NCBI GenBank assembly: GCA_014871385.1
Contig: CM026422.1
Span: 13,436,228 to 13,500,227, forward strand
DNA from: Ceratodon purpureus
Taxonomy: Eukaryota > Streptophyta > Bryopsida > Pseudoditrichales > Ditrichaceae
Length of the DNA: 64,000 nucleotides
Direction: 5' to 3'
In this document: piece after piece, positions 1 through 64,000 of the stretch
Numbering within the stretch: position 1 is the stretch's first letter
Layout of the letters: each line of letters begins with the position of its first letter
The notes under the pieces: model-generated
The model's input: the letters and a program-made list of their open reading frames with translations, nothing else
Databases searched by the model: none
Told to the model about the DNA's origin: nothing
Made by a program: the position numbers and the translations under genes

Positions 1-135
1 GCGAGCGGGTATGGGGGGCTCGAGCGGGTATGGGGGGGGGGGGGGGGGGGGGGGGGCGCGAGCGGTTCAGGTGAGGTGCGCAAGCGGGTATGGGGGGCGC
101 GAGCGGGTTCAGGGGGGGGGGGGCGCGAGAGGGGT
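1..135. repeat. GC-rich CGCGAGCG minisatellite block
   Basis: Irregular repeats of GCGCGAGCGGGT and similar words separated by runs of G, including one run of about 25 G. In copy 2 the equivalent block (32,934-32,990) lies at the promoter side of the RING-like gene, so this block probably marks the start of an unseen leftward gene. Confidence 0.85.
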
Positions 136-531
136 CCCCCCTTAAAACAAACTCTATTTCCTTAGGAGTACCATTGAAGAAGGTTGGAAGACAATAATAA
201 AAACAAATGCAATGGATTTTTTCAACCATTTCTCTCTAAAATAAAATTAAAAATTAAAAATTAAAATGGGATATGAAAATAAGGAATACTGATTTGAATA
301 ATTTGAAGATGAGAAATCAAATTATAGAAAAACAATCATGACTATAATAAGGGACTCGGGATAAAAAGGGATGAATAACATGGGATGAAAGAAGTTATCA
401 AGATGAATAAATGTCCTGGTGGTTAGAAACCTGAAATATCCCATAACGGAATACTGATCTAATGCACCATGAATAATATAATGTTGACTACAAGAAAATT
501 AGTGTATTAATATTAGAATAAAATAAAAAGA
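136..531. other. AT-rich spacer between GC block and tandem array
   Basis: AT-rich sequence with no convincing ORF on either strand. It leads into the 211-bp array and contains diverged words of the repeat unit. It is probably part of the intergenic region between the RING-like and kinase-like genes of the hAT element. Confidence 0.6.
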
Positions 532-2190
532 ATAGCATGGTGAGGAAGAGAGTTCGATTAGAGTTTACAAAAATAAAAAATATAATGCATTGAACATATG
601 GATCCTACAATGCTCTAACATATAATTAAAAATATAAAGAATCATAAACAAGGGCTCGATGCAATTGGTTTGGCATATAAACGGAAAAAATAAAATCAAT
701 AGCATGGAGTGGAAGAGATAAAGGGAATAAAATAAAAAGAATAGCATGGTGTGGAAGAGAGTTCGATTAGAGTTTACAAAAATAAAAAATATAATGCATT
801 GAACATATGGATCCTACAATGCTCTAACATATAATAAAAAAAAAAGAATCATAAACAAGGGCTCGATGCAATTGGTTTGGCATATAAACGGAAAAAATAA
901 AATTAAATCAATAGCATGGAGTGGAAGAGATAAAGGGATTAAAATAAAAAGAATAGCATGGTGTGGAAGAGAGTTCGATTAGAGTTTACAAAAATAAAAA
1001 ATATAATGCATTGAACATATGGATCCTACAATGCTCTAACATATAATTAAAAATATAAAGAATCATAAACAAGGGCTCGATGCAATTGGTTTGGCATATA
1101 AACGGAAAAAATAAAATTAAATCAATAGCATGGAGTGGAAGAGATAAAGGGAATAAAATAAAAAGAATAGCATGGTGTGGAAGAGAGTTCGATTAGAGTT
1201 TACAAAAATAAAAAATATAATGCATTGAACATATGGATCCTACAATGCTCTAACATATAATAAAAAAAAAAGAATCATAAACAAGGGCTCGATGCAATTG
1301 GTTTGGCATATAAACGGAAAAAATAAAATTAAATCAATAGCATGGAGTGGAAGAGATAAAGGGATTAAAATAAAAAGAATAGCATGGTGTGGAAGAGAGT
1401 TCGATTAGAGTTTACAAAAATAAAAAATATAATGCATTGAACATATGGATCCTACAATGCTCTAACATATAATAAAAAAAAAAGAATCATAAACAAGGGC
1501 TCGATGCAATTGGTTTGGCATATAAACGGAAAAAAATAAAATTAAATCAATAGCATGGAGTGGAAGAGATAAAGGGATTAAAATAAAAAGAATAGCATGG
1601 TGTGGAAGAGAGTTCGATTAGAGTTTACAAAAATAAAAAATATAATGCATTGAACATATGGATCCTACAATGCTCTAACATATAATTAAAATATAAAGAA
1701 TCATAAAGAAGGGCTCGATGCAATTGGTTTGGCATATAAACGGAAAAAATAAAATCAATAGCATGGAGTGGAAGAGATAAATGGAATAAAATAAAAAGAA
1801 TAGCATGGTGTGGAAGAGAGTTCGATTAGAGTTTACAAAAATAAAAAATATAATGCATTGAACATATGGATCCTACAATGCTCTAACATATAATAAAAAA
1901 AAAAGAATCATAAACAAGGGCTCGATGCAATTGGTTTGGCATATAAACGGAAAAAATAAAATTAAATCAATAGCATGGAGTGGAAGAGATAAAGGGAATA
2001 AAATAAAAAGAATAGCATGGTGTGGAAATACGTAGGATTACAGTTTAATAACATAAAAAATATAATGCATTGTACATACGGATCCTACAATGCTCTAACA
2101 TATTATAAAGAATCATAAATAAGGGATCGACGCAATTGGTTTGGGAGATAGACGTTTTACAACTAAATCAATAGCATGGAGTGGAAGAGA
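532..2190. repeat. AT-rich tandem array, ~8 units of 208-214 bp
   Basis: The word ATAGCATGGTGTGGAAGAG recurs at 532, 741, 953, 1,167, 1,379, 1,592, 1,800 and 2,012, giving periods of 208-214 bp. Each unit also holds a second related word, ATAGCATGGAGTGGAAGAG, so the unit carries an internal duplication. Units are nearly identical except the last (2,012-2,190), which is diverged. Degenerate inverted relatives lie at 32,045-32,860 in copy 2, so the array belongs to the hAT element. It sits between two divergent genes. Confidence 0.95.
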
Positions 2191-2343
2191 GGCTAGAGCT
2201 GCATGAGAGGTTGTGCAAGTATAAAATCCCAATACTTTGTATTTTTTAATTTGTTTTATTTTATTTTTTCTCTTAGAAAGTAGTGTAGAGATTTCACTAT
2301 TTCCAGAAGAGAAATAGAAAATAAAAAATTAGTTGGAAAACAA

Positions 2344-2517
2344 ATGGAAGGGGGGGGGCGCGAGCGTGTCTGAGGGGGCGCGAACGGGTTGGGGGGGGGC
2401 GCGGACGGGTATGGGCGCGAGCGGGTACAGGGGCGCGAGCGGGTGGGGGGGGGGGCGCGAGCGGGTACGGGGGGGCGCGAACGGGTATAGGGGGGGGGGC
2501 GCGAGCGGGTCCGTGGG
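2344..2517. repeat. GC-rich CGCGAGCG minisatellite block upstream of kinase-like gene
   Basis: Repeats of GGGGGGCGCGAGCGGGT-like units, G-rich on the plus strand. It ends 3 bp before a TATA box. The counterpart in copy 2 is at 31,938-32,035. Several runs of at least six G make G-quadruplex formation possible (inference). Confidence 0.9.
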
Positions 2518-2520
2518 GAC

Positions 2521-2527
2521 TATATAA
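2521..2527 (+). promoter_or_regulatory. TATA box of the kinase-like gene
   Basis: TATATAA directly follows the GC block and lies about 160 bp before the ATG at 2,684. Copy 2 has the same arrangement (TATATAAA on the minus strand at 31,913-31,920). Conservation of both the box and its spacing from the GC block supports a core promoter. Confidence 0.7.
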
Positions 2528-2683
2528 GGTGGGGAGAAGCTCTCGCCCCCCTCACTCCTTCCCACTGCGGCTCCTTGTCCTGACGTGTGAAAACACGCCT
2601 TGCTTGGAACTGCTTATGTGGGAAGTCTTCATTGGGGCGGGGGGGGAAGTTGTTGAATTTTTTTTTCAGGGATTTACTTTGCG

Positions 2684-4263
2684 ATGTCTTCTAGACAAGG
2701 CTCCGGCAAGCGGCCTATGTATGTGGACTTGGATGCTCCAGATGCGGTGGACCCTATGAGTTGCGTAACACCTCGTGGTTCTAGTGGTTCTACTCCTTCA
2801 TCTAGCTCGAAGGGTAAAAAGAAGAAGAGTATACCAGCGCACGAGAAGGATGACGGTTATCCACCATTGGAGTATACGCATTTCATCAGGAAGGTGGCCG
2901 TCGAGTACTACAAGGCCCGTACCATACGAATGTTGAAGGCAATGTACCTTGATCACGGAGAGAATGGTATCTACAACCTCCAACGTGATTTGGAAAGGGA
3001 ATTTTGGAGCGCATTGGAAGGATCAGAGATGTACATGGATTGCAAGACGAAGTATTTTCACAGCCCGAAGTGGTTGACACAACAAGTGAGTAGTGCTACG
3101 ACAAATGTCATTCATGTGTTTGAATCACATGTCAAGAAACCACAAGGCGAAGAATGGAGCAACCAAGACAAGTGTTTATTCAAAAACTGACAACGGTTCA
3201 GGAGGCATGTCAGAGATGTTCTAAGGGGAAAACAAAGATTATGCCTTGGAATGAGCAAGCATTGAACTCAGCATTGGAAGCACACATGTATGGTGCATTG
3301 ATATGGATTCCGGTTACGGCCAAGGTTGTGCCATTATCTGGCTTCAATGCCGAGGGGGGGTATGGCAAAGTGCGAAAAGTGCGAATAGCCAATATGAAGA
3401 AAATTCCAATTCACATAGAATTTGCGGGAAAACTTTCCAAGGCTAAAACCGAAGTGAAGAAGCGAGAGGAACGGGCGATTGAGGCCACGGTTAACCCCGT
3501 AGAGCATCCGGGTGTGATAAAATTTTGGGCCATTCACGCTAAGACCATGGAAGCTTATACCCTGTGGTGGAATGGAGATTGCCTCCGCAACTTCCTCAAG
3601 ATAAATGAGAAGGCATCCGAGGCAATAGATTACAAAGAAATTTTGAAGTCGAGGGATATGCCCATGGAAGAGTGCCAAAGAATTGTTGCCTACCGAAAGA
3701 ATCGGGGAATGTTGGCGTGGAGTCTCATCTACGTTATGGACATAGTCCATAAGGCTGAAATCCTCCACAACGACTTAACGCCATCCAACATTCTACTCCA
3801 CTTTCCACCTCATGACAAGAATAAAGTATATATTGGTGTGTGCGATTGGGGTGTGGCAAGCAGAGTCATTGAGAACAAGGCCTCCCCTTATGGTGTGATG
3901 GACCCCATTGAACTTGTACAAGTAAAGGAGAGGAGGGTAGGAGTTGCACCGGAGTTGTTCTTTTTATATGGCAAAAAAGATGATGAGGAACGGAATTTGG
4001 AGCGCATGAAGAGGATGCATCCATGTACGACGCTATCTGATGCATTTTCGGTAGGCCATTTGGCAAAGAAGATATGGAGAGAAGAAGATTGCCCAGAACT
4101 CTTCAAGGATTCAATCTCAAAGATTGTATTCTCATCAAAGTTGGATGGCTTGCTTAACGAAGATCCTACAAAGAGGCTTTCACTTGCAAAAGTTGTGAAT
4201 GATTTGATGAGCCCCCCTTACAACTTCCAAGCTCCCAATGGTTGTTTTAGATACACATTGTAG
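2684..4263 (+). CDS. Transposon-borne protein-kinase-like protein (one frameshift)
   Basis: The start MSSRQG is conserved in copy 2 (31,732). The N-terminal ~160 residues are a basic, Ser/Lys-rich linker and a domain I do not recognise (EYTHFIRK ... DLEREFWSALEGSE ... YFHSPKWL). A kinase-like domain follows: Gly-rich loop AEGGYGKV, possible ATP lysine in FAGK, catalytic loop HNDLTPSNILL (HRD-like), DWG in place of DFG, APEL, and SDAFSVG matching the kinase D-x-x-S-x-G motif. The two halves lie in different frames (2,684-3,190 and 3,154-4,263). Alignment with copy 2, which is continuous here, shows a 1-base deletion near 3,170. The element therefore originally encoded about 526 residues. Catalytic activity is plausible from the motifs but unproven. 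The cargo may be captured from a host kinase (inference). Confidence 0.75.
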
Positions 4264-4487
4264 TTCCATAGTGAATTACGTTTGGAACATTTTGATTGCC
4301 TATGTGGCCTTGTTTGCACATTTCGAATATTTTAATAAATCGTTTTTTTCGGCGTATACATGCCTTGGTGGAACATGAAATGGTATTGTTGGTTTTGTAA
4401 TGGAATGAAAAATTGTTTTTTAAAAAAAAATGAAAAAACTGTATGGCCCATTCACCGGGACTGCCCCTCGTACAAGGGTGCCTCCCC

Positions 4488-4905
4488 CCTAACCCGCTCG
4501 CGCCCCCCCCTCTGGAAGCTCGCGCCCCCCCCCCTTCCAGAAGCTCGCGCCCCCCCTCTGAGAAGCTCGCGCCCCCTTTGCAGTAGGTTGCGCCCCCCCC
4601 CCTTGAAAAAGCTCGCGCCCCCCCTTGGAGAAGCTCGCGCCCGCCCCCTTGGAGAAGCTCGCGCCCCCCCCCCCCCTTGGAGAAGCTCGCGCCCCCCCCC
4701 CCTCGGAGAAGCTCGCGCCCCCCCCCTGTTGGAGAAGCTCGCGCCCCCCTGGAGAAGCTCGCGCCCCCCCTGGAGAAGCTCGCGCCCCCCCCTGGAAAAG
4801 CTCGCGCCCCCCCCCCTGGAAAGAGAAGCTCGCGCCCCCCCACCTGGAGAAACTCGCGCCCCCTGCACACGCTCGCGCCCCCCCGCCTGGAGAAACCCGC
4901 GCCCC
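4488..4905. repeat. GC-rich minisatellite block, GAGAAG-spacer type
   Basis: About 17 units of CTCGCGCC-C(n) with the spacer TGGAGAAG, C-rich on the plus strand. It fills the space between the kinase-like stop codon and the transposase promoter. The counterpart in copy 2 (22,103-22,470) has the same AGAAGCT spacer in inverse complement. Long proline- or glycine-rich open frames across it are by-products of base composition. Confidence 0.93.
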
Positions 4906-4915
4906 CCCTCACAAG

Positions 4916-4922
4916 TATAAAT
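4916..4922 (+). promoter_or_regulatory. TATA box of the transposase gene
   Basis: TATAAAT lies about 10 bp after the GC block and 200 bp before the transposase ATG. Copy 2 has the same GTATAAATG context at 22,091-22,099 on the minus strand, again directly beside its GC block. Confidence 0.65.
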
Positions 4923-5068
4923 GCCACCAAATTAGCCCAAGCCCAATATCATTTGAAATCATGGCCTCTAGTCCCGGAACTCCTTGTGGGCTCCTTGCTT
5001 GAGACTATGTGCATCACATTGGCCTGTGGTTGATGTCTACACATACCATTTTTTTCTCACATGTGTCA

Positions 5069-5083
5069 TACTAACACTTGCAG
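5069..5083 (+). promoter_or_regulatory. 5'-UTR intron branch point and acceptor of transposase
   Basis: A perfect TACTAAC branch-point word (5,069-5,075) is followed by CAG at 5,081-5,083, just upstream of the ATG at 5,120. The same words occur in copy 2 near 21,930-21,945. The transcript probably has a short non-coding first exon after the TATA box at 4,916. Confidence 0.55.
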
Positions 5084-5119
5084 ACAGGAGATCATTGTAC
5101 TTTTTCAGAGACACGGAGA

Positions 5120-8100
5120 ATGGCAGGTCAACAGCGTCAGTCGACGGCTGAGTGGGCTCCGTGGTGGACGTTCATTGATAAGGACCATGTGAAATGTGTG
5201 TGGTGCAATTTCACCTTTCGTTATAAACGACAAAGAGCTTTCAAGCACTATGGATGGGGTGAAGGTTCAAGCAAGAGTCATTGTACCAAGGCCCCCGCCG
5301 CCGTATTTAGGCGCTTTGCCAATTGTGGTAATGTAATACCAAAAAGAATGACACATGCGGAGATATACGGCACTGATGGTGGTGATGGCGAGGCACACTT
5401 GGCACACTTGGCACCATGTTCAAGCCAGTCTATGCCTGCTGAGCAATCTACGGAAGTGCCTCAGAGAACGGAGGAGGTCCAAGAGGAGAGGATTTCCCAA
5501 GTTCAACCGTCTCAGTCAACTCCGCCTATAAGCAGAGGCGATTCATGTACACCAAGATCTATGCGGCAACAAAGTTTTACCGAGGCCTATCAGATTGGGA
5601 TGCGCAATGAATTGGATGAGAAATGGGCGTCCTATTTTTACGAAGCGAATGTGCCTTTCAATGTGGTTAGACATCCATCTTTTATCGCTGCTGTGGAGGC
5701 AACATCGAAAGCGGGTTTTGTGTACCGTCCACCAGCATACAACGCAATGCGAACCAAGCACATCCAGCCAACAAAGCAGCTTCTCAAGTTGAGAATAGAG
5801 GAGAAAACGAAGCAGTGTATTAGCTTGTACGGGGCAACTATTTGCTCGGATGGATGGGACAACGTTGTTCATCGGCCGTTGATGAATGTCATGCTTGTGT
5901 GTCCAACAGGAGATATATTCCTGGGTTCCATTGATACAACGGGGTACAAGAAATCAAAGGCATACATAGCTGGGAAATTGAAAGAGTACATCAAAGAAGT
6001 TGGACCGCAGAATGTGGTACAGATTTGCTCCGACAACGCTAGTGCGATGTTGGGAGCCATGGACCAGGTGGTTGAAGCTTATCCTCACATTTACAAGCAA
6101 GGTTGTGCAGCTCACATCATGGACCTCTTACTAGAAGATTGGGGGAAGGAAGCAACCTTCAAAGAGCTGATTGCCTTGGCAAAACGCATACCAAATTTTA
6201 TACGTCGCCGTCATGTCACCATGGCTTTGTTTCGCCAATTCAGCCCGAAGTTGTCTCTGTTGTTACCAGCGGAGACAAGATTTGGATGCTCGTACTTGAT
6301 GATTGTTCGATTGCTTGAACTGAGGGAGGCACTAATCCAGGTGGTAGCCAGTCCGAAATGGGATGAATATGTGGGTACTTTATTCAATCGGTCAAACGGT
6401 TATCGAGCTCACACCTTAGCATGTCAAGTACGGAGTACCATTCTCGATGAGACATTTTGGTTACGTTGTGAGAATCTTGTGCATGTTATGAAGCCGGCTG
6501 TTGTGACCTTGAAGACATTTGATGGACAAACACCGGCAATGGGGAGGGCATGGTTGGCCATGAATAATTTGAAGAAGCATGTGTTCCGTCTACGGGGTGA
6601 TCCTTTTTTCCTAGACCCCGCTATAGGAGATCGCTTTGAGAAACATTTTACGAAGAGATGGAAGATGATGTTGACAGATCTCCATTACGCAGGCGCCATT
6701 TTGAATCCCTACATTTTCCCGGAGAGCCACGAGCTATTGACTAACAGTGCTGCGAAGCGTGCACTCCTGCAAGTGCTAATTCATTTGAGTGAGTGCCTTA
6801 AACTGGACCACGATACTGTGTTGTTCGAGCTAACACAGTTTGAGGAACGCACCGGTCCATTCAGCCCAATGGAGGCCCCAAACATTCGACAGACTAAGAT
6901 GCTACCTCATCAATGGTGGCAGCGGGTTGGGGGCGATGCGTTACCGTTGATAGCAAAGCGCATCCTTTCGTTAACATGCTCGGCATCATCATGTGAGCGA
7001 AATTGGAGCATGTATTCCTTTGTTCACAGTAAGGTTCGCAACCGATTGGCCGTGAAGAAGGCAGAAGACTTGGTGTACATTTACACGAACAGTAAGCTCC
7101 TTCGAGAACGACGTGGAGCGGATCCTGTTCTTTGGTACGAGAACCAACCGTTCTCCGAAGACTCGGATGAAGAAGTGCCAGCCATGTACGATGAAGACGT
7201 ATGTGATGATGATGGAGATGAAGGATTCCACGACGGACTTGAAGTTAATGAAGGCGATGGTGATGACGGTGGAGTTCATTACACTCCTGCTACTATGGAT
7301 GATGAGTATCCAGAGTTACCCGTGGACAATGGTGATGGTGACATGCCACGCACTGAACCCGTTAACCAGCCGAATGGAGTTTTTGACTGGGCAGGATTTG
7401 ATGAAGAGGCAGCTACTTCGCCTCACCACGTTGTCAATGAAATACAAGCTAGAGGCGAGGTCGCATACGATCGGGCAGACGATGATATTGACGATGAATT
7501 TGAAGTCGAAATGACTCAGCATCAAAGCGACGATGGTGGCAATAATGATGACATTTACCCCGTTCGTAGCGTTTCGAACAATGACAATGAAGAAGGGGGG
7601 TAACAACATGGGAGAGCAAATTCCAATTCCAGAAGACGTTGAGGGAGGAGAAGAAGTTGAACAACTCCAGGCCACTCTGCCAGTAAATGTTGAGGAAACA
7701 ATCAGGTCTGGAGGTTTGGATGAAAGCCCTCCAAGAAATGAACAATCCGAGACAGTCAGAAATGGAGAAGAAGATGAAATTCCTATTGGCCGATTGTTTC
7801 AAACACCCCTGCCCCAGAGTACACCTTCAATCGGAGCAGTACTTGCAGGGTTGGGTCGACCCCCTCCACCTCGTTCAAACACTTCTACTGGGCATGGTTC
7901 ATTAACTCCAACACCGAATACAAGCATTCCACTCACTTCTTCTGGACAAAGTCTACCAGCTGGACCTTCTACGACGCGTCATGGAGTGATACGGTCACGG
8001 AAAGGTCCAACAAACGTTCGCCCTTTTTTTTCAGGATATACTGTTGGAACTACCCCGTCTGTACCTGTGGCTCTGGGTAAACGTAGATTACCCGTAATGA

Positions 8101-8405
8101 ATGTGGACGGAATCACCGATAAGACCAAAAGACGGAAGATCAAAAGAATTGTGACCACAGTGGTGGATGGTACAGTTGACCACGAAATTCGCAACATTCA
8201 TTCCACGGTGGAGGAGTATGTGCCTAATCAGGGGGGAGATGGAGATGACGAGGGGTCGAAATCCTCAGAAGGATATTACTCATCAGAAGATAGCCGTGAA
8301 GAAGCACCTGATGATGAAGACATTGTTGTAAGAGTACCATTGGGTAAGCCCGGTACTCGAAGGAATCCAGAGCGGCGCACCGCCAAAAAAAACAAAAAAA
8401 AGTGA
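5120..8405 (+). CDS. hAT transposase with BED-like finger, DUF659 and C-terminal extension (frameshifted)
   Basis: Start 5,120 (MAGQQRQ) matches the copy 2 start. A BED-like zinc finger has C26-x2-C29 and H54/C55. A DUF659/RNase-H-like core follows, with acidic residues in CSDGWD (about residue 240) and CSDNAS (about 300). The C-terminal hAT dimerisation region has SSCERNWS (about 625), giving a D-D-E set typical of hAT enzymes. A strongly acidic tail starts near residue 675. The first frame stops at 7,603 right after a run of six G (7,595-7,600). Copy 2 has five G there and reads straight on into QIPIP-DVEGGEEVEQLQ, so copy 1 carries a +1 frameshift. The ~290-residue extension (7,604-8,405) with a basic KRR patch near its middle belongs to the same protein. 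It should act in the nucleus, cutting and rejoining hAT ends. Confidence 0.9.
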
Positions 8406-8493
8406 TACATCTATTAGCATATTACATATAGAAGTTATATAGAGAAAGTATAATATATATGTCTCCAAAATAATTTTAAAAAAACACAAAAAA

Positions 8494-8548
<55 letters not shown>
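8494..8548. repeat. (AT)n microsatellite
   Basis: An uninterrupted TA dinucleotide run of about 55 bp just after the transposase reading frame. Copy 2 has only a short counterpart near 18,170-18,180. Confidence 0.9.
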
Positions 8549-8550
<2 letters not shown>

Positions 8551-8721
8551 AAATTTTATACGTAGATACTTATATGTTAACCTTAGTCAATGTCCATAAA
8601 ACATTAGCTAAGGCTATTGAATGTAATTTTGTTTCGACATGAATTGAAACTTCTCTCATTTATGTCACTATGAAAAATTCAGTAGTGTCTTAATTTCCTT
8701 CAGTGGTTGATTCTTGTTCCC

Positions 8722-8985
8722 AGCTCGCGCCCCCCCTTCGCAGGCGCTCGCGCCCCCCCTTCGCAGGCGCTCGCGCCCCCACCCCAAACCCCTTGCTCGC
8801 GCCCCCCTGCAATCGCAGGCGCTCGCGCCCCCCCACCATCAAAGGCGCTCGCGCCCCCCCCCTCGCAGGCGCCCGCGCCCCTCCCAGTCGCTCGCGCCCC
8901 CTCGCTCGCGCCCCCCTTCCCAAGACGCTCGCGCCCCCCCTCTCACGTGCTCGCGCCACCCTCACTCAAGGCGTTGGCGCCCTTC
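8722..8985. repeat. GC-rich minisatellite block, GCAGGCG-spacer type, subterminal
   Basis: Units of CTCGCGCC-C(n) with the spacer TTCGCAGGCG, C-rich on the plus strand, lying about 200 bp inside the right terminus. Counterpart in copy 2 at 17,735-18,000. Confidence 0.92.
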
Positions 8986-9094
8986 CTCTTAGCCACGTCA
9001 TCCCCCAAGTCAACAATATTTGGTGACATGTCAGACGCGTGGCATCCTAGGTGGCCAAGGTAACTCCCATTTCACCATTTGGGTGGTCAACCGT

Positions 9095-9187
9095 AAGTCC
9101 TGGTCAAACGGACCTCCCCTGACCCCTAACGGACGGACGAGCGGACCGGACGGACGGACAGGTCCTTTTGTCCCATGAACAACCCTG
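9095..9187 (+). repeat. Right terminus of hAT copy 1 with GGAC-type subterminal repeats
   Basis: Short GGACGGAC/CGGACC repeats (about 9,131-9,161) precede the terminal CATGAACAACCCTG. Both features recur at the two ends of copy 2 (17,519 onward and 35,360-35,419). Clustered subterminal short repeats are known transposase-binding sites in hAT elements; that role here is inference. Confidence 0.8.
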
Positions 9188-9966
9188 AATAAAACATTTG
9201 TAAATTCTTGAGAGGCTCAAGTTGGTTTGGAATATGACCTATATATTAAGTTGAGAGTATTTCAATCAACGGTGCACTCAAGATGTAATCGATGATATGA
9301 TACAAAAATCATTTTCTCACTTATTATCTAATCAACATTTAGGCATCCATCTATGTTGGAATTATCAATACATGAGGAATGTTGTTCGCCAATTTTTATG
9401 GTAAATGGACAATTTCTCAACCGCTGGTTTCAATGACATGGTTTCCTACATTGTTTTAGACAACTACACATTTTGGTAAATTGTTGATATCTTTTTTGTT
9501 ATTTGTCTTTTGGCCTTGAACTTTTTAACATATGTTATCAACATAAAGGGTAGTTTGTTCCAAAAATTTCATGGCCAAAAAATAAAAAATCAATCTTTGG
9601 GAGGCTGTCAAAGTTTGCAGCAGTGAAACATGTCCTTGGTGGTAGATTTTGAATAACTTTTTTTTGGTAAATTTTTTGGCCTTGAAAAATGGCATATATG
9701 TAATCAACTTAAAGATGATTCTTTGCTAAAAATTTCGTGCTGAAATACCAACATCCGAGCTCTCGGGAGGCTTTCAAAGTAGGCGGTACTAAAAAATTTC
9801 TCACGGGAAAAAAAATTTCGAATTATTTCTAGACCCGACTGTACAGTGCGAAAGTCGGGAGAGAACTGCTCTGTAGAAGACTCCAACTCCGATCTCCGAT
9901 TGACAGAAAATGGAGGCATGAAACAACAATCTCCCTCCCTTTAGACTGGAAATCCAATTAGAAGTG
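9188..9966. other. AT-rich host flank, no gene seen
   Basis: Sequence between the hAT right end and the first LINE remnant. It is AT-rich, with short repeated phrases (AAAAATTTC, TTTTTTGGTAAATTTTTTGGCC). I see no long open frame, splice-linked coding or RNA gene. Confidence 0.5.
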
Positions 9967-9967
9967 T

Positions 9968-10690
9968 CGCTCTCATAAGGAAGCCGCATTCATTTGGTCA
10001 ATCTGGCATCAAGCTGTCGCAACCAACATCTGGCAAAGTAAGTTCAACCCCACTACTGACCCACGGTGCCCACTTTGCTCAGAGAACTTTATAGAATCTT
10101 ACATGCACAGGTTCTATCACTGCCCACAGTCCAAGAAGCTATGGACCTTTGCCTTTACAATCATCCACTGGCTTTTTAAAGGAAAACAAAACATAGGCCC
10201 GGCCAAGACGTTTTCCCTTGAACAGTGCATATTTGGTCGAAGACTCAGACTCCGCAGGATGGGTACTATTTGAATCTGGAACCTTCTTCGTGGCATTGTT
10301 CTCTGGGGCTCATGGATCTTACGCAATGAAGTTGTCTTCAAAGGAACCGCCTGGTCAGTCAAGAGAATCCAAGATTACACTTGGGACTCCCTTCTTGAGT
10401 ATAGTCGGATTGACTGGATCAAGACGAAACGGAAACACAATCGAGCCAAAACCCCGGAGAAGGCCCAGAAGGCTTTAGATGAATTTGACGCTGCTTGGAC
10501 TCAGAATGATATTCTTTGTGTTAGAATTGGTCTTACTGTTGCTTGGAATTCCATTCCTGCTAACCGTCTTGTGATCTTTTGGTAACCTCTCCTGCCGTGG
10601 GTTTCCCCCGATGAGGGCTTGTATTTTATCTCCTTGCAATGAATTTTGCTTCAAGAAAAAAAATAAAAAATAAAAAATAAAAAAATGGAA
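9968..10690 (+). mobile_element. 5'-truncated LINE remnant with zf-RVT domain
   Basis: Conceptual translation from about 9,985 gives a reverse-transcriptase zinc-binding (zf-RVT) tail: FIWSIWHQAV, then C-P-L-C, M-H-R-F-Y-H-C, ending ANRLVIFW-stop near 10,585. At least one internal stop is present (near 10,271). A short 3' UTR with CCCCCGATGAGGGCTTGT leads to an A-rich tail (10,655-10,687). The same 3' UTR ends the copies at 10,908-11,463 and 14,056-14,125. The 5' boundary and TSD are not clear. Confidence 0.82.
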
Positions 10691-10901
10691 ATTGACTCTC
10701 CTGCTGCAAGATATATGGAAACGTGATAGCAGGATGAGCGGCAGGCAAATTTAGCAGGCACTTCCTGCCAGCAGGAAGTGCACACGCCTCCACAGATGTG
10801 TGATTATGAACTAGACCCCAGAGTGCATTCCTGGGCCACTTGGAAAGTTGGAGGTCTTAGAGGGACTGGCTTCCCATAGTTTATTGCGCAGTATAACTTG
10901 T

Positions 10902-10907
<6 letters not shown>

Positions 10908-10937
<30 letters not shown>

Positions 10938-11463
10938 AAGCAAAGGAATTCATTGCAAAATATTAGTTTACAGGCCCTCATCGGATCAGAGTCCAGGGCT
11001 GAGGAAAAACACGGAACAAGCAGACTAATCTACCAGCTAATGATCGGGACATATGGAGGAATGCATTTCCAAGAAACAGAGAGGCCGTTACGAATGCAAA
11101 AAAGCTCTTTCTCAACCCACGTAGCATCAAATGCCATTAAAGCACTTGCTGCCTTTTCGGGCGACTTCGCTTGAGCTACCTTCTTTTTGGTCTTGTTCCA
11201 CTCAACTCGCCCCTATTCGAGAAGCGAGTCCCAAACATAAGTTCGAATCTTTTGGTTGGACCAGAATGAGGCTTCGAAGACAGCGTCGTTGCGAACTATC
11301 CAGCATCCCCACAGCACGATCCCCCTGATGAACGTCTAAAGAACAATGCTGCCCATGCAGCGGAGGCGAATCCTTCTCCCGAAAACACACTGCTCGAAGG
11401 AGTACTGAGTGGGTGGATTAAGGTTTCTGATCCCCTTCGTGTGCCAGTGCATAATAAGGAAAG
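10908..11463 (-). mobile_element. 5'-truncated LINE copy, reverse orientation, with TSD
   Basis: A T run of about 30 (10,905-10,936) is the inverted poly-A tail. Minus-strand translation gives the same zf-RVT C-terminus as the copy at 9,968 (FGRRIRLR, RGIVLWG, VWDSLLEYGR). Target-site duplications ATAACTTGTAGGTTT (10,893-10,907) and ATAACCTGTAGGTTT (11,464-11,478) match at 14 of 15 bases. This is a clean target-primed insertion. Confidence 0.88.
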
Positions 11464-11840
11464 ATAACCTGTAGGTTTGAAGAACCTGGTAGATAAGTTA
11501 TTATTACCCATTTGCACAATAAACCAAGTAGAATTGTTTCAGTTCCATTGCAATTCCGAAAAGTTGTTGCCGCATCAAACTGTGTCTGTGTCGATTATGA
11601 TAGCAATACATCAATTCATATCGATCTTTTAAATTTAACAGAGGGATTGCAAACGATATAGTGGCAACATAGAAAGCATATAATTATACTGTTAACAAAC
11701 TGCCGCACATCTGAAATAACTCTGTTTCAATTCTGTTTCAGTGTTGGCTTTTCCCTGAAGCGCAGAACTGATGATTCAAGTTTGTCAATACAAACGAATG
11801 AAACTCAATGAATAACTGAACGAACGTAGTAAAAGCACGT

Positions 11841-12959
11841 TCAATTTTTATTAGGTGTGAAGGGGATGGGCACATCATCGGCGGTTGTGGTTCGATGCAG
11901 GACTCGAGGTACTCCTGGAGTCAAGCTCGCCACCTTGTGCAGGACGCGCCGGTTGTCCCAGATGATGACATCACCTGGGACCCAGCGGTGGCGGTACACG
12001 AATTGATATTGTGTGGCATGCTCGAGAAGCATGTCGGGAGTCAACCCAGGAACCGCAGTGCCGTCGTCGTACTCCAATCCAGCCAAGCACAGCTCGCTAA
12101 TGAACAATGCTGCAGCTGGTCTGTTTGATCCCGGATCATCACAACAACGCACGAGAGGGTGACGCACTGGCGGGTATCTCGTCATATACTCCTCAATCTC
12201 AGTGTTGTGCAATCGGGCGCGAAGCCTAGCAGTCTTGTCGTAAGTGTGCACGCCCTTCGCACCCTCCATCAAACACTTCCAGTCCGCTGGAGCCTCCGCA
12301 TATGCGCCAACCATGTCTGCAAATATCGTGTCGCCCATCCCGTTCGCGCCAACCACGACGCCATGTAAAATTGTGTGGCGGGTTGGCGTCGGGAGAAACG
12401 AACGGTCTGAGTGCCAGCAGGTGTTCCCGATCACCGGTGTCAGACCTAAGTTATTGACAACGAGCACGTCGAGGCTATCGGGGTGGTGGTTGCGCATGTC
12501 AGTCACGACTTCCGGCTCACCGAGCAACTTTGTCAAGGCGATGTGCTCGTCGAGAGTGAGCTCCGCGTTCCGCAGCACGACAACGCTGTAAGTGTCCAGC
12601 GCCGCTTGCACAATTCCGATATCTCGTTCCGCGACGAGTGGCTTGCCATCCCAAACCACATTGGTAACGAAGCTGTTACAAGCTACATTGGTAATGGAAG
12701 TCTGTAGGCTCCCGTAAGCTGTGGGCGCATAGTCTCGACATAATACGTTTCTAGGTGTTTCAGTGCGCTTCAGCACAATTGAAACATCACGAAACGTCTC
12801 GGCTATTTTTCTCTCCCTATTTGCTACTGGTCGGGCTAGTGGTAAATTTGGAAAACACTTTGGAACACTATGGAATGCTCGAAACACATTTCCAAACCTC
12901 GCTTGTGAAACCTCCATGGAACAGTGGCGAGCATTCCGGTTCAGCACTAACAGAATCAA
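11841..12959 (-). CDS. TauD/TfdA-family Fe(II)/2-oxoglutarate dioxygenase
   Basis: Single open frame of 372 residues. WHSD places the metal ligands H183 and D185; the distal histidine is H341 (VLHKVASL), and R352/R356 in the PRVLHR context would bind 2-oxoglutarate. WVPGDVIIWDNR is the usual strand before the distal His. Family members hydroxylate small acids such as taurine, sulfonates, phenoxyacetates or alkyl sulfates; the substrate here cannot be told. Residues 1 to about 90 do not look like the family and may include 5' UTR or a targeting extension. The real start could lie downstream or be joined by splicing. The gene is intronless in the core and lies between two transposons, so transfer from bacteria or fungi is possible (inference). 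Confidence 0.85.
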   Translation of the reverse strand: MILLVLNRNARHCSMEVSQARFGNVFRAFHSVPKCFPNLPLARPVANRERKIAETFRDVSIVLKRTETPRNVLCRDYAPTAYGSLQTSITNVACNSFVTNVVWDGKPLVAERDIGIVQAALDTYSVVVLRNAELTLDEHIALTKLLGEPEVVTDMRNHHPDSLDVLVVNNLGLTPVIGNTCWHSDRSFLPTPTRHTILHGVVVGANGMGDTIFADMVGAYAEAPADWKCLMEGAKGVHTYDKTARLRARLHNTEIEEYMTRYPPVRHPLVRCCDDPGSNRPAAALFISELCLAGLEYDDGTAVPGLTPDMLLEHATQYQFVYRHRWVPGDVIIWDNRRVLHKVASLTPGVPRVLHRTTTADDVPIPFTPNKN

Positions 12960-14055
12960 GGCGGCGGGTATCCGTTGCTGCCCTCGTCGGTTGCGATTGT
13001 CACCAATTGTAGAGGCATACTACAGCAGAGGTCAGTCAACTGTAGTTGCAGCTGTCTCCCTCCCTTAAGGCCCGCAGCAGTGTCCGTCACCTGTGGTTTT
13101 CAGTTATGAACACCACTGGTGACCTTCAAAAGGTGAGACACTCTGCGTAAATAGGGACGCCTTAGCTGATGAACCAGCTCATTACAAAATGTGGAGGTTT
13201 TCACAGCGGTTGAGCCCTAAAAGCTGACGATTCATAATCAAGAACTAGCGATAGATAAATTATATAAGGTCCTGCAGAAGTCCAACACAGGTGCTGAACT
13301 TGAAGAAGTCTAACAAGACGCACCGAGGATTGCGGACAAGTCAGACTTGCATGCATGAAATGGAATGCCCAAGTGTCTATGCGTTATAATAGCAAGTGTC
13401 CAGCTGGGAATCTAGTCATATAACTTTGGGCTCTCCATGATATTTCTAGAGCCAATGCATTTCACGCCCCTAGTTGGCTCTGAACTGGCTCTTTGAGGAC
13501 TTGACGATACTATGATAGATGTCATGGATAGATTCCTGCATTGATTCCTACTCTGTTTCTAGTTCAAGAATGGTATATATGTCTGCATGTAGCGAATGTA
13601 CTGAATTTGGTTTAACGTTATTCAACACGAGAGTTCCATGGTGCATGGTTTTGTTCCGCTCAAGATTAAGTAGCCCATCGAACCTCTCGCACACGGCCAC
13701 CAATACGCACTACCTATCATGCGGAATGCATACTGCTTCCAGCAAGAGACTTGGCCGGCTACCCGTATCGAGCAAGCTCTCTGGGAGCTTCTTCTGGAAT
13801 TGCTGTTAGTGACAGGTGACAGCGAGTGCCAAGCAAACTTTACAAGTAGCGGATCGTGGAGAATATGAAGGGCCCTTTGATCTTTCTGGTCCTATGAAAT
13901 TCTTGTAAGTTGTTTCCTTAAAACGCAGGGTAAATCCTGCGAGTCCTGAGTCTTGTTCGTTACCTGGCTCCTCACTGTCCAATAGACTTTCCTTCGCAGA
14001 ATCCGATCTAATTTGTCCGGTCTTGTGTGGAAGTCTTAACCCTTAAACGTTTTTC
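12960..14055. other. Intergenic region, no gene seen
   Basis: Upstream side of the dioxygenase. Mixed composition with short open frames only (for example 13,519-13,809, unrecognised). A TATATAAGG word occurs at about 13,260. I see no repeat or RNA gene. Confidence 0.45.
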
Positions 14056-14125
14056 TTTCCCCCGATGAGGGCTTGTACTTTACTCCTCTGCAATGAATTT
14101 TGCTTCAAGAAAAAAATAAAAAAAA
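14056..14125 (+). mobile_element. Extremely short LINE 3'-end insertion with TSD
   Basis: Seventy bases matching the 3' UTR and A-rich tail of the LINE at 9,968-10,690 (CCCCCGATGAGGGCTTGT ... CAATGAATTTTGCTTCAAG). It is flanked by identical 12-bp duplications TAAACGTTTTTC at 14,044-14,055 and 14,126-14,137. A near-complete 5' truncation during target-primed reverse transcription explains it. Confidence 0.9.
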
Positions 14126-14137
14126 TAAACGTTTTTC

Positions 14138-14827
14138 ATGACCCGAGGGGCTGGGTTTCTAGAGAATCTTCTCTGTAGCTCTTACTGAACTCAACTTTTC
14201 ATTTATTTTTTTATATCATTCTAATCACCTTCTCATTGTGCATTCTCAAAGTGAAATTTTACAATTCAATTCACAATTTGTAAGAGTGATTTGTGCTTTG
14301 AAAGGATTATGGTAGGTAGGTAGGGGTTGCACATAGGTTGCAAGCTCATCATTTGATTGGTTCATTCACATGATGCCCAAGTTCAAAAAATGCACTATTC
14401 ATGATGCCCAAGCTTCAAAGAGCTTCAAAGTTCACAAGTTACACCGAATATCATCCGGGTCATTGGACGCCACCTAGCCTGAGTAAAGATGGGGAAATCG
14501 CAACCATCCCAGACTCCGCTACCAAACAGATCAAATCAAGAGGAAGCTTGCAAAACATGTACAACGTTCACTAATCGATTACAGCATCATTGCTGCTGAT
14601 AGATCGAAGAGGATGCGATCTCGCAAACCTAACCAGGCTCTTAGAATTAGGGGGCAAAGTGGACTTCAACACAAGGTCTCTGGAACAAAAAAAAATCTAC
14701 AAATGGAAAAACAAATTCTTTGTGTAAGAGTAGAGCTTTATACAGTTATGATTGCTGAGGAATCTCCCGAAATTATATATGTCCATCCTCTAGGTAACGA
14801 ATCCGAAATCCACACTTAAACGTCGAA
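14138..14827. other. Intergenic, 3' flank of the glycosyltransferase
   Basis: AT-rich, with a small direct repeat around 14,360-14,430 (ATGATGCCCAAG twice, AGCTTCAAAG twice). The 14,613-14,819 open frame is unrecognised and probably 3' UTR of the leftward gene. Confidence 0.45.
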
Positions 14828-16111
14828 TTACGCAGACTTTGCACCTAAACTAACATCTTTGGAAATCTTGAAGTTCTCTAATGTCAGGTCGCGCCTGTCA
14901 GCCGCAACTGCTCTTGAGAAGGATTTGCAGATCACATCGAGGCCATCAAGCAGGCCCTGAATCCTGACGCTCGAAGGGGATTTCTGCTTTGACAGGGCGC
15001 GCAGCGCGGTAGCCATGCGCAGCGGATCGTGGCCGCTTTCGTCTGCCACGATGTAGCTGAGAAGCCCGTGCCGCTCTGCCTCGGTGGCCCGAATCAGCTG
15101 CTCCTTGCGCGAGCGGCGGCGTGGCACGATCAGCGATGGCTTGTCGAAGGATAAAATCTCGCAAAATGTGTTGTATCCGCACATGGCCACAATTGCCGTG
15201 GCCTTGCTCATCAGAACCTCGACCTCGGTGTCAAACGAAATGGCATCGAGCTTTGGGTGGCGCTGAATGCGCTCCATGAAGCCGCGACGATGGTCGGCAT
15301 TCATGTGCGGCCCAAAGACGATCAATGCCTGTAATTCCATGCCCGGGTCGGCCTCGTATGCGGCTATCACCCAACCAATCACCTCCTCGCCGTCGCCGCC
15401 TCCGCCCGCGGTCACCAGGATGAACGGGCTGCGCGCGATACTTGGAAAGATCTTGTTTATGGGAACCTGGGGCAGCTCCCGCCGGAGATAGCCAGTGTAG
15501 GTGATGCGCTCGGCCAGCCCCGCTGAAATGGGCAGTTCAGCAAATGGCTGGTAGATCTCCTCGACGCCATGTACCCAGATCTCGTCGTAGTAGCGCTCGA
15601 GCGACTCTATTGCACCATCACGGTTCCATTCTGGTAAGAACAGGTGGGGTTCACGGTCCAATATGTTGCGGACGCTAAATACAATGTAGCAGCCGCGTGC
15701 TTTGAGCAGCTTCAGCGTCGGCACAAGCTCGCCCCAGAATCCACTCGGCTTGTGGTCGACGATGAAGATGTCAGGGTTCATGGTCTCGGCCGTCTGCAGA
15801 AACAGCGCCCGGCGGAGCGCAACGACTTCCTCAATCGACATGTTGAGGGTACGGCTGGTACATACACCACTGCCTTGAGCCCTTTCCACGCCCGGCACGC
15901 ATACAAAGTCGATGCCAGTCCTGAACTCGAAGGTGCGGATTATGGCTGATCCGGTCAGGATCACAATCGAGCTCTCAGGCCTGTTGCTCGCCAGGGCATT
16001 GGCAACCGTTTGTGTGCCCCTCACGTGACCGAGCCCAAATCCGTCGTGAGAGTACATAAGAACCCGGACGTGCTTCGCTGAGCGTCCAGATTCTCCCCCC
16101 TCAGTCGCCAT
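14828..16111 (-). CDS. Bacterial-type GT-B glycosyltransferase (COG4671-like)
   Basis: Intronless, 427 residues, start at 16,111. The N-terminal YSHDGFGLGHVRG is the glycine/histidine acceptor-site motif of MurG-like and COG4671 predicted glycosyltransferases. The C-terminal half has VTAGGGGDG at the nucleotide-sugar domain entry and CGYNTFCEIL...KPSLIVPR, the usual donor-binding segment. No signal peptide or membrane span is evident, so it is probably cytosolic. The gene is GC-rich compared with its AT-rich surroundings. The family is mainly bacterial, so horizontal acquisition is likely but needs a tree. Donor and acceptor are unknown. The 5' flank to about 16,480 shows no clear TATA box. 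Confidence 0.82.
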   Translation of the reverse strand: MATEGGESGRSAKHVRVLMYSHDGFGLGHVRGTQTVANALASNRPESSIVILTGSAIIRTFEFRTGIDFVCVPGVERAQGSGVCTSRTLNMSIEEVVALRRALFLQTAETMNPDIFIVDHKPSGFWGELVPTLKLLKARGCYIVFSVRNILDREPHLFLPEWNRDGAIESLERYYDEIWVHGVEEIYQPFAELPISAGLAERITYTGYLRRELPQVPINKIFPSIARSPFILVTAGGGGDGEEVIGWVIAAYEADPGMELQALIVFGPHMNADHRRGFMERIQRHPKLDAISFDTEVEVLMSKATAIVAMCGYNTFCEILSFDKPSLIVPRRRSRKEQLIRATEAERHGLLSYIVADESGHDPLRMATALRALSKQKSPSSVRIQGLLDGLDVICKSFSRAVAADRRDLTLENFKISKDVSLGAKSA

Positions 16112-17510
16112 GCTCGAATCCCTGGCTCCAGCTCGTCGATGTCTGCACTCGAGTCTCGACGTTTGATGCTAGTTAGTAGTGACCCTACTCGAGAGTTCTC
16201 GCAGCAATTACACCAATTCCGAGCTCCGAACCTAGAGCACTTGATATCCGTAAATGCACGCTTGCGGTTCAGCCCTGGGAATCACAGCTCTAATTGCGCG
16301 CGAATCACAGCTCGTTTCCATCCGTCCAAAACGAACAGAGGCTTTCGTTCGTCGCTAAAGGTAGAATGACTGCGGATGAACGTAGAGCAATGCCGTTGAC
16401 AAGATGCAGTCATCCCTTTGCTAAGTTATCCCTTAAAATTTCAAGCGACCAAAGTATGGTCAATTGGGGCTTGGGCAGCCCCTGAGGAGTAAATTTTTTA
16501 TTTTTTATGATATTTTTTATCAAACAATTGTAGAGGACACCGAGAGCTTTCTGGCAACTACCAAACACACCCGATTCCAATACCGTAAAAAAATAGTTTC
16601 TTTTACCCATAAAATCTAGAATTTTCCTCTTTTTTAGTTAATTTTTTTGCTAATAGTTGTACATAATGTAATCTTTAGTATGACCGTTTAGATTCAACAT
16701 CGAAGTTTGGGATGTTTTCGAAAAAAACCATGGCATTTATCATAGTCTTATGAGTTTTCCAAAGAGAGGTCTAACTTTCGTAAGTTATTTCTCTTTCATA
16801 CTTTGAGTTTTGGATCTGAATTTTGGTGCATATGTGTTACTTCACCAACAAGAGATTGGCCAAATTTGCTAGAAAAAAGACCAAATATGGATTTTTTATG
16901 ATTTATTAGGTGCTAGACAACATAGTTAAAAAAGCAGTGAAAAAAATGAGCCTTCATCTTTGATTGTTATGATTTTGCAATCTACAAAGAATCTGCGCGG
17001 TTCAATTTTTTTCGTTGTTCAATGATATAGGTAACTTTAAGATCTTACGGTTACTTCTAAAATGTAAAGACTTTTAAAAAATGTGGAAGTAGTTTCTTCA
17101 AACTATGTCAAAAACATCATTTTTTCTTTGAAAACACCAAGGAACTTTAAGGGTTATAGTGCCGGTGGAGGAATTTCTCATAACTTAGCAAATTTTGTAA
17201 CTTAGAGGAGGCACCGTCTTTTGCGGCAAAGCAGTTGTAGTTGATAATTTTTGGTACAAGTTGAAGGAAACTCAATATTTTTTGTCCTTCCACAATTTAA
17301 TTTTTTTTTCAAATGTCATATCTTATAACTCTCACCCTCCCTGGAAAAATCAAACTGGCCCGAAAATAGCAATGTTGGACCCTACACTTTCTGATGGGCG
17401 CATTCAGACATTTTTCTCAGGTGACCCACCACAAACCCATGCATTTGAATGTAACTGTGAAGAGATGACTGGTAAAGTGCAAGGAAAGGTTTCAACTGAT
17501 ATTTTTTTCT
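16112..17510. other. Host spacer: glycosyltransferase upstream region, then AT-rich DNA
   Basis: The first ~370 bp have gene-like composition and may be promoter or 5' UTR. From about 16,480 the DNA is AT-rich with many poly-T/A words and no supported ORF. It ends at the 8-bp target-site duplication of hAT copy 2. Confidence 0.5.
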
Positions 17511-17518
17511 AAAGGGTT
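17511..17518. repeat. Target-site duplication, left side of hAT copy 2
   Basis: AAAGGGTT directly before the terminus; the right-hand partner AAGGGGTT is at 35,420-35,427 (7 of 8 identical). Eight bases is the hAT-typical length. Confidence 0.85.
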
Positions 17519-17734
17519 CATGGTTGTTCATGAGAACTCAGCGTCCAAAAGACCATCCGGTCCGCTCATCCGTCTATTCGGGGTCAGGGGAGGTCCGTTT
17601 GACCGAGACTTAGGGTTGCCCGTCCAAATGGTAAAATGGAAGTTACCTTGGCCACCTAGGATGCCACGCATTTGACATGTCATCAAATATTCCAGATATA
17701 GAGTTGACACGGAGGATGACGGGGCTGGGAGGTA

Positions 17735-18000
17735 GGGCGCCAACGATTGGGGGGAAGGGGCCGCGAGCGGCTGGGAGAGGGGCGCGAGCGGCTGAGAGGG
17801 GGGCACAAGCGTCTGGGGAAGGGGGGCGCGAGAGTCTGGTAGGGGAGGCGCCAACATATTGGAGACGCGAGCGGTTGGGGGGGCGAGTGCGCCTGGGTGG
17901 GGGCGCGAGCGACTGGAAGGGGCGCGAGCGTCTGCGAGGGGGTGCACCAGCGCTTAAGAGGGGGGCGCGTGCGCATGGGATGGAGGGGCGCAAGCGTCCG
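17735..18000. repeat. GC-rich CGCGAGCG minisatellite block, subterminal
   Basis: G-rich on the plus strand; units such as GGGGCGCGAGCGGCTGGGAG. Position and polarity mirror the block at 8,722-8,985 of copy 1. Confidence 0.9.
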
Positions 18001-18236
18001 GGGGGACCAAAAATCAGGCATTGAAGGAAATTAACACATGAGTGAAGTTTTCATAGTGACATAAATGAAAGAAATTTCAATTCATGTCGAACGAAAATAC
18101 ATTCAATAGCCTTAGTTAATGTTCTATGGAAATTGACTAAGGTAAACATATAAGTATGTACGTATGATTATATATATTATACTTTGTCTGCATAACTTCT
18201 ATATGTAATATGCTGAAAGGTTTATTTATTTTATTT

Positions 18237-21200
18237 TTATATTTTCTTAGCAGTGCGCCGCACTGGATTCTTTCGAGTACCGGGCCTCCTCAATGGTACT
18301 CTTAGAACAATGTCTTCATCATCAGGTGCCTCTACACGTCTATCTTTCGATCCATCTGAGCCCTACATAATGTGTCCTTGTCTCTATAATTAAAAGGCGC
18401 ATGCTCCTCCACTATGGAATAAATGTTGTGCAGTTCGTAGTCAATTGTACCATCCACCACCGTATTTACAATTCTTTTGACCTTACGTCTTTTGGTCTTA
18501 TCGATGATTCCATCCTCATTGATTATGGGTAATCTACGTTTACCCACAGCATCAGATAAAGGCGAGGAAGTCCCAACGGTATATCCCAAAAAAAATGGAC
18601 AAACGTTTGTTGGACCTTTATTGGACCGCTTCACTCCACGACGCATCGTAGAAGGTCCGCCTTGCCGACTTGTTCCAGAAGAAGTGACTGGAACACTTGT
18701 ATTCATTGTTGGAGTAATTGAACCATGCCCAGTAGATCCGCTTGAACGACGTGGGATAGGTCTTCCTAATCCGGCAAGTACTGCACCGATTGAAGGTGTA
18801 TTTTGGGGCAAAGGCGTTTGAAACAATTGGCCAATAGAAATTTCATCATCTCGTCCATTCTCAACTCTCTTTGAACGTTCATTTCTTCAAGAGCTTTCAT
18901 TCAAACCTCCGGACTGGGTTGTTTCTTCAACATTTTCTAGCAGAGCGCCTTGGAGTTGTTCAACTTCTTCTCCTCCCTCAACGTCTTGTGGAATTGGAAT
19001 TTGCACTCCATCGTTGTTACCCCCTCCTCCATTGTCATTGTTGGAATCGCTATGAACGGAGTGAATGTCATCATTATCGCCACCATCGTCGTTTTGATGC
19101 TCATTCATTTCGACTTCAAAGTCATTGTCAACATTATCGGCTGCCCTATCGTATGCGACCACGCCTTCAGTTCATATTTCATTGACAACGTGGTGAGGCG
19201 AAGCAACTGCCTCTTCATCAAATCCTGCCCAGTCAAAAACCCCATTCGGCTGGTTAACGGGTTCATTACGTGGCATGCCACCACCAGCATTGTCCATGGG
19301 TAACTCTAGATCTTCATCATCCATACCACCATCATCAACATGAACACCACCGTTGTGACCATCGCCTCCATGACCTTCAACTCCATCATGGAATTCTTCA
19401 TCTCGATCATCATCACTGTCTTCTCTGTTGTGCATGGCTGCAACATCTACATTCGAGTCTTCGGAGAACGGTTGGTTGTCGTACCAAATAACAGGATCCG
19501 CTCCACGCCGTTCTCGAAGGAGCTTACTGTTGGTGTAAATGTACACCAAGTCCTGTGCCTTCTTCACGCCCAATCGGTTGCTAACCTTGTTGTGAACAAA
19601 AGAATACATGCTCCAATTTCGCTCACATGATGATGCCGAGCATGTTAACAAAAGGATGCACTTTGCTATCAAGGGCAACGCATCGCCCTAAACTTTGTGC
19701 CACCATTGATGAGGTAGCATCCGCGTCTCTCGAATGTCTCGGGCCTCCAAAGGGCCGTATGGACCAGTCCGTTCCTCAAATTGTGTTGGCTCGAACATCA
19801 CAACATTATGGTCCACTTCAAGGCACGCACTTGAATGCCTTAGCACTTTATTGCGTGCACGCTTTGCAATTTCGCTAGTCATGAGCTCGCGGCACTCCCA
19901 GGTAATACATAGATTCAACAGGGCACCTGCCTAGTGAAGATCTGTCAACATCATCTTCCATCTCCGCGTAACATTAGGTGCAAAAACAGGTCAAGAAAAG
20001 GCCGTGTAAGCGGCACGTGAGAGAAAAAAACGGGCGCTGCCCGCGTGCTTTTTGACATGGCATGTGCGGTGCCACCGTGGTGCCAGCAACCGCAATGGGG
20101 GCTCGAACCGATGACCTCCCCGCGAGGCGTGTGGAGGGCACAAGCTATAGTGGCAGGCTGACACCATCTGCCCACTTGAGACCAAACCCCGAGACAAGTC
20201 ATTCATGTCTCAACTATTATTCCTCGGAGGATTGTTCACAGTGCGCCACGAAGTTCTGTGCGGGCAGCAACTCTGGCACCCGCTACCAGCGACAGTGCGG
20301 GGGGCAGCAGGGGGTTCACCTAGAAAGGGCAGGCTTACATGGCCTTTTCCAGACCCTGTTTTGCACCTAACGATTGTGTCTCAAAGCGCCCTGCTATAGC
20401 GGGGTCAAGGAAATAAGGGTCACCCCGTAGACCAAACACATGCTTCTTCAGATTATTCATGGCCAACCACGCCCTTCCCATTGCCGGAGTTTGTCCATCA
20501 AAGGTCTCCAAAGTCACAACATCTGGCTTCATAAGATGCACAAGATTCTCACAACGTAACCAAGACGTCTCATCAAGAATGATACTCCGTACTAGAGCTG
20601 CTAAGGCATGAGCACGATGCCCGTTTTGGCGATTGAATAAAGTACTCACGTATTTGTTCCATTTCTGATGGACTACCACCTGAATTAGTGCCTCCCTCAG
20701 TTCAAGCAATCGAACAATCATCAAGTACTGGCATCCAAATCTTGTCTCCGCTGGTATCAACAAAGACAACTTTGGGCTAAATTGGCGAAACAAAGCCATG
20801 GTCACGTGATGACGACGTATAAAATTTGGTATGCGTTTTGTCAAGATAATCAGCTCCTTGAAGGTTGCTTCTTTCTCCCAATCTTCCAGTAAGAGGTCCA
20901 TGATGTGAGCTGCACATCCTTGCTTGTAAATGTGTGGGTAATCCCTTACCACCTCGTCCATGGCTCCCAACATCGCACTAGCATTGTCAAAGCAAATCTG
21001 TACCACATTCTGCGGTCCAACTTCTTTGATGTGCTCTTTCAATTTCCCAGCTATGTATGCTTTTGATTTCTTGTTCCCCGTTGTATCAATGGAACCAAGG
21101 AATATATCTCCAACTGGACACACAAGCATGACATTCATCAACGGCCGACGAGCGACGTTGTTCCATCCATCCGAGCAAATAGTTGCCCCGTACAAGCTAA

Positions 21201-21891
21201 TACACTGCTTGGTTTTCTCCTCTATTTTCATCTTGACAAGCTGCTTTGTTGGCTCGATGTGCTTGGTTCGCATTGTGTTGTATGCTGGTGGACGGTAGTC
21301 AAAACCCGCTTTCGAGGTTGCCTCCACTGCTGCGAGGAAAGTTGGATGTCTAACCACATTGAAAGGCACATTCGTTTTGTAGAAGAAGGCCGCCCATTTA
21401 TCATCCAATTCATTGCGCTTTCCAATCTGATAAGCCTCTGTAAAACTTTGTTGCCGCATAGTTCTTGGTGTACAGGAATCACCTCTGTTGAGAATTGGAG
21501 TTGACTCAGAGGGTTCAACTTGAGAATTCATCTCCTCCTGGACCTCCTCCGTACCCTCAGGCACTTCTGTAAATTGCTCAGCAGGCATAGACTGGCTAGA
21601 ACATGGTGTGAAGCTTGCATTGCCATCACCACCATTAGAACCATAGATCTCCGCATGTGTCATCCTTTTCGGTATTTCATTACCACAGTTGGCAAAGCGT
21701 CTAAATACAGCGCTGGGGGCCTTGGGACAATGACTCTTGTTTGAACCTGGACCCCATCCATAGTGCTTGAAAGCTCTTTGTTGTTTATAACGAAAAGTCT
21801 CCTTGCACCACACACATTTAACATGGTCCTTATCAATGAATTTCCACCACAGAGCGCATTCAGACGTTGGTTGGCGCTGTTGACCTGTCAT
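18237..21891 (-). pseudogene. hAT transposase of copy 2, disrupted
   Basis: The start MTGQQRQ at 21,891 aligns with copy 1. The BED-like finger (VKCVWCKETF), DUF659 core (CSDGWN, CFDNAS) and hAT dimerisation region (SSCERNWS, 19,6xx) are all recognisable. Lesions: a TIR element inserted at 19,974-20,370; a stop in place of Gly near 19,688; a TGA near 19,170; and a frameshift near 18,385. The second acidic core residue context is CFDNAS rather than CSDNAS. The acidic tail runs on in frame into the C-terminal extension at 19,020, which shows that the extension is a true part of the protein. Confidence 0.88.
19974..20370. mobile_element. ~0.4-kb TIR element (MITE-like) inside the transposase
   Basis: Ends are inverted repeats starting TTAGGTGCAAAA on each side, similar over about 37 bp (GTCAAGAAAAGGCC left, GTCTGGAAAAGGCC right). 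Copy 1 gives the uninterrupted sequence. Flanking AACATT/AACGATT may be the duplicated target, but its length is uncertain. The interior has no transposase. On the minus strand it holds GGTTCGAGCCC, which resembles a tRNA B-box (20,098-20,108). Confidence 0.8.
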
Positions 21892-22090
21892 TCTCCGTGT
21901 TTCGAAAAAAGTACGATGATCTCTTGTCTACAAGTGTTAGTATGTCACATGTGAGAAAAAAAAATGGTATGTGTAGACATCAACCACAGGCCAATGTGAT
22001 GCACATAGTCTTAAGTAAGGAGCCTACAAGGAGTTCCGGGACAAGAAGCCATGACTTGAAATGAAATTAGGCTTGGCCTATCTTGGTGAC

Positions 22091-22099
22091 ATTTATACT
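22091..22099 (-). promoter_or_regulatory. TATA box of copy 2 transposase
   Basis: GTATAAATG on the minus strand, next to the GC block at 22,103. It mirrors the box at 4,916 in copy 1. Confidence 0.6.
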
Positions 22100-22102
22100 C
22101 GG

Positions 22103-22470
22103 AGGGAGGGGGCGAGCTCCTGAGGGGGCGAGAGCTTCTCAGATAGGGGGCGCCTGCGTTTGCTAGGGGAGGCGAGAGCTTCTAATTAGAGGCGAGAGAT
22201 TCTGCGAGGGAAGGGGGGGGGGGGGGGGGGGGCGCGAGCTTCTGGAAGGGGGAGCGAGTACTTCTGAGGGAGGGGGCGCAAGCTTCTAGAGGGGCGAGTA
22301 CTTCTGAGAGAGGGGGCGAGTACTTCTGAGGGGAGGCGAGTGCTTCTGGAAGGGGAGGGCGAGAACTTCTGGGGAAGGTGGGGCGAGAACTTCTCTGGAA
22401 GGGGGGGCGCGAGCTTTTGCAAGGGGGGGGGGGGGGGGGCGCGAGCTTCAGGGAGGGGGCAATTCCAAAG
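22103..22470. repeat. GC-rich minisatellite block, AGCTTCT-spacer type
   Basis: G-rich on the plus strand; units GGGGGCGCGAGCTTCTGGAAG and variants, some with GCGAGTACTTCTG. This is the inverse-complement counterpart of 4,488-4,905. Units are more diverged than in copy 1, with many CGCGAG words decayed to CGAG. Confidence 0.9.
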
Positions 22471-22489
22471 AATGGGCCATACAGTTCAT

Positions 22490-22490
<1 letters not shown>

Positions 22491-22532
<42 letters not shown>
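22491..22532. repeat. Poly-T tract of about 42
   Basis: Homopolymer T between the GC block and the kinase-like 3' flank. Copy 1 has only a short A run here (4,422-4,430), so it expanded in copy 2. The true length may be uncertain in any assembly. Confidence 0.85.
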
Positions 22533-22674
22533 CATTCCGTTACAAAACAAGCAATATCATTTTATGTTCCACAAGAGCACATAGCCGTCAAAAAAAGATT
22601 TATTAAAATTTTAGAAACGTGCAAACAAGACCACATAGGCAATCAAAATGTTACAAATGTAATTCACTAAGGAA

Positions 22675-23818
22675 CTACAATGTGTATCTAAAACAACCAG
22701 TGGGAGCTTTGAAGTTGTTAACGGGACTCATCAAATCCTCCACAACTCTTGCAAGTGATAGCCTCATCGTGAGGTCTTCGTTAACGGAGCCATCCAACTT
22801 TGTTGACAATGCAATCATTGACGTTGTATCCTTGAAGAGTTCTGGGCATGCTTTGTCCCTCCATATCTTCTTTGCCAAATAGCCTACCAAAAATGCATCA
22901 GATTGTGTCATACATGGATGCATCCTCTTCATGCGCTCCAAATTGCGTTCCTTGTCACCGGAATTGCCATATAAAAAAAACAACTTTGGCGCAACTCCTG
23001 GTTTCTTGGCCTTGTATTGTTGAAGATCATCAGGTTTCATAAAACCATAAAACGAGGCCTTGTTCTCAACGATTAGGCTTGCCATATCCCAATCGCACAC
23101 ACCAATATATACTTTATCCTTGTCATGAGCTGGAAAGTGGAGTAGAATGTTGGATTGCGTTAAATCATTGTGGAGGATTTCAGCGTTATGGACTATGTCC
23201 ATAACGTAGATGAGACTCCAGGCCAACATTCCTCGGTTCTTTCAATAAGCAACAATTCTCTGGCACTCTTCCATAGGCAAACTCTTCAGCTTTAAAATTT
23301 CTTTGTAACTTGATGCCTCTGACGCCTTGTTGTTACAGTTTAGGATGAAGTTGCGGAGGCAATCTCCATTCCACCACAACGTATAAGCTTCCATGCTCTT
23401 TGAGTGCATAGCCCAAAATTTTATCACACTCGGATGCTGAACCGGCAAACAAGGGCCTCAATTGATCGTTGCTCACGCTTCTCCTTTTCATTTTTAGCCT
23501 TAGAAAGTTTTCCTGCAAATTCGATGTGAATTGGAATACGTTGCATATTGGCTATTCGCACTGTTTGCACTTTGCCATACCCCCCCCCCCCCCCCTCCCC
23601 TTAGCAATAAAGCCAGATAATGGCACAACTTTGGCCACATTTGGAATCCAGATCATTGCACCATACATGTGTGCTTCCATTGCTGACTTCAGCGCCTGTT
23701 CATTCCAAGGCATAATCTTCGTTTTCCCCATGCAAAATTTGTGACATACATCTTGAACCGTTTTCAGTTTCTCAAGAAACAATTTGTCTTCCTCGCTCCA
23801 TTCTTCGCCTTGTGATTT
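22675..23818 (-). pseudogene. Kinase-like gene of copy 2, 3' portion
   Basis: Minus-strand frames match the copy 1 kinase-like protein: KMPWNEQALKSAMEAHMYG-like start region, HNDLTQSNILLHF catalytic loop, DWDMAS where copy 1 has DWGVAS, and APKLFFL where copy 1 has APELFFL. Lesions include CGA to TGA near 23,241, a frameshift near 23,455-23,470 and a C-run (23,580-23,595) in the Gly-loop region. The 5' portion lies across the Mutator-like insertion at 31,318-31,732. Loss of the DFG/DWG glycine position and the APE glutamate shows relaxed constraint. Confidence 0.85.
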
Positions 23819-23845
23819 TTTTTACATGTGGTTTAAACACATGAA

Positions 23846-23857
23846 TGACATTTGTCG
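23846..23857. repeat. Target-site duplication, left side of Mutator-like element
   Basis: TGACATTTGTCG, repeated exactly at 31,304-31,315. Copy 1 has one copy of this sequence inside the uninterrupted kinase-like gene (near 3,100, inverse complement), which proves duplication on insertion. The true TSD may be 9-12 bp. Confidence 0.88.
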
Positions 23858-24438
23858 CAGGAATGCTATCTTGTGAGCAGCGAGCAGGAGCAGTGAGCAG
23901 GGAGCATTGAATTTTTTTTTCGATTTTTTTGATTTTTTTGATATTTTTTTCCGATTTTTTTTTCTTCGCAAAATAATACAGTGTGTATTACCGCGGAATC
24001 TTTAAAGAATCTTGAGAGAATATTTAGGATAAAATCTATGAAGATTCTAGGAATATTCTTTCGACAGAAAGACCTCAAACCAAATGTAACCAAATTCAAA
24101 GAAAAAACAAATTTGAATTCAAAAAATTGTAGCAATGGCTACTAAATTTAATTACACCAGTAATTTACAAAAATGGGTCACAATAGATGATGTGAATAAA
24201 TGACCATCTACTCTATTCATATATAGATACGGTCTAAGATTAATACTATATAAAATGCAGTCCAACATACATGCTCATGTAGTATGCGCTACGATATCAA
24301 GGTATATCTAAGTAAAAAATCTAAAGAACACACAAAATCTGAAATACAGGCCTAGAAATGATCTCAATGCATATGAAAACCCTCACTATCAAAGATATCA
24401 CTATCTTTTATATAAATAAGGATATCCTCACTATCACC

Positions 24439-26140
24439 CTAACCGTTGGTGGAGTCCGAGGCTCCTTCATTGATTGAGGAGGCTTCATCGTATGCTGAGG
24501 GGGTGTAGGCCGATAATGGAGGAAGGTAGTTCGTGTAGTCGATCTGGCCGCCAAAAAACTCATCCAAACCATCGGAGTCGTAGTCATTACCTGGAGAGTA
24601 GTCATCACCTGGGGTGCCATGGACATCCAACCCCCAGGGATCTTTGGGCTTTGCGTTTCCATGGTCTGAGTGGAGAACTTCAACATAATAGTTGGTGTTC
24701 CCCACTTCAATTACTTCGATGGTGAGAACATCTTCACAGCCTCCAACGTCTACTCCTGCATCACAAAGATAGTCGAAAGGCTGAGGGACTGGAGCCACCT
24801 CTGAGGCATGTACTTCCTTCTCTGGTGTAGTTGAAGGAGTCTTTGGGGGAGTATTCTTTGTTGCAACTCCAGCAAGAAGGTCCAAGTCTGGAGAAACTCC
24901 AACCTCAGAAAGCTTCCGTCGCTGAGCCTGCGTGAGTACCATGGTGGTGTGTGGAAAAGAAAACTCTTGGAATCTACAAGTGAAAACAATTAATCAGATT
25001 AGAGCAAAGACATGTATATTTTCAAGTAAGAATTATTGACAGAGTGTCAGTACTGAAACCCGCGCAAGGATTGAAGGCATTATAAAAAAAATATGTGTCA
25101 AGAATTTAGAAAACATAGTACTTGCAAGGGTCGCGGAAAATAATAGGCACTGCACAAAGACAACATTCACATCAAAATAATGCTTGAGAAATAAAATCAA
25201 ACAATGAAATAGTAACAAGGGAAAAAAAAACCGAGACCACAAAATCTCTTCGGCTCCAGATCAAAACATGAGATCAAAACCCGAAACCAAAACCCGAGAC
25301 CAACACAACACAACCCGAAACTAACACAACACAACCCGAAACTAACACAAATAATGAAGTCCACGCAACCTGATGACGTTTGCCCCTTGTATGCACGAGA
25401 CTTACGTCCTTGGTGTTCTTGGACAAACTTCAGAATCTTCGAATACAGTGGCGGCTTCGTGTCGTCATCATGCATCTTGATATCATTGAACTCATCCAAG
25501 ATACTCGTGGTGCTCTCATTCAATATAAGAACATCCGCACACTCATGTTCCGGATCCTGAGTCTTTATAGTGTAGACAGATTGCGAAGGCAAGCTAGATG
25601 TCTCGTGAATACTATTAGAAGGCATGCTACTATCAGAGGGTGAGATACCTTCAACCTCGGCGGCTTTCTTCAAGCCCATTTTCTCCACCTTCTTGGCTTG
25701 GCTAATGCGAATTTGCTTCTCTTCCTTCCGTCTCTTTCATTCCTCGTTCTCCCTTTCCGCCTTTTCAGCACGCGCTTTTGCTAGTTGCTTGTCACGTTCA
25801 AGCTTCTTTGTTATCTTTTTGCGTTGTTGTTCAGACATATGCACCGACAGAGTTGCATTCTCAAGGTCCAGGCCTTTGGACCTCATGTCTTCAGTCTCCC
25901 TCTTGCAGACGACGAATATCTCCAGTTCATGATCTAAGCAAGGATCTGCAGGTGAGAGCTCAATGTACCAAGGGCACCGACAAAAGTGCAGCCTTGTGAA
26001 ATAGCGTCGCTGGTTTGGAATTAGAATACACTCCTCGCTTCCCGTGTCCAACCATTATCTGAAACGAGCTGGAAATTGGTCTTCTATAATTGCCCCTTTC
26101 TTCAACAATTCCTGGTAAAAGTATCTCACCACAACCCTGC
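24439..26140 (-). pseudogene. Unrecognised second gene of the MULE, broken
   Basis: Minus-strand coding traces in order: 26,140-26,051 (YFYQELLKKGAIIEDQFPARF), 26,051-25,380 (a charged coiled-coil-like stretch, EQQRKKITKKLERDKQLAKA, then an acidic/Ser-rich part), possibly an intron, and 24,942-24,439 (MVLTQAQRRKLSEVGVSPD, then an acidic Asp/Tyr-rich C-terminus). In-frame stops occur near 26,057 (TAA) and 25,738 (TGA where CGA would fit). I do not recognise the family; the lysine-rich helix suggests a DNA- or protein-binding accessory factor, but that is a guess. It could be captured host sequence or a second MULE ORF. Confidence 0.45.
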
Positions 26141-26399
26141 ACACAGCTTCTATGGTCTTCTCCTACTCTAGATACTCCTTCTGCTTGTTGAATTTTCCTC
26201 CCTTCCCAAGTATTTCCGGGTAGCCTTAATTGCAGATTCTCTGGCTTCTGACAAGAACAAATTTCTGAATGTCAATTATGACGCCCTGGAAGCCCGGTTG
26301 AGGAATCTGAAGACCGTCTTCTTCGATGATATTGGAGTACAGCTTTCCTGCTTCTTCCTCTAGTTGCAACAAAACCAACAAGATTTGCAGAAATCAGTC

Positions 26400-27140
26400 C
26401 CCCCAATTTGCACTCTCGGATCCGAAAGTACCCTCGACACACCATGAATTTTTCTTTAGAGGCCTCAAATTATTAGCGAGAACGAGAAAACTCAAAATAC
26501 TTGAGGAAAAATCAATCCCCTCTTTATGCACTCTTGGATCCGAAAGTACCCTGGACACAACATGAATTATTCTCTAGAGACCACTAATCATGACCGGAAA
26601 TGACAAATCTGAAAATGCTTGAGGAAAATCAGCCTCCCCCATATGGACTCTCGGATCCGAAAGTACCCTGGATACAACATGAATTATTCTCTACAGACCA
26701 CTAATCATGACCGGAAATGACAAATCTCAAAATGCTTGAGGAAAATCAGCCTCCCCCATATGGACTCTCGGATCCGAAAGTACCTTCGACACACCATGAA
26801 TTATTCTCTAGAGACCACTAATCATGACAAAAAATGACGAATCTCAAAATGCTTGAGGAAAATCAGCCCCCCCCATATGGACTCTCGGATCCGAAAGTAC
26901 CCTGGACATACCATGAATTATTCTCTAGAGACCACTAATTCTGACCGGAAATGAGAAATCTCAAAATGCTTGAGGAAAATCAGCCTCCCCTATATGGACT
27001 CTCGGATCCGAAAGTACCCTGGATACAACATGAATTATTCTCTACAGACCACTAATCATGACAAAAAATGACGAATCTCAAAATGCTTGAAGAAAAATCA
27101 GCCTCCCCAATATCGACTCTCGGATCCGAAAGTACCTGTG
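26400..27140. repeat. 117-bp tandem repeat, 7 units, with CTCGGATCCGAAAG core
   Basis: The word CTCGGATCCGAAAG (one unit CTTGGATCC) recurs at 26,415, 26,533, 26,649, 26,766, 26,883, 27,001 and 27,119, a period of 116-118 bp. Units end with CATGAATTATTCTCTAGAGA-like and AATCTCAAAATGCTTGAGG-like words. It lies within the MULE. Confidence 0.95.
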
Positions 27141-27551
27141 GAGATGGAATTATTTTGATAAGAAATGGAATAATGCAAGTGAAACTCACGCCTGCGTAGA
27201 AGGAAGCAATTTCCACTCATAGTGGAAGGGCGGTAGTTGAGCAAGGGGTCTTTGGGAAGTTGTTGGCCTATCGTCGATCCTTGCTCATATTCCACCATTT
27301 TAACCACCGTTGCTTGTATTGGGCTAGAACTTTAGCCGTCGCTATGCACTGAATTTTTTCAGGAAGCATCTCCGGATTTGACATGTTGCAGTTGTAATCG
27401 GCAATAATCTGTCCCAAAACAATAAAAAATCAATATTAGAAGCAATTTTTTCCTAAAATATTAGTTTAATTAGAAACTTCCTTAAATATACGTAAATATC
27501 TTGTAGAAACCAGGATTTAGTGGAGCTTTTTAAGAACTAAAGAGAAAAATG

Positions 27552-27790
27552 CCATCCTACAAAAGTACTCTCGGATCCAAAAGTACATTGGGCTGTCTAT
27601 ACATTCTTCTAAAGTAGAGAGCTTTGCCACACTGAATAGATGAATTTCTAGTACTACAAAAGTACTCTCGGATCCAAAAGTACATTGGGCTGTCTATACA
27701 TTCTTCTAAAGTAGAGAGCTTTGCCACACTGAATAGATGAATTTCTAGTACTACAGAAGTACTCTCGGATCCGAGAGTACATCGTACGGT
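27552..27790. repeat. 97-bp tandem repeat with the same GGATCC core
   Basis: CTCGGATCC recurs at 27,569, 27,666 and 27,763 (period 97). The unit differs from the 117-bp repeat except for the GTACTCTCGGATCC core, so the core was amplified in two different contexts. Confidence 0.92.
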
Positions 27791-28210
27791 ATAGATAGTT
27801 TGCTACACATAGAAGAGTTGACGTACCTCATTGATGAATCCCTCGCCATTTGCGGGGTCAGCGATGGCAAGCAATCGATCCATATTGGTGTGCAGGCCTT
27901 ACTTGCAAATTGCAATAACTTTGTAATGATGTATAATTTGTCCAAAAATAAAAAGATTTCAGGATTTGTAGCCATTTCATGCGCCGGAAAAGCATAGCAA
28001 CAAGTTAAATTTACCAAGATATTCTTTAAATATTTTCATTTTATGCTGCAAAGTGAAAGATAGAGGAAAAAAGCAGGTACTACAGAAGTACTTTCGGATC
28101 CGAAAGTACACTGTACGATATAAACAATTTTCTAAATAATTAGCAAAGTCATATCTCATTGATGAATCCCTCGCCATTTGTAGTGTTGGCGATGGCAAGC
28201 ATTCGTACAT
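27763..28210. repeat. ~327-bp direct repeat spanning a possible exon end
   Basis: The segments 27,763-27,890 and about 28,090-28,205 are related (GTACT-TCGGATCCGA..., then CATTGATGAATCCCTCGCCATTTG). On the minus strand this encodes QMARDSSM followed by a possible donor (GAG|GTAC), so a gene segment was duplicated inside the MULE. Confidence 0.7.
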
Positions 28211-29058
28211 TTGTCATTGTCACCGTCCTACACAATGTAATATCCAACTTTCCAATAGGAGCCTCCATTGATTGGTTTAGAATGATGTGTGAGTTGCCAA
28301 CACGATTCTTCCACAGTTTCTATACCGTCACGTGAACTCCAGGGTCTTTTGTAGGTTCTTCATCTTTTAGATCTCTCTTGATATCCATGGGGATGTATTA
28401 AGATTCATGATGTATCAACAAACCTAACATAAAAATGTCATTTTACCATTTCTATTCAATTCAAAATTTAGTACATATAACCTGCCTAAAACCTTTGGTG
28501 GATTGCCAGGTCATTTTATTCATTCATATAATTTTTTTGGTTACAAATGTGCATCTTTTTGTTAAAAATGTGCATCCTCAAAAGGGCTCTCGGATCCGAA
28601 AATCCCTTGAGGTGGGACTCAATTTTGCTCATAGTTTAGAATATGGATGAAAAAAATGGCCTGATTTTTTTTTTCTTCAAGATATGGCTTGTTATATGTT
28701 TTTGGAAAACTCTCATTTAAGGCTTTCCAATGATATATTACAATATATATTTGGAAAAATCTCCATGTGTAGTGCCTATTTTTAAAATAAAGGAGGGGAG
28801 GTAGAGGCATATGCCAACACCTGAAATGTTCTTGGAATCTAAGAAGGGGTCAAGTCTTGTAAATATTTTTGAAAAATAGTGGAGATGAAGGTGGCCTTTG
28901 GATTTCAATGGAATAATGCCATAAATGATTTTAGATCTTTAGAAGTGTGAAGGTATCTTAAGTGTGATGATATTTAAAGTATGTTGTTATATGTTCTTGA
29001 TGTTGGTAATAGACACAAAGATTTTCTACATGATATTATATCACACGCATTCTCTTGA

Positions 29059-30415
29059 TTGCCTATACAAAACCTATTGCTAGACAAGAGAGTGGACATG
29101 CCGTCGTGCAACCTAAGAGAGACTATACATAACAAGTGGCTTCAACAGTCCCAAAACACGGGCGAATGTCTATACGCTGCAATTGTGGACAACATAATGC
29201 GAGCGTTTATGGAGATCACTCAATATAGAAGGTATCTAAAGGGAGGAAGGGGAGGCAAAGGACTAGACAAGGCAGAGCTCCACCTCCGTCAAGTACAGCA
29301 GAGCTTAGACCCGGAAATGATAGCTGAGGCAATGAAGGCGTATCTCGGAGCTGGAGACGTGTTAACGAAGGAGAAGGGACTTGAAGGAGTAGAGATTTTT
29401 GGCTCTATGAAGAGGAAGCTTGATCTTCCTCCTAGTTTAACCCATGACTTTTGCTGCTCTCATAAGGTCAATTATTCCATCCCTACGATGGGGACTCGAT
29501 CAACAAGGGCACGGGCGGCGGATCCAGGAGGCTCTTTCGGATCCAACGTGTCGTGTACAGCACACCACGTCTGTTCAGGAGTCGGAGTGCAATTTATTCG
29601 AGTGGCACATTGCTCGCCTTTCAAATTGATCCGAACGAAAACGTCAAGCGCTTCAGGCGCAGACTCGTACGAAGTGTAACGCTAAGATCTCGAAGGAAGC
29701 TCAGGGTATAGCGACACCTATATATTCCGGACACAAGAAGGATTATCACACCAGACGCTTGACTGTAGCAGAGTTTTGGTTCTGCTCTGATGATATCAAC
29801 CAATGCGTGAAGGAGGGTCCTAAGTCATTTGTTGTGGATTGGCCGGAAATTCCTATGGTATGGCCAGTCAAAATAGGAACCAATGTCACTTGATAGGAGG
29901 TACTCTCCCTGGAAGAAGCGGGTTTCCAATGGCAACAGTGTGGCGCTCTATCACCATGCCGCCAATTCCAAGCAAATTCGAACTGGCCTCTTCTGAGATA
30001 CCATTTCAAGGCACCAGCAGATCCTAATGCACACCTACGCTCCGAGGTGAATATTCCATTCGCAGGAACTCTGATGCCCCAACTGTGGAGCATTGTAACA
30101 AGTGGGAAAGCACCGCTGTCATGGACCATTGCGGTATTACATGGATAACAACTATTCTGTATCCTGGATATGGTTGTGTTGTTACCCTTAACACGGGAAG
30201 GGGCATGCTATACCGCATCACCATTGGGTGCTTTCCGGAATACACTTGCCTAGATTTCATCAAGATGCTTTCGGAGACTCTAGGGAAAAACAAGCAATGG
30301 AAATACTGCAAATATATTTATTATGTTATTCGGTACATGTGCAAGATGGATCCTAAAGAAGACTCCTTCATGCACGCTCCGAGTTAGAGTTTCAACGAGG
30401 TTATGGAAATCCTCA
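29059..30415 (+). pseudogene. MULE transposase C-terminal remnant with decayed SWIM finger
   Basis: Plus-strand traces resemble the C-terminal half of plant MULE transposases: DMPSCNLRETIHNKWLQQS, a GGRGGKG linker, VEIFGSMKRKLDLPP, then after several frame changes HLRSEVNIPFAGTLMPQLW, RITIGCFPEYTCLDF and KWKYCKYIYYV ... MDPKEDSF. The last part is a SWIM zinc finger (C-x-C ... C-x-H) in which the first Cys is Tyr and the His is Tyr. Each change is one G-to-A or C-to-T transition. The DDE catalytic half should lie upstream (28,400-29,050) but is not recognisable. In-frame stops occur near 29,894 and elsewhere. Confidence 0.7.
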
Positions 30416-30748
30416 AACGAATGGGTGCCTTTTGAAGAATTATTCAGTTATAAACGAATGGGTGCCTTTTGAAGAATTATTCAGTTAGTAGCCTCCTAGT
30501 GGACAATAGGTTAACCGTTACTATATCAGCAGTGTTTTGTTCTGGATTGGATTTGTCTTGATTTGAATTGCAAAAAATAAAGATGATATTTTTATATGCC
30601 ATTATATACAATCAAATTAGGTGAGTTTTTTTCCACAATAAAATAGAAATCTCTCTCTGTCCTTCATCTCTATGACAAATAACTCCAATTTTCCGGTGAG
30701 AAAACTCAACAACATATCATTGAGTTTACTTGAATGTCTGTCCTCTAG

Positions 30749-30943
30749 AGGTGTATTTCAGATCCGAGGGTCTCCTTCAGGCACAGCCAAATGGACTCTC
30801 GGATCCGAGATACACCTCCAGCATTGCAAATCCAACTATGTCTTTAGGAAAAAATTCGATGCGCTGGAGGTGTATCTCGGATCCGAGGGTCCCCTTAAGG
30901 CACAGCCAAGGGGACTCTCGGATCCGAGATACACCTCCAACGC
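30749..30943. repeat. Two hairpins built on CTCGGATCCGAG palindromes
   Basis: Two related segments (30,749-30,820 and 30,861-30,943) each begin with GGAGGTGTATCTCGGATCCG-like sequence and end with its inverse complement, enclosing GGCACAGCCAAGGGG-like loops. Arms are about 22 bp. The second hairpin is nearly perfect and would fold strongly as RNA or single-stranded DNA. Confidence 0.9.
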
Positions 30944-31263
30944 ATCAAATTTTTTCTATTTAAAAAAATTAATATTAAAAATTTCAGTAAATTTCGTTAA
31001 AATAGGGTAAAAAATCATTTTTAACCAATCTTCATTTCAATAAAATCAGTGTATATATGATCAGTTTTTTTTAACTTCTATATTTAGAATTTTTGACAAA
31101 AATATCCTGAAAACCACGAAAATCCACGGTGATAGGTCCTTTACTAATTTTAGTAATTTCTCTCCTATTTCATAAAAAATTCCCAAAATTTCCGAAAACT
31201 TGTCAAAAAACGAAGCCTTTTTTCAAAAAAAAAAAAAAAAAAAATCGTCAAAAACGCCTCCAC

Positions 31264-31297
31264 TGCTCTCTGCTCCTGCTCGCTGCTCACAAGATAG
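31264..31297. repeat. Right terminal inverted repeat of the MULE
   Basis: Inverse complement of the left TIR at 23,864-23,897, with GCTATCTTGTGAGCAGCGAG reading inward and 29 consecutive identical bases. GAGCAG is repeated within it. Confidence 0.88.
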
Positions 31298-31303
31298 CTT
31301 CGC

Positions 31304-31315
31304 TGACATTTGTCG
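31304..31315. repeat. Target-site duplication, right side of MULE
   Basis: TGACATTTGTCG, identical to 23,846-23,857. Confidence 0.88.
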
Positions 31316-31317
31316 TA

Positions 31318-31732
31318 GCACTGCTAACTAGTAGTGCTAACCATTTTGGACTATGAAAATACTTCGTCATGCAATCCATGTAGTCCTCTGACCCTTCCAA
31401 TGCGCTCCAGAATTCCCTTTCCAAATCAGCTTGTAGTTTGAGGATCCCAACTTCTCCGTGATCGAGGTAATTTGTCTTCAACATTCTTATTTGACGGAGC
31501 CTGTAGTACATGACGGTCACCTTTCTAATGAAATGCGTATACTCCAATGGTGGATAACCCTCATCCTTCTCATGCCCTCAATGTTCTTCTTCTTCTTCTT
31601 TCCCTTAGAGCTAGATGAAGGAGTAGAACCAGTATGCGATTCAGCTCTTACACAATTAATAGGGTCTACCGCATCTAGAGCATCCAAATCTTCATAGAGA
31701 GGTCGCTTGCCGGCGCCTTGCCTAGAAGACAT
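31318..31732 (-). pseudogene. Kinase-like gene of copy 2, 5' portion
   Basis: The start MSSRQGAGKRPLYEDLDALD at 31,732 aligns with copy 1. The Lys-rich linker (KGKKKKK) is followed by a frameshift near 31,560, after which EYTHFIRKVTV ... DLEREFWSALEGSEDYMDC continues in another frame to the MULE insertion. It defines the translation start of this gene independently of copy 1. Confidence 0.85.
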
Positions 31733-31764
31733 CGCAAAATAAAATCCTGCAAAAAAAAATCAAC

Positions 31765-31773
31765 AACCCCCCC

Positions 31774-31804
<31 letters not shown>
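31765..31804. repeat. Poly-C tract
   Basis: About 40 bases, almost all C, in the 5' UTR of the copy 2 kinase-like gene, where copy 1 has a short G run (2,638-2,647). Length is likely unstable and may be misassembled. Confidence 0.8.
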
Positions 31805-31912
31805 TTTTAATGAAGACTTTCCCCGTAAGCAGGTCTAAGCAAGGCGTCTTTTCACACGTCATGACAAGGAGCGGCTGTGGAAAGGAGTGTGGGGGCGAGA
31901 GCGTCTCCCTAC

Positions 31913-31920
31913 TTTATATA
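31913..31920 (-). promoter_or_regulatory. TATA box of copy 2 kinase-like gene
   Basis: TATATAAA on the minus strand, 15-20 bp from the adjoining GC block. Mirrors 2,521-2,527. Confidence 0.6.
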
Positions 31921-31937
31921 GTGGGTGGAAATCATAG

Positions 31938-32035
31938 ACGCTCGCGCCCCCCTCCCCCCCCCCCCCTCGCGAACCCGCTCGTGCCCCCTTGCATCTGCTC
32001 GCGCCCCCTTCTTGAATCCGCTCGCGCCCCTCCTC
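31938..32035. repeat. GC-rich CGCGAGCG minisatellite block
   Basis: C-rich on plus: CGCTCGCGCCCCCC, GAACCCGCTCGTGCCCC and similar words. Counterpart of 2,344-2,517 in copy 1. Confidence 0.9.
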
Positions 32036-32044
32036 TAAGATTTT

Positions 32045-32294
32045 ATTTATGAACAATCTCTCTTCCAACCTTCTTCCATTCTATGCTGTTGATTTTAAAT
32101 TATCCCCTTTCTCTTCCAATTCAATTGTTTGTTACCTTCATAACTATTCTTTATATTTTTAATTATATGTTAGAGCATTGTTTGTTTCTTTTTTACTAAA
32201 CATATTAATGATTAGTTTATTTATCTCTCTTCCAACCTTCTTCCATTCTGTGGTATTGATTTTATTTTATCCCCGTTTCTCTTCCTATGTTAAT

Positions 32295-32328
<34 letters not shown>

Positions 32329-32860
32329 CCATCTCTTTTAATATTAATGTTTTTTTTCTTAATGTCTACCATTTATTTTTAATTCTATGTTAGAACATTG
32401 TTTGTTTATGGCATAATTCATTTTTTAATCATTCGGAGATTTATTTATCTTCCTAACTTCTTCCATCTCATGCTATTCATTCCATATTATCCCCTTTATC
32501 TTCCAATATTCATGATTGTTTTTATCCAGTGTTAATGTTTCATCTCTAAATTTTTTTGTCCATTATTCCTTATTTAATTATTCGCTTATTTATTTCTCTT
32601 CCAACTTTCTTCTACTCTACTCTATTGATTTTATAATTTTCCATGTCTCTTTCAATATTAATGTTTGTTTAGCTTTTCAATCTCTTAAAATATTTTTTTC
32701 TAACATTTCTTTTAATATCCTCCCTTTATTTTTTATCCTATGTTAAAGCATTGTTTTTTTATGGCAAACTTTCCTTTATAATCATTCAAAGATTTATTTC
32801 TCTTCCTCAAAAAAATAAAATAAATAAATAAATAAATTTTTATTTCTCTTCCAACTTGAT
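32045..32860. repeat. Degenerate inverted relatives of the 211-bp AT array
   Basis: Inverse-complement words of the copy 1 array occur at about 32,160 (ATATGTTAGAGCATTG), 32,388 (CTATGTTAGAACATTG) and 32,738 (CTATGTTAAAGCATTG). TCTCTTCCA...CTTCCATTC words correspond to GAATGGAAG/TGGAAGAGA. Unit spacing has become irregular, with a T run at 32,297-32,328. Together with copy 1 this shows the array is part of the element and was homogenised recently only in copy 1. Confidence 0.8.
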
Positions 32861-32933
32861 GTCCAGAATGTGAGAAATAAAAAAGTGGGAACCCCCCAAG
32901 AAAAGTACTGCCCTTGTTCAAGCTTCTTTACCC

Positions 32934-32990
32934 ACTCGCGCCCCCCTTCATTTCGCTCGCGCGCCTCCCCCCCCCCCCCCCCCCCCCCCT
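32934..32990. repeat. GC-rich minisatellite block upstream of the RING-like gene
   Basis: CACTCGCGCCCCCC and CGCTCGCGCG with a C run of about 20. It lies 100 bp before the ATG at 33,095, mirroring the block at 1-135 in copy 1. Confidence 0.88.
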
Positions 32991-33094
32991 TCAATACCGT
33001 AATCAACCACATAGAAGATTTATACAACCATTTGGGCGAAGTTTTGACTGTTTGGTGTGTTTTTTAACACACTAAACTTTCCCAGCACACCACC

Positions 33095-34889
33095 GTGGAG
33101 GAAAATCCACCTTCGGCATTGCCACTCAACAAGGCGGAACGAAAGCGAATCAGAGATCAGAATCGGAAGCGGGGTGGTAAGAAGATGAAGAAGCGGCTTC
33201 ACGTGTTGAACAATCCTGCAAAGATGGCATTTAGAGGTTGGAAAGACGAGCCACAACTATGGAAATATTCCACATGCGAGGAATTCATTGAGTGGTGCCA
33301 CATCACTAAACTATTTCCGCACGAGCGCCACAAAAATCACAGGACATCAGACAAGGCAAACCTCACATTTTGCCTCCAATATGCGGATTTTGTTTAATGT
33401 TGTATACAAGTTTATCAACATCTATAAAAGCAACGATGTGTCGAACGCAATGAAGTACCATTGTATGATTTGCATAATGGTGTATGCCGAGGTGGTACTT
33501 CACAAAGTGGTGGATTGGTCCACCATCAAAACCTTGAAGAGTGTTACGATGTCGAGAGAGCGTGACATTTCCAAGCAAAGGTTATTCCCAGACAGTGGCC
33601 TGGGGAAAAAATGAAGCTAAAGCCACAAGAGAGGGAGCCGGAGACATAAGAATCAGTACGTGGACATTGATGGACCATTAAGTCAAGATTCCTTGTCATT
33701 TCCAACCAATGCTCAAACGGAGGAAGTAGAAACATTGAGGAGAGCCAATGATGAATTGCGGCTTCTTGTTTCAAAGTTTGCTAAATCATACTACCAGTGG
33801 AAAGTGGCAACCATTCTCAGCGTTGATCGCGGTCGCCACATGGCAATAGAGTTCAAGATGATCGACAATGACTACTTGCAACACAACAAACGAAGGGATT
33901 TTGGCCTCACCTCATGGACTAATGCAGATGATATGTTTCTATCCAACATGCCAATGCAAGAATCGAATTCATCTCTCATAGATTGGGCAAAGTTGGATTT
34001 TGATCACGCAAACGCAACTTCGTGCCATGATCTTCAAATGAAGCCAGGAGTTGAAAGCATAAAGCTTTGGCCAAATCCTCAACCATGGGTGTTGGATGGT
34101 TCTGTCACATGTCTGGTGTGTCTAAATCCATTTGGTCCGGAGGGGGGATGGGCACTTGGATCATGTAAATACATGTTCCATCCAATGTGTTTGATTAACA
34201 TTTTTTTGGTTAGGAGATTTTGCCCGATGTGCAAATCCCCGTTCCATGAACGTTTGTACGAGGTTTTTGGACTCACTCCATACATGCCACCAAACCATGA
34301 GAGAAATCCTCTAAACACCGAGGGTGAATGTTTCCGCAATCAATGGGGTGAAGATTTGATTTGGAGTTGGCGGGCCAATACTCACACGACGTTCAAGAGC
34401 AATGTCAGTGCAATGTTGGGGTGGATGAATGAACACAAAGAAATTGTGAAGATGTGCAAGAAGATAATTGGATCTGCTCCAGGTGACCAAGGGAAGCGAA
34501 ATTTTTTCTATCAGACTTTGAATGGATATTTGGATGCAAAGAACAACCGATTCCATTTTGGTACACACCTAAAAGGCCTCGTATGGAACAAGGATGGGAA
34601 TTTGATTACAGAAAATGAAGGTTACGCCACTATGAGCGTCCGAGAGGCAGTCCAAATGTCTCTTTCAGAGTGGAAGTATCTTTTCAGAAATGAAGCTGTT
34701 GACTTTCTTCTAGAGGAATACTCTCCACAGACATTGCGTACATTGGTAGAATTGAGAAACTCGCAAATTTTGCGTGCTCTCAGTGAAACCTATGGCCCAT
34801 TCCGCCGCGGACTCGGACGAGAGCAAGGCGCACCATTCTCTTGGACGATGGAGCGGGACCAAGTGGCACGACGGAGTAGCTGCAGATGA
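33095..34889 (+). pseudogene. Transposon-borne RING-like zinc-finger protein, damaged
   Basis: A basic N-terminus (MEENPPSALPLNKAERKRIR, with KRGGKKMKKR) is followed by a frame change near 33,395 and stops near 33,612. The frame 33,660-34,889 (409 residues) then runs intact. It holds a leucine-rich helix (LRRANDELRLLVSKF) and a RING-like finger: C-L-V-C, GSC-K-Y-M-F-H-P-M-C, C-P-M-C. In the usual C-x-H-x-F-H-x-x-C order the first His is Tyr here (TAC for CAC), so one zinc ligand is lost. RING proteins often act as ubiquitin ligases; its role in the element is unknown. It is transcribed toward the right TIR, divergent from the kinase-like and transposase genes. Confidence 0.72.
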
Positions 34890-35145
34890 CTAGTAATAGT
34901 TACAAGTTAGTACTAAGCGATTAGCTTTCGTATACTGCAGTTTTTGTAATGTTTTGGTTTGAAATGGTAATGAAATACTTTTACTTTCACAAATATAGAC
35001 AACAATGCAAAGTTCATGTATGACGAGTATCTCATTTTTCCTATGCAAAATTTACACAGTTGTCATTGCGGTTAGTTCCAATATATTATTCTGATGGAAA
35101 TGTTTGTTTTTATTGCAATGTTTTTGATTTGCAATATCTACATAA

Positions 35146-35222
35146 GTGGGCCGCACCCCTGAACCCGCTTGCGCCCCCCTCGAACCCGCTCGCGCCGTCC
35201 ATGAACCCGCTCGCGCCCCCTT
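35146..35222. repeat. GC-rich minisatellite block, subterminal at right end
   Basis: Four C-rich units with GAACCCGCT spacers (CTCGCGCC-like) about 200 bp inside the right terminus. This is the fifth block of the full element; in copy 1 the equivalent lies outside the window. Confidence 0.88.
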
Positions 35223-35419
35223 TTGCGTATGTGGAATTCCCCGTTAGCGTTGGTTGTCCATGTCATCAATATGTTTTACCTTTTGGTAAGTTGTAAAAAA
35301 AACTAATCTAGTAATTTTCCTTCTCCCCTCAATGTCCGATTTTCTCCCAAGACCGACCGATCCGTCCGTCCGTTTGTGTCCAGAAATTTTGCCCATGTCC
35401 ATCCGTTATGACAACCCTG

Positions 35420-35427
35420 AAGGGGTT
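35420..35427. repeat. Target-site duplication, right side of hAT copy 2
   Basis: AAGGGGTT, pairs with AAAGGGTT at 17,511-17,518. Confidence 0.85.
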
Positions 35428-36641
35428 TGCCAATGCACCTAGCCAAATCTATTTTAAACCAGTTTGGTTTTTCAAAGGAAGGTGAGAACTTTGTGGATGT
35501 AGAAAAAGGTATTTTTCTGGAAAATGCCACAATTCAACAAAGGTTATAACTTAGCAGAGTGAGGTATGACTATAATCAGAAGCAAGAGCTGGGGTGGACT
35601 CTAAGTTTCTATACTAGAGGAGTGACATATTTACACCAATACACATGGGACTTTCTGCTTCCGCGTATTGAGCTGCCATGTTGCATGTCCATGGCTCTTG
35701 GCATGGGAGTATTGTTGGCATACTCCATGTCCATGGCTCCTAGCTAGCTCTTGTAGCTCCATGTTGGGCAGTGGGAGTATTGACCAGTGTTGGACTATTA
35801 AGTTATGTCACGATTCTAAGTGAAATGAATCAATCAGAGTCATTATGAGAAGTGGTGGACCTCAAACGGGTATTTAGAATAAACCACTGTCCAAGGTTTC
35901 ATTGTAGAAAGATGCCATAACAGTCCAACATTGGTATTGACCATGCCAGCCTCCAGGTTGCATGTCCCATATTCCTCGGGCCTGTGATCTATTCATGTCT
36001 CTCTGTTGAGCCAGACTAGAATCCCATGAACAGTAGACTCTGCCATTCCATACAGGTCTCAAAATCATATTCGCTTTTATATTCAATGCATTCATTTCCC
36101 AAAGCTAATTTGTCTACACCTAAAAGGATTCTGCACCAATGAGAGCATTGGACTGAAAATAAACTTACACCAATGTTTCATTTCGGTGTACTTCTTTGGT
36201 GTAATTGAAGCCCTTTCCTACTAGTGTTCAGAAGTTCCACACTTCTACTTTCGAATTTTAAATCAATGGGTTTATGTTTAAATACATTAGGATGACATTA
36301 CGAAGGATCACGTCGAGATGTACAAGACGATGGCATACGAACCTAAGGTAGTAATACCATAAACCAACAAACCCCCACCCCCCCCCCCCCCCCCCTTTTA
36401 GAAAATATAGAGGGAGTGTGAGTGGATCTTTCCACTTTTAAGCTAGATTTGGTGTACTTCCTCTAAAATTTGAAAATGTGGTGTTTTCAATGAAACATTT
36501 CACCTTTGTCAAATTTTTACAATTTTTTTTCTTGAGAAACATCTCATGTTTATTTTAATGCGCTTCTAATGATGGTAATTTCAATGTCTAATTTTAGGTC
36601 AGTCAGAAGATAGATTTGGTTTAGAGGGAGGCTTTATTGTA
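35428..36641. other. Host spacer, no gene seen
   Basis: AT-rich flank of hAT copy 2 with scattered short direct repeats (CATGTCCATGGCTC twice near 35,685-35,735). A C run of about 25 lies at 36,370-36,395. No ORF or RNA gene is supported. Confidence 0.45.
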
Positions 36642-36937
36642 CTCCCTCCGTCTCAGAATAATTTGCTCATTTGCTTAATTTGGTTGTTTTAAGGCCAGTT
36701 TGTCTCCACACTTTGTAACACGCTTTTAATGCTGATGCATCCACATCTTGGACATCATGTTGACGCAATTGGTGAATTGGTGCCTAGTTCAAGAAGTAAC
36801 AATGAACTTACAAGGTCCTTTTCGTGCACACCTTTGACTTGTCATTTATTGGGAGACAACCTTTTTTAGCAAATGAGAGTATTTTTCTGAGACAGATCTT
36901 TCAAGCAAATGAACAACTTATTCTGAGACGGAGGGAG
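36642..36937. mobile_element. Stowaway-like MITE (Tc1/mariner)
   Basis: 296 bp bounded by inverted repeats CTCCCTCCGTCTCAGAATAA on the left and its complement at the right (TTATTCTGAGACGGAGGGAG), with similarity running on to AAGCAAATGA, and by TA on both sides (36,640-36,641 and 36,938-36,939). The CTCCCTCCGT start and TA target are the hallmarks of plant Stowaway elements. The interior has no transposase. Confidence 0.93.
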
Positions 36938-36939
36938 TA

Positions 36940-39456
36940 TACGATTGGGGATGCTCTTAGTGTCCCTTCCATAACACAAAATAGCATCACAAAATACTTA
37001 GCTCGCTAGTATCTTTACAAGGAGGTGAGTGAATTTCAGGGTCGTCAGTTGATGTTTGGCGACATTATTTAATGCATATGTAGCACGACAACTAGCAATT
37101 GCCCAGTGAACTTGTCCCTGGGATGTGTACCAGAAAATTAGATTCTTCATTGATGATGGCATTGGATCATGAGGCTTTCTGTTCTAACAAAAATGGTTCA
37201 CCAGTGTATTTTGGACTTATTATAGTTTAGTTTTTTGTGTAAATACTATTTTTAATTAGACCATGATCATGAATTGTAGCTGTGCCTGTGCACCAGACTA
37301 AGGTTCATGAATCCAAGTTTCTACTGCATTTTTTACTTTTGGAAAAACTTCTAAAATTGAGTAGTTTGTAGTAATTGTTCGTTGAAAATTTAATACCAAG
37401 GATAGACAATTGATTTTTGCTAATCTTATCAAACATGAATAATTTCCATCAACCATGGAGTTCTTCCATATAATTTGTACTTACACCTAAAATATCGGAT
37501 TCCACAATGTGTTTTATAATTGATATTATATTCCATTTGAACCACATAAAAAAATTTCTAATAACTTCAAAATTTCACCAAAATAACTCATTTTTTAAAT
37601 TTAATTGAAATTTGCCATACGAATATACCTTTGTCTCTAAATATTAAAAACACTAAATATAAAAATCTAGGCTTTTTCACATTCTTATAAAACCGGGACC
37701 TAGGTATATAAAGTAGGAATTGGCATGTGCTCATTTGTAACTTCAATCTTGCGAGGGCTCTCCACCTTGCTTGGAGCTCTTTTCCAATCACAGGAGTACT
37801 CAAGCTTCTTTTGACCTCTGCGTATAGTAACACCGAAGTTCCCACGGCCTTGGGCCCCGAACTTCTGGTTTGATAAAACTGACAGTCCAACGCAAAGCCT
37901 AAAATCATAGTCATAATTCCTGCTGTATAGACAAATAATAAAAACGCAGCATCCTGTTGGAATGACTCTCTTGAGATCTGTTATTTTTTACTACTTTAAA
38001 AAAAAAGGTGTTTCTTATCTATTAATTACCGACATAAAACCAACATTCGGATCTAAAATACAATTAAAAAAATTAATAGACATTCACGTGCAACAGAATA
38101 GTATTACGCTCATAGACTAATCAGTGTCCGTTGTGGCAAATTCCATTGGAAATGAACACTCTGCTTGCTTTCGCAAATGCTTTTGCACATGCTTTCGATC
38201 GGAGATGGCCGCAAAGAGTCATATGAAAGGAGAATTGATCTGTTGTAGTCATCGAGACATGATGACGTCGGGACACGGTCCCAGCTCGAAGGATTTCCGG
38301 GAGCCATGAGGTCATCAATAGTGGCCGCTAGGTGCAGTGGCCCGGTTCAAGGCACAACTGCACTGGAACGTCAACCTGGCTTTGATCTCGGAGGTGAAGC
38401 TTAATGCATCACTCAGGCGTCAGCAAGGATCATCGTCATGGTGGTATAGACAGTAGTAACTCAGCTGCGAGGAATGGAATGTCGGACGTCCTGGTTCTCG
38501 TTGCGGCCACGAGGTGGCAGGCTGCAACAGTCATGAGTAGAACGCAGTCGCAAAGGATGGAACGACACATTCATGAGAATGACAGGCCCATCCTGATTAT
38601 TTTGGTCGCCACACTAATAAAATGGAAAGAAATTACACTATTTGAGCGGCTAACAGAATCATGATTGGCCAATATAATGAATATGGCGTTATGGATGCGC
38701 TGCCAGGCGGAACTTGGCCACAGGTGAAGGAAAGGCAGCATCATGGAATGTTAGGGGAGTTGTAGCAAATTTCACTGGGATGATCCGAACTTCGCACTGA
38801 GCGAGCTGGTCAATGCGGATCAGAATCTGACAGGCTTCAGCTTTCGCAATTAATTTTCAGGTTTGAACAGGCTACGAAAACTGGCGCAATGGGGTTCATT
38901 TCGTTGCATGTGTGACCAGGTTAAAAAACAATTTAACCGAATTCCAAAAATGACAGACGCCGGCGTTGGGCTGGCCCGGAAAGCGTGGCATGATGACGAT
39001 CGAAAGTCCGCAGGGGGAGTTCCGAAGGAGGTTCCGTTGCACCGTCCAAAGCACTTTCGCTCATGCTGGACCCACTAGTACAGTTCTATCAAAGGTATCT
39101 CCGTGACACGATCACGTCCGAAGCAGCTTTCCGGCGTGGGGGACCCCAGGCCACGGAAGTGGCAAATCCAAGGCACTCCCACTTCAGTGGTGAGCGCGTT
39201 GTGCGGCCTCGAGTCTCGACGTCGATCTGGACCTCACTTGGTTTAAGATAGTTGCTGCACGGAGCTCTCTTTTTATACCAGCTCAGTAGTCACACGAGGA
39301 GGGTGAGCGGCGCTGTTACCGAACACCTAGGTCTTTTCGTACTCGTGAGTCTGAGTTTGTAAACAGGACACTCGTGAAACCCTCATCGGGTGCAACTTTT
39401 TACTAAAAAACTCATTTGGTCTCCTTGAATTTGTAGGAGAGGCTGATCTACAAACC
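36940..39456. other. Intergenic region upstream of the dienelactone-hydrolase-like gene
   Basis: AT-rich to about 38,100. After that composition rises toward 50% GC with short open frames on both strands (for example 38,863-39,078) that I cannot assign. The last ~180 bp are probably promoter and 5' UTR. A small leftward frame at 37,588-37,914 is unrecognised. Confidence 0.45.
39271..39278 (+). promoter_or_regulatory. Possible TATA box of the hydrolase gene
   Basis: TTTTATAC about 180 bp before the ATG at 39,457, in a CT-rich setting. Weak evidence on its own. Confidence 0.35.
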
Positions 39457-41712
39457 ATGATGGCGCGTTTTGCTCCTCTCTTGTTGGCGCTCGTGCTCCT
39501 CTTCCAGGCTAGCGACAGTAAGTCATCTCCGGCCTCTCTCGTAATTGTTGCGTTTGGAGTCTTGCAATTTTATGCATCTCTTTGACTCTCTCAATGGGAA
39601 TAATCTCTTCGCCCTCTACTTCAGTTACAGATTGTTTGAAATTTACAAACTGTCTCTTTGTGGAATAACTTCTGACAGTCGAATGCACGCATGAACAGTA
39701 GATGGTTGATGGCTCCCGGATTGCTGTTGATTGCTGACAATTTGAGCTGCAAGTTCCGGATCGAGGCGAGACCCGTGAGAGTTCTCCAGATAACGAGTAG
39801 TCAATGAAAGTGGCATGCAGTAGTAGGACATATCCAGAATATTATAACACGGAGGTTCATTGTGCTGATGCCGAGTCGGACGCCCATTTTCGGGTCCGTT
39901 GTCGGATTTGGGTCTTGACGGTCGCCATTGTAACTGACCAAACTGCGATCGTGCTGATTCAGGTTTGGGCAGCGATACCCTCGACGCTTCCACTCACAAT
40001 GCCGCACCTCCTGCAAATTCTAACTGGACTGGACATGAGGCGAAACTGGTGGGTTTGGACGTGTATGTGAGCGGTTCCACCTCAGCGTCCGCCGCTGTCC
40101 TGATGGTATCGGACGTATTTGGTGAGTGACAGTCCCTCAATGATTGATCAATTTGAGTATGCTTTCGTTTGTTATCAATTCCCTTCTGCCTACGATACTT
40201 GTAATGGTGAAGAAACTGCATTAATTAATTCAAAGGCGGCTTCTGTTGATGGCCGAAGCTTTTAATTGGGCTGGCCATGGATACAAGATGAGCGGGACCT
40301 TCATAAGTTGGCTTAAATTTGCTCGGTTATATTCTCTGGAGTTTACCGCTCGATTTGAATCACCCTTTTGATAATCGAGAGTGTGGAGGCTGTCAATGTT
40401 TAGCCCGAGGACTTGAAATGTGGCGAAAATTGACATGTTGATAAGTAGATCCGTCAATTGACATGTTAATTGAATCCTGCTCTGAACATTCGTTGTTTGT
40501 TGTGTCCTATCGTTAATTGCGTGCACAGGTTGGAAGGCACCTTTGTTCCGGTATGTCCTTCATGCTTCATCCCTGAGCATTCACAGAACGTCTTAAGAAT
40601 CTGTGTCTTAAGAATCTTTCGATTTGCAGCATTAGTTATTGGGTCCTGGAATCTCTTCTGAGCTTGTCAGGAATTGAGAGCAAGAAATGCAAAGTAGCTA
40701 CTAGGCAATTGATTTATCTCAGCAGTTGAATCAAATTGCTTCGCTGTTGGAAGAACCTTTAAGATGTGATATTAAAATGTATGACGTTTCGAGTCGGCTG
40801 TCAACTTATGGCATGGTAATTAGTGCTCTTTGATTATTGGATTTTGCAATGAAGCGCTTGATTAATACTGTGGCTTATCCATCATCTTGCGCTTACACAA
40901 TGTTAGGAAGCTTGCGGACAAAATAGCTGCATCCGGCTACCATGTGGTGGCACCTGATTACTTTAGGGGAGATCCCCTTGTGAATGTTAGCGATTTACCG
41001 ACGTGGATCGTCAAGCATCCTCCAGTAAGAGTCGAATCTCAACTTCATCTTGTTTCTATGTTTCAGTTCCAGTGCACAAGCCCACTGCAGCTATGAGCTG
41101 CTTGGCACAGAATGTCATGTACGATCTTTAATATCCCCAAATCATACAGGGGAAGTTTTGGGACATCTAAGAAACTTGCATATTCCCTCGAAGCCATTCT
41201 CAGCTGTAATCCTTGTATCAACTTAGGTGATAGAATAGATTACATTACTGGTAATGGACGTGAATACCTGAATTTGTACGTTCACTTCTGTGATCCAGGC
41301 TGCAGAAGTGGAGACAACATACGAGCTGGTGGATGCGTTGAAGAAGGAAGGGTTTCACTCCGTAGGGTTGGCAGGGTTCTGCTGGGGAGCGAAGGTGGCC
41401 ATTCTGTCGTCAAAGCAGACAGGCCGTGTGAAGGTGCTTGTGCAAGCCCATCCGGCCTTCGCCACATACTCCGACTACGCAGAGGTGGCGGTGCCCATCT
41501 CCATTTTGGCGTCTCCCACAGATGGACTTGCGGCGTTCAAGGGGTTGCTCAAGGAGCGGCGAAAGGAGCATCTGAAGGTGTACCTGAAGATTTTCACACA
41601 TGTGGAGCACGGATGGACAATTCGCTACAATGAGACGGACAAGCAGGCTGTGAAGAAGGCGAACAAGGCGCACTTGCTCATGATCAAATGGTTCCACAAG
41701 TACTTGCACTGA
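39457..41712 (+). CDS. Secreted dienelactone-hydrolase-like protein, complete five-exon gene
   Basis: Exons by GT-AG signals and phase: 39,457-39,517, 39,963-40,121, 40,529-40,550 (a 22-nt microexon), 40,907-41,024 and 41,299-41,712. They join to 257 residues. MMARFAPLLLALVLLF is a signal peptide, so the protein probably enters the secretory path. GFCWGAK gives the nucleophile C148, SPTD gives D195 and VEHGW gives H224. The spacing (47 and 29) matches the Cys-Asp-His triad of dienelactone hydrolases. APDYFRGDP is the usual N-terminal strand region. In plants this family includes endo-1,3;1,4-beta-glucanase-annotated and carboxymethylenebutenolidase-like proteins; the substrate is unknown. A near-identical copy of the last two exons lies at 58,830-59,635. 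Confidence 0.88.
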
Positions 41713-43496
41713 AACGGTAAATTGCCAGTAAAGGCTTTGCAAGTCGGAACATGATTCGTTCAACCACTGTAACTACAATAAGCCGATTTACTTGTAACGG
41801 GGATTCTTACGACTTTTTTCGTACGGAAGATCCGAGCTTTTGCCGAGCCGTAAGGAAACAGGCACTGCTAGAGGTTGGATTGACCATTCGACTCCTTCGG
41901 AACAAGATTGGTTGTGACGAGTTATCTTATGGAAATCTACTTCTCTCCCTGCCTGAGGAGAAATTTGAGAGCATTAAATTTGTGCTAAGGTGATCTATGG
42001 TCCACGAGGTATTGTATATCAGGTCATCTGCATGCGTTTCACTACCGATTGGTGAGGGACTGGGGCGTTGTGTCTAGTCCTTGGACTTTGTTGGTAGGGA
42101 TGCATGTAAAGAATGTGCACGATCGATATTCTGCATCGTTTAATTCAATCATATCAAATAATAAATTGAGGGAAGGTTAAAGTTCGCACTTATTTGCCAA
42201 TTGAACTAGCTTTGTTCATTGCCATATACAGAAACATACATATTCATGTCAAAGAGAAGTAGCATGTACGTCTCGATACAGACTGGAAAAAAATCAACCA
42301 ACAGGAAGATGTACTGGTCGAGAAAAGTGAAAAGTATGTACCTTTGAGAAATCGCATGTCTGCTTCACGTTTACGTATTGTAGGCAATCTGTGCATGCAC
42401 CACAATTAGAACCTCGGCTACGACAACAAGCCATTGCATCCTCATGGCCATTGTTTCCACAACTGTAACCAAACTGGCCAAGCATTTTCAAATTCACCTT
42501 GTCCACGGTGGGTAACGTGAGGTGATCGGAAGGCGACCTTTCGGAAGGTACAAACTCCAAGGGGGAAATCACACCCGCCAAGGTTTTATGATATAGTGCA
42601 TTGAAAACCGCAATAGGAACACCTTCTGCTCAAAAATATAGCCAAATGTAATCTTTTGAGCAGAAGATCAAATCGAACGAATATATCCCCTTCAATGCAC
42701 ATCTTCCCATTGTAGCGTCCCAACCGTAATTCAACCCACTGGGAAGGAATTCAGATATCAGACAGAAATTGCAAGTGAGGTCTGACTTAAGAGGACTTCA
42801 AACGTGAATTAGATGTAGACTAACCTGAGGCATCTTTGTAAGTTGTTCAGATTACAACTATTCAGATAGTTGCGCTTCGTTCTCCTTCCAAAAATCTGTC
42901 TTAATTCCTTGAGATTCCAACTGTTTCAGTTCGTTCGTTACGAGTTAAATCTAGAGCAATCTAATTTGCCCGACTACAGAATATTTTCCTTGGGTCACAA
43001 CACATCGAAAAATCAGAAACCTTGCAAGGACCTTCAAGTTCTTTGTAACATCATGTTCTCTATACCAGCTCGGTAACTCACTCTCAAGAATCTGGGACAC
43101 CTACTTCAATCTCTTCGAATGTTGAGTTTCGCAAACCGAACTCTTAACAAAAGCTGCACTCTACTGGACATTCAAGACAATAGTCTCCTTCATGAGCCAT
43201 CACCTTACCCCAAACAAGATCGTTGCAAAAGGGGACCATCAAACTCTGCACCTGGAAAAACCTATGCCAAAAACATGGAGAACCAAGCTGGTGATTTAAT
43301 CTCAATATTCGCTGGTCAAAAAACAGAGCTCAAGATCCAGAAAATGACATGAAAGGCAAAACAGATACCGTGTCAAATATTAGCTAAAAATGAATCCAAT
43401 GATAGGAACCATGTATAGAATTCCAGAATTCAACGGGCTCTTCAATTCACAGTGAGAATCACTCTAAACCCGCGCAATAAACGCACTTATCGTTGA
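40806..43496. repeat. Segmental duplication, copy A (2.7 kb)
   Basis: From TTATGGCATGG (40,806) to ATCGTTGA (43,496) this matches 58,729-62,159 almost base for base; the offset is exactly 17,923 over the first part. Copy A is the source-like one because it sits in the complete gene. Confidence 0.95.
42294..42581 (-). CDS. Possible Cys-rich exon of an unrecognised gene
   Basis: A 95-codon leftward frame with eight cysteines in a 40-residue stretch (SCGNNGHEDAMACC, CGACTDC). The frame stays open in the duplicate (60,216-60,551), with Cys-to-Tyr and Tyr-to-Ser changes; the longer N-terminus there is read-through from the inserted TIR element. It may be an exon of a leftward gene convergent with the hydrolase, or chance. 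I do not recognise it. Confidence 0.25.
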   Translation of the reverse strand: MAGVISPLEFVPSERSPSDHLTLPTVDKVNLKMLGQFGYSCGNNGHEDAMACCRSRGSNCGACTDCLQYVNVKQTCDFSKVHTFHFSRPVHLPVG

Positions 43497-44974
43497 TTGC
43501 TGCAGAATTTAGGTTATAGTATTCATAGTGAAGAAATTCATGTTTTTCTATTTTTGAATTTATTGCCTTGATCAATTTTTATTTAAGAAAATCATTCAAA
43601 CTTTAAAAATCAATAAGATATTTGTATCCATATAAAGTTATGCATGAATATTGAATAAGTCTGCAATCCAAGATTACTAGCCGCAATCCAAGCCATGTAC
43701 ACAGTACATCCAATTTCTACAGCTTCACATATGTTGCACCATTGAATAAAAATAATTAAATAAATCCGCTTGTCGAGAAATGTCAATTTGCAACATGAAA
43801 ATGATTTTTTGAGAACTAACTCTGCTGAATACCAGCAGCCACATAAAGTCTAGCTCTGGCTGAGAATGTCCGTGCTGATGTACAATCATGACTTGGCCAC
43901 CAAATATGTGTTAGAACAATAAGTTTTCAATTGAGGAATGTTAGGAAAAATGTATTAATTTTTTTTATAAATAACATGTTATCAAGATAGAATGTATATT
44001 ATTCATTTTTTTGGAAATTTTAGGAATTTTTTGGGTTATCTAAAAATTGCAGAATTTTAGGTTATAGATATCATAATGAAGAAATTCATGTTTTGGGGGG
44101 AAGCATGATAAAGTGTACAGAAAAAGTGCTTATCTATTTGTCGATTTCAGCCCTTTTGCAAAAAGTGCACGAAAGTGATGGAAAGTTGTAATTGAAGTCA
44201 ATTTTTTTTGCTAATATAGATTCTGAACTTGTTTTTGTACAACTTGGAAAAGTTTCGTGCAAAGTGGACACTTTAAAGTTATTGTTTGAGGGCTTCAAAC
44301 CCAAGCAAAGTGAATGCAATAATTTGAAAAGTGGCTACAAAACAATAAAAAACTATCTAAAAATCACTTTTGATGATGTGGGGCCCTCTATATGTTTAAG
44401 AAGTATTCTAAAATAGTCAATTCATATACTCATCAATTGGTTTAGGGTTCCAATAGTACCGCAAAGATGTTATTTAGGAAGGTCACTTTTGCGGTACTTT
44501 GTGTCACTTTTTTTTCACCGAACATTGTTTTCTAAATTGGAAAAAGCATCCTCTAAAGTCAATAGAGGGCCCCAAATGAAGAAATTAAGACATTGAAAAA
44601 GTTCATTTTCATGATTTAGAACTAGTGGTCAAATTAAGTTTCAATTGAAGATCTTCTCTTCCTGAAGATGTATATAAGATACATTGTGACATCCAAAAAC
44701 GTGACTAAAATTCTCAAAAACTACACCAAAATGCTCAAAATCAGATTTGAGCTTTGAAAAACAGCACACTTCATAATCACTTCCATTTGGTCACATCGGT
44801 CACTTTGTTGTACACTTTATCATGCTTCCCCCCTTTTTCTATTTTTGAATTCATTGCATTGATCATTTTTTTTTACAAAATCATTCAAACATCAAAAATG
44901 AGTAAGATGTATATCCATACAAAGTTTCCCATGAATATTGATCAAGTCTGCAATTCAAGATTACTAGCCGCGGA
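43497..44974. repeat. Diverged direct duplication, second copy split by a TIR element
   Basis: 43,497-43,692 (GCAGAATTTAGGTTATAG ... GATTACTAGCCGC) is repeated at about 44,045-44,970, where the 44,095-44,833 element interrupts it. The first copy therefore serves as the empty site for that element. Confidence 0.85.
44095..44833. mobile_element. ~740-bp TIR element, copy 1, 4-bp TSD
   Basis: Starts GGGGGGAAGCATGATAAAGT and ends with its inverse complement. Flanked by TTTT on both sides; the empty site near 43,545 has a single CATGTTTTTCTATTT. The interior is non-coding and matches 60,525-61,266 over its length (AAGTGCTTA, TTGCTAATATAGATTCTGAA, CAACTTGGAAAAGTTTCGTG). Confidence 0.9.
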
Positions 44975-47605
44975 AAAAGGGTCCCCTTAAAGTGCGTATG
45001 AACTTCTCATGAAGTTCAGCAGTATACAGAGGTCATATAAATTTCATACTGGAGTCTCTTCCCCCTTCACATCAGATTTGTAGAAATTTTATACTATTCA
45101 GTATGTGTGAAATTTACACCTAATTCCATATGCACTTCATATGAAATTTATATGTCTATGATACTTTGTAAAATCATACAAATTTTACATCAACTTACAT
45201 GTATTTCTTATAATAGATCAATAAAGGAAATGTTCTATTATCTTGATTAATAATAATGCATATGATATTTATATTAATTGCATAGGTTATTGGTAATTAT
45301 TATTTTCATATAAATCTCATATTATAATTGTGTGTTGTCCATACATGAATGTTTAATAGATTTTAAATTTTATACCTGGTTTTATATGCACTTCATATGA
45401 AATTTGTATGTCTATGATACCTTGTAAAATCAAAAAAAATTATTTCTGTATTTCAAAATATGTGGACTTCTCAAAATGACATATATATAGTAAAATCATT
45501 GTATTTGTTATTCTTGTATGTAAATTGTTTTAACCCCTAAATGACGGGACGTTCCATATGTGGGATTTAGTGATTCTGGGCAGGCTGCAATGAATGCATT
45601 CTATTTTTTAGAATTTCTGAAACTTTTTGTGCAGGTAGATATGGATGGTAGCTTTCTAATGAGACGCTACACATAACATTTGGAGTTCTTGTACAAAAGT
45701 TATAAGTTTTTTTAGGACCCTAAAAGAATGATGTCTCCCTTTTGCAGGGGCGAAAAAAACTTTCTCTTCAACTTTGAATGTTATGATCTCACAAATGGTA
45801 AGGAATGAGAGTGTGATATATGGTAGGCATATAGACATAGAAGTTAGCTACAAGATCTTACAGTTGGAAGTACCAAAATTTGTTCCAATTTTGCACTATT
45901 CGGCTTGCTTTCAAAAGGGTCTATTTGGAGGCAATTATGAGCAAAAACACCCTCAGGCCTTTTGGAGTTAAACAATGTCTTCAAAGATGACGTCATACAT
46001 CATTCCATACCCAAAAAGTGCTTCATAAATAAATCAACCTTTTTTTGAAATTTTAGAAGTTGCACTCAACACTTCTACTTCTTAATAAAAAAATGTCTCT
46101 CCTTCATACAAATGTTGTCCAAAATGAGGTACAACATGAATGACCTTCAAAATACTTTTAATATCTACAAGAAAATATTAAGGCATGCTATGGACCACAT
46201 CTGAAGTACTACTACTAGCTTGAGGTCTATTCCAAGAAAGCTGCATACATCCTGTAAGCTGACTATCTCTTTCTAATTGATAATATGGACGAACAAATGC
46301 AAGGTCTACATCCAAATTCTAGTTAGCAATCGATCCATCTCTATTGATGTAAAAGCAATTTCTACAATGTAATAAGAGTTTGATTTCAACATATTTGGGA
46401 TTGAATTGATTACCGCTTCTCTAGTAGTGTTTAGAGACACACTAGTATACCAAGGAGACCTAAAAAAAAATCAGGTGTTGCACGAGCGTACATTGGCCAA
46501 TCACCATACTCATCTGTGGGTCCACCTCGGATACCAAGGGCAGAACAAACTCCAAGGACCTGATGACCCACCATCAACAATTGAATTACTGGTAGTGGTC
46601 AACCTTTCTAAGGTTTGTAGATAATAATTTCACTATCATGTGAACTCACATGAATCACCATGTAATATTAATAATGTAGTTAACTAATAGATTATTTAAT
46701 TAAATTTTAAAAATATTTTGGTTTTGTAAATTAAAAATCAGTTGATATACTCAAACATAACATGAATAATAAAAAATAAAAAGGATGGTAGATTTTTTTT
46801 TAATATGTAGCATAACAATGGTTAGATATGTACCTCTCCACTTTGAATTGAATTTTCTCTTTCATATATTTTTAACGTACTTTTGTACAATATTTTGTCT
46901 TGATTTATTATGAAAAGAACACGATTGTATAGATTGACTATCAAAATGAATGCACACAAATTTGACATATGAAAACACATGTGTATCTTTTCTAAACCGT
47001 TTTATCAAGACATTTGAAAAAAAATAGAGGAAACAATACACTTGAAACCATTTATCATGCTCACATCACATAATGAAACATAAGATCCATGTATCACCCT
47101 GACACCTAAAGCATATAATTTTTGATATGGGAATTAAATCGTCTGGTCTGCACTAAATTTAATATCAAAACCAATTCGAAACTAACGGTCAGAACTTTCC
47201 TGATCATGTAGTAGTAACTTAGTGTAATTCACTGAGCCGCAGAGCTTATCTAAGATTGGAAAAACTGCGTGTGGGATTTACTTTCCTCTGAAAATGATGA
47301 AAATCAGAAAATCCACATCTTAGTTTCTCACTGGGAAATTCAGAACAAGCCTCAACCGTCCTGATGGCAAGTTCTCTAAATTTCACAAGGAGAGCTTGAC
47401 AATTGTCAGCCTCACTGGTAGTGCTTTTGAGACTCACAAGGAAACTAATTTCATGGCATACGCCACCGAGCAGCTCATGCTTCATCGGCACCGTGCACAT
47501 TGGGGATCACAGCAGCCACACTGGTGCGTAGCTCCTTTCGGTGGACATTGGATCATGTTTTTAAGCATAGTATGTACAAGCCTTACTGGGGATGCTCTGA
47601 ACGAA
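44975..47605. other. AT-rich intergenic region with local direct repeats
   Basis: An imperfect repeat of GCACTTCATATGAAATTTAT ... TCTATGATAC-TTGTAAAATC occurs near 45,130-45,180 and 45,385-45,430. No gene is supported before the VWA gene 3' end. The 47,396-48,703 plus-strand frame is antisense shadow of that gene. Confidence 0.5.
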
Positions 47606-49277
47606 TCACTGGTTGGCTCCCTTGTTGATGAGCTTGTCGATGGCCTGCAGGGCCTGAATGGCGGTCTGGATGTAGAAGCTGATGGGTCCAGCGATGGGGC
47701 CCAGGGGGTTGGCGGCGATCTCCTCCTTCACGTCCTCGTCCACGGACGGGAGCGGCGCCGCCGGATTCTCGTCGAACTTTTTGGCCTGCTCCAGGTACTT
47801 GTCCATGCGGGGCGTCGCGAACAGGCGGATGCTGTCGATGTCGCCTCTGGCGGCGAACCGCTGTCGGTCGTGGGAAGTTTCCGACGAGAGCGCAAACGGA
47901 CGCCCTTTCCTGTCGTACACATCCTGCGTCTTGAACAGCTTGACCAGTTGCTGGATCTCGTTCCTGAGCGCGTCCACCAGCGGGTTCGTTTGCTCCACGA
48001 CATCCTCCAGCGCGTTCTGGGCCTCCACGAGCTTGTCGCGGGCGTCGACAATATTCTTTCCATCCGCCATCGTCCTCGCCGCCTTGATCTTATCCGCCAT
48101 ATTCAGACGAGCCTCCTCTGTCTGCACATCAGACGCCGCGTCCGCGGTGGCCCCGCCACTGCGCCGCACGGTCAGCGTCCCCGGTGGCGCATCAAACAAT
48201 TTGCCACCTATGGTGTATGCGTAGGAAATCTCCAGGATGTCGGCGCCGCGCTCGGTATCGATCGTGGGGAGCAGGACGTCGACGATGGTCTTCCGAACCT
48301 CTTTCGCGTACAAGTCGCCGAAGCTGATGGTAACAGAGCTTCCGTCAAGGGCCTTCTCTTGATCGTAGATCCCGGCGGATACGCTTTGTATAGTCGACTC
48401 GTCCTCGATGCGGCTCACCGTGAGCTTGAGATCACTCACCACGACGGTGACCAGACCAGCGAGGATCTGGGAGAACCCCTTGCTGAGACCGTCGACGACG
48501 TTGTCGACGACGGCGAATGTGCCTCCCTTGCTGTTTCTGGCGACGGCGTTAAGGACATTCGGGTCGTAGTCCTCGCCGAAACCGAAGGTGTAGACAGGTA
48601 CCCCCCCGGTGGCGACCGTGGACGCGTCGCCCTGGTTTTGCTCGCCATCGGACATGAGTATGACTGCATGGACGCGGCCGACTTTGTTACTGCGGTCCGC
48701 TAGGACCTTGACTGCGGTGCGGAGGCCATCGGCGATGTTGGTGCCGCCTTTGGCCACAAGTTTGTTGATCATTCCCTGCAGCTGCGGCTGCGAGGTTTCC
48801 GTGACCTGCCGGAGCGGGCAGAGCCTGTGTGCGGCACTGGAGAAGCTGACGATGGAGAGACGGTCGATCGGGCTTAGCTTCCTGATCACGAACTCCATCG
48901 CTTTCATCATCTTCTGCAGCTTCTCCCCAGCCATGCTGCCGCTCACATCCAGCACCGCCACCAGGTCCAGACCGCCGCGGTCGGCCGTGGAGTCGCCACC
49001 GGTGAGCTCCAGCATCACCTTCTGGGTGTTCTCATCGAGTGGCGCCTTTGAGTTGTTCTTGCTCACCAGCTGCACCCTCCCAGCCACGATCGGAATCGGC
49101 CTCGGCCCTGCAAAAAATCCCACACATGATCCTTCTCAGTTCCTACATTCGTTCTTACACATACGATCGAAGAATGATCCTGCAAACAAAAATTTGAAAG
49201 ATGAATCATCTGTGAAATTGAGTCAACAAACCTGCATTGGGAAGAGCAACAATCGGCTCGTCATCGCTGAAAGACAT
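47606..49277 (-). CDS. VWA-domain protein, two exons
   Basis: Exon 1 (49,277-49,232) encodes MSFSDDEPIVALPNAG and ends in a GT donor; exon 2 (49,107-47,606) begins after TTTTTTGCAG. The join is in frame and gives 515 residues. The upstream in-frame ATG in the intron (49,123) is therefore not the start. A von Willebrand A domain has the MIDAS motif DVSGS at about residues 65-70, TNIADGL and SDGEQ; it binds a metal ion and protein partners. A beta-rich middle part and a helical C-terminus with a coiled-coil-like KLVEAQNALEDVVEQ stretch follow. This is the plant VWA family related to inter-alpha-trypsin-inhibitor heavy chain/RING-VWA proteins, here without a RING. No signal peptide is seen, so it is probably cytosolic. 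Confidence 0.87.
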
Positions 49278-49886
49278 AGCGATCGAGAAGCGAAGGTGGT
49301 GATCAAGCAGATGTTACAATCGCTCTAGATACACAAGTACATCTACCTAGTCCCTTTCCAGGGGAGATCAAACTGCAAGTCTGGAGTGGTCTTCGGCACT
49401 GGGCACTTAAATGACGATGCAAATTATGTGTGCATGCAGACAGGGAATATGACTGATCGGAGAGCTCTTATTCGATTTGCCTACTTGGCTGAGCCTTCGA
49501 TCCAATCGAACTGATGATCATTGATGACATACTCATCCTCTGTAAGTTACACCAGTGAACAAGGTATCTCATCCTCTCTTAGTCTTAGAGCATCAGCATT
49601 CAGTCAAACGTGCTGGGAGTTTGCTGCGAGGTCACGAGCGGACACGAGAAATTTGCTCCACCTTGAGATGCTCTCAGATATTCATTGTTGGTGGTAAGTC
49701 CGCGTCCGTATCAAACCATCAATTGTTACCCCCATCGTGGCAGATACGGCAACAAGTGGACCAGTGGATGTTTGATTTTTTAGTACCATTTTAGTGTACA
49801 AATTAAATGCTGCTGAACCAGGACAAATGCAATAGTTTGCAGTAGTTACTCCGTGTTTGTAGATGGTTGCCTATGCATATCTGGGC

Positions 49887-50094
49887 CTGACGTATATATC
49901 GGACTTCAAGAGTACTACTGTCTGTAGTGTACTTATAAGTAGAGTTCATCAAGCTCACGTTCATCACTTATCATTGTACTGCTTCTGGGGCTGACGTATA
50001 TATCGGACTTCAAGAGTACTACTGTCTGTAGTGTAAGTAGAGTTCATCAAGCTCACGTTCATCACTTATCATTGTACTGCTTTTGGTGGTAAGT
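49887..50094. repeat. ~104-bp tandem duplication
   Basis: CTGACGTATATATCGGACTT recurs at 49,887 and 49,991. The two units are nearly identical apart from a TACTTA deletion in the second. Confidence 0.9.
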
Positions 50095-50585
50095 CCCTGT
50101 TTTTCATTGTACTGTTCGTAATTGAATGTGAGTGTACTGCTCAAAATTGCTCCATTGGGGCATTCATGTAAGAGGGCTCTCATGCAAGAGGTGCATTGGG
50201 GTCGACTGTCCTAAAACCCCCACCTTCCCCGTTTCTGACATATAGACTTTTCTTTGGCCACCACAGTTGAGAGGTCTACCACCAATTTCACATTTCAAAT
50301 TGACTAATCATTGCAAAGAAACACATGGTACGGTGTGACAATGGGAGAACCTATAAATCAAGTTTGGGTCACGAAGTACTTTTGCCTTTAGAAATTTGTA
50401 TCAATTTCATTATTGGGAAGAAAATTCAAAAAAAAATTTGCATCCTATTAGAAAAAAAAATTCATACATGGGTAAAATGTACCCCAAAAATAACCCTGCA
50501 AAAAAAAGCTCATAATCCTTAAGTTGGTGGTTTTAGGACAGTAAACCCTATCTCGACCTAGTGACCTCTCGTCCTCTCGTGTCAT

Positions 50586-50960
50586 CCCTTGTCCTCTCGT
50601 GGATTTATGATTTTTTGATCTTCCATTTATGATTTTTGATCTTCCATTTATGATTTTTTAATCTTCCATTTATAATTATTGATCTTTCATTTATTATTTT
50701 CAATTTTCCATTTATGATTTTTGATCTCCTATTTAGGCTATTTATGATTTTTGATTTTCCATTTATGATTTTTGATCTTCCATTTATGATTTATGATTAT
50801 TGATTTTCTTTTTTTGATTTTTTAATCTTCCATTTATCATTTATGATTTTTTAAATCATCTATTTATGTTTTTTGATCTTCCATTTATGAGTTTTTAATT
50901 TTCTATTTATGATTTTTGATTTTCCATTTATGATTTTTGGATCTTTAATTTTCATTTATA
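50586..50960. repeat. ~21-bp minisatellite TTCCATTTATGATTTTTGATC
   Basis: About 17 imperfect units of CCATTTATGATTTTTGATCT. Further stray units occur at 51,570-51,640. Confidence 0.92.
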
Positions 50961-51023
50961 GAAAGAAGAATTAAAAAAACTTTAATTAAAGAAAGAAGAA
51001 CACAAAAAATAACATGGCATGTA

Positions 51024-51179
51024 TTATTTCTCCACTATTTCTCCTTATTTCTCCACTATTTCTCCTTATTTCTCCCCCTACTTCTGCCCCTACTTCTCTC
51101 TACTTCTCCCCCTACTTCTCCCTAATTCTCCCCCTACTTCCCCCATCATTCTCCTCCTACTTCTCCTCCTACTTAATTT

Positions 51180-51237
<58 letters not shown>
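51024..51237. repeat. CT-rich minisatellite and (TA)n microsatellite
   Basis: CTACTTCTCC/TATTTCTCC units from 51,024 to 51,175, then an uninterrupted TA run at 51,184-51,235. Confidence 0.92.
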
Positions 51238-51239
<2 letters not shown>

Positions 51240-54200
51240 TTATTAGTTTACAGATTATTTGGATTCAAGAAGAATACTAGTATTTTGGTGCAACTTAAAG
51301 GATTATTGCATTGAATATTGAAGTGTGTAAATTATCATTCAAATGGATAGTGTTTTTATTCAAATATAAAATTTACCTTTTCATTTGATGTATTGTGAGT
51401 TGTACAAGTTTGAACTTTGAAGTGTAGCATAGAAAAATTACTGAAAAATAGTAATGCCAACATTGAATAAAAAAGAAAAAATACTTGTAATTGTTTGGAG
51501 TTTACAATAATGGTTCCACTTTGGCATTGAAATACCATTACAAAATCAAAGATCCAAAAATCCTAATTTTTGATATTCCATTTCTGATTTTCTAATCTTC
51601 CATTTATGATTTTTGATCATCCATTTATGATTTGATTGCCAATGTGCGAAAATTCTCTGACCTACTGTAGTCACACAAATCACGGTGTTGTGCAAATTGT
51701 CTAGATTTAATTTGTCCAATTACTTTTTGTTTTGTTTTTTTTTTGTTTTGAAAATGTATACCATCTGTCCAATCTCTACTACTGGGAATAAAATGGCTGT
51801 TCATTACACCTTTACTCGATAGGAGCTATATGAACGATCGAGTTATATGGAAACTATATATGGGACATGATGGAAGGTCTATGAACGATTGAAAGTGGTA
51901 GCTACTTGAGTATTTTATGAACGTGATGGGGATACGTTTGATGAAATGGGTCACAAAATGGGTCATGAAATGGAGTGGTAGCGATGGAAGGGAAGGTGGA
52001 TTTCTACTGTTTTAAAATAGAGTGCTGCGGTTATGATAGGCTTCAGCAACGCTGGCTGAATAACGTCGCTATCAGTTCTATTAGAGGATACGTATTCAAT
52101 TTACCTAGGGTGTGTCACAGATGAGATTATCACAAAATGCATACTGATGATCGAATATCTGAAAAACTTACCAGCAGTGATTCTGGCTTCGGACCCCTCA
52201 ATGCCATGACCAGCACTTGTACATCGAAATCTAACCTAGGTGCAACATGTGTTCTCTAGTTGTTGCTCGATGAATGACCGAGTATCCAGACCTTCACACA
52301 CCTTTCAATTGGAATGTCTAAATGGCTGTTGTGTTGACAGGTTTTATGGCAGTGTGCCAGTTCTGCCTTCTCTTGCATAGAAATCAATTGTGTGTACGTA
52401 CGCAGCTGCGCAGATGGTGATGTATACTGGAGCATCATCAAGAAAATAAGCAGGAAGTTGAAATGGTCTATGAGGTGGAGAAGTTAAAGGAGGTGCACCG
52501 AAGGCAGTATGAAAAGTCGGACCATGAGTAGGCATGTGTCGTACCTTGGTCCGACTTCAGATACTTGCAACTTCTTCTCCTGCACCTCCTGCAGATGTCC
52601 TTCCTGCTTCTCGACCTCATCGTCTGTCTCTCACATACACAAACGTACGTCCTACAAGACGAAATTCGGTCCCACATGATAGACTTAGTGATGACCATTT
52701 GCTACGTCAATACCATTCAAATAATTAAGGTGGTACTAGTAGTTCATAGATAGTGCGCACTCAAGGATGACTTAATGATGGAGGACCTGCAATCATTATT
52801 GGTTCTGCAGAGTCAGTACACTTGTGGAGTTCCGTGCCAGGAAGTGTAAAAGATCTCAGGTTTCCTCCATGCAGGCCTCAGCTTATTCTGCAGCTGGACA
52901 ACAACTGGAGAATTGTAGCACGCGACGAGAAGAGGATTCCGAGGTAGCGCTCGGGACCTCAAGGTGCATCACTGTGGAATTTGTTTCCATCATTCTCCTA
53001 ACCACTTCCAAGGTCTAGTTGTGTATTTCCAGGGTGTTCATGTCTCTGCCTATGGCATTGCTGTGTAATTTGAGAGTGGACACACACTTGTTGGCTTGCT
53101 GTTCATTCTGGTCGGAAATGAGAGAGCTCAGATCAATCATTCTCACCACCGAATGCTTGGGACCGCCCAGTGATAGTACTGTACACTCAGACCTCGATTC
53201 AGCCGAAGGGCTTGCTCTACAACTTCTGTTCAATTTTCGTCGCTGCAAGTTGGAACATATAACTCCACCAGTTCAAATTGCATTGTATGTTCGATCCAAT
53301 GTGGAGATATTGATTTAATGGAAAAACAAGGTTTCTCGCACTGACAACCCTAAGCTAGCATAATCCATCGGTGATCACGGCCGTGGAAATAAGCTTTGCG
53401 AGTCGATATATGTCTCGCATCGTAATTCAAATTTGGGGTCTCGTTGTTCAGCACAAGAGAATAGTGCATTCCATTGTAAGAATACCCTATTAACCATAAG
53501 CTCCTGTTATCATGAGAGTAAGCCACAATGCACAATCGATCCACTGGTGACCAATTTTTTACTTAGTTTTCGTGTTCTTAGCCTGGACAGAATTTCTCTT
53601 CTCGGGATCCATGAAAGATGAGATTACATTAGAAGTTGTCCAATTGTGTTGAAGCACTTCAAGTGTAAAATTAGTCATTCAGATATTGCTGCAGAAGTGA
53701 TGAAGCAATGCTCACATCTGACCTATTATTGATAGCTCTCAATTGTCAAATAATTTTCTCCAATGCTCCTACAAATCATGTATCCTAACCCCCTCTCCGA
53801 AAAAAAATACTGCTAAATGACAACCCATTCAGAACACTCTCCCTGTCCGACCAGCAATGCGCATAATTACTAACACACTGAAACACTGAAGGGTATAATT
53901 ACGTGGCTCTAGGGCTTCTCTAACATAACTATAACGTCCACCATAACAGCGAATGCTACTCCTTCGATCCTAACAAAGAAAAATGAAAAGAAAAACATCA
54001 ACAACTCAAAAAACAATATCCACTACGTTAAATCGGCACGTGGGTTGTCAACGCCCATGCCGATTTGGAGTCCCCGTGCAATGTCACGTTTTTTCCATGT
54101 GGTTGATTCCCTTGCATCAGACGGCTCACAGGCACGGACGGTCAAGACATAAACTCCCCTGGCTCGATCGATTGATTGAAGGACTCGGGTACGTGTGGAT

Positions 54201-54342
54201 GAGCAACATGCACATCCGTCACTCGTACAATCGGCTGTACAAAACTGCCATCTTGGAATCGTATGAAGCATGAATGCACGATTTGAACCACCCCACAAAA
54301 TCTGTAACCTCCTGACCAGGTAGCCCAGATTGTGTGAGAAAA

Positions 54343-56610
54343 ATGGGGGGTGAGAGCCGCGGTAGTATTGCTTGCTTCGCAACCTACAGGCCGCCCGTGC
54401 CGCTCGACATCTTCTCGTGCCCAAACCCGCCGTCCTCCAAGAGCGATGAGCTCCTCCTCTCCGATGGACTCTCCTACAACTACAATTGCCGACCGATCCC
54501 CCCTGCGGCGTTGAAGGTGCTCCTGAGGCGCCCCAAGTTGGCAGCCGAGAAGGTTACCGACGCTGACGTCGATGCCGGTCGCGTCACTGGCATCATCTTC
54601 GTCTCCGAGAGAGACGACAGCCTTGAGACGCTGCGCATTGGCGTGCGGACTACTGCTGACAACAAGGTGAAGGTGTTCAGCTTGGCCGATATCTTCGGCG
54701 AGGCCGACTTCAAAGGAGTGCGATTGGAGGATAGTGGTTGCTTTGGTGGTGGCTTCACGGTGGGTGGTGCGACTAAACCCTTCTCGCTCATCTACGTCTC
54801 CACGAAGCAGCCGGTGCTTGATCGCCGTAGCCCCTGGACCGTCGTGTACAAAACCAATCTTGTGACCGGCAAGACCGAGCGTCTCACTCCCCCTGGTAAG
54901 TCTCTTGCTTGCTTTGATCTTTTTGTGGATTGATTGGATATTGAGTCAGATGCTTAATTGCGAATGTGTGAGCTGCGTGCAGGGGTTTCTGATTTGAGCC
55001 CGGCCGTGTCGCCCTCGGGGAAGCTGGTGGCGGTGGCTTCGTTCCAAGAGAATGGATGGGAAGGGCAGATCGAGGACCTACAGACCGACATTTTCGTCAT
55101 GAACGTGGAGAAGCCGCCACTGGGTCGCAAGCTGCTGATCAGGAATGGCGGGTGGCCGACGTGGGCGAGCGAGAACGTGCTCTTCTTCCACAGGAAGGTC
55201 GGTGAGTTTTGGGGCGTCTTCAAGTACACTATCAGTACCAAGACGGAAGTGCGGGTGACGCCTCTGGAGTTCGACGCGGTGACTCCGGCGGCCATCAGCG
55301 AGACTAAAGTGGCAGTGGCCGCCATCCACCTGAAGTCCAAGTTCACTGACGTCCGCTCGGAGGCGCAGTACCGCCACATCGAGATTTTCGACGCGGAGGA
55401 GATCGGGTCCACGCCGGTGCAGATTACTCAGAAAATGAGGGCCAAGGGCGACCACTACAACCCGTTCGTGCTGGACAACGGCCGCATTGGGTACCACCGC
55501 GCAAGGAGCGACCTCGTGAAGCCCGGCGACGACGTCCCTCGCAACTTCAACAAGCTGGAGTCTCCCGTGAAGGATGTCGGACTCTTCCGCGTCTCCGGCG
55601 TGTTTCCAACGGTCTCCAACGACGGCTCGAAGCTGGCCTTCGTGGACAACGAGTTCAAGTCCGTGTGGCTGGCCGACAGCCAGGGGCTCCGGGTCGTGTT
55701 CGAGACCAAGGGCCCCGACAACATCTTCTCTCCGATGTGGAACCAGAACGCCCAGTTGGACATCCTCTACATCTGCTTGGGCCCGTCCTTCAACGCCGGC
55801 AAACCATTAGAAATCGTCGCCATCCCCAACGTCTCGGCCGGCAAACGCCAGCGCCGGCAGCTCACCAAGGGGAAGTTCAACAACGCGTTCCCGTCGAGCA
55901 GTCCGGACGGCAAGAGATTTGTGTTTCGGTCGACGAGGGACGGCGGGGACAACAAGTACAAGAACCTGTACATCATGGAGGATCAGGAGGTCGGGGAGTA
56001 TGGGGACGGCACGGTGACGCGCCTGACGAACGGCCCGTGGACTGATACCCACTGCCAGTGGTCTCCGAGCGGGGACTGGATCGCGTTCTCGTCGACCCGC
56101 GACAAGCCGGCCGGCGCACCGGCTAAGGACAATGGTCTGGACCCGGGGTATTTCGCAGTATACCTGGTGAGGGCGAGCGACCCATCGGTGGTGATCCGGG
56201 TGCTGAAGAGCGGGGATGATTTGAGTGGGCATGTTAACCACCCGGTGTTCAGCCCGGACGGCAGGAGCATCGCGGTGACATCGGACCTGGCGGCCGTGAC
56301 ATGTGAGCCAATCTCCCTGCCGCTGTTCCTGCACTCGGTGCGGCCCTACGGCGACATCTTCGCGATAGACATCGACTCGACGGACATCAAGAAGAACAAG
56401 GACGTGAAGAAATTCACTCGCGTCACGCACAGCAAGTACGAGTACTCGACGCCCGCGTGGACCACATTCTCGACGGACGACCCGCACGCGCAGTGGAACG
56501 TCCTGGTGAAGAAGGATGTGTACACTCCGGCGTGCCCGTACGCGTACCCAGACGGCGGCGAGAGCTGGCACATGACCGGGCACCTCTGCATCCCCAGGAG
56601 GTGTTGCTGA
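54343..56610 (+). CDS. PD40/TolB-like beta-propeller protein, two exons
   Basis: ATG at 54,343; exon 1 to 54,895 (CCTG|GTAAGT), exon 2 from 54,983 (GTGCAG|GGGTTT) to 56,610. They join in frame as 726 residues. WD40-like PD40 repeats are marked by SPSGKLVAVASF, SSPDGKRFVFRSTRDG, WSPSGDWIAFSSTRD and FSPDGRSIAVTSD, as in TolB and the propeller of dipeptidyl peptidase IV relatives. There is no hydrolase domain or signal peptide. Plants have a family of such TolB-related proteins of unknown role, probably binding platforms. The gene is GC-rich, and the region from 54,340 stands out from its AT-rich flanks. Confidence 0.87.
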
Positions 56611-57426
56611 TTAGTTCATGCAATTCATGAATAAGCAAGCGCGCTCATCTGACATCCGTTAGTAAGAGCAATTCAAGGCAATTGGACTCAAGGTTTCTCC
56701 ACAAACAGAATGGAAGAAATTCGGGAATGAGGTGTCCTTGATTGCCCTGATCCTTGATTGCAGTTCATGTTGGCATTTCGTTTCTTGAAGGTAGCTAATA
56801 CATGGTGCGGATCGTAAGGTGGATAGAAAAGAAAAATAATGTATCTACTGTATATGAATGGACCTGTTTGGGTGCCGCTCACTAATTTGAGTTAATTCGG
56901 GTTCGTGAGGTGGGGTGGAGCCCCATTTTGTTGTTTCTTCATTTTTTACCCCAAGTCATTATTTTGAAGTTTTTTTTATTGTAAAATGGGGTGTACGACC
57001 TCATTGTTCCCTCGGGGGCCTGTCTCCTTGGGTTGGACATATCTATAAACTCTATGAAGCGCTTGAATATGGGATATGCCGAAAGACCATGTGCAGATGC
57101 GATGAGAGTAGATGGGTTAAGTTAACTTAAAAACTCACAAACTTTGGTGCAGATATACCTCCCAATCCCAGGTCTTCACATTGATTGAAACCGAAATTTC
57201 CTTGAACATTTGATTGTCTACAGCTGCCTGGCACGAGGTTCACAAAAAGTGTCGAGGAAGAGCATCCCACATACGAATCCGCCAGACCAACTCTAGGGGA
57301 TCCTTTGCTACTATCATGGTTATAAGAAGCAGTCGCTGTGAGTTGTTGGAAAGTGTCGTAATTGAAGTTTGTGAATTGGCTCGAAAGTGATCAAAAGCTT
57401 GACACTGGAATTGAGCTTGACACTGG
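56611..57426. other. Intergenic, 3' flank of the PD40 gene
   Basis: 3' UTR and spacer between the PD40 gene and the ABCC pseudogene. No ORF of note and no recognisable repeat. Confidence 0.45.
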
Positions 57427-58571
57427 ATAAACAGCCCGTGCTAATTGCATTCGCTGCTTCTGTCCTCCACTATGTTCATCCCTCGCTCCCCAATCTCTGT
57501 GAGGTCCCCATAAGGGAAGCTCTCAATATCCTTATCCAATGCACAAGCTCGTAATGTCTTGGAATAGAGCTCTTTGTCCATGGGCTTCCCAAATAGGATA
57601 TTGTCACGAAATGTACCACTGCGGATCCATGCTGATTGCGCAACATACGCAACGGTGCCATTCACACAAATCTGCACAAAGTTAAAATATTATCAGCTTT
57701 GCAGAATTCAAGATCAACAAAGCAAATGCTGAAACATAATTGAGCACTTCTTCAAGTTTTCGTTACAATTTTACGAACAGGAGTAGAGTTCATTGTTGAA
57801 GGCACTGGTTTCTCACGACTGCTGAGAAAAAATGCTACGTTGTCTGCAAACGCGCTCAGAAAGAATAAGGTAACCATACGTATCGAACCCGAGAGTTAGG
57901 GCATTTCCCCGAGGATAGCCTGAATGAAAGTGGACTTCCCACATCCTACCGCTCCACATACCGCCACACGCTGGCCACGCTTGATTTTTACACTCAGGTT
58001 CTTCAACGTGGGTGCTCCAGAGTCAGGATCCCAGCTGAGAGTGGCCTGCTCTAGTTCAACCGCGTAATCTGATGTTTTCATTAAGTTATTTCTGACCACG
58101 GCATCAGGCTCTAGCTCATTCTCTTGCAGGAACTTGGCAATACGAGCTAGCGATATTCGAACCTGGGAACATGCAATCAGGAAAGAACTTAAATTGTCAG
58201 AGGCAGACCCAGTTGTGCAGGAACGCATAAAAGGGATCCTACATCTAAGAAACACCAAACGGTACCTAGATACGACACCGACCAGAGGCCACATTATGTG
58301 AACGTACCTGAATGACGGTGGCGACCATGTCGGGGATTAATCTTATGGGCTCCTGAATGATCCGCAATGTGGCAAGAGCCGTAAACACGTTGCTTGCATT
58401 GAGTGGTGTACCCAAAAACAGGCAGGCGGTAAAGGTAGCAGTCGAGACAAACACTGGTGACAACCAGAATACTACAGTATCGTAAGCTCTTCGAAATAAG
58501 ACCTTGGATAGCCAGTTCATTTCCACTTCTCGTAATTTCAGAATCTGTTCCTTGATCCTGTCCTCCCATGC
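57427..58571 (-). pseudogene. ABCC (MRP)-type ABC transporter fragment
   Basis: Three exon-like blocks on the minus strand: 58,571-58,308 (end of the first transmembrane domain, WLSPVFVSTATFTACLFLG), 58,162 to about 57,890 (start of nucleotide-binding domain 1, Walker A GAVGCGKST), and 57,671-57,427 ([20 protein letters not shown], then TEIGERGMN). Lesions: a TAA after GEMP near 57,898 where ABCC proteins usually have Lys; a 1-base loss just before the SGGQ signature (about 57,478); and loss of all homology after ARAVY at 57,427. Everything before the transmembrane piece is also missing. It is a dead internal fragment, its right edge near the segmental duplication at 58,729. Confidence 0.88.
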
Positions 58572-58829
58572 CTGCACAAAAGGAGACGGATGAGCAAACA
58601 TGCCAAATACTGATTGTTCAGAATTCCAACTTGCAGAAAAGAATCTTCTATGAAAGATACAAGATTAATTTTGATCCGGGCAGCTGTACAAGGAATCTAA
58701 AATACCTGGAGTTTTAGAATTTTAGAATTTATGGCATGGTAATTAGTGCTCTTTGATTATTGGATTTTGCAATGAAGCGCTTGATTAACACTGTGGCTTA
58801 TCCATCATCTTGCGCTTACACAATGTTAG

Positions 58830-59635
58830 GAAGCTTGCGGACAAAATAGCTGCATCCGGCTACCATGTGGTGGCACCTGATTACTTTAGGGGAGATCCCC
58901 TTGTGAATGTTAGCGATTTACCGACGTGGATCGTCAAGCATCCTCCAGTAAGAGTCGATTCTCAACTTCATCTTGTTTCTATGTTTCAGTTCCAGTGCAC
59001 AAGCCCACTGCAGCTATGAGCTGCTTGGCACAGAATGTCATGTACGATCTTTAATATCCCCAAATCATATAGGGGAAGTTTTGGGACATCTAAGAAACTT
59101 GGATATTCCCTCGAAGCCATTCTCAGCTGTAATCCTTGTATCAACTTAGGTGATAGAATAGATTACATTACTGGTAATGGACGTGAATACCTGAATTTGT
59201 ACGTTCACTTCTGTGATCCAGGCTGCAGAAGTGGAGACAACATACGAGCTGGTGGATGCGTTGAAGAAGGAAGGGTTTCACTCCGTAGGGTTGGCAGGGT
59301 TCTGCTGGGGAGCGAAGGTGGCCATTCTGTCGTCAAAGCAGACAGGCCGTGTGAAGGTGCTTGTGCAAGCCCATCCGGCCTTCGCCACATACTCCGACTA
59401 CGCAGAGGTGGCGGTGCCCATCTCCATTTTGGCGTCTCCCACAGATGGACTTGCGGCGTTCAAGGGGTTGCTCAAGGAGCGGCGAAAGGAGCATCTGAAG
59501 GTGTACCTGAAGATTTTCACACATGTGGAGCACGGATGGACAATTCGCTACAATGAGACGGACAAGCAGGCTGTGAAGAAGGCGAACAAGGCGCACTTGC
59601 TCATGATCAAATGGTTCCACAAGTACTTGCACTGA
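58830..59635 (+). pseudogene. 5'-truncated dienelactone-hydrolase-like duplicate
   Basis: Contains only the equivalents of exon 4 (58,830-58,947) and exon 5 (59,222-59,635). Both are intact, with GFCWGAK, SPTD and VEHGW unchanged. Exons 1-3, with the signal peptide, N-terminal strands and promoter, were not duplicated. The flanking DNA to the left is the ABCC fragment. Without a new 5' exon it should be non-functional, yet the coding sequence shows no decay, so the duplication is recent. Confidence 0.88.
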
Positions 59636-60524
59636 AACGGTAAATTGCCAGTAAAGGCTTTGCAAGTCGGAACATGATTCGTTCAACCACTGTAACTACA
59701 ATAAGCCGATTTACTTGTAACGGGGATTCTTACGACTTTTTTCGTACGGAAGATCCGAGCTTTTGCCGAGCCGTAAGGAAACAGGCACTGCTAGAGGTTG
59801 GATTGACCATTCGACTCCTTCGGAACAAGATTGGTTGTGACGAGTTATCTTATGGAAATCTACTTCTCTCCCTGCCTGAGGAGAAATTTGAGAGCATTAA
59901 ATTTGTGCTAAGGTGATCTATGGTCCACGAGGTATTGTATATCAGGTCATCTGCATGCGTTTCACTACCGATTGGTGAGGGACTGGGGCGTTGTGTCTAG
60001 TCCTTGGACTTTGTTGGTAGGGATGCATGTAAAGAATGTGCACGATCGATATTCTGCATCGTTTAATTCAATCATATCAAATAATAAATTGAGGGAAGGT
60101 TAAAGTTCGCACTTATTTGCCAATTGAACTAGCTTTGCTCATTGCCGTATACAGAAATATACATATTCATGTCAAAGAGAACTAGCATGTACGTCTCGAT
60201 ACAGACTGAAAAAAATCAACCAACAGGAAGATGTGCTGGTCGAGAAAAGTGAAAAGTATGTACCTTTGAGAAATCGCATGTCTGCTTCACGTTTACGGAT
60301 TGTAGGCAATCTGTGCATGCACCATAATTAGAACCTCGGCTACGACAACAAGCCATTGCATCCTCATGGCCATTGTTTCCACAACTGTAACCAAACTGGC
60401 CAAGCATTTTCAAATTCACCTTGTCCACGGTGGGTAACGTGAGGTGATCGCAAGGTGACCTTTCGGAAGGTACAAACTCCAAGGGGAAAATCACACCCGC
60501 CAAGGTTTTATGATATAGTGCATT

Positions 60525-61266
60525 GGGTGTAAGCATGGTAAAGTGGACCAAAAAAGTGCTTAACTATTTGTCAGTTTCAGCACTTTTGCAAAAATTGCAC
60601 AAAAGTGACGGACAGATGTAATTGAAGTCAACTTTTTTTGCTAATATAGATTCTGAACTTGTTTTTCTACAACTTGGAAAAGTTTCGTGCAAAGTAGACA
60701 CTTTAAAGTTATTGTATGAAGGCTTTAAATCCAAGCAAGGTGAATGCAGTCAGTTGGAAAAGTGAACATAACGGTTTAGGATTTTGTCCGAAATCACTTT
60801 CAAATTTTGCGGTGCCCTCTGTATATTTAAAAGGTATTCTAAAATAGTCAATTCATATATACTCATTAATTGGTTTAGCATTCCAAAAGTACCGCAAGGA
60901 TGTTAGTCAAAAGGGTCACTTCCGTGATACTTTTTGTCACTTTTTTTTCATCGAAAATTGTTTTTTAAATTCAAAAAAACATCCTCTAAAGAGAACAAAG
61001 GGCACCAGATGAAGAAATTAAGACTTTGGAAAAGTTCATTTTCATGATTTACAACTAGTGGTCAAATTTAGTTTCAATTCAACATGTTTTTTTTATGAAG
61101 ATGTGTGTAAGATACCTTGCGACACCCTAAAAAGTGACTAAAATGCTCAAAAACTACACCAAAATGCTCAAAATCAGCTTTGAGCTTTAAAAAACAGCAC
61201 ACTTCATATTCACTTGTTAGTGGTCACATGTTGCACTTTGTGGTCCACTTTATTGTGCTTACACCC
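60525..61266. mobile_element. ~740-bp TIR element, copy 2, 4-bp TSD
   Basis: Starts GGGTGTAAGCATGGTAAAGT and ends with GCTTACACCC. CATT flanks both sides (60,521-60,524 and 61,267-61,270). Duplication copy A has the empty site GTGCATTGAAAACC (42,590-42,605). The insertion therefore happened after, or polymorphically around, the segmental duplication. Confidence 0.93.
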
Positions 61267-62159
61267 CATTGAAAACCGCAATATGAACACTTCTGCTCAA
61301 AAATATAGCCAAATGTAATCTTTTGAGCAGAAGATCAAATCGAACGAATATATCCCCTTCAATGCACATCTTCCCATTGTAGCGTCCCAACCGTAATTCA
61401 ACCCACTGGGAAGGAATTCAGATATCACACAGAAATTGCAAGTGAGGTCTGACTTAATAGGACTTCAAACGTGAATTAGATGTAGACTAACCTGAGGCAT
61501 CTTTGTAAGTTGTTCAGATTACAACTATTCAGATAGTTGCGCTTCGTTCTCCTTCCAAAAATCTGTCTTCATTCCTTGAGATTCCAATTGTTTCAGTTCG
61601 TTCGTTACGAGTTAAATCTAGAGCAATCTAATTTGCCCGACAACAGAATATTTTCCTTGGGTCACAACACATCGAAAAATCAGAAACCTTGCAAGGACCT
61701 TCAAGTTCTTTGTAACATCATGTTCTCTATACCAGCTCGGTAACTCACTCTCAAGAATCTGGGACACCTACTTAATCTCTTCGAATGTTGAGTTTCGCAA
61801 CCGAACTCTTAACAAAAGCTGCACTCTACTGGACATTCACGACAATAGTCTCCTTCATGAGCCATCACCTTACCCCAAACAAGATCGTTGCAAAAGGGGA
61901 CCATCAAACTCTGCACCTGGAAAAACCTATGCCAAAAACATGGAGAACCAAGCTGGTGATTTAATCTCAATATTCGCTGGTCAAAAAACAGAGCTCAAAA
62001 TCCAGAAAATGACATGAAAGGCAAAACAGATACCGTGTCAAATATTAGCTAAAAATGAATCCAATGATAGGAACAACATAGAATTCCAGAATTCAACGGG
62101 CTCTTCAATTCACAGTGAGAATCACTCTAAACCCGCGCAATAAACGCACTTATCGTTGA

Positions 62160-63060
62160 CACTGCTACTAAATACCCAGCCCTGAGTGTAAGCATTCTTA
62201 CTATCCATCTTACAAATGTAAGACATACTCAACAAGGACAACTACTGTACACTGTTTCAGGCGCAAGCTCGTGAAAACTAATCCATAATCCTATGATCAT
62301 GGCAACTTGAATTATTAATTCAGGCTTTGGTGGTCGCACCACATTCTGACTACGGGACGAATCTCTGTCCGGTAACGCACACAGAATGTCCTAATACAAA
62401 GCTTTCGATTTCATGTCTAAACCTCAAGAGTGCTAAAATCTCATTTATGCACGCAATGTTTGTCTGTATATTCAGACGAGGCTGTTATACAAGTCTGACA
62501 AGCCCTTTCCCATCGAAAGTTGGCATGATACAAAAACTTGAGGTTGTTTTTTCGGTTACATGTTGCATCCGAGAGGCATGGTGGTTGCAAGAAAATGGAG
62601 AGATGATGACGGAGAGAATCGAGCGAAGTCACACGACAAATTAGATTGATACTCCAGTGACCCAATCGTTGACGAGGCAAATGCACACTGCTCATGAACT
62701 GAACAGAGACTGACAAACTCATCCCATCAAATTCTCCACCCTTCAACCTGCTTCGTTTTACAAGAGAAAGGAGCAAAAGGCCTTGATATCTGCAGGTTAC
62801 ATTTACGGAAAAAATATGTGTAAGGTCCAGTAATAATTTGAGCACACCCTAATGGGAAAGGATAAATCACCAAGAAAACATGTCTCTGTCGAGAATGCCC
62901 TGAAACATGCAGTTCTTTAGTTAAACTTCAAAATATATCGTCAACTCCGAACTTGCATGAACCTGGACATTCACACGCTCCTCATTTAAGTTCAATCTAT
63001 GACCATTCGTGTCAAAGTTTCAGACACTATTCAATATTATCGTAAAGTAGGCTGACCTCG
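62160..63060. other. Intergenic, 3' flank of the trihelix-like gene
   Basis: No supported gene. Frames at 62,327-62,644 and 62,441-62,845 overlap on opposite strands and neither is recognisable. Probably spacer plus 3' UTR of the leftward gene. Confidence 0.45.
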
Positions 63061-63863
63061 TTAATCCGATTCTGAGGATGACGATACAGAACGTCCTTTC
63101 CGCTTCCGTCTCTTCATAACCAGCTTTGCAATCTCTAATTGATTATCCAAAACCATCTGAGTTCGCTTCAGATCGGCTTCCGTCCGTTGTCGCTCCAAGT
63201 CCTTATGCATCTCCATTTTGGCTTGCTCAATCCGCGCCAACACCTCGGCAAAAGCTGTGATACTGTTGGCCTGCAAAGAGGTGCTGTGTGAGCTCAACTA
63301 TATTCTCCGATCCACTTTCCTGCATCCCTAGGTCATCAAATATGATATGAACATACCATCCACGTCAGCGCACGAAGCATGAAAATACTCACCAGAAGTA
63401 CGCCCGGATTCGAGAGCGAATTACGCTCAGGAAGCTTGTTCTGATTGTTCTTAGCCCCTGATGTGCCCGGCATATTCAACATGGTATTGACTTCACTGGC
63501 ATCCGTCTTGCTGTCTTTCCTGTTTCCAAAATGACCGATCTGCGGACCTCCTTCCTCTTGCTCATCATCCCCAACGTCCGGTGAAACATCTCGATCTTCA
63601 CGATCTTCAGCTACAGGTGCTGCAGCAGGCATTTCACTTTCCCCTTCGCACTCCACAGCTGGTTCTGCAAACGCTCCCTTGGATTTTGGGTTTGCTTCGT
63701 GCGAGGACACGGGTTCAGACCCAGACAGCGTGTCTGCACAATCCCGTTGCCCTCCAGCAAGAGCTTTGGGAGTAAAACCAAGCATAGTATCTAGCCTTTC
63801 ATAGTATGGCCACCGGCTTGCACCTGCCAATGCAGGATTGCCAATTCTTTGCGTCTTCTCCAT
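63061..63863 (-). CDS. Trihelix (ASIL-like) transcription factor, 3' part
   Basis: Exons on the minus strand: 63,863 (or further upstream) to 63,393 (ends CTTCTG|GTGAGT) and 63,270-63,061 (after TTTGCAG, stop TAA). They join in frame. SRWPYYERLDTMLG matches the W-P-[YF]-[YF]-x-R-[LM]-D segment after the DNA-binding trihelix domain in ASIL-type proteins. The last exon is the conserved C-terminal helix (FAEVLARIEQAKMEMHKDLE, then RTQMVLDNQLEI) with KRRKRK, a likely nuclear signal. The middle is acidic and Ser-rich. A GTGTAG acceptor directly precedes 63,863, so the trihelix domain should lie beyond the right edge; the ATG at 63,863 may be internal. Confidence 0.75.
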
Positions 63864-64000
63864 CTACACCGACAGACATGCAACATGCTCCCATTACATT
63901 TCCCACTCCTGACAAGCTCCAGTATATAAAAGCCTCGCATATAAGCTCCAGCTACATCCAAAACCCTAGAGCCTAATGGATAAAGTGGATCTCTAATTTC

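Follow-up and report, generated by a model that had tools for sequence, protein, structure and literature searches.

A plant hAT transposon family keeps a protein-kinase gene and a RING-H2 gene as parts of an autonomous-looking DNA transposon. The window, that is, the whole 64-kb stretch of DNA that was analysed, contains two oppositely oriented members of this single family, and many near-identical members are found in the genome that was scanned (362 Mb). That the kinase and RING genes are stable cargo of the element, and not chance neighbours, was the central claim of the original prediction, and it is supported by the pairing of the kinase with the listed transposase and RING places and by the presence of all three genes in nine independent full elements. 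As the kinase and RING genes recur in copy after copy, the element seems to come equipped to deal with its host.

The three-gene layout in the genome and in the window

Nine elements were read end to end, eight of them complete and young and one diverged by ~5%. They measure 11.8-15.3 kb (mostly 12-13.5 kb), are spread over four contigs and all carry short terminal inverted repeats starting with CAG (CAGGGTTGT...ACAACCCTG). A perfect 8-bp target-site duplication, the length typical of hAT elements, flanks each of the nine, and since these duplications differ from one element to the next, the nine are independent insertions. The transposase, kinase and RING genes are present in 9/9, intronless and mostly intact, and their layout is the same in the 8/8 complete young elements and in the diverged one: the transposase and kinase genes run in the same direction, and the kinase and RING-H2 genes diverge from an AT-rich core of tandem repeats. 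Intact copies encode a transposase of ~1,097 aa, a kinase of 526 aa and a RING-H2 protein of 792 aa. The further ORFs of at least 150 aa in the complete elements reach 150-226 aa, and they overlap the motif arrays described below, lie antisense to the genes or fall in the centre.

In each of the nine full elements, the family termini and 8-bp duplications that had been proposed as search criteria enclose all three genes. Stable cargo would have been contradicted by a pattern in which copies share these ends but as a rule have neither accessory gene, and no such pattern was seen. Speaking against it, deletion derivatives do exist, such as L001, which has no transposase. Among the matches listed, a kinase lies upstream, on the same strand and at most 20 kb away, at 83 of 95 transposase places. 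A divergent kinase lies at most 20 kb away at 56/99 of the listed RING places, against 4/99 in control arrangements; counting against stable cargo, neither a kinase nor a transposase is among the matches listed at 37/99. One element that had been counted as kinase-less, an unpaired RING element, holds a broken kinase when it is read. The genome matches listed for the kinase and RING genes are filled by family members, and no host source of the two genes could be traced among them.

The family has apparently been mobile lately in this genome, and the many near-identical full copies suggest recent or ongoing mobility. The 54 scored transposase copies are at 99-100% identity; 44 of them have frames of at least 1,109 codons and five have an internal stop, and among seven complete copies of equal length the transposase gene varies by 0-8 bases. 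Near identity of so many copies might also be read as segmental duplication or assembly error instead of transposition, a reading that the distinct target-site duplications rule out: each of the nine full elements, on four contigs, is bounded by its own, and one element (C2_13.2) is inserted into the end of an older family member. With recent or current mobility likely, the roles of the kinase and RING genes should be testable directly in a moss.

The window had been described as holding two mirror-image copies with the same three genes, termini and spacer elements (Table 1). Their opposite orientation and their membership of one family hold, with ~77-88% DNA identity across the kinase, transposase and spacers, but copy 1 is truncated at its RING end and copy 2 has decayed. 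The 10 kb to the left of copy 1 are N in the assembly and its RING end is unseen, so that the three-gene layout claimed for both copies is borne out by other copies in the genome and not by the window itself. As for the termini, the exact CAGGGTTGTTCATG closes copy 1 at 9187, where AATAAAAC comes next, but copy 2 has one mismatch (CATGGTTG) at one end. The shared spacer elements were confirmed as motif arrays inside both copies. About 8.3 kb of other DNA, included in the originally noted span 1-35427, separates them. The 7.4-kb transposon nested in copy 2 has imperfect inverted ends and a 10-bp target-site duplication (ACATTTGTCG); its assignment as a Mutator-like element is unsupported by Pfam. 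No known RNA families or tRNAs were found in the window.

Table 1. Coordinates of family members and their parts in the 64-kb window
Feature	Position	Strand	Remark
hAT copy 1	1..9187	+	truncated by the window's left edge
Further GCTCGCGCCCCC array in copy 1	14-130		
AT-rich centre of copy 1	516..2190	.	212-bp tandem repeat, ~8 copies
GCTCGCGCCCCC array upstream of copy 1 kinase	2354..2550	.	
Kinase gene of copy 1	2684..4263	+	two overlapping frames; tblastn with intact protein, Pfam PF00069
GCTCGCGCCCCC array between copy 1 kinase and transposase	4496..4882	+	
hAT transposase gene of copy 1	5120..8405	+	two overlapping frames
Subterminal GCTCGCGCCCCC array of copy 1	8723..8960	+	
Copy 1 terminus CATGAACAACCCTG	9174-9187		
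Copy 1 probable target-site duplication AATAAAAC	9188-9195		one side visible
hAT copy 2	17519..35419	-	complete, though degraded; RING gene on +, the other two genes on -
Copy 2 target-site duplication AAAGGGTT/AAGGGGTT	17511-17518 / 35420-35427		7/8 positions match
GCTCGCGCCCCC array, transposase end of copy 2	17757..17972	-	
Transposase remnant of copy 2	18243..21891	-	main pieces 67-84% aa identity to intact protein
Other copy 2 GCTCGCGCCCCC arrays	22124-22446, 31891-32031, 32934-32945, 35167-35220		
Kinase gene of copy 2, C-terminal part	22678..23873	-	broken
Nested transposon inside copy 2 kinase gene	23858..31305	.	unrelated, outside the hAT proper
Kinase gene of copy 2, N-terminal part	31305..31732	-	split off by nested element
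AT-rich centre of copy 2	32040..32930	.	flanked by the diverging kinase and RING genes
RING-H2 gene of copy 2	33104..34889	+	broken; RING at ~34107-34235

Transposase, kinase and RING proteins

The transposase matches Pfam PF04937 (DUF659, 7.6e-33) and PF05699 (Dimer_Tnp_hAT, 1.4e-6), both above cut-off. Its match to the Hermes chain is weak and collinear (E 0.00028) and covers the catalytic core and the C-terminal dimerisation region, so that the protein has the make-up of a hAT transposase. At what we take to be the positions of the D-D-E triad, the regions of the first D and the final E align with Hermes, and the middle D was placed by eye only. Pfam gives no BED match in the transposase, in which a Cys/His pattern is seen by eye at residues 26-55; the protein carries a long acidic C-terminal extension. 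It would move the element by cut-and-paste, creating the 8-bp duplications.

The window kinase contains GGYGKV, FAGK, HNDLTPSN, CDWG, APE and SDAFSVG, so that the HND, DWG, APE and D-x-x-S-x-G motifs first named for it are all in place, with HND instead of HRD and DWG instead of DFG. Pfam PF00069 scores 41.8 bits on the window protein and 42.1 bits in the search of the three element proteins (curated cut-off 31.7 in both), and PF07714 also matched. The protein is classed by sequence as a eukaryotic protein kinase, and its fold is a prediction from sequence profiles. The residues of the ATP loop, the Lys and those of HxD...N, DxG and APE are invariant in 17/17 open 526-codon kinases, a set that omits C4_3.69 (broken start), C4_16.0 (identical to C2_22.65) and C6_6.28; the Asp of D-x-x-S-x-G is replaced by Asn in one of the 17.

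All eight zinc ligands of the C3H2C3 pattern are present in 8/8 RING copies, three of them from the eight young complete elements, down to 84% aa identity. The RING protein matches the RING of RNF24 (8.3e-7), and Pfam zf-RING_2 stays below its cut-off (26.2 vs 27.3 bits), which is why we label it RING-H2-like; it is probably an E3 ubiquitin ligase, as predicted from these matches.

A comparison of dN/dS across copies had been suggested for both genes, and it tells them apart. The tested copies were mostly picked for open frames. Purifying selection acts on the RING gene: dN/dS is mostly 0.2-0.6, the frame of ~792 codons is kept, and synonymous change is in excess (P<0.05) in 26/28 pairwise tests, the pairs not being independent. 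For the kinase, however, selection is not shown by dN/dS alone, and neutrality is mostly not rejected. For changes that occur in more than one copy, 31 of them nonsynonymous and 10 synonymous, the ratio is 0.81 (P 0.34); for singleton changes it is 0.59 (P 0.03), and the pair ratios are 0.81 for C4_17.2, 0.64 for C6_6.28 and 0.65 for copy 2 of the window (P 0.08 for the latter).

DNA transposons commonly capture genes, and the near-neutral shared substitutions of the kinase would fit two pieces of host genes that were acquired once and have been copied along without function. Such capture is nevertheless quite improbable for the pair and is disfavoured for the RING gene, given its retained frame and zinc ligands. 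The fixed position of both genes in nine full elements, mostly whole and with one ~5% diverged, also speaks against it, as do the intact main catalytic residues of every open kinase. Large DNA viruses often carry kinase and RING genes too, and the element could be pictured as the relic of a virus or a larger mobile element from which both genes came; its hAT ends and 8-bp duplications make this very improbable. It was also rejected for want of viral relatives: the window kinase and RING proteins have none among 2.9 million viral contigs, in a search reaching close relatives only.

Motif arrays and possible roles of the accessory genes

With at most one mismatch allowed, the motif GCTCGCGCCCCC occurs 56 times in the window, where 0.05 occurrences are expected, and every occurrence lies within the two hAT copies. 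Exact matches in the genome number 7,195, against 20 for the reversed control pattern, and 98 of the first 100 listed cluster at four loci with family termini. Each full element holds 40-62 matches to this 12-bp motif (at most one mismatch). In 9/9 elements the arrays occupy every spacer and are absent from the three genes; they point outward, with an orientation that switches once, at the upstream side of the kinase, and the two internal spacers hold more motif copies than the two subterminal ones in each of the nine. The arrays are putative binding places, throughout the noncoding part, of some element protein on its own DNA, and such binding would confine the effect to family members. Pfam finds no domain that would account for DNA binding in the accessory proteins.

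We consider it fairly probable that the family is an autonomous hAT with two accessory genes that act in trans on silencing or on transposase control. The kinase and the RING-H2 protein would then keep the family expressed or mobile, with host silencing proteins and/or the transposase as their likeliest targets. That the two genes could modify silencing or transposase activity had been proposed from the start, and it stands as the best reading, its mechanism being inferred. If the accessory genes are functional, anti-silencing has about an even chance, direct control of the transposase or of the timing of transposition is somewhat less probable, and another role is unlikely. More specifically, and tentatively, a signalling module of kinase and ubiquitin ligase, guided by the element's own arrays, might disarm silencing by phosphorylation and ubiquitination, unlike VANC or TET/JBP.

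A narrower reading, which we find rather doubtful, is that the kinase and RING proteins only tune their own transposase (by phosphorylation, turnover, copy number or timing) and that the arrays are transposase-binding repeats. Because the BED domain of the Hermes transposase binds subterminal repeats (PMC10368747), some arrays are explicable without the accessory proteins; arrays do sit at both ends as well as internally, and the long acidic extension could serve as a substrate. Most motif copies are internal, however, and are not obviously needed for transposition itself.

Accessory genes in known transposons

To our knowledge, most hAT elements have been described with a transposase only. 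Hermes, the structurally solved hAT transposase, makes 8-bp duplications, and we know of no accessory gene encoded by its element; its chain has 612 aa, whereas the transposase here has a long acidic tail. VANDAL21 of Arabidopsis is a Mutator-like element. Like the family described here, VANDAL21, with its VANC21 gene, is a multi-gene DNA transposon with short noncoding tandem-repeat motifs whose number varies between copies (PMC5735166); there VANC is a trans-acting anti-silencing protein whose target motifs are tandemly repeated, and here binding is putative. VANC contains DUF1985/DUF287 (PMC5735166), for which Pfam finds no match in the three element proteins, and a kinase and a RING protein are found instead.

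In rust fungi, hAT7 transposons carry a TET/JBP dioxygenase (Kojima 2025, PMC12730594), and so also combine a hAT transposase with an accessory gene, one whose presumed role is to work against silencing. They differ in their 7-bp duplications, their TET/JBP gene and their fungal hosts, against 8-bp duplications, kinase and RING genes and a plant-like genome here; none of the three element proteins has a TET/JBP Pfam match. The same paper describes fungal IS3EU transposons that bear an alpha-kinase and a TET/JBP gene (PMC12730594). These are DNA transposons with a kinase gene, as here, but they belong to another superfamily, and our kinase matches PF00069/PF07714 with no alpha-kinase domain match; opposite gene orientations concern the transposase and kinase in IS3EU, and the kinase and RING gene here. 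A term search of that paper's main text did not find RING named. For fungi, then, the literature already describes hATs with an accessory gene (TET/JBP) and DNA transposons with a kinase (alpha-kinase). A plant hAT survey of 11 species reports none in the moss Physcomitrella (PMC6027215). In the literature searched, which includes few subscription papers, we found no hAT with a kinase plus a RING gene, so that its absence from print is weakly supported. If our reading is true, the range of accessory genes in transposons, with its demethylases and motif-binding proteins, would also take in phosphorylation and ubiquitination. For genome annotation, the whole intronless kinase and RING ORFs present in many copies may pass as host gene families.

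Structure and copies of the family

The original prediction held that both window copies of this hAT family share termini and one layout of three genes, with a kinase-like gene and a RING-like gene as stable cargo beside the transposase. When the window is compared with itself, the two copies lie in opposite orientation, and the layout can be recognized in copy 2; as copy 1 is cut by the window edge, the three genes are visible together in one window copy only.

Features of the window
Feature	Position	Strand	Remarks
hAT copy 1, cut by the window edge	1-9187		kinase and transposase genes each split over two overlapping frames
212-bp tandem repeat	516-2190		upstream of the kinase gene
TauD/TfdA dioxygenase gene	11844-13019	minus	single-frame; between copies 1 and 2
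MurG-like glycosyltransferase gene (GT28 C-terminal)	14831-16168	minus	single-frame; between copies 1 and 2
hAT copy 2	17519-35419		target-site duplication 7/8; transposase, kinase and RING present, all degraded
Nested unrelated element, 7.4 kb	23858-31305		splits copy 2 kinase; 10-bp duplication ACATTTGTCG
Direct repeat	40803-43496 and 58726-62159		pieces 98-99% identical; near-identical 178-aa open frames

The genome (362.5 Mb, 151 contigs) contains 297 exact occurrences of the terminus CAGGGTTGTTCATG, versus 0 for the reversed control. From the ranking of 54 transposase loci, the ten at rows 2-11 were retrieved. Eight are complete elements of 12.0-15.3 kb, with both ends present and a perfect 8-bp duplication in every case; of the remaining two, C8_16.7 was read from one stretch, covering half only, and C6_58.9 is partly N. 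A ninth full element, C4_17.2 (11.84 kb), is diverged (about 95% amino acid identity) and also has a perfect 8-bp duplication, and the diverged C6_6.28 was read over 14 kb, stopping short of the RING end. As lower bounds, from ranked matches biased toward the query, there are at least 54 scored transposase copies (all 99-100% identity, 44 of 54 with frames of at least 1,109 codons), at least 108 scored kinase copies (94-100% identity, 101 of 108 without internal stops) and, using the copy 2 protein, at least 99 scored RING places. At the level of sequence, these elements and their duplications establish the structure and mobility of the family. At C2:13191720-13208720, a full element sits inside the end of an older member, its duplication CCCGTCCG lying within the outer duplication TTGAAATC; the family is therefore able to hit its own ends.

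The unrelated transposon nested in copy 2 has inverted ends CAGsrAwGCTATCTTGTGAGCAGCGAGCAGGAGCAG and eleven CTCGGATCCGA palindromes, with none in the rest of the window, and C6_6.28 contains coding sequence related to it (L039/L040). The two genes between the hAT copies are possibly of bacterial origin, and one of the two 178-aa frames of the direct repeat, searched against Pfam, gave no match.

The three genes and their linkage

Among the eight complete elements, the transposase has 1,094-1,097 aa in all, the kinase 526 aa in seven (the start is broken in C4_3.69) and the RING protein 792 aa in seven (764 aa in C6_17.9); in C4_17.2 the transposase occupies two frames, and kinase and RING are open. 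Pfam assigns DUF659 and hAT dimerisation domains to the transposase and Pkinase, exceeding the cut-off, to the kinase; zf-RING_2 falls slightly under the cut-off in the RING protein. The best solved matches are Hermes chains for the transposase, the RNF24 RING for the RING protein (8.3e-7) and, weakly, PRP4 homologue kinases for the kinase (E 0.0019). Accessory genes are already known in fungal hATs, hAT7 carrying a TET/JBP gene, and kinases in fungal DNA transposons, an alpha-kinase gene being described in IS3EU (both PMC12730594). The pairing of kinase and RING-H2 in a plant hAT appears to be new, as it was not found in the literature searched, whose coverage is incomplete.

Among the matches listed, 51 of 54 transposase places have a co-oriented kinase upstream, at a distance of 730-926 bp; once copy-2 queries are added, 83 of 95 have one within 20 kb. 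A divergent kinase is likewise listed within 20 kb at 56 of 99 RING places, versus 4 of 99 in control arrangements. Listed partners at these 99 places are kinase and transposase at 30, kinase only at 26, transposase only at 6 and neither at 37. The middle part of one of the six transposase-only places, C10:13.76 Mb, contains a kinase gene in the expected position (92-95% amino acid identity), with broken frames and a short piece missing; three among the other five and the 37, including C2:2.92 Mb, were read at most at the RING gene. On contigs C1-C5, a listed kinase lies within 20 kb at 37 of 86 exact termini. Sequence extends into the transposase at six of eight loci examined around a terminus; at L001 the end joins directly to the kinase end, without transposase, and L004 matches nothing.

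At C2:2916235-2925732, two intact RING ORFs form a mirror image with starts about 4.9 kb apart, one gene being read (L051) and no kinase or transposase being listed between them; this is possibly a RING-RING derivative. Contig C6 (110.5 Mb, 30% of the 362.5-Mb total) is probably a sex chromosome; PMC13120521 gives 358 Mb for Ceratodon purpureus (R40), with sex chromosomes at about 30% of the genome. Among the matches listed, it accounts for 42 of the 99 for RING, where the ranking follows similarity to old copy 2, against 27 of the 108 for the kinase, where it follows similarity to young copy 1; old copies may persist there.

Selection on the transposase and accessory genes

Comparing dN/dS of the accessory genes, as had been proposed, demonstrated selection on the RING gene but did not by itself do so for the kinase. 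For RING, 28 non-independent pairs from eight copies chosen for open frames (84-100% amino acid identity) mostly give 0.2-0.6, with a maximum of 0.82, and synonymous change is in excess at P<0.05 in 26. Against copy 2 the ratio is 0.49 for RING and 0.30 for the transposase, which gives 0.37-0.45 between diverged members. Judged from coding sequence, selection thus acts on both genes.

Among 17 kinase copies, mostly chosen as open, shared changes are 31 nonsynonymous and 10 synonymous (ratio 0.81, P 0.34), and singletons 47 and 21 (ratio 0.59, P 0.03). The ratio is 0.64-0.81 in three diverged-member pairs and 0.65 against copy 2 (P 0.08). When kinase and RING are compared within one pair, synonymous changes make up a smaller share in the kinase (Fisher P 0.03). 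The 41 shared changes include zero stops, an outcome with a 12% chance given a 5% stop fraction. The catalytic residues show no variation in 17 of 17 copies, one copy being altered at the Asp of D-x-x-S-x-G, and this invariance suggests selection on the kinase. Between C6_58.3 and C4_17.2, synonymous divergence is 0.028 in the kinase, 0.085 in RING and 0.04-0.07 in the transposase, an unevenness that may reflect recombination between subfamilies.

Motif arrays and possible function

All 56 window matches of the motif GCTCGCGCCCCC fall inside copy 1 or copy 2. Nine elements carry 40-62 matches each (at most one mismatch). Each of the four spacers contains some and the three genes contain none; the matches lie on one strand to the left of the kinase's upstream region and on the opposite strand to its right. 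Exact genome matches number 3,662 and 3,533, against 10 and 10 for the control; of the first 100 listed, 98 form clusters at four loci that have the family termini without mismatch, and two are single.

An autonomous-looking element that retains a kinase and an E3-like protein, together with dispersed arrays, could constitute a trans-acting system, which would protect element expression or tune transposition. Among these putative functions we rank anti-silencing first, because the arrays occur throughout the noncoding DNA and because VANC and the TET/JBP genes of fungal transposons (PMC12730594) are interpreted in this sense by the respective authors. The main rival is that the accessory genes regulate the transposase alone. 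Array number differs from copy to copy, as does the number of VANC target repeats (PMC5735166), and most of the length variation among elements comes from the kinase-RING spacer, of 2.3-5.7 kb.
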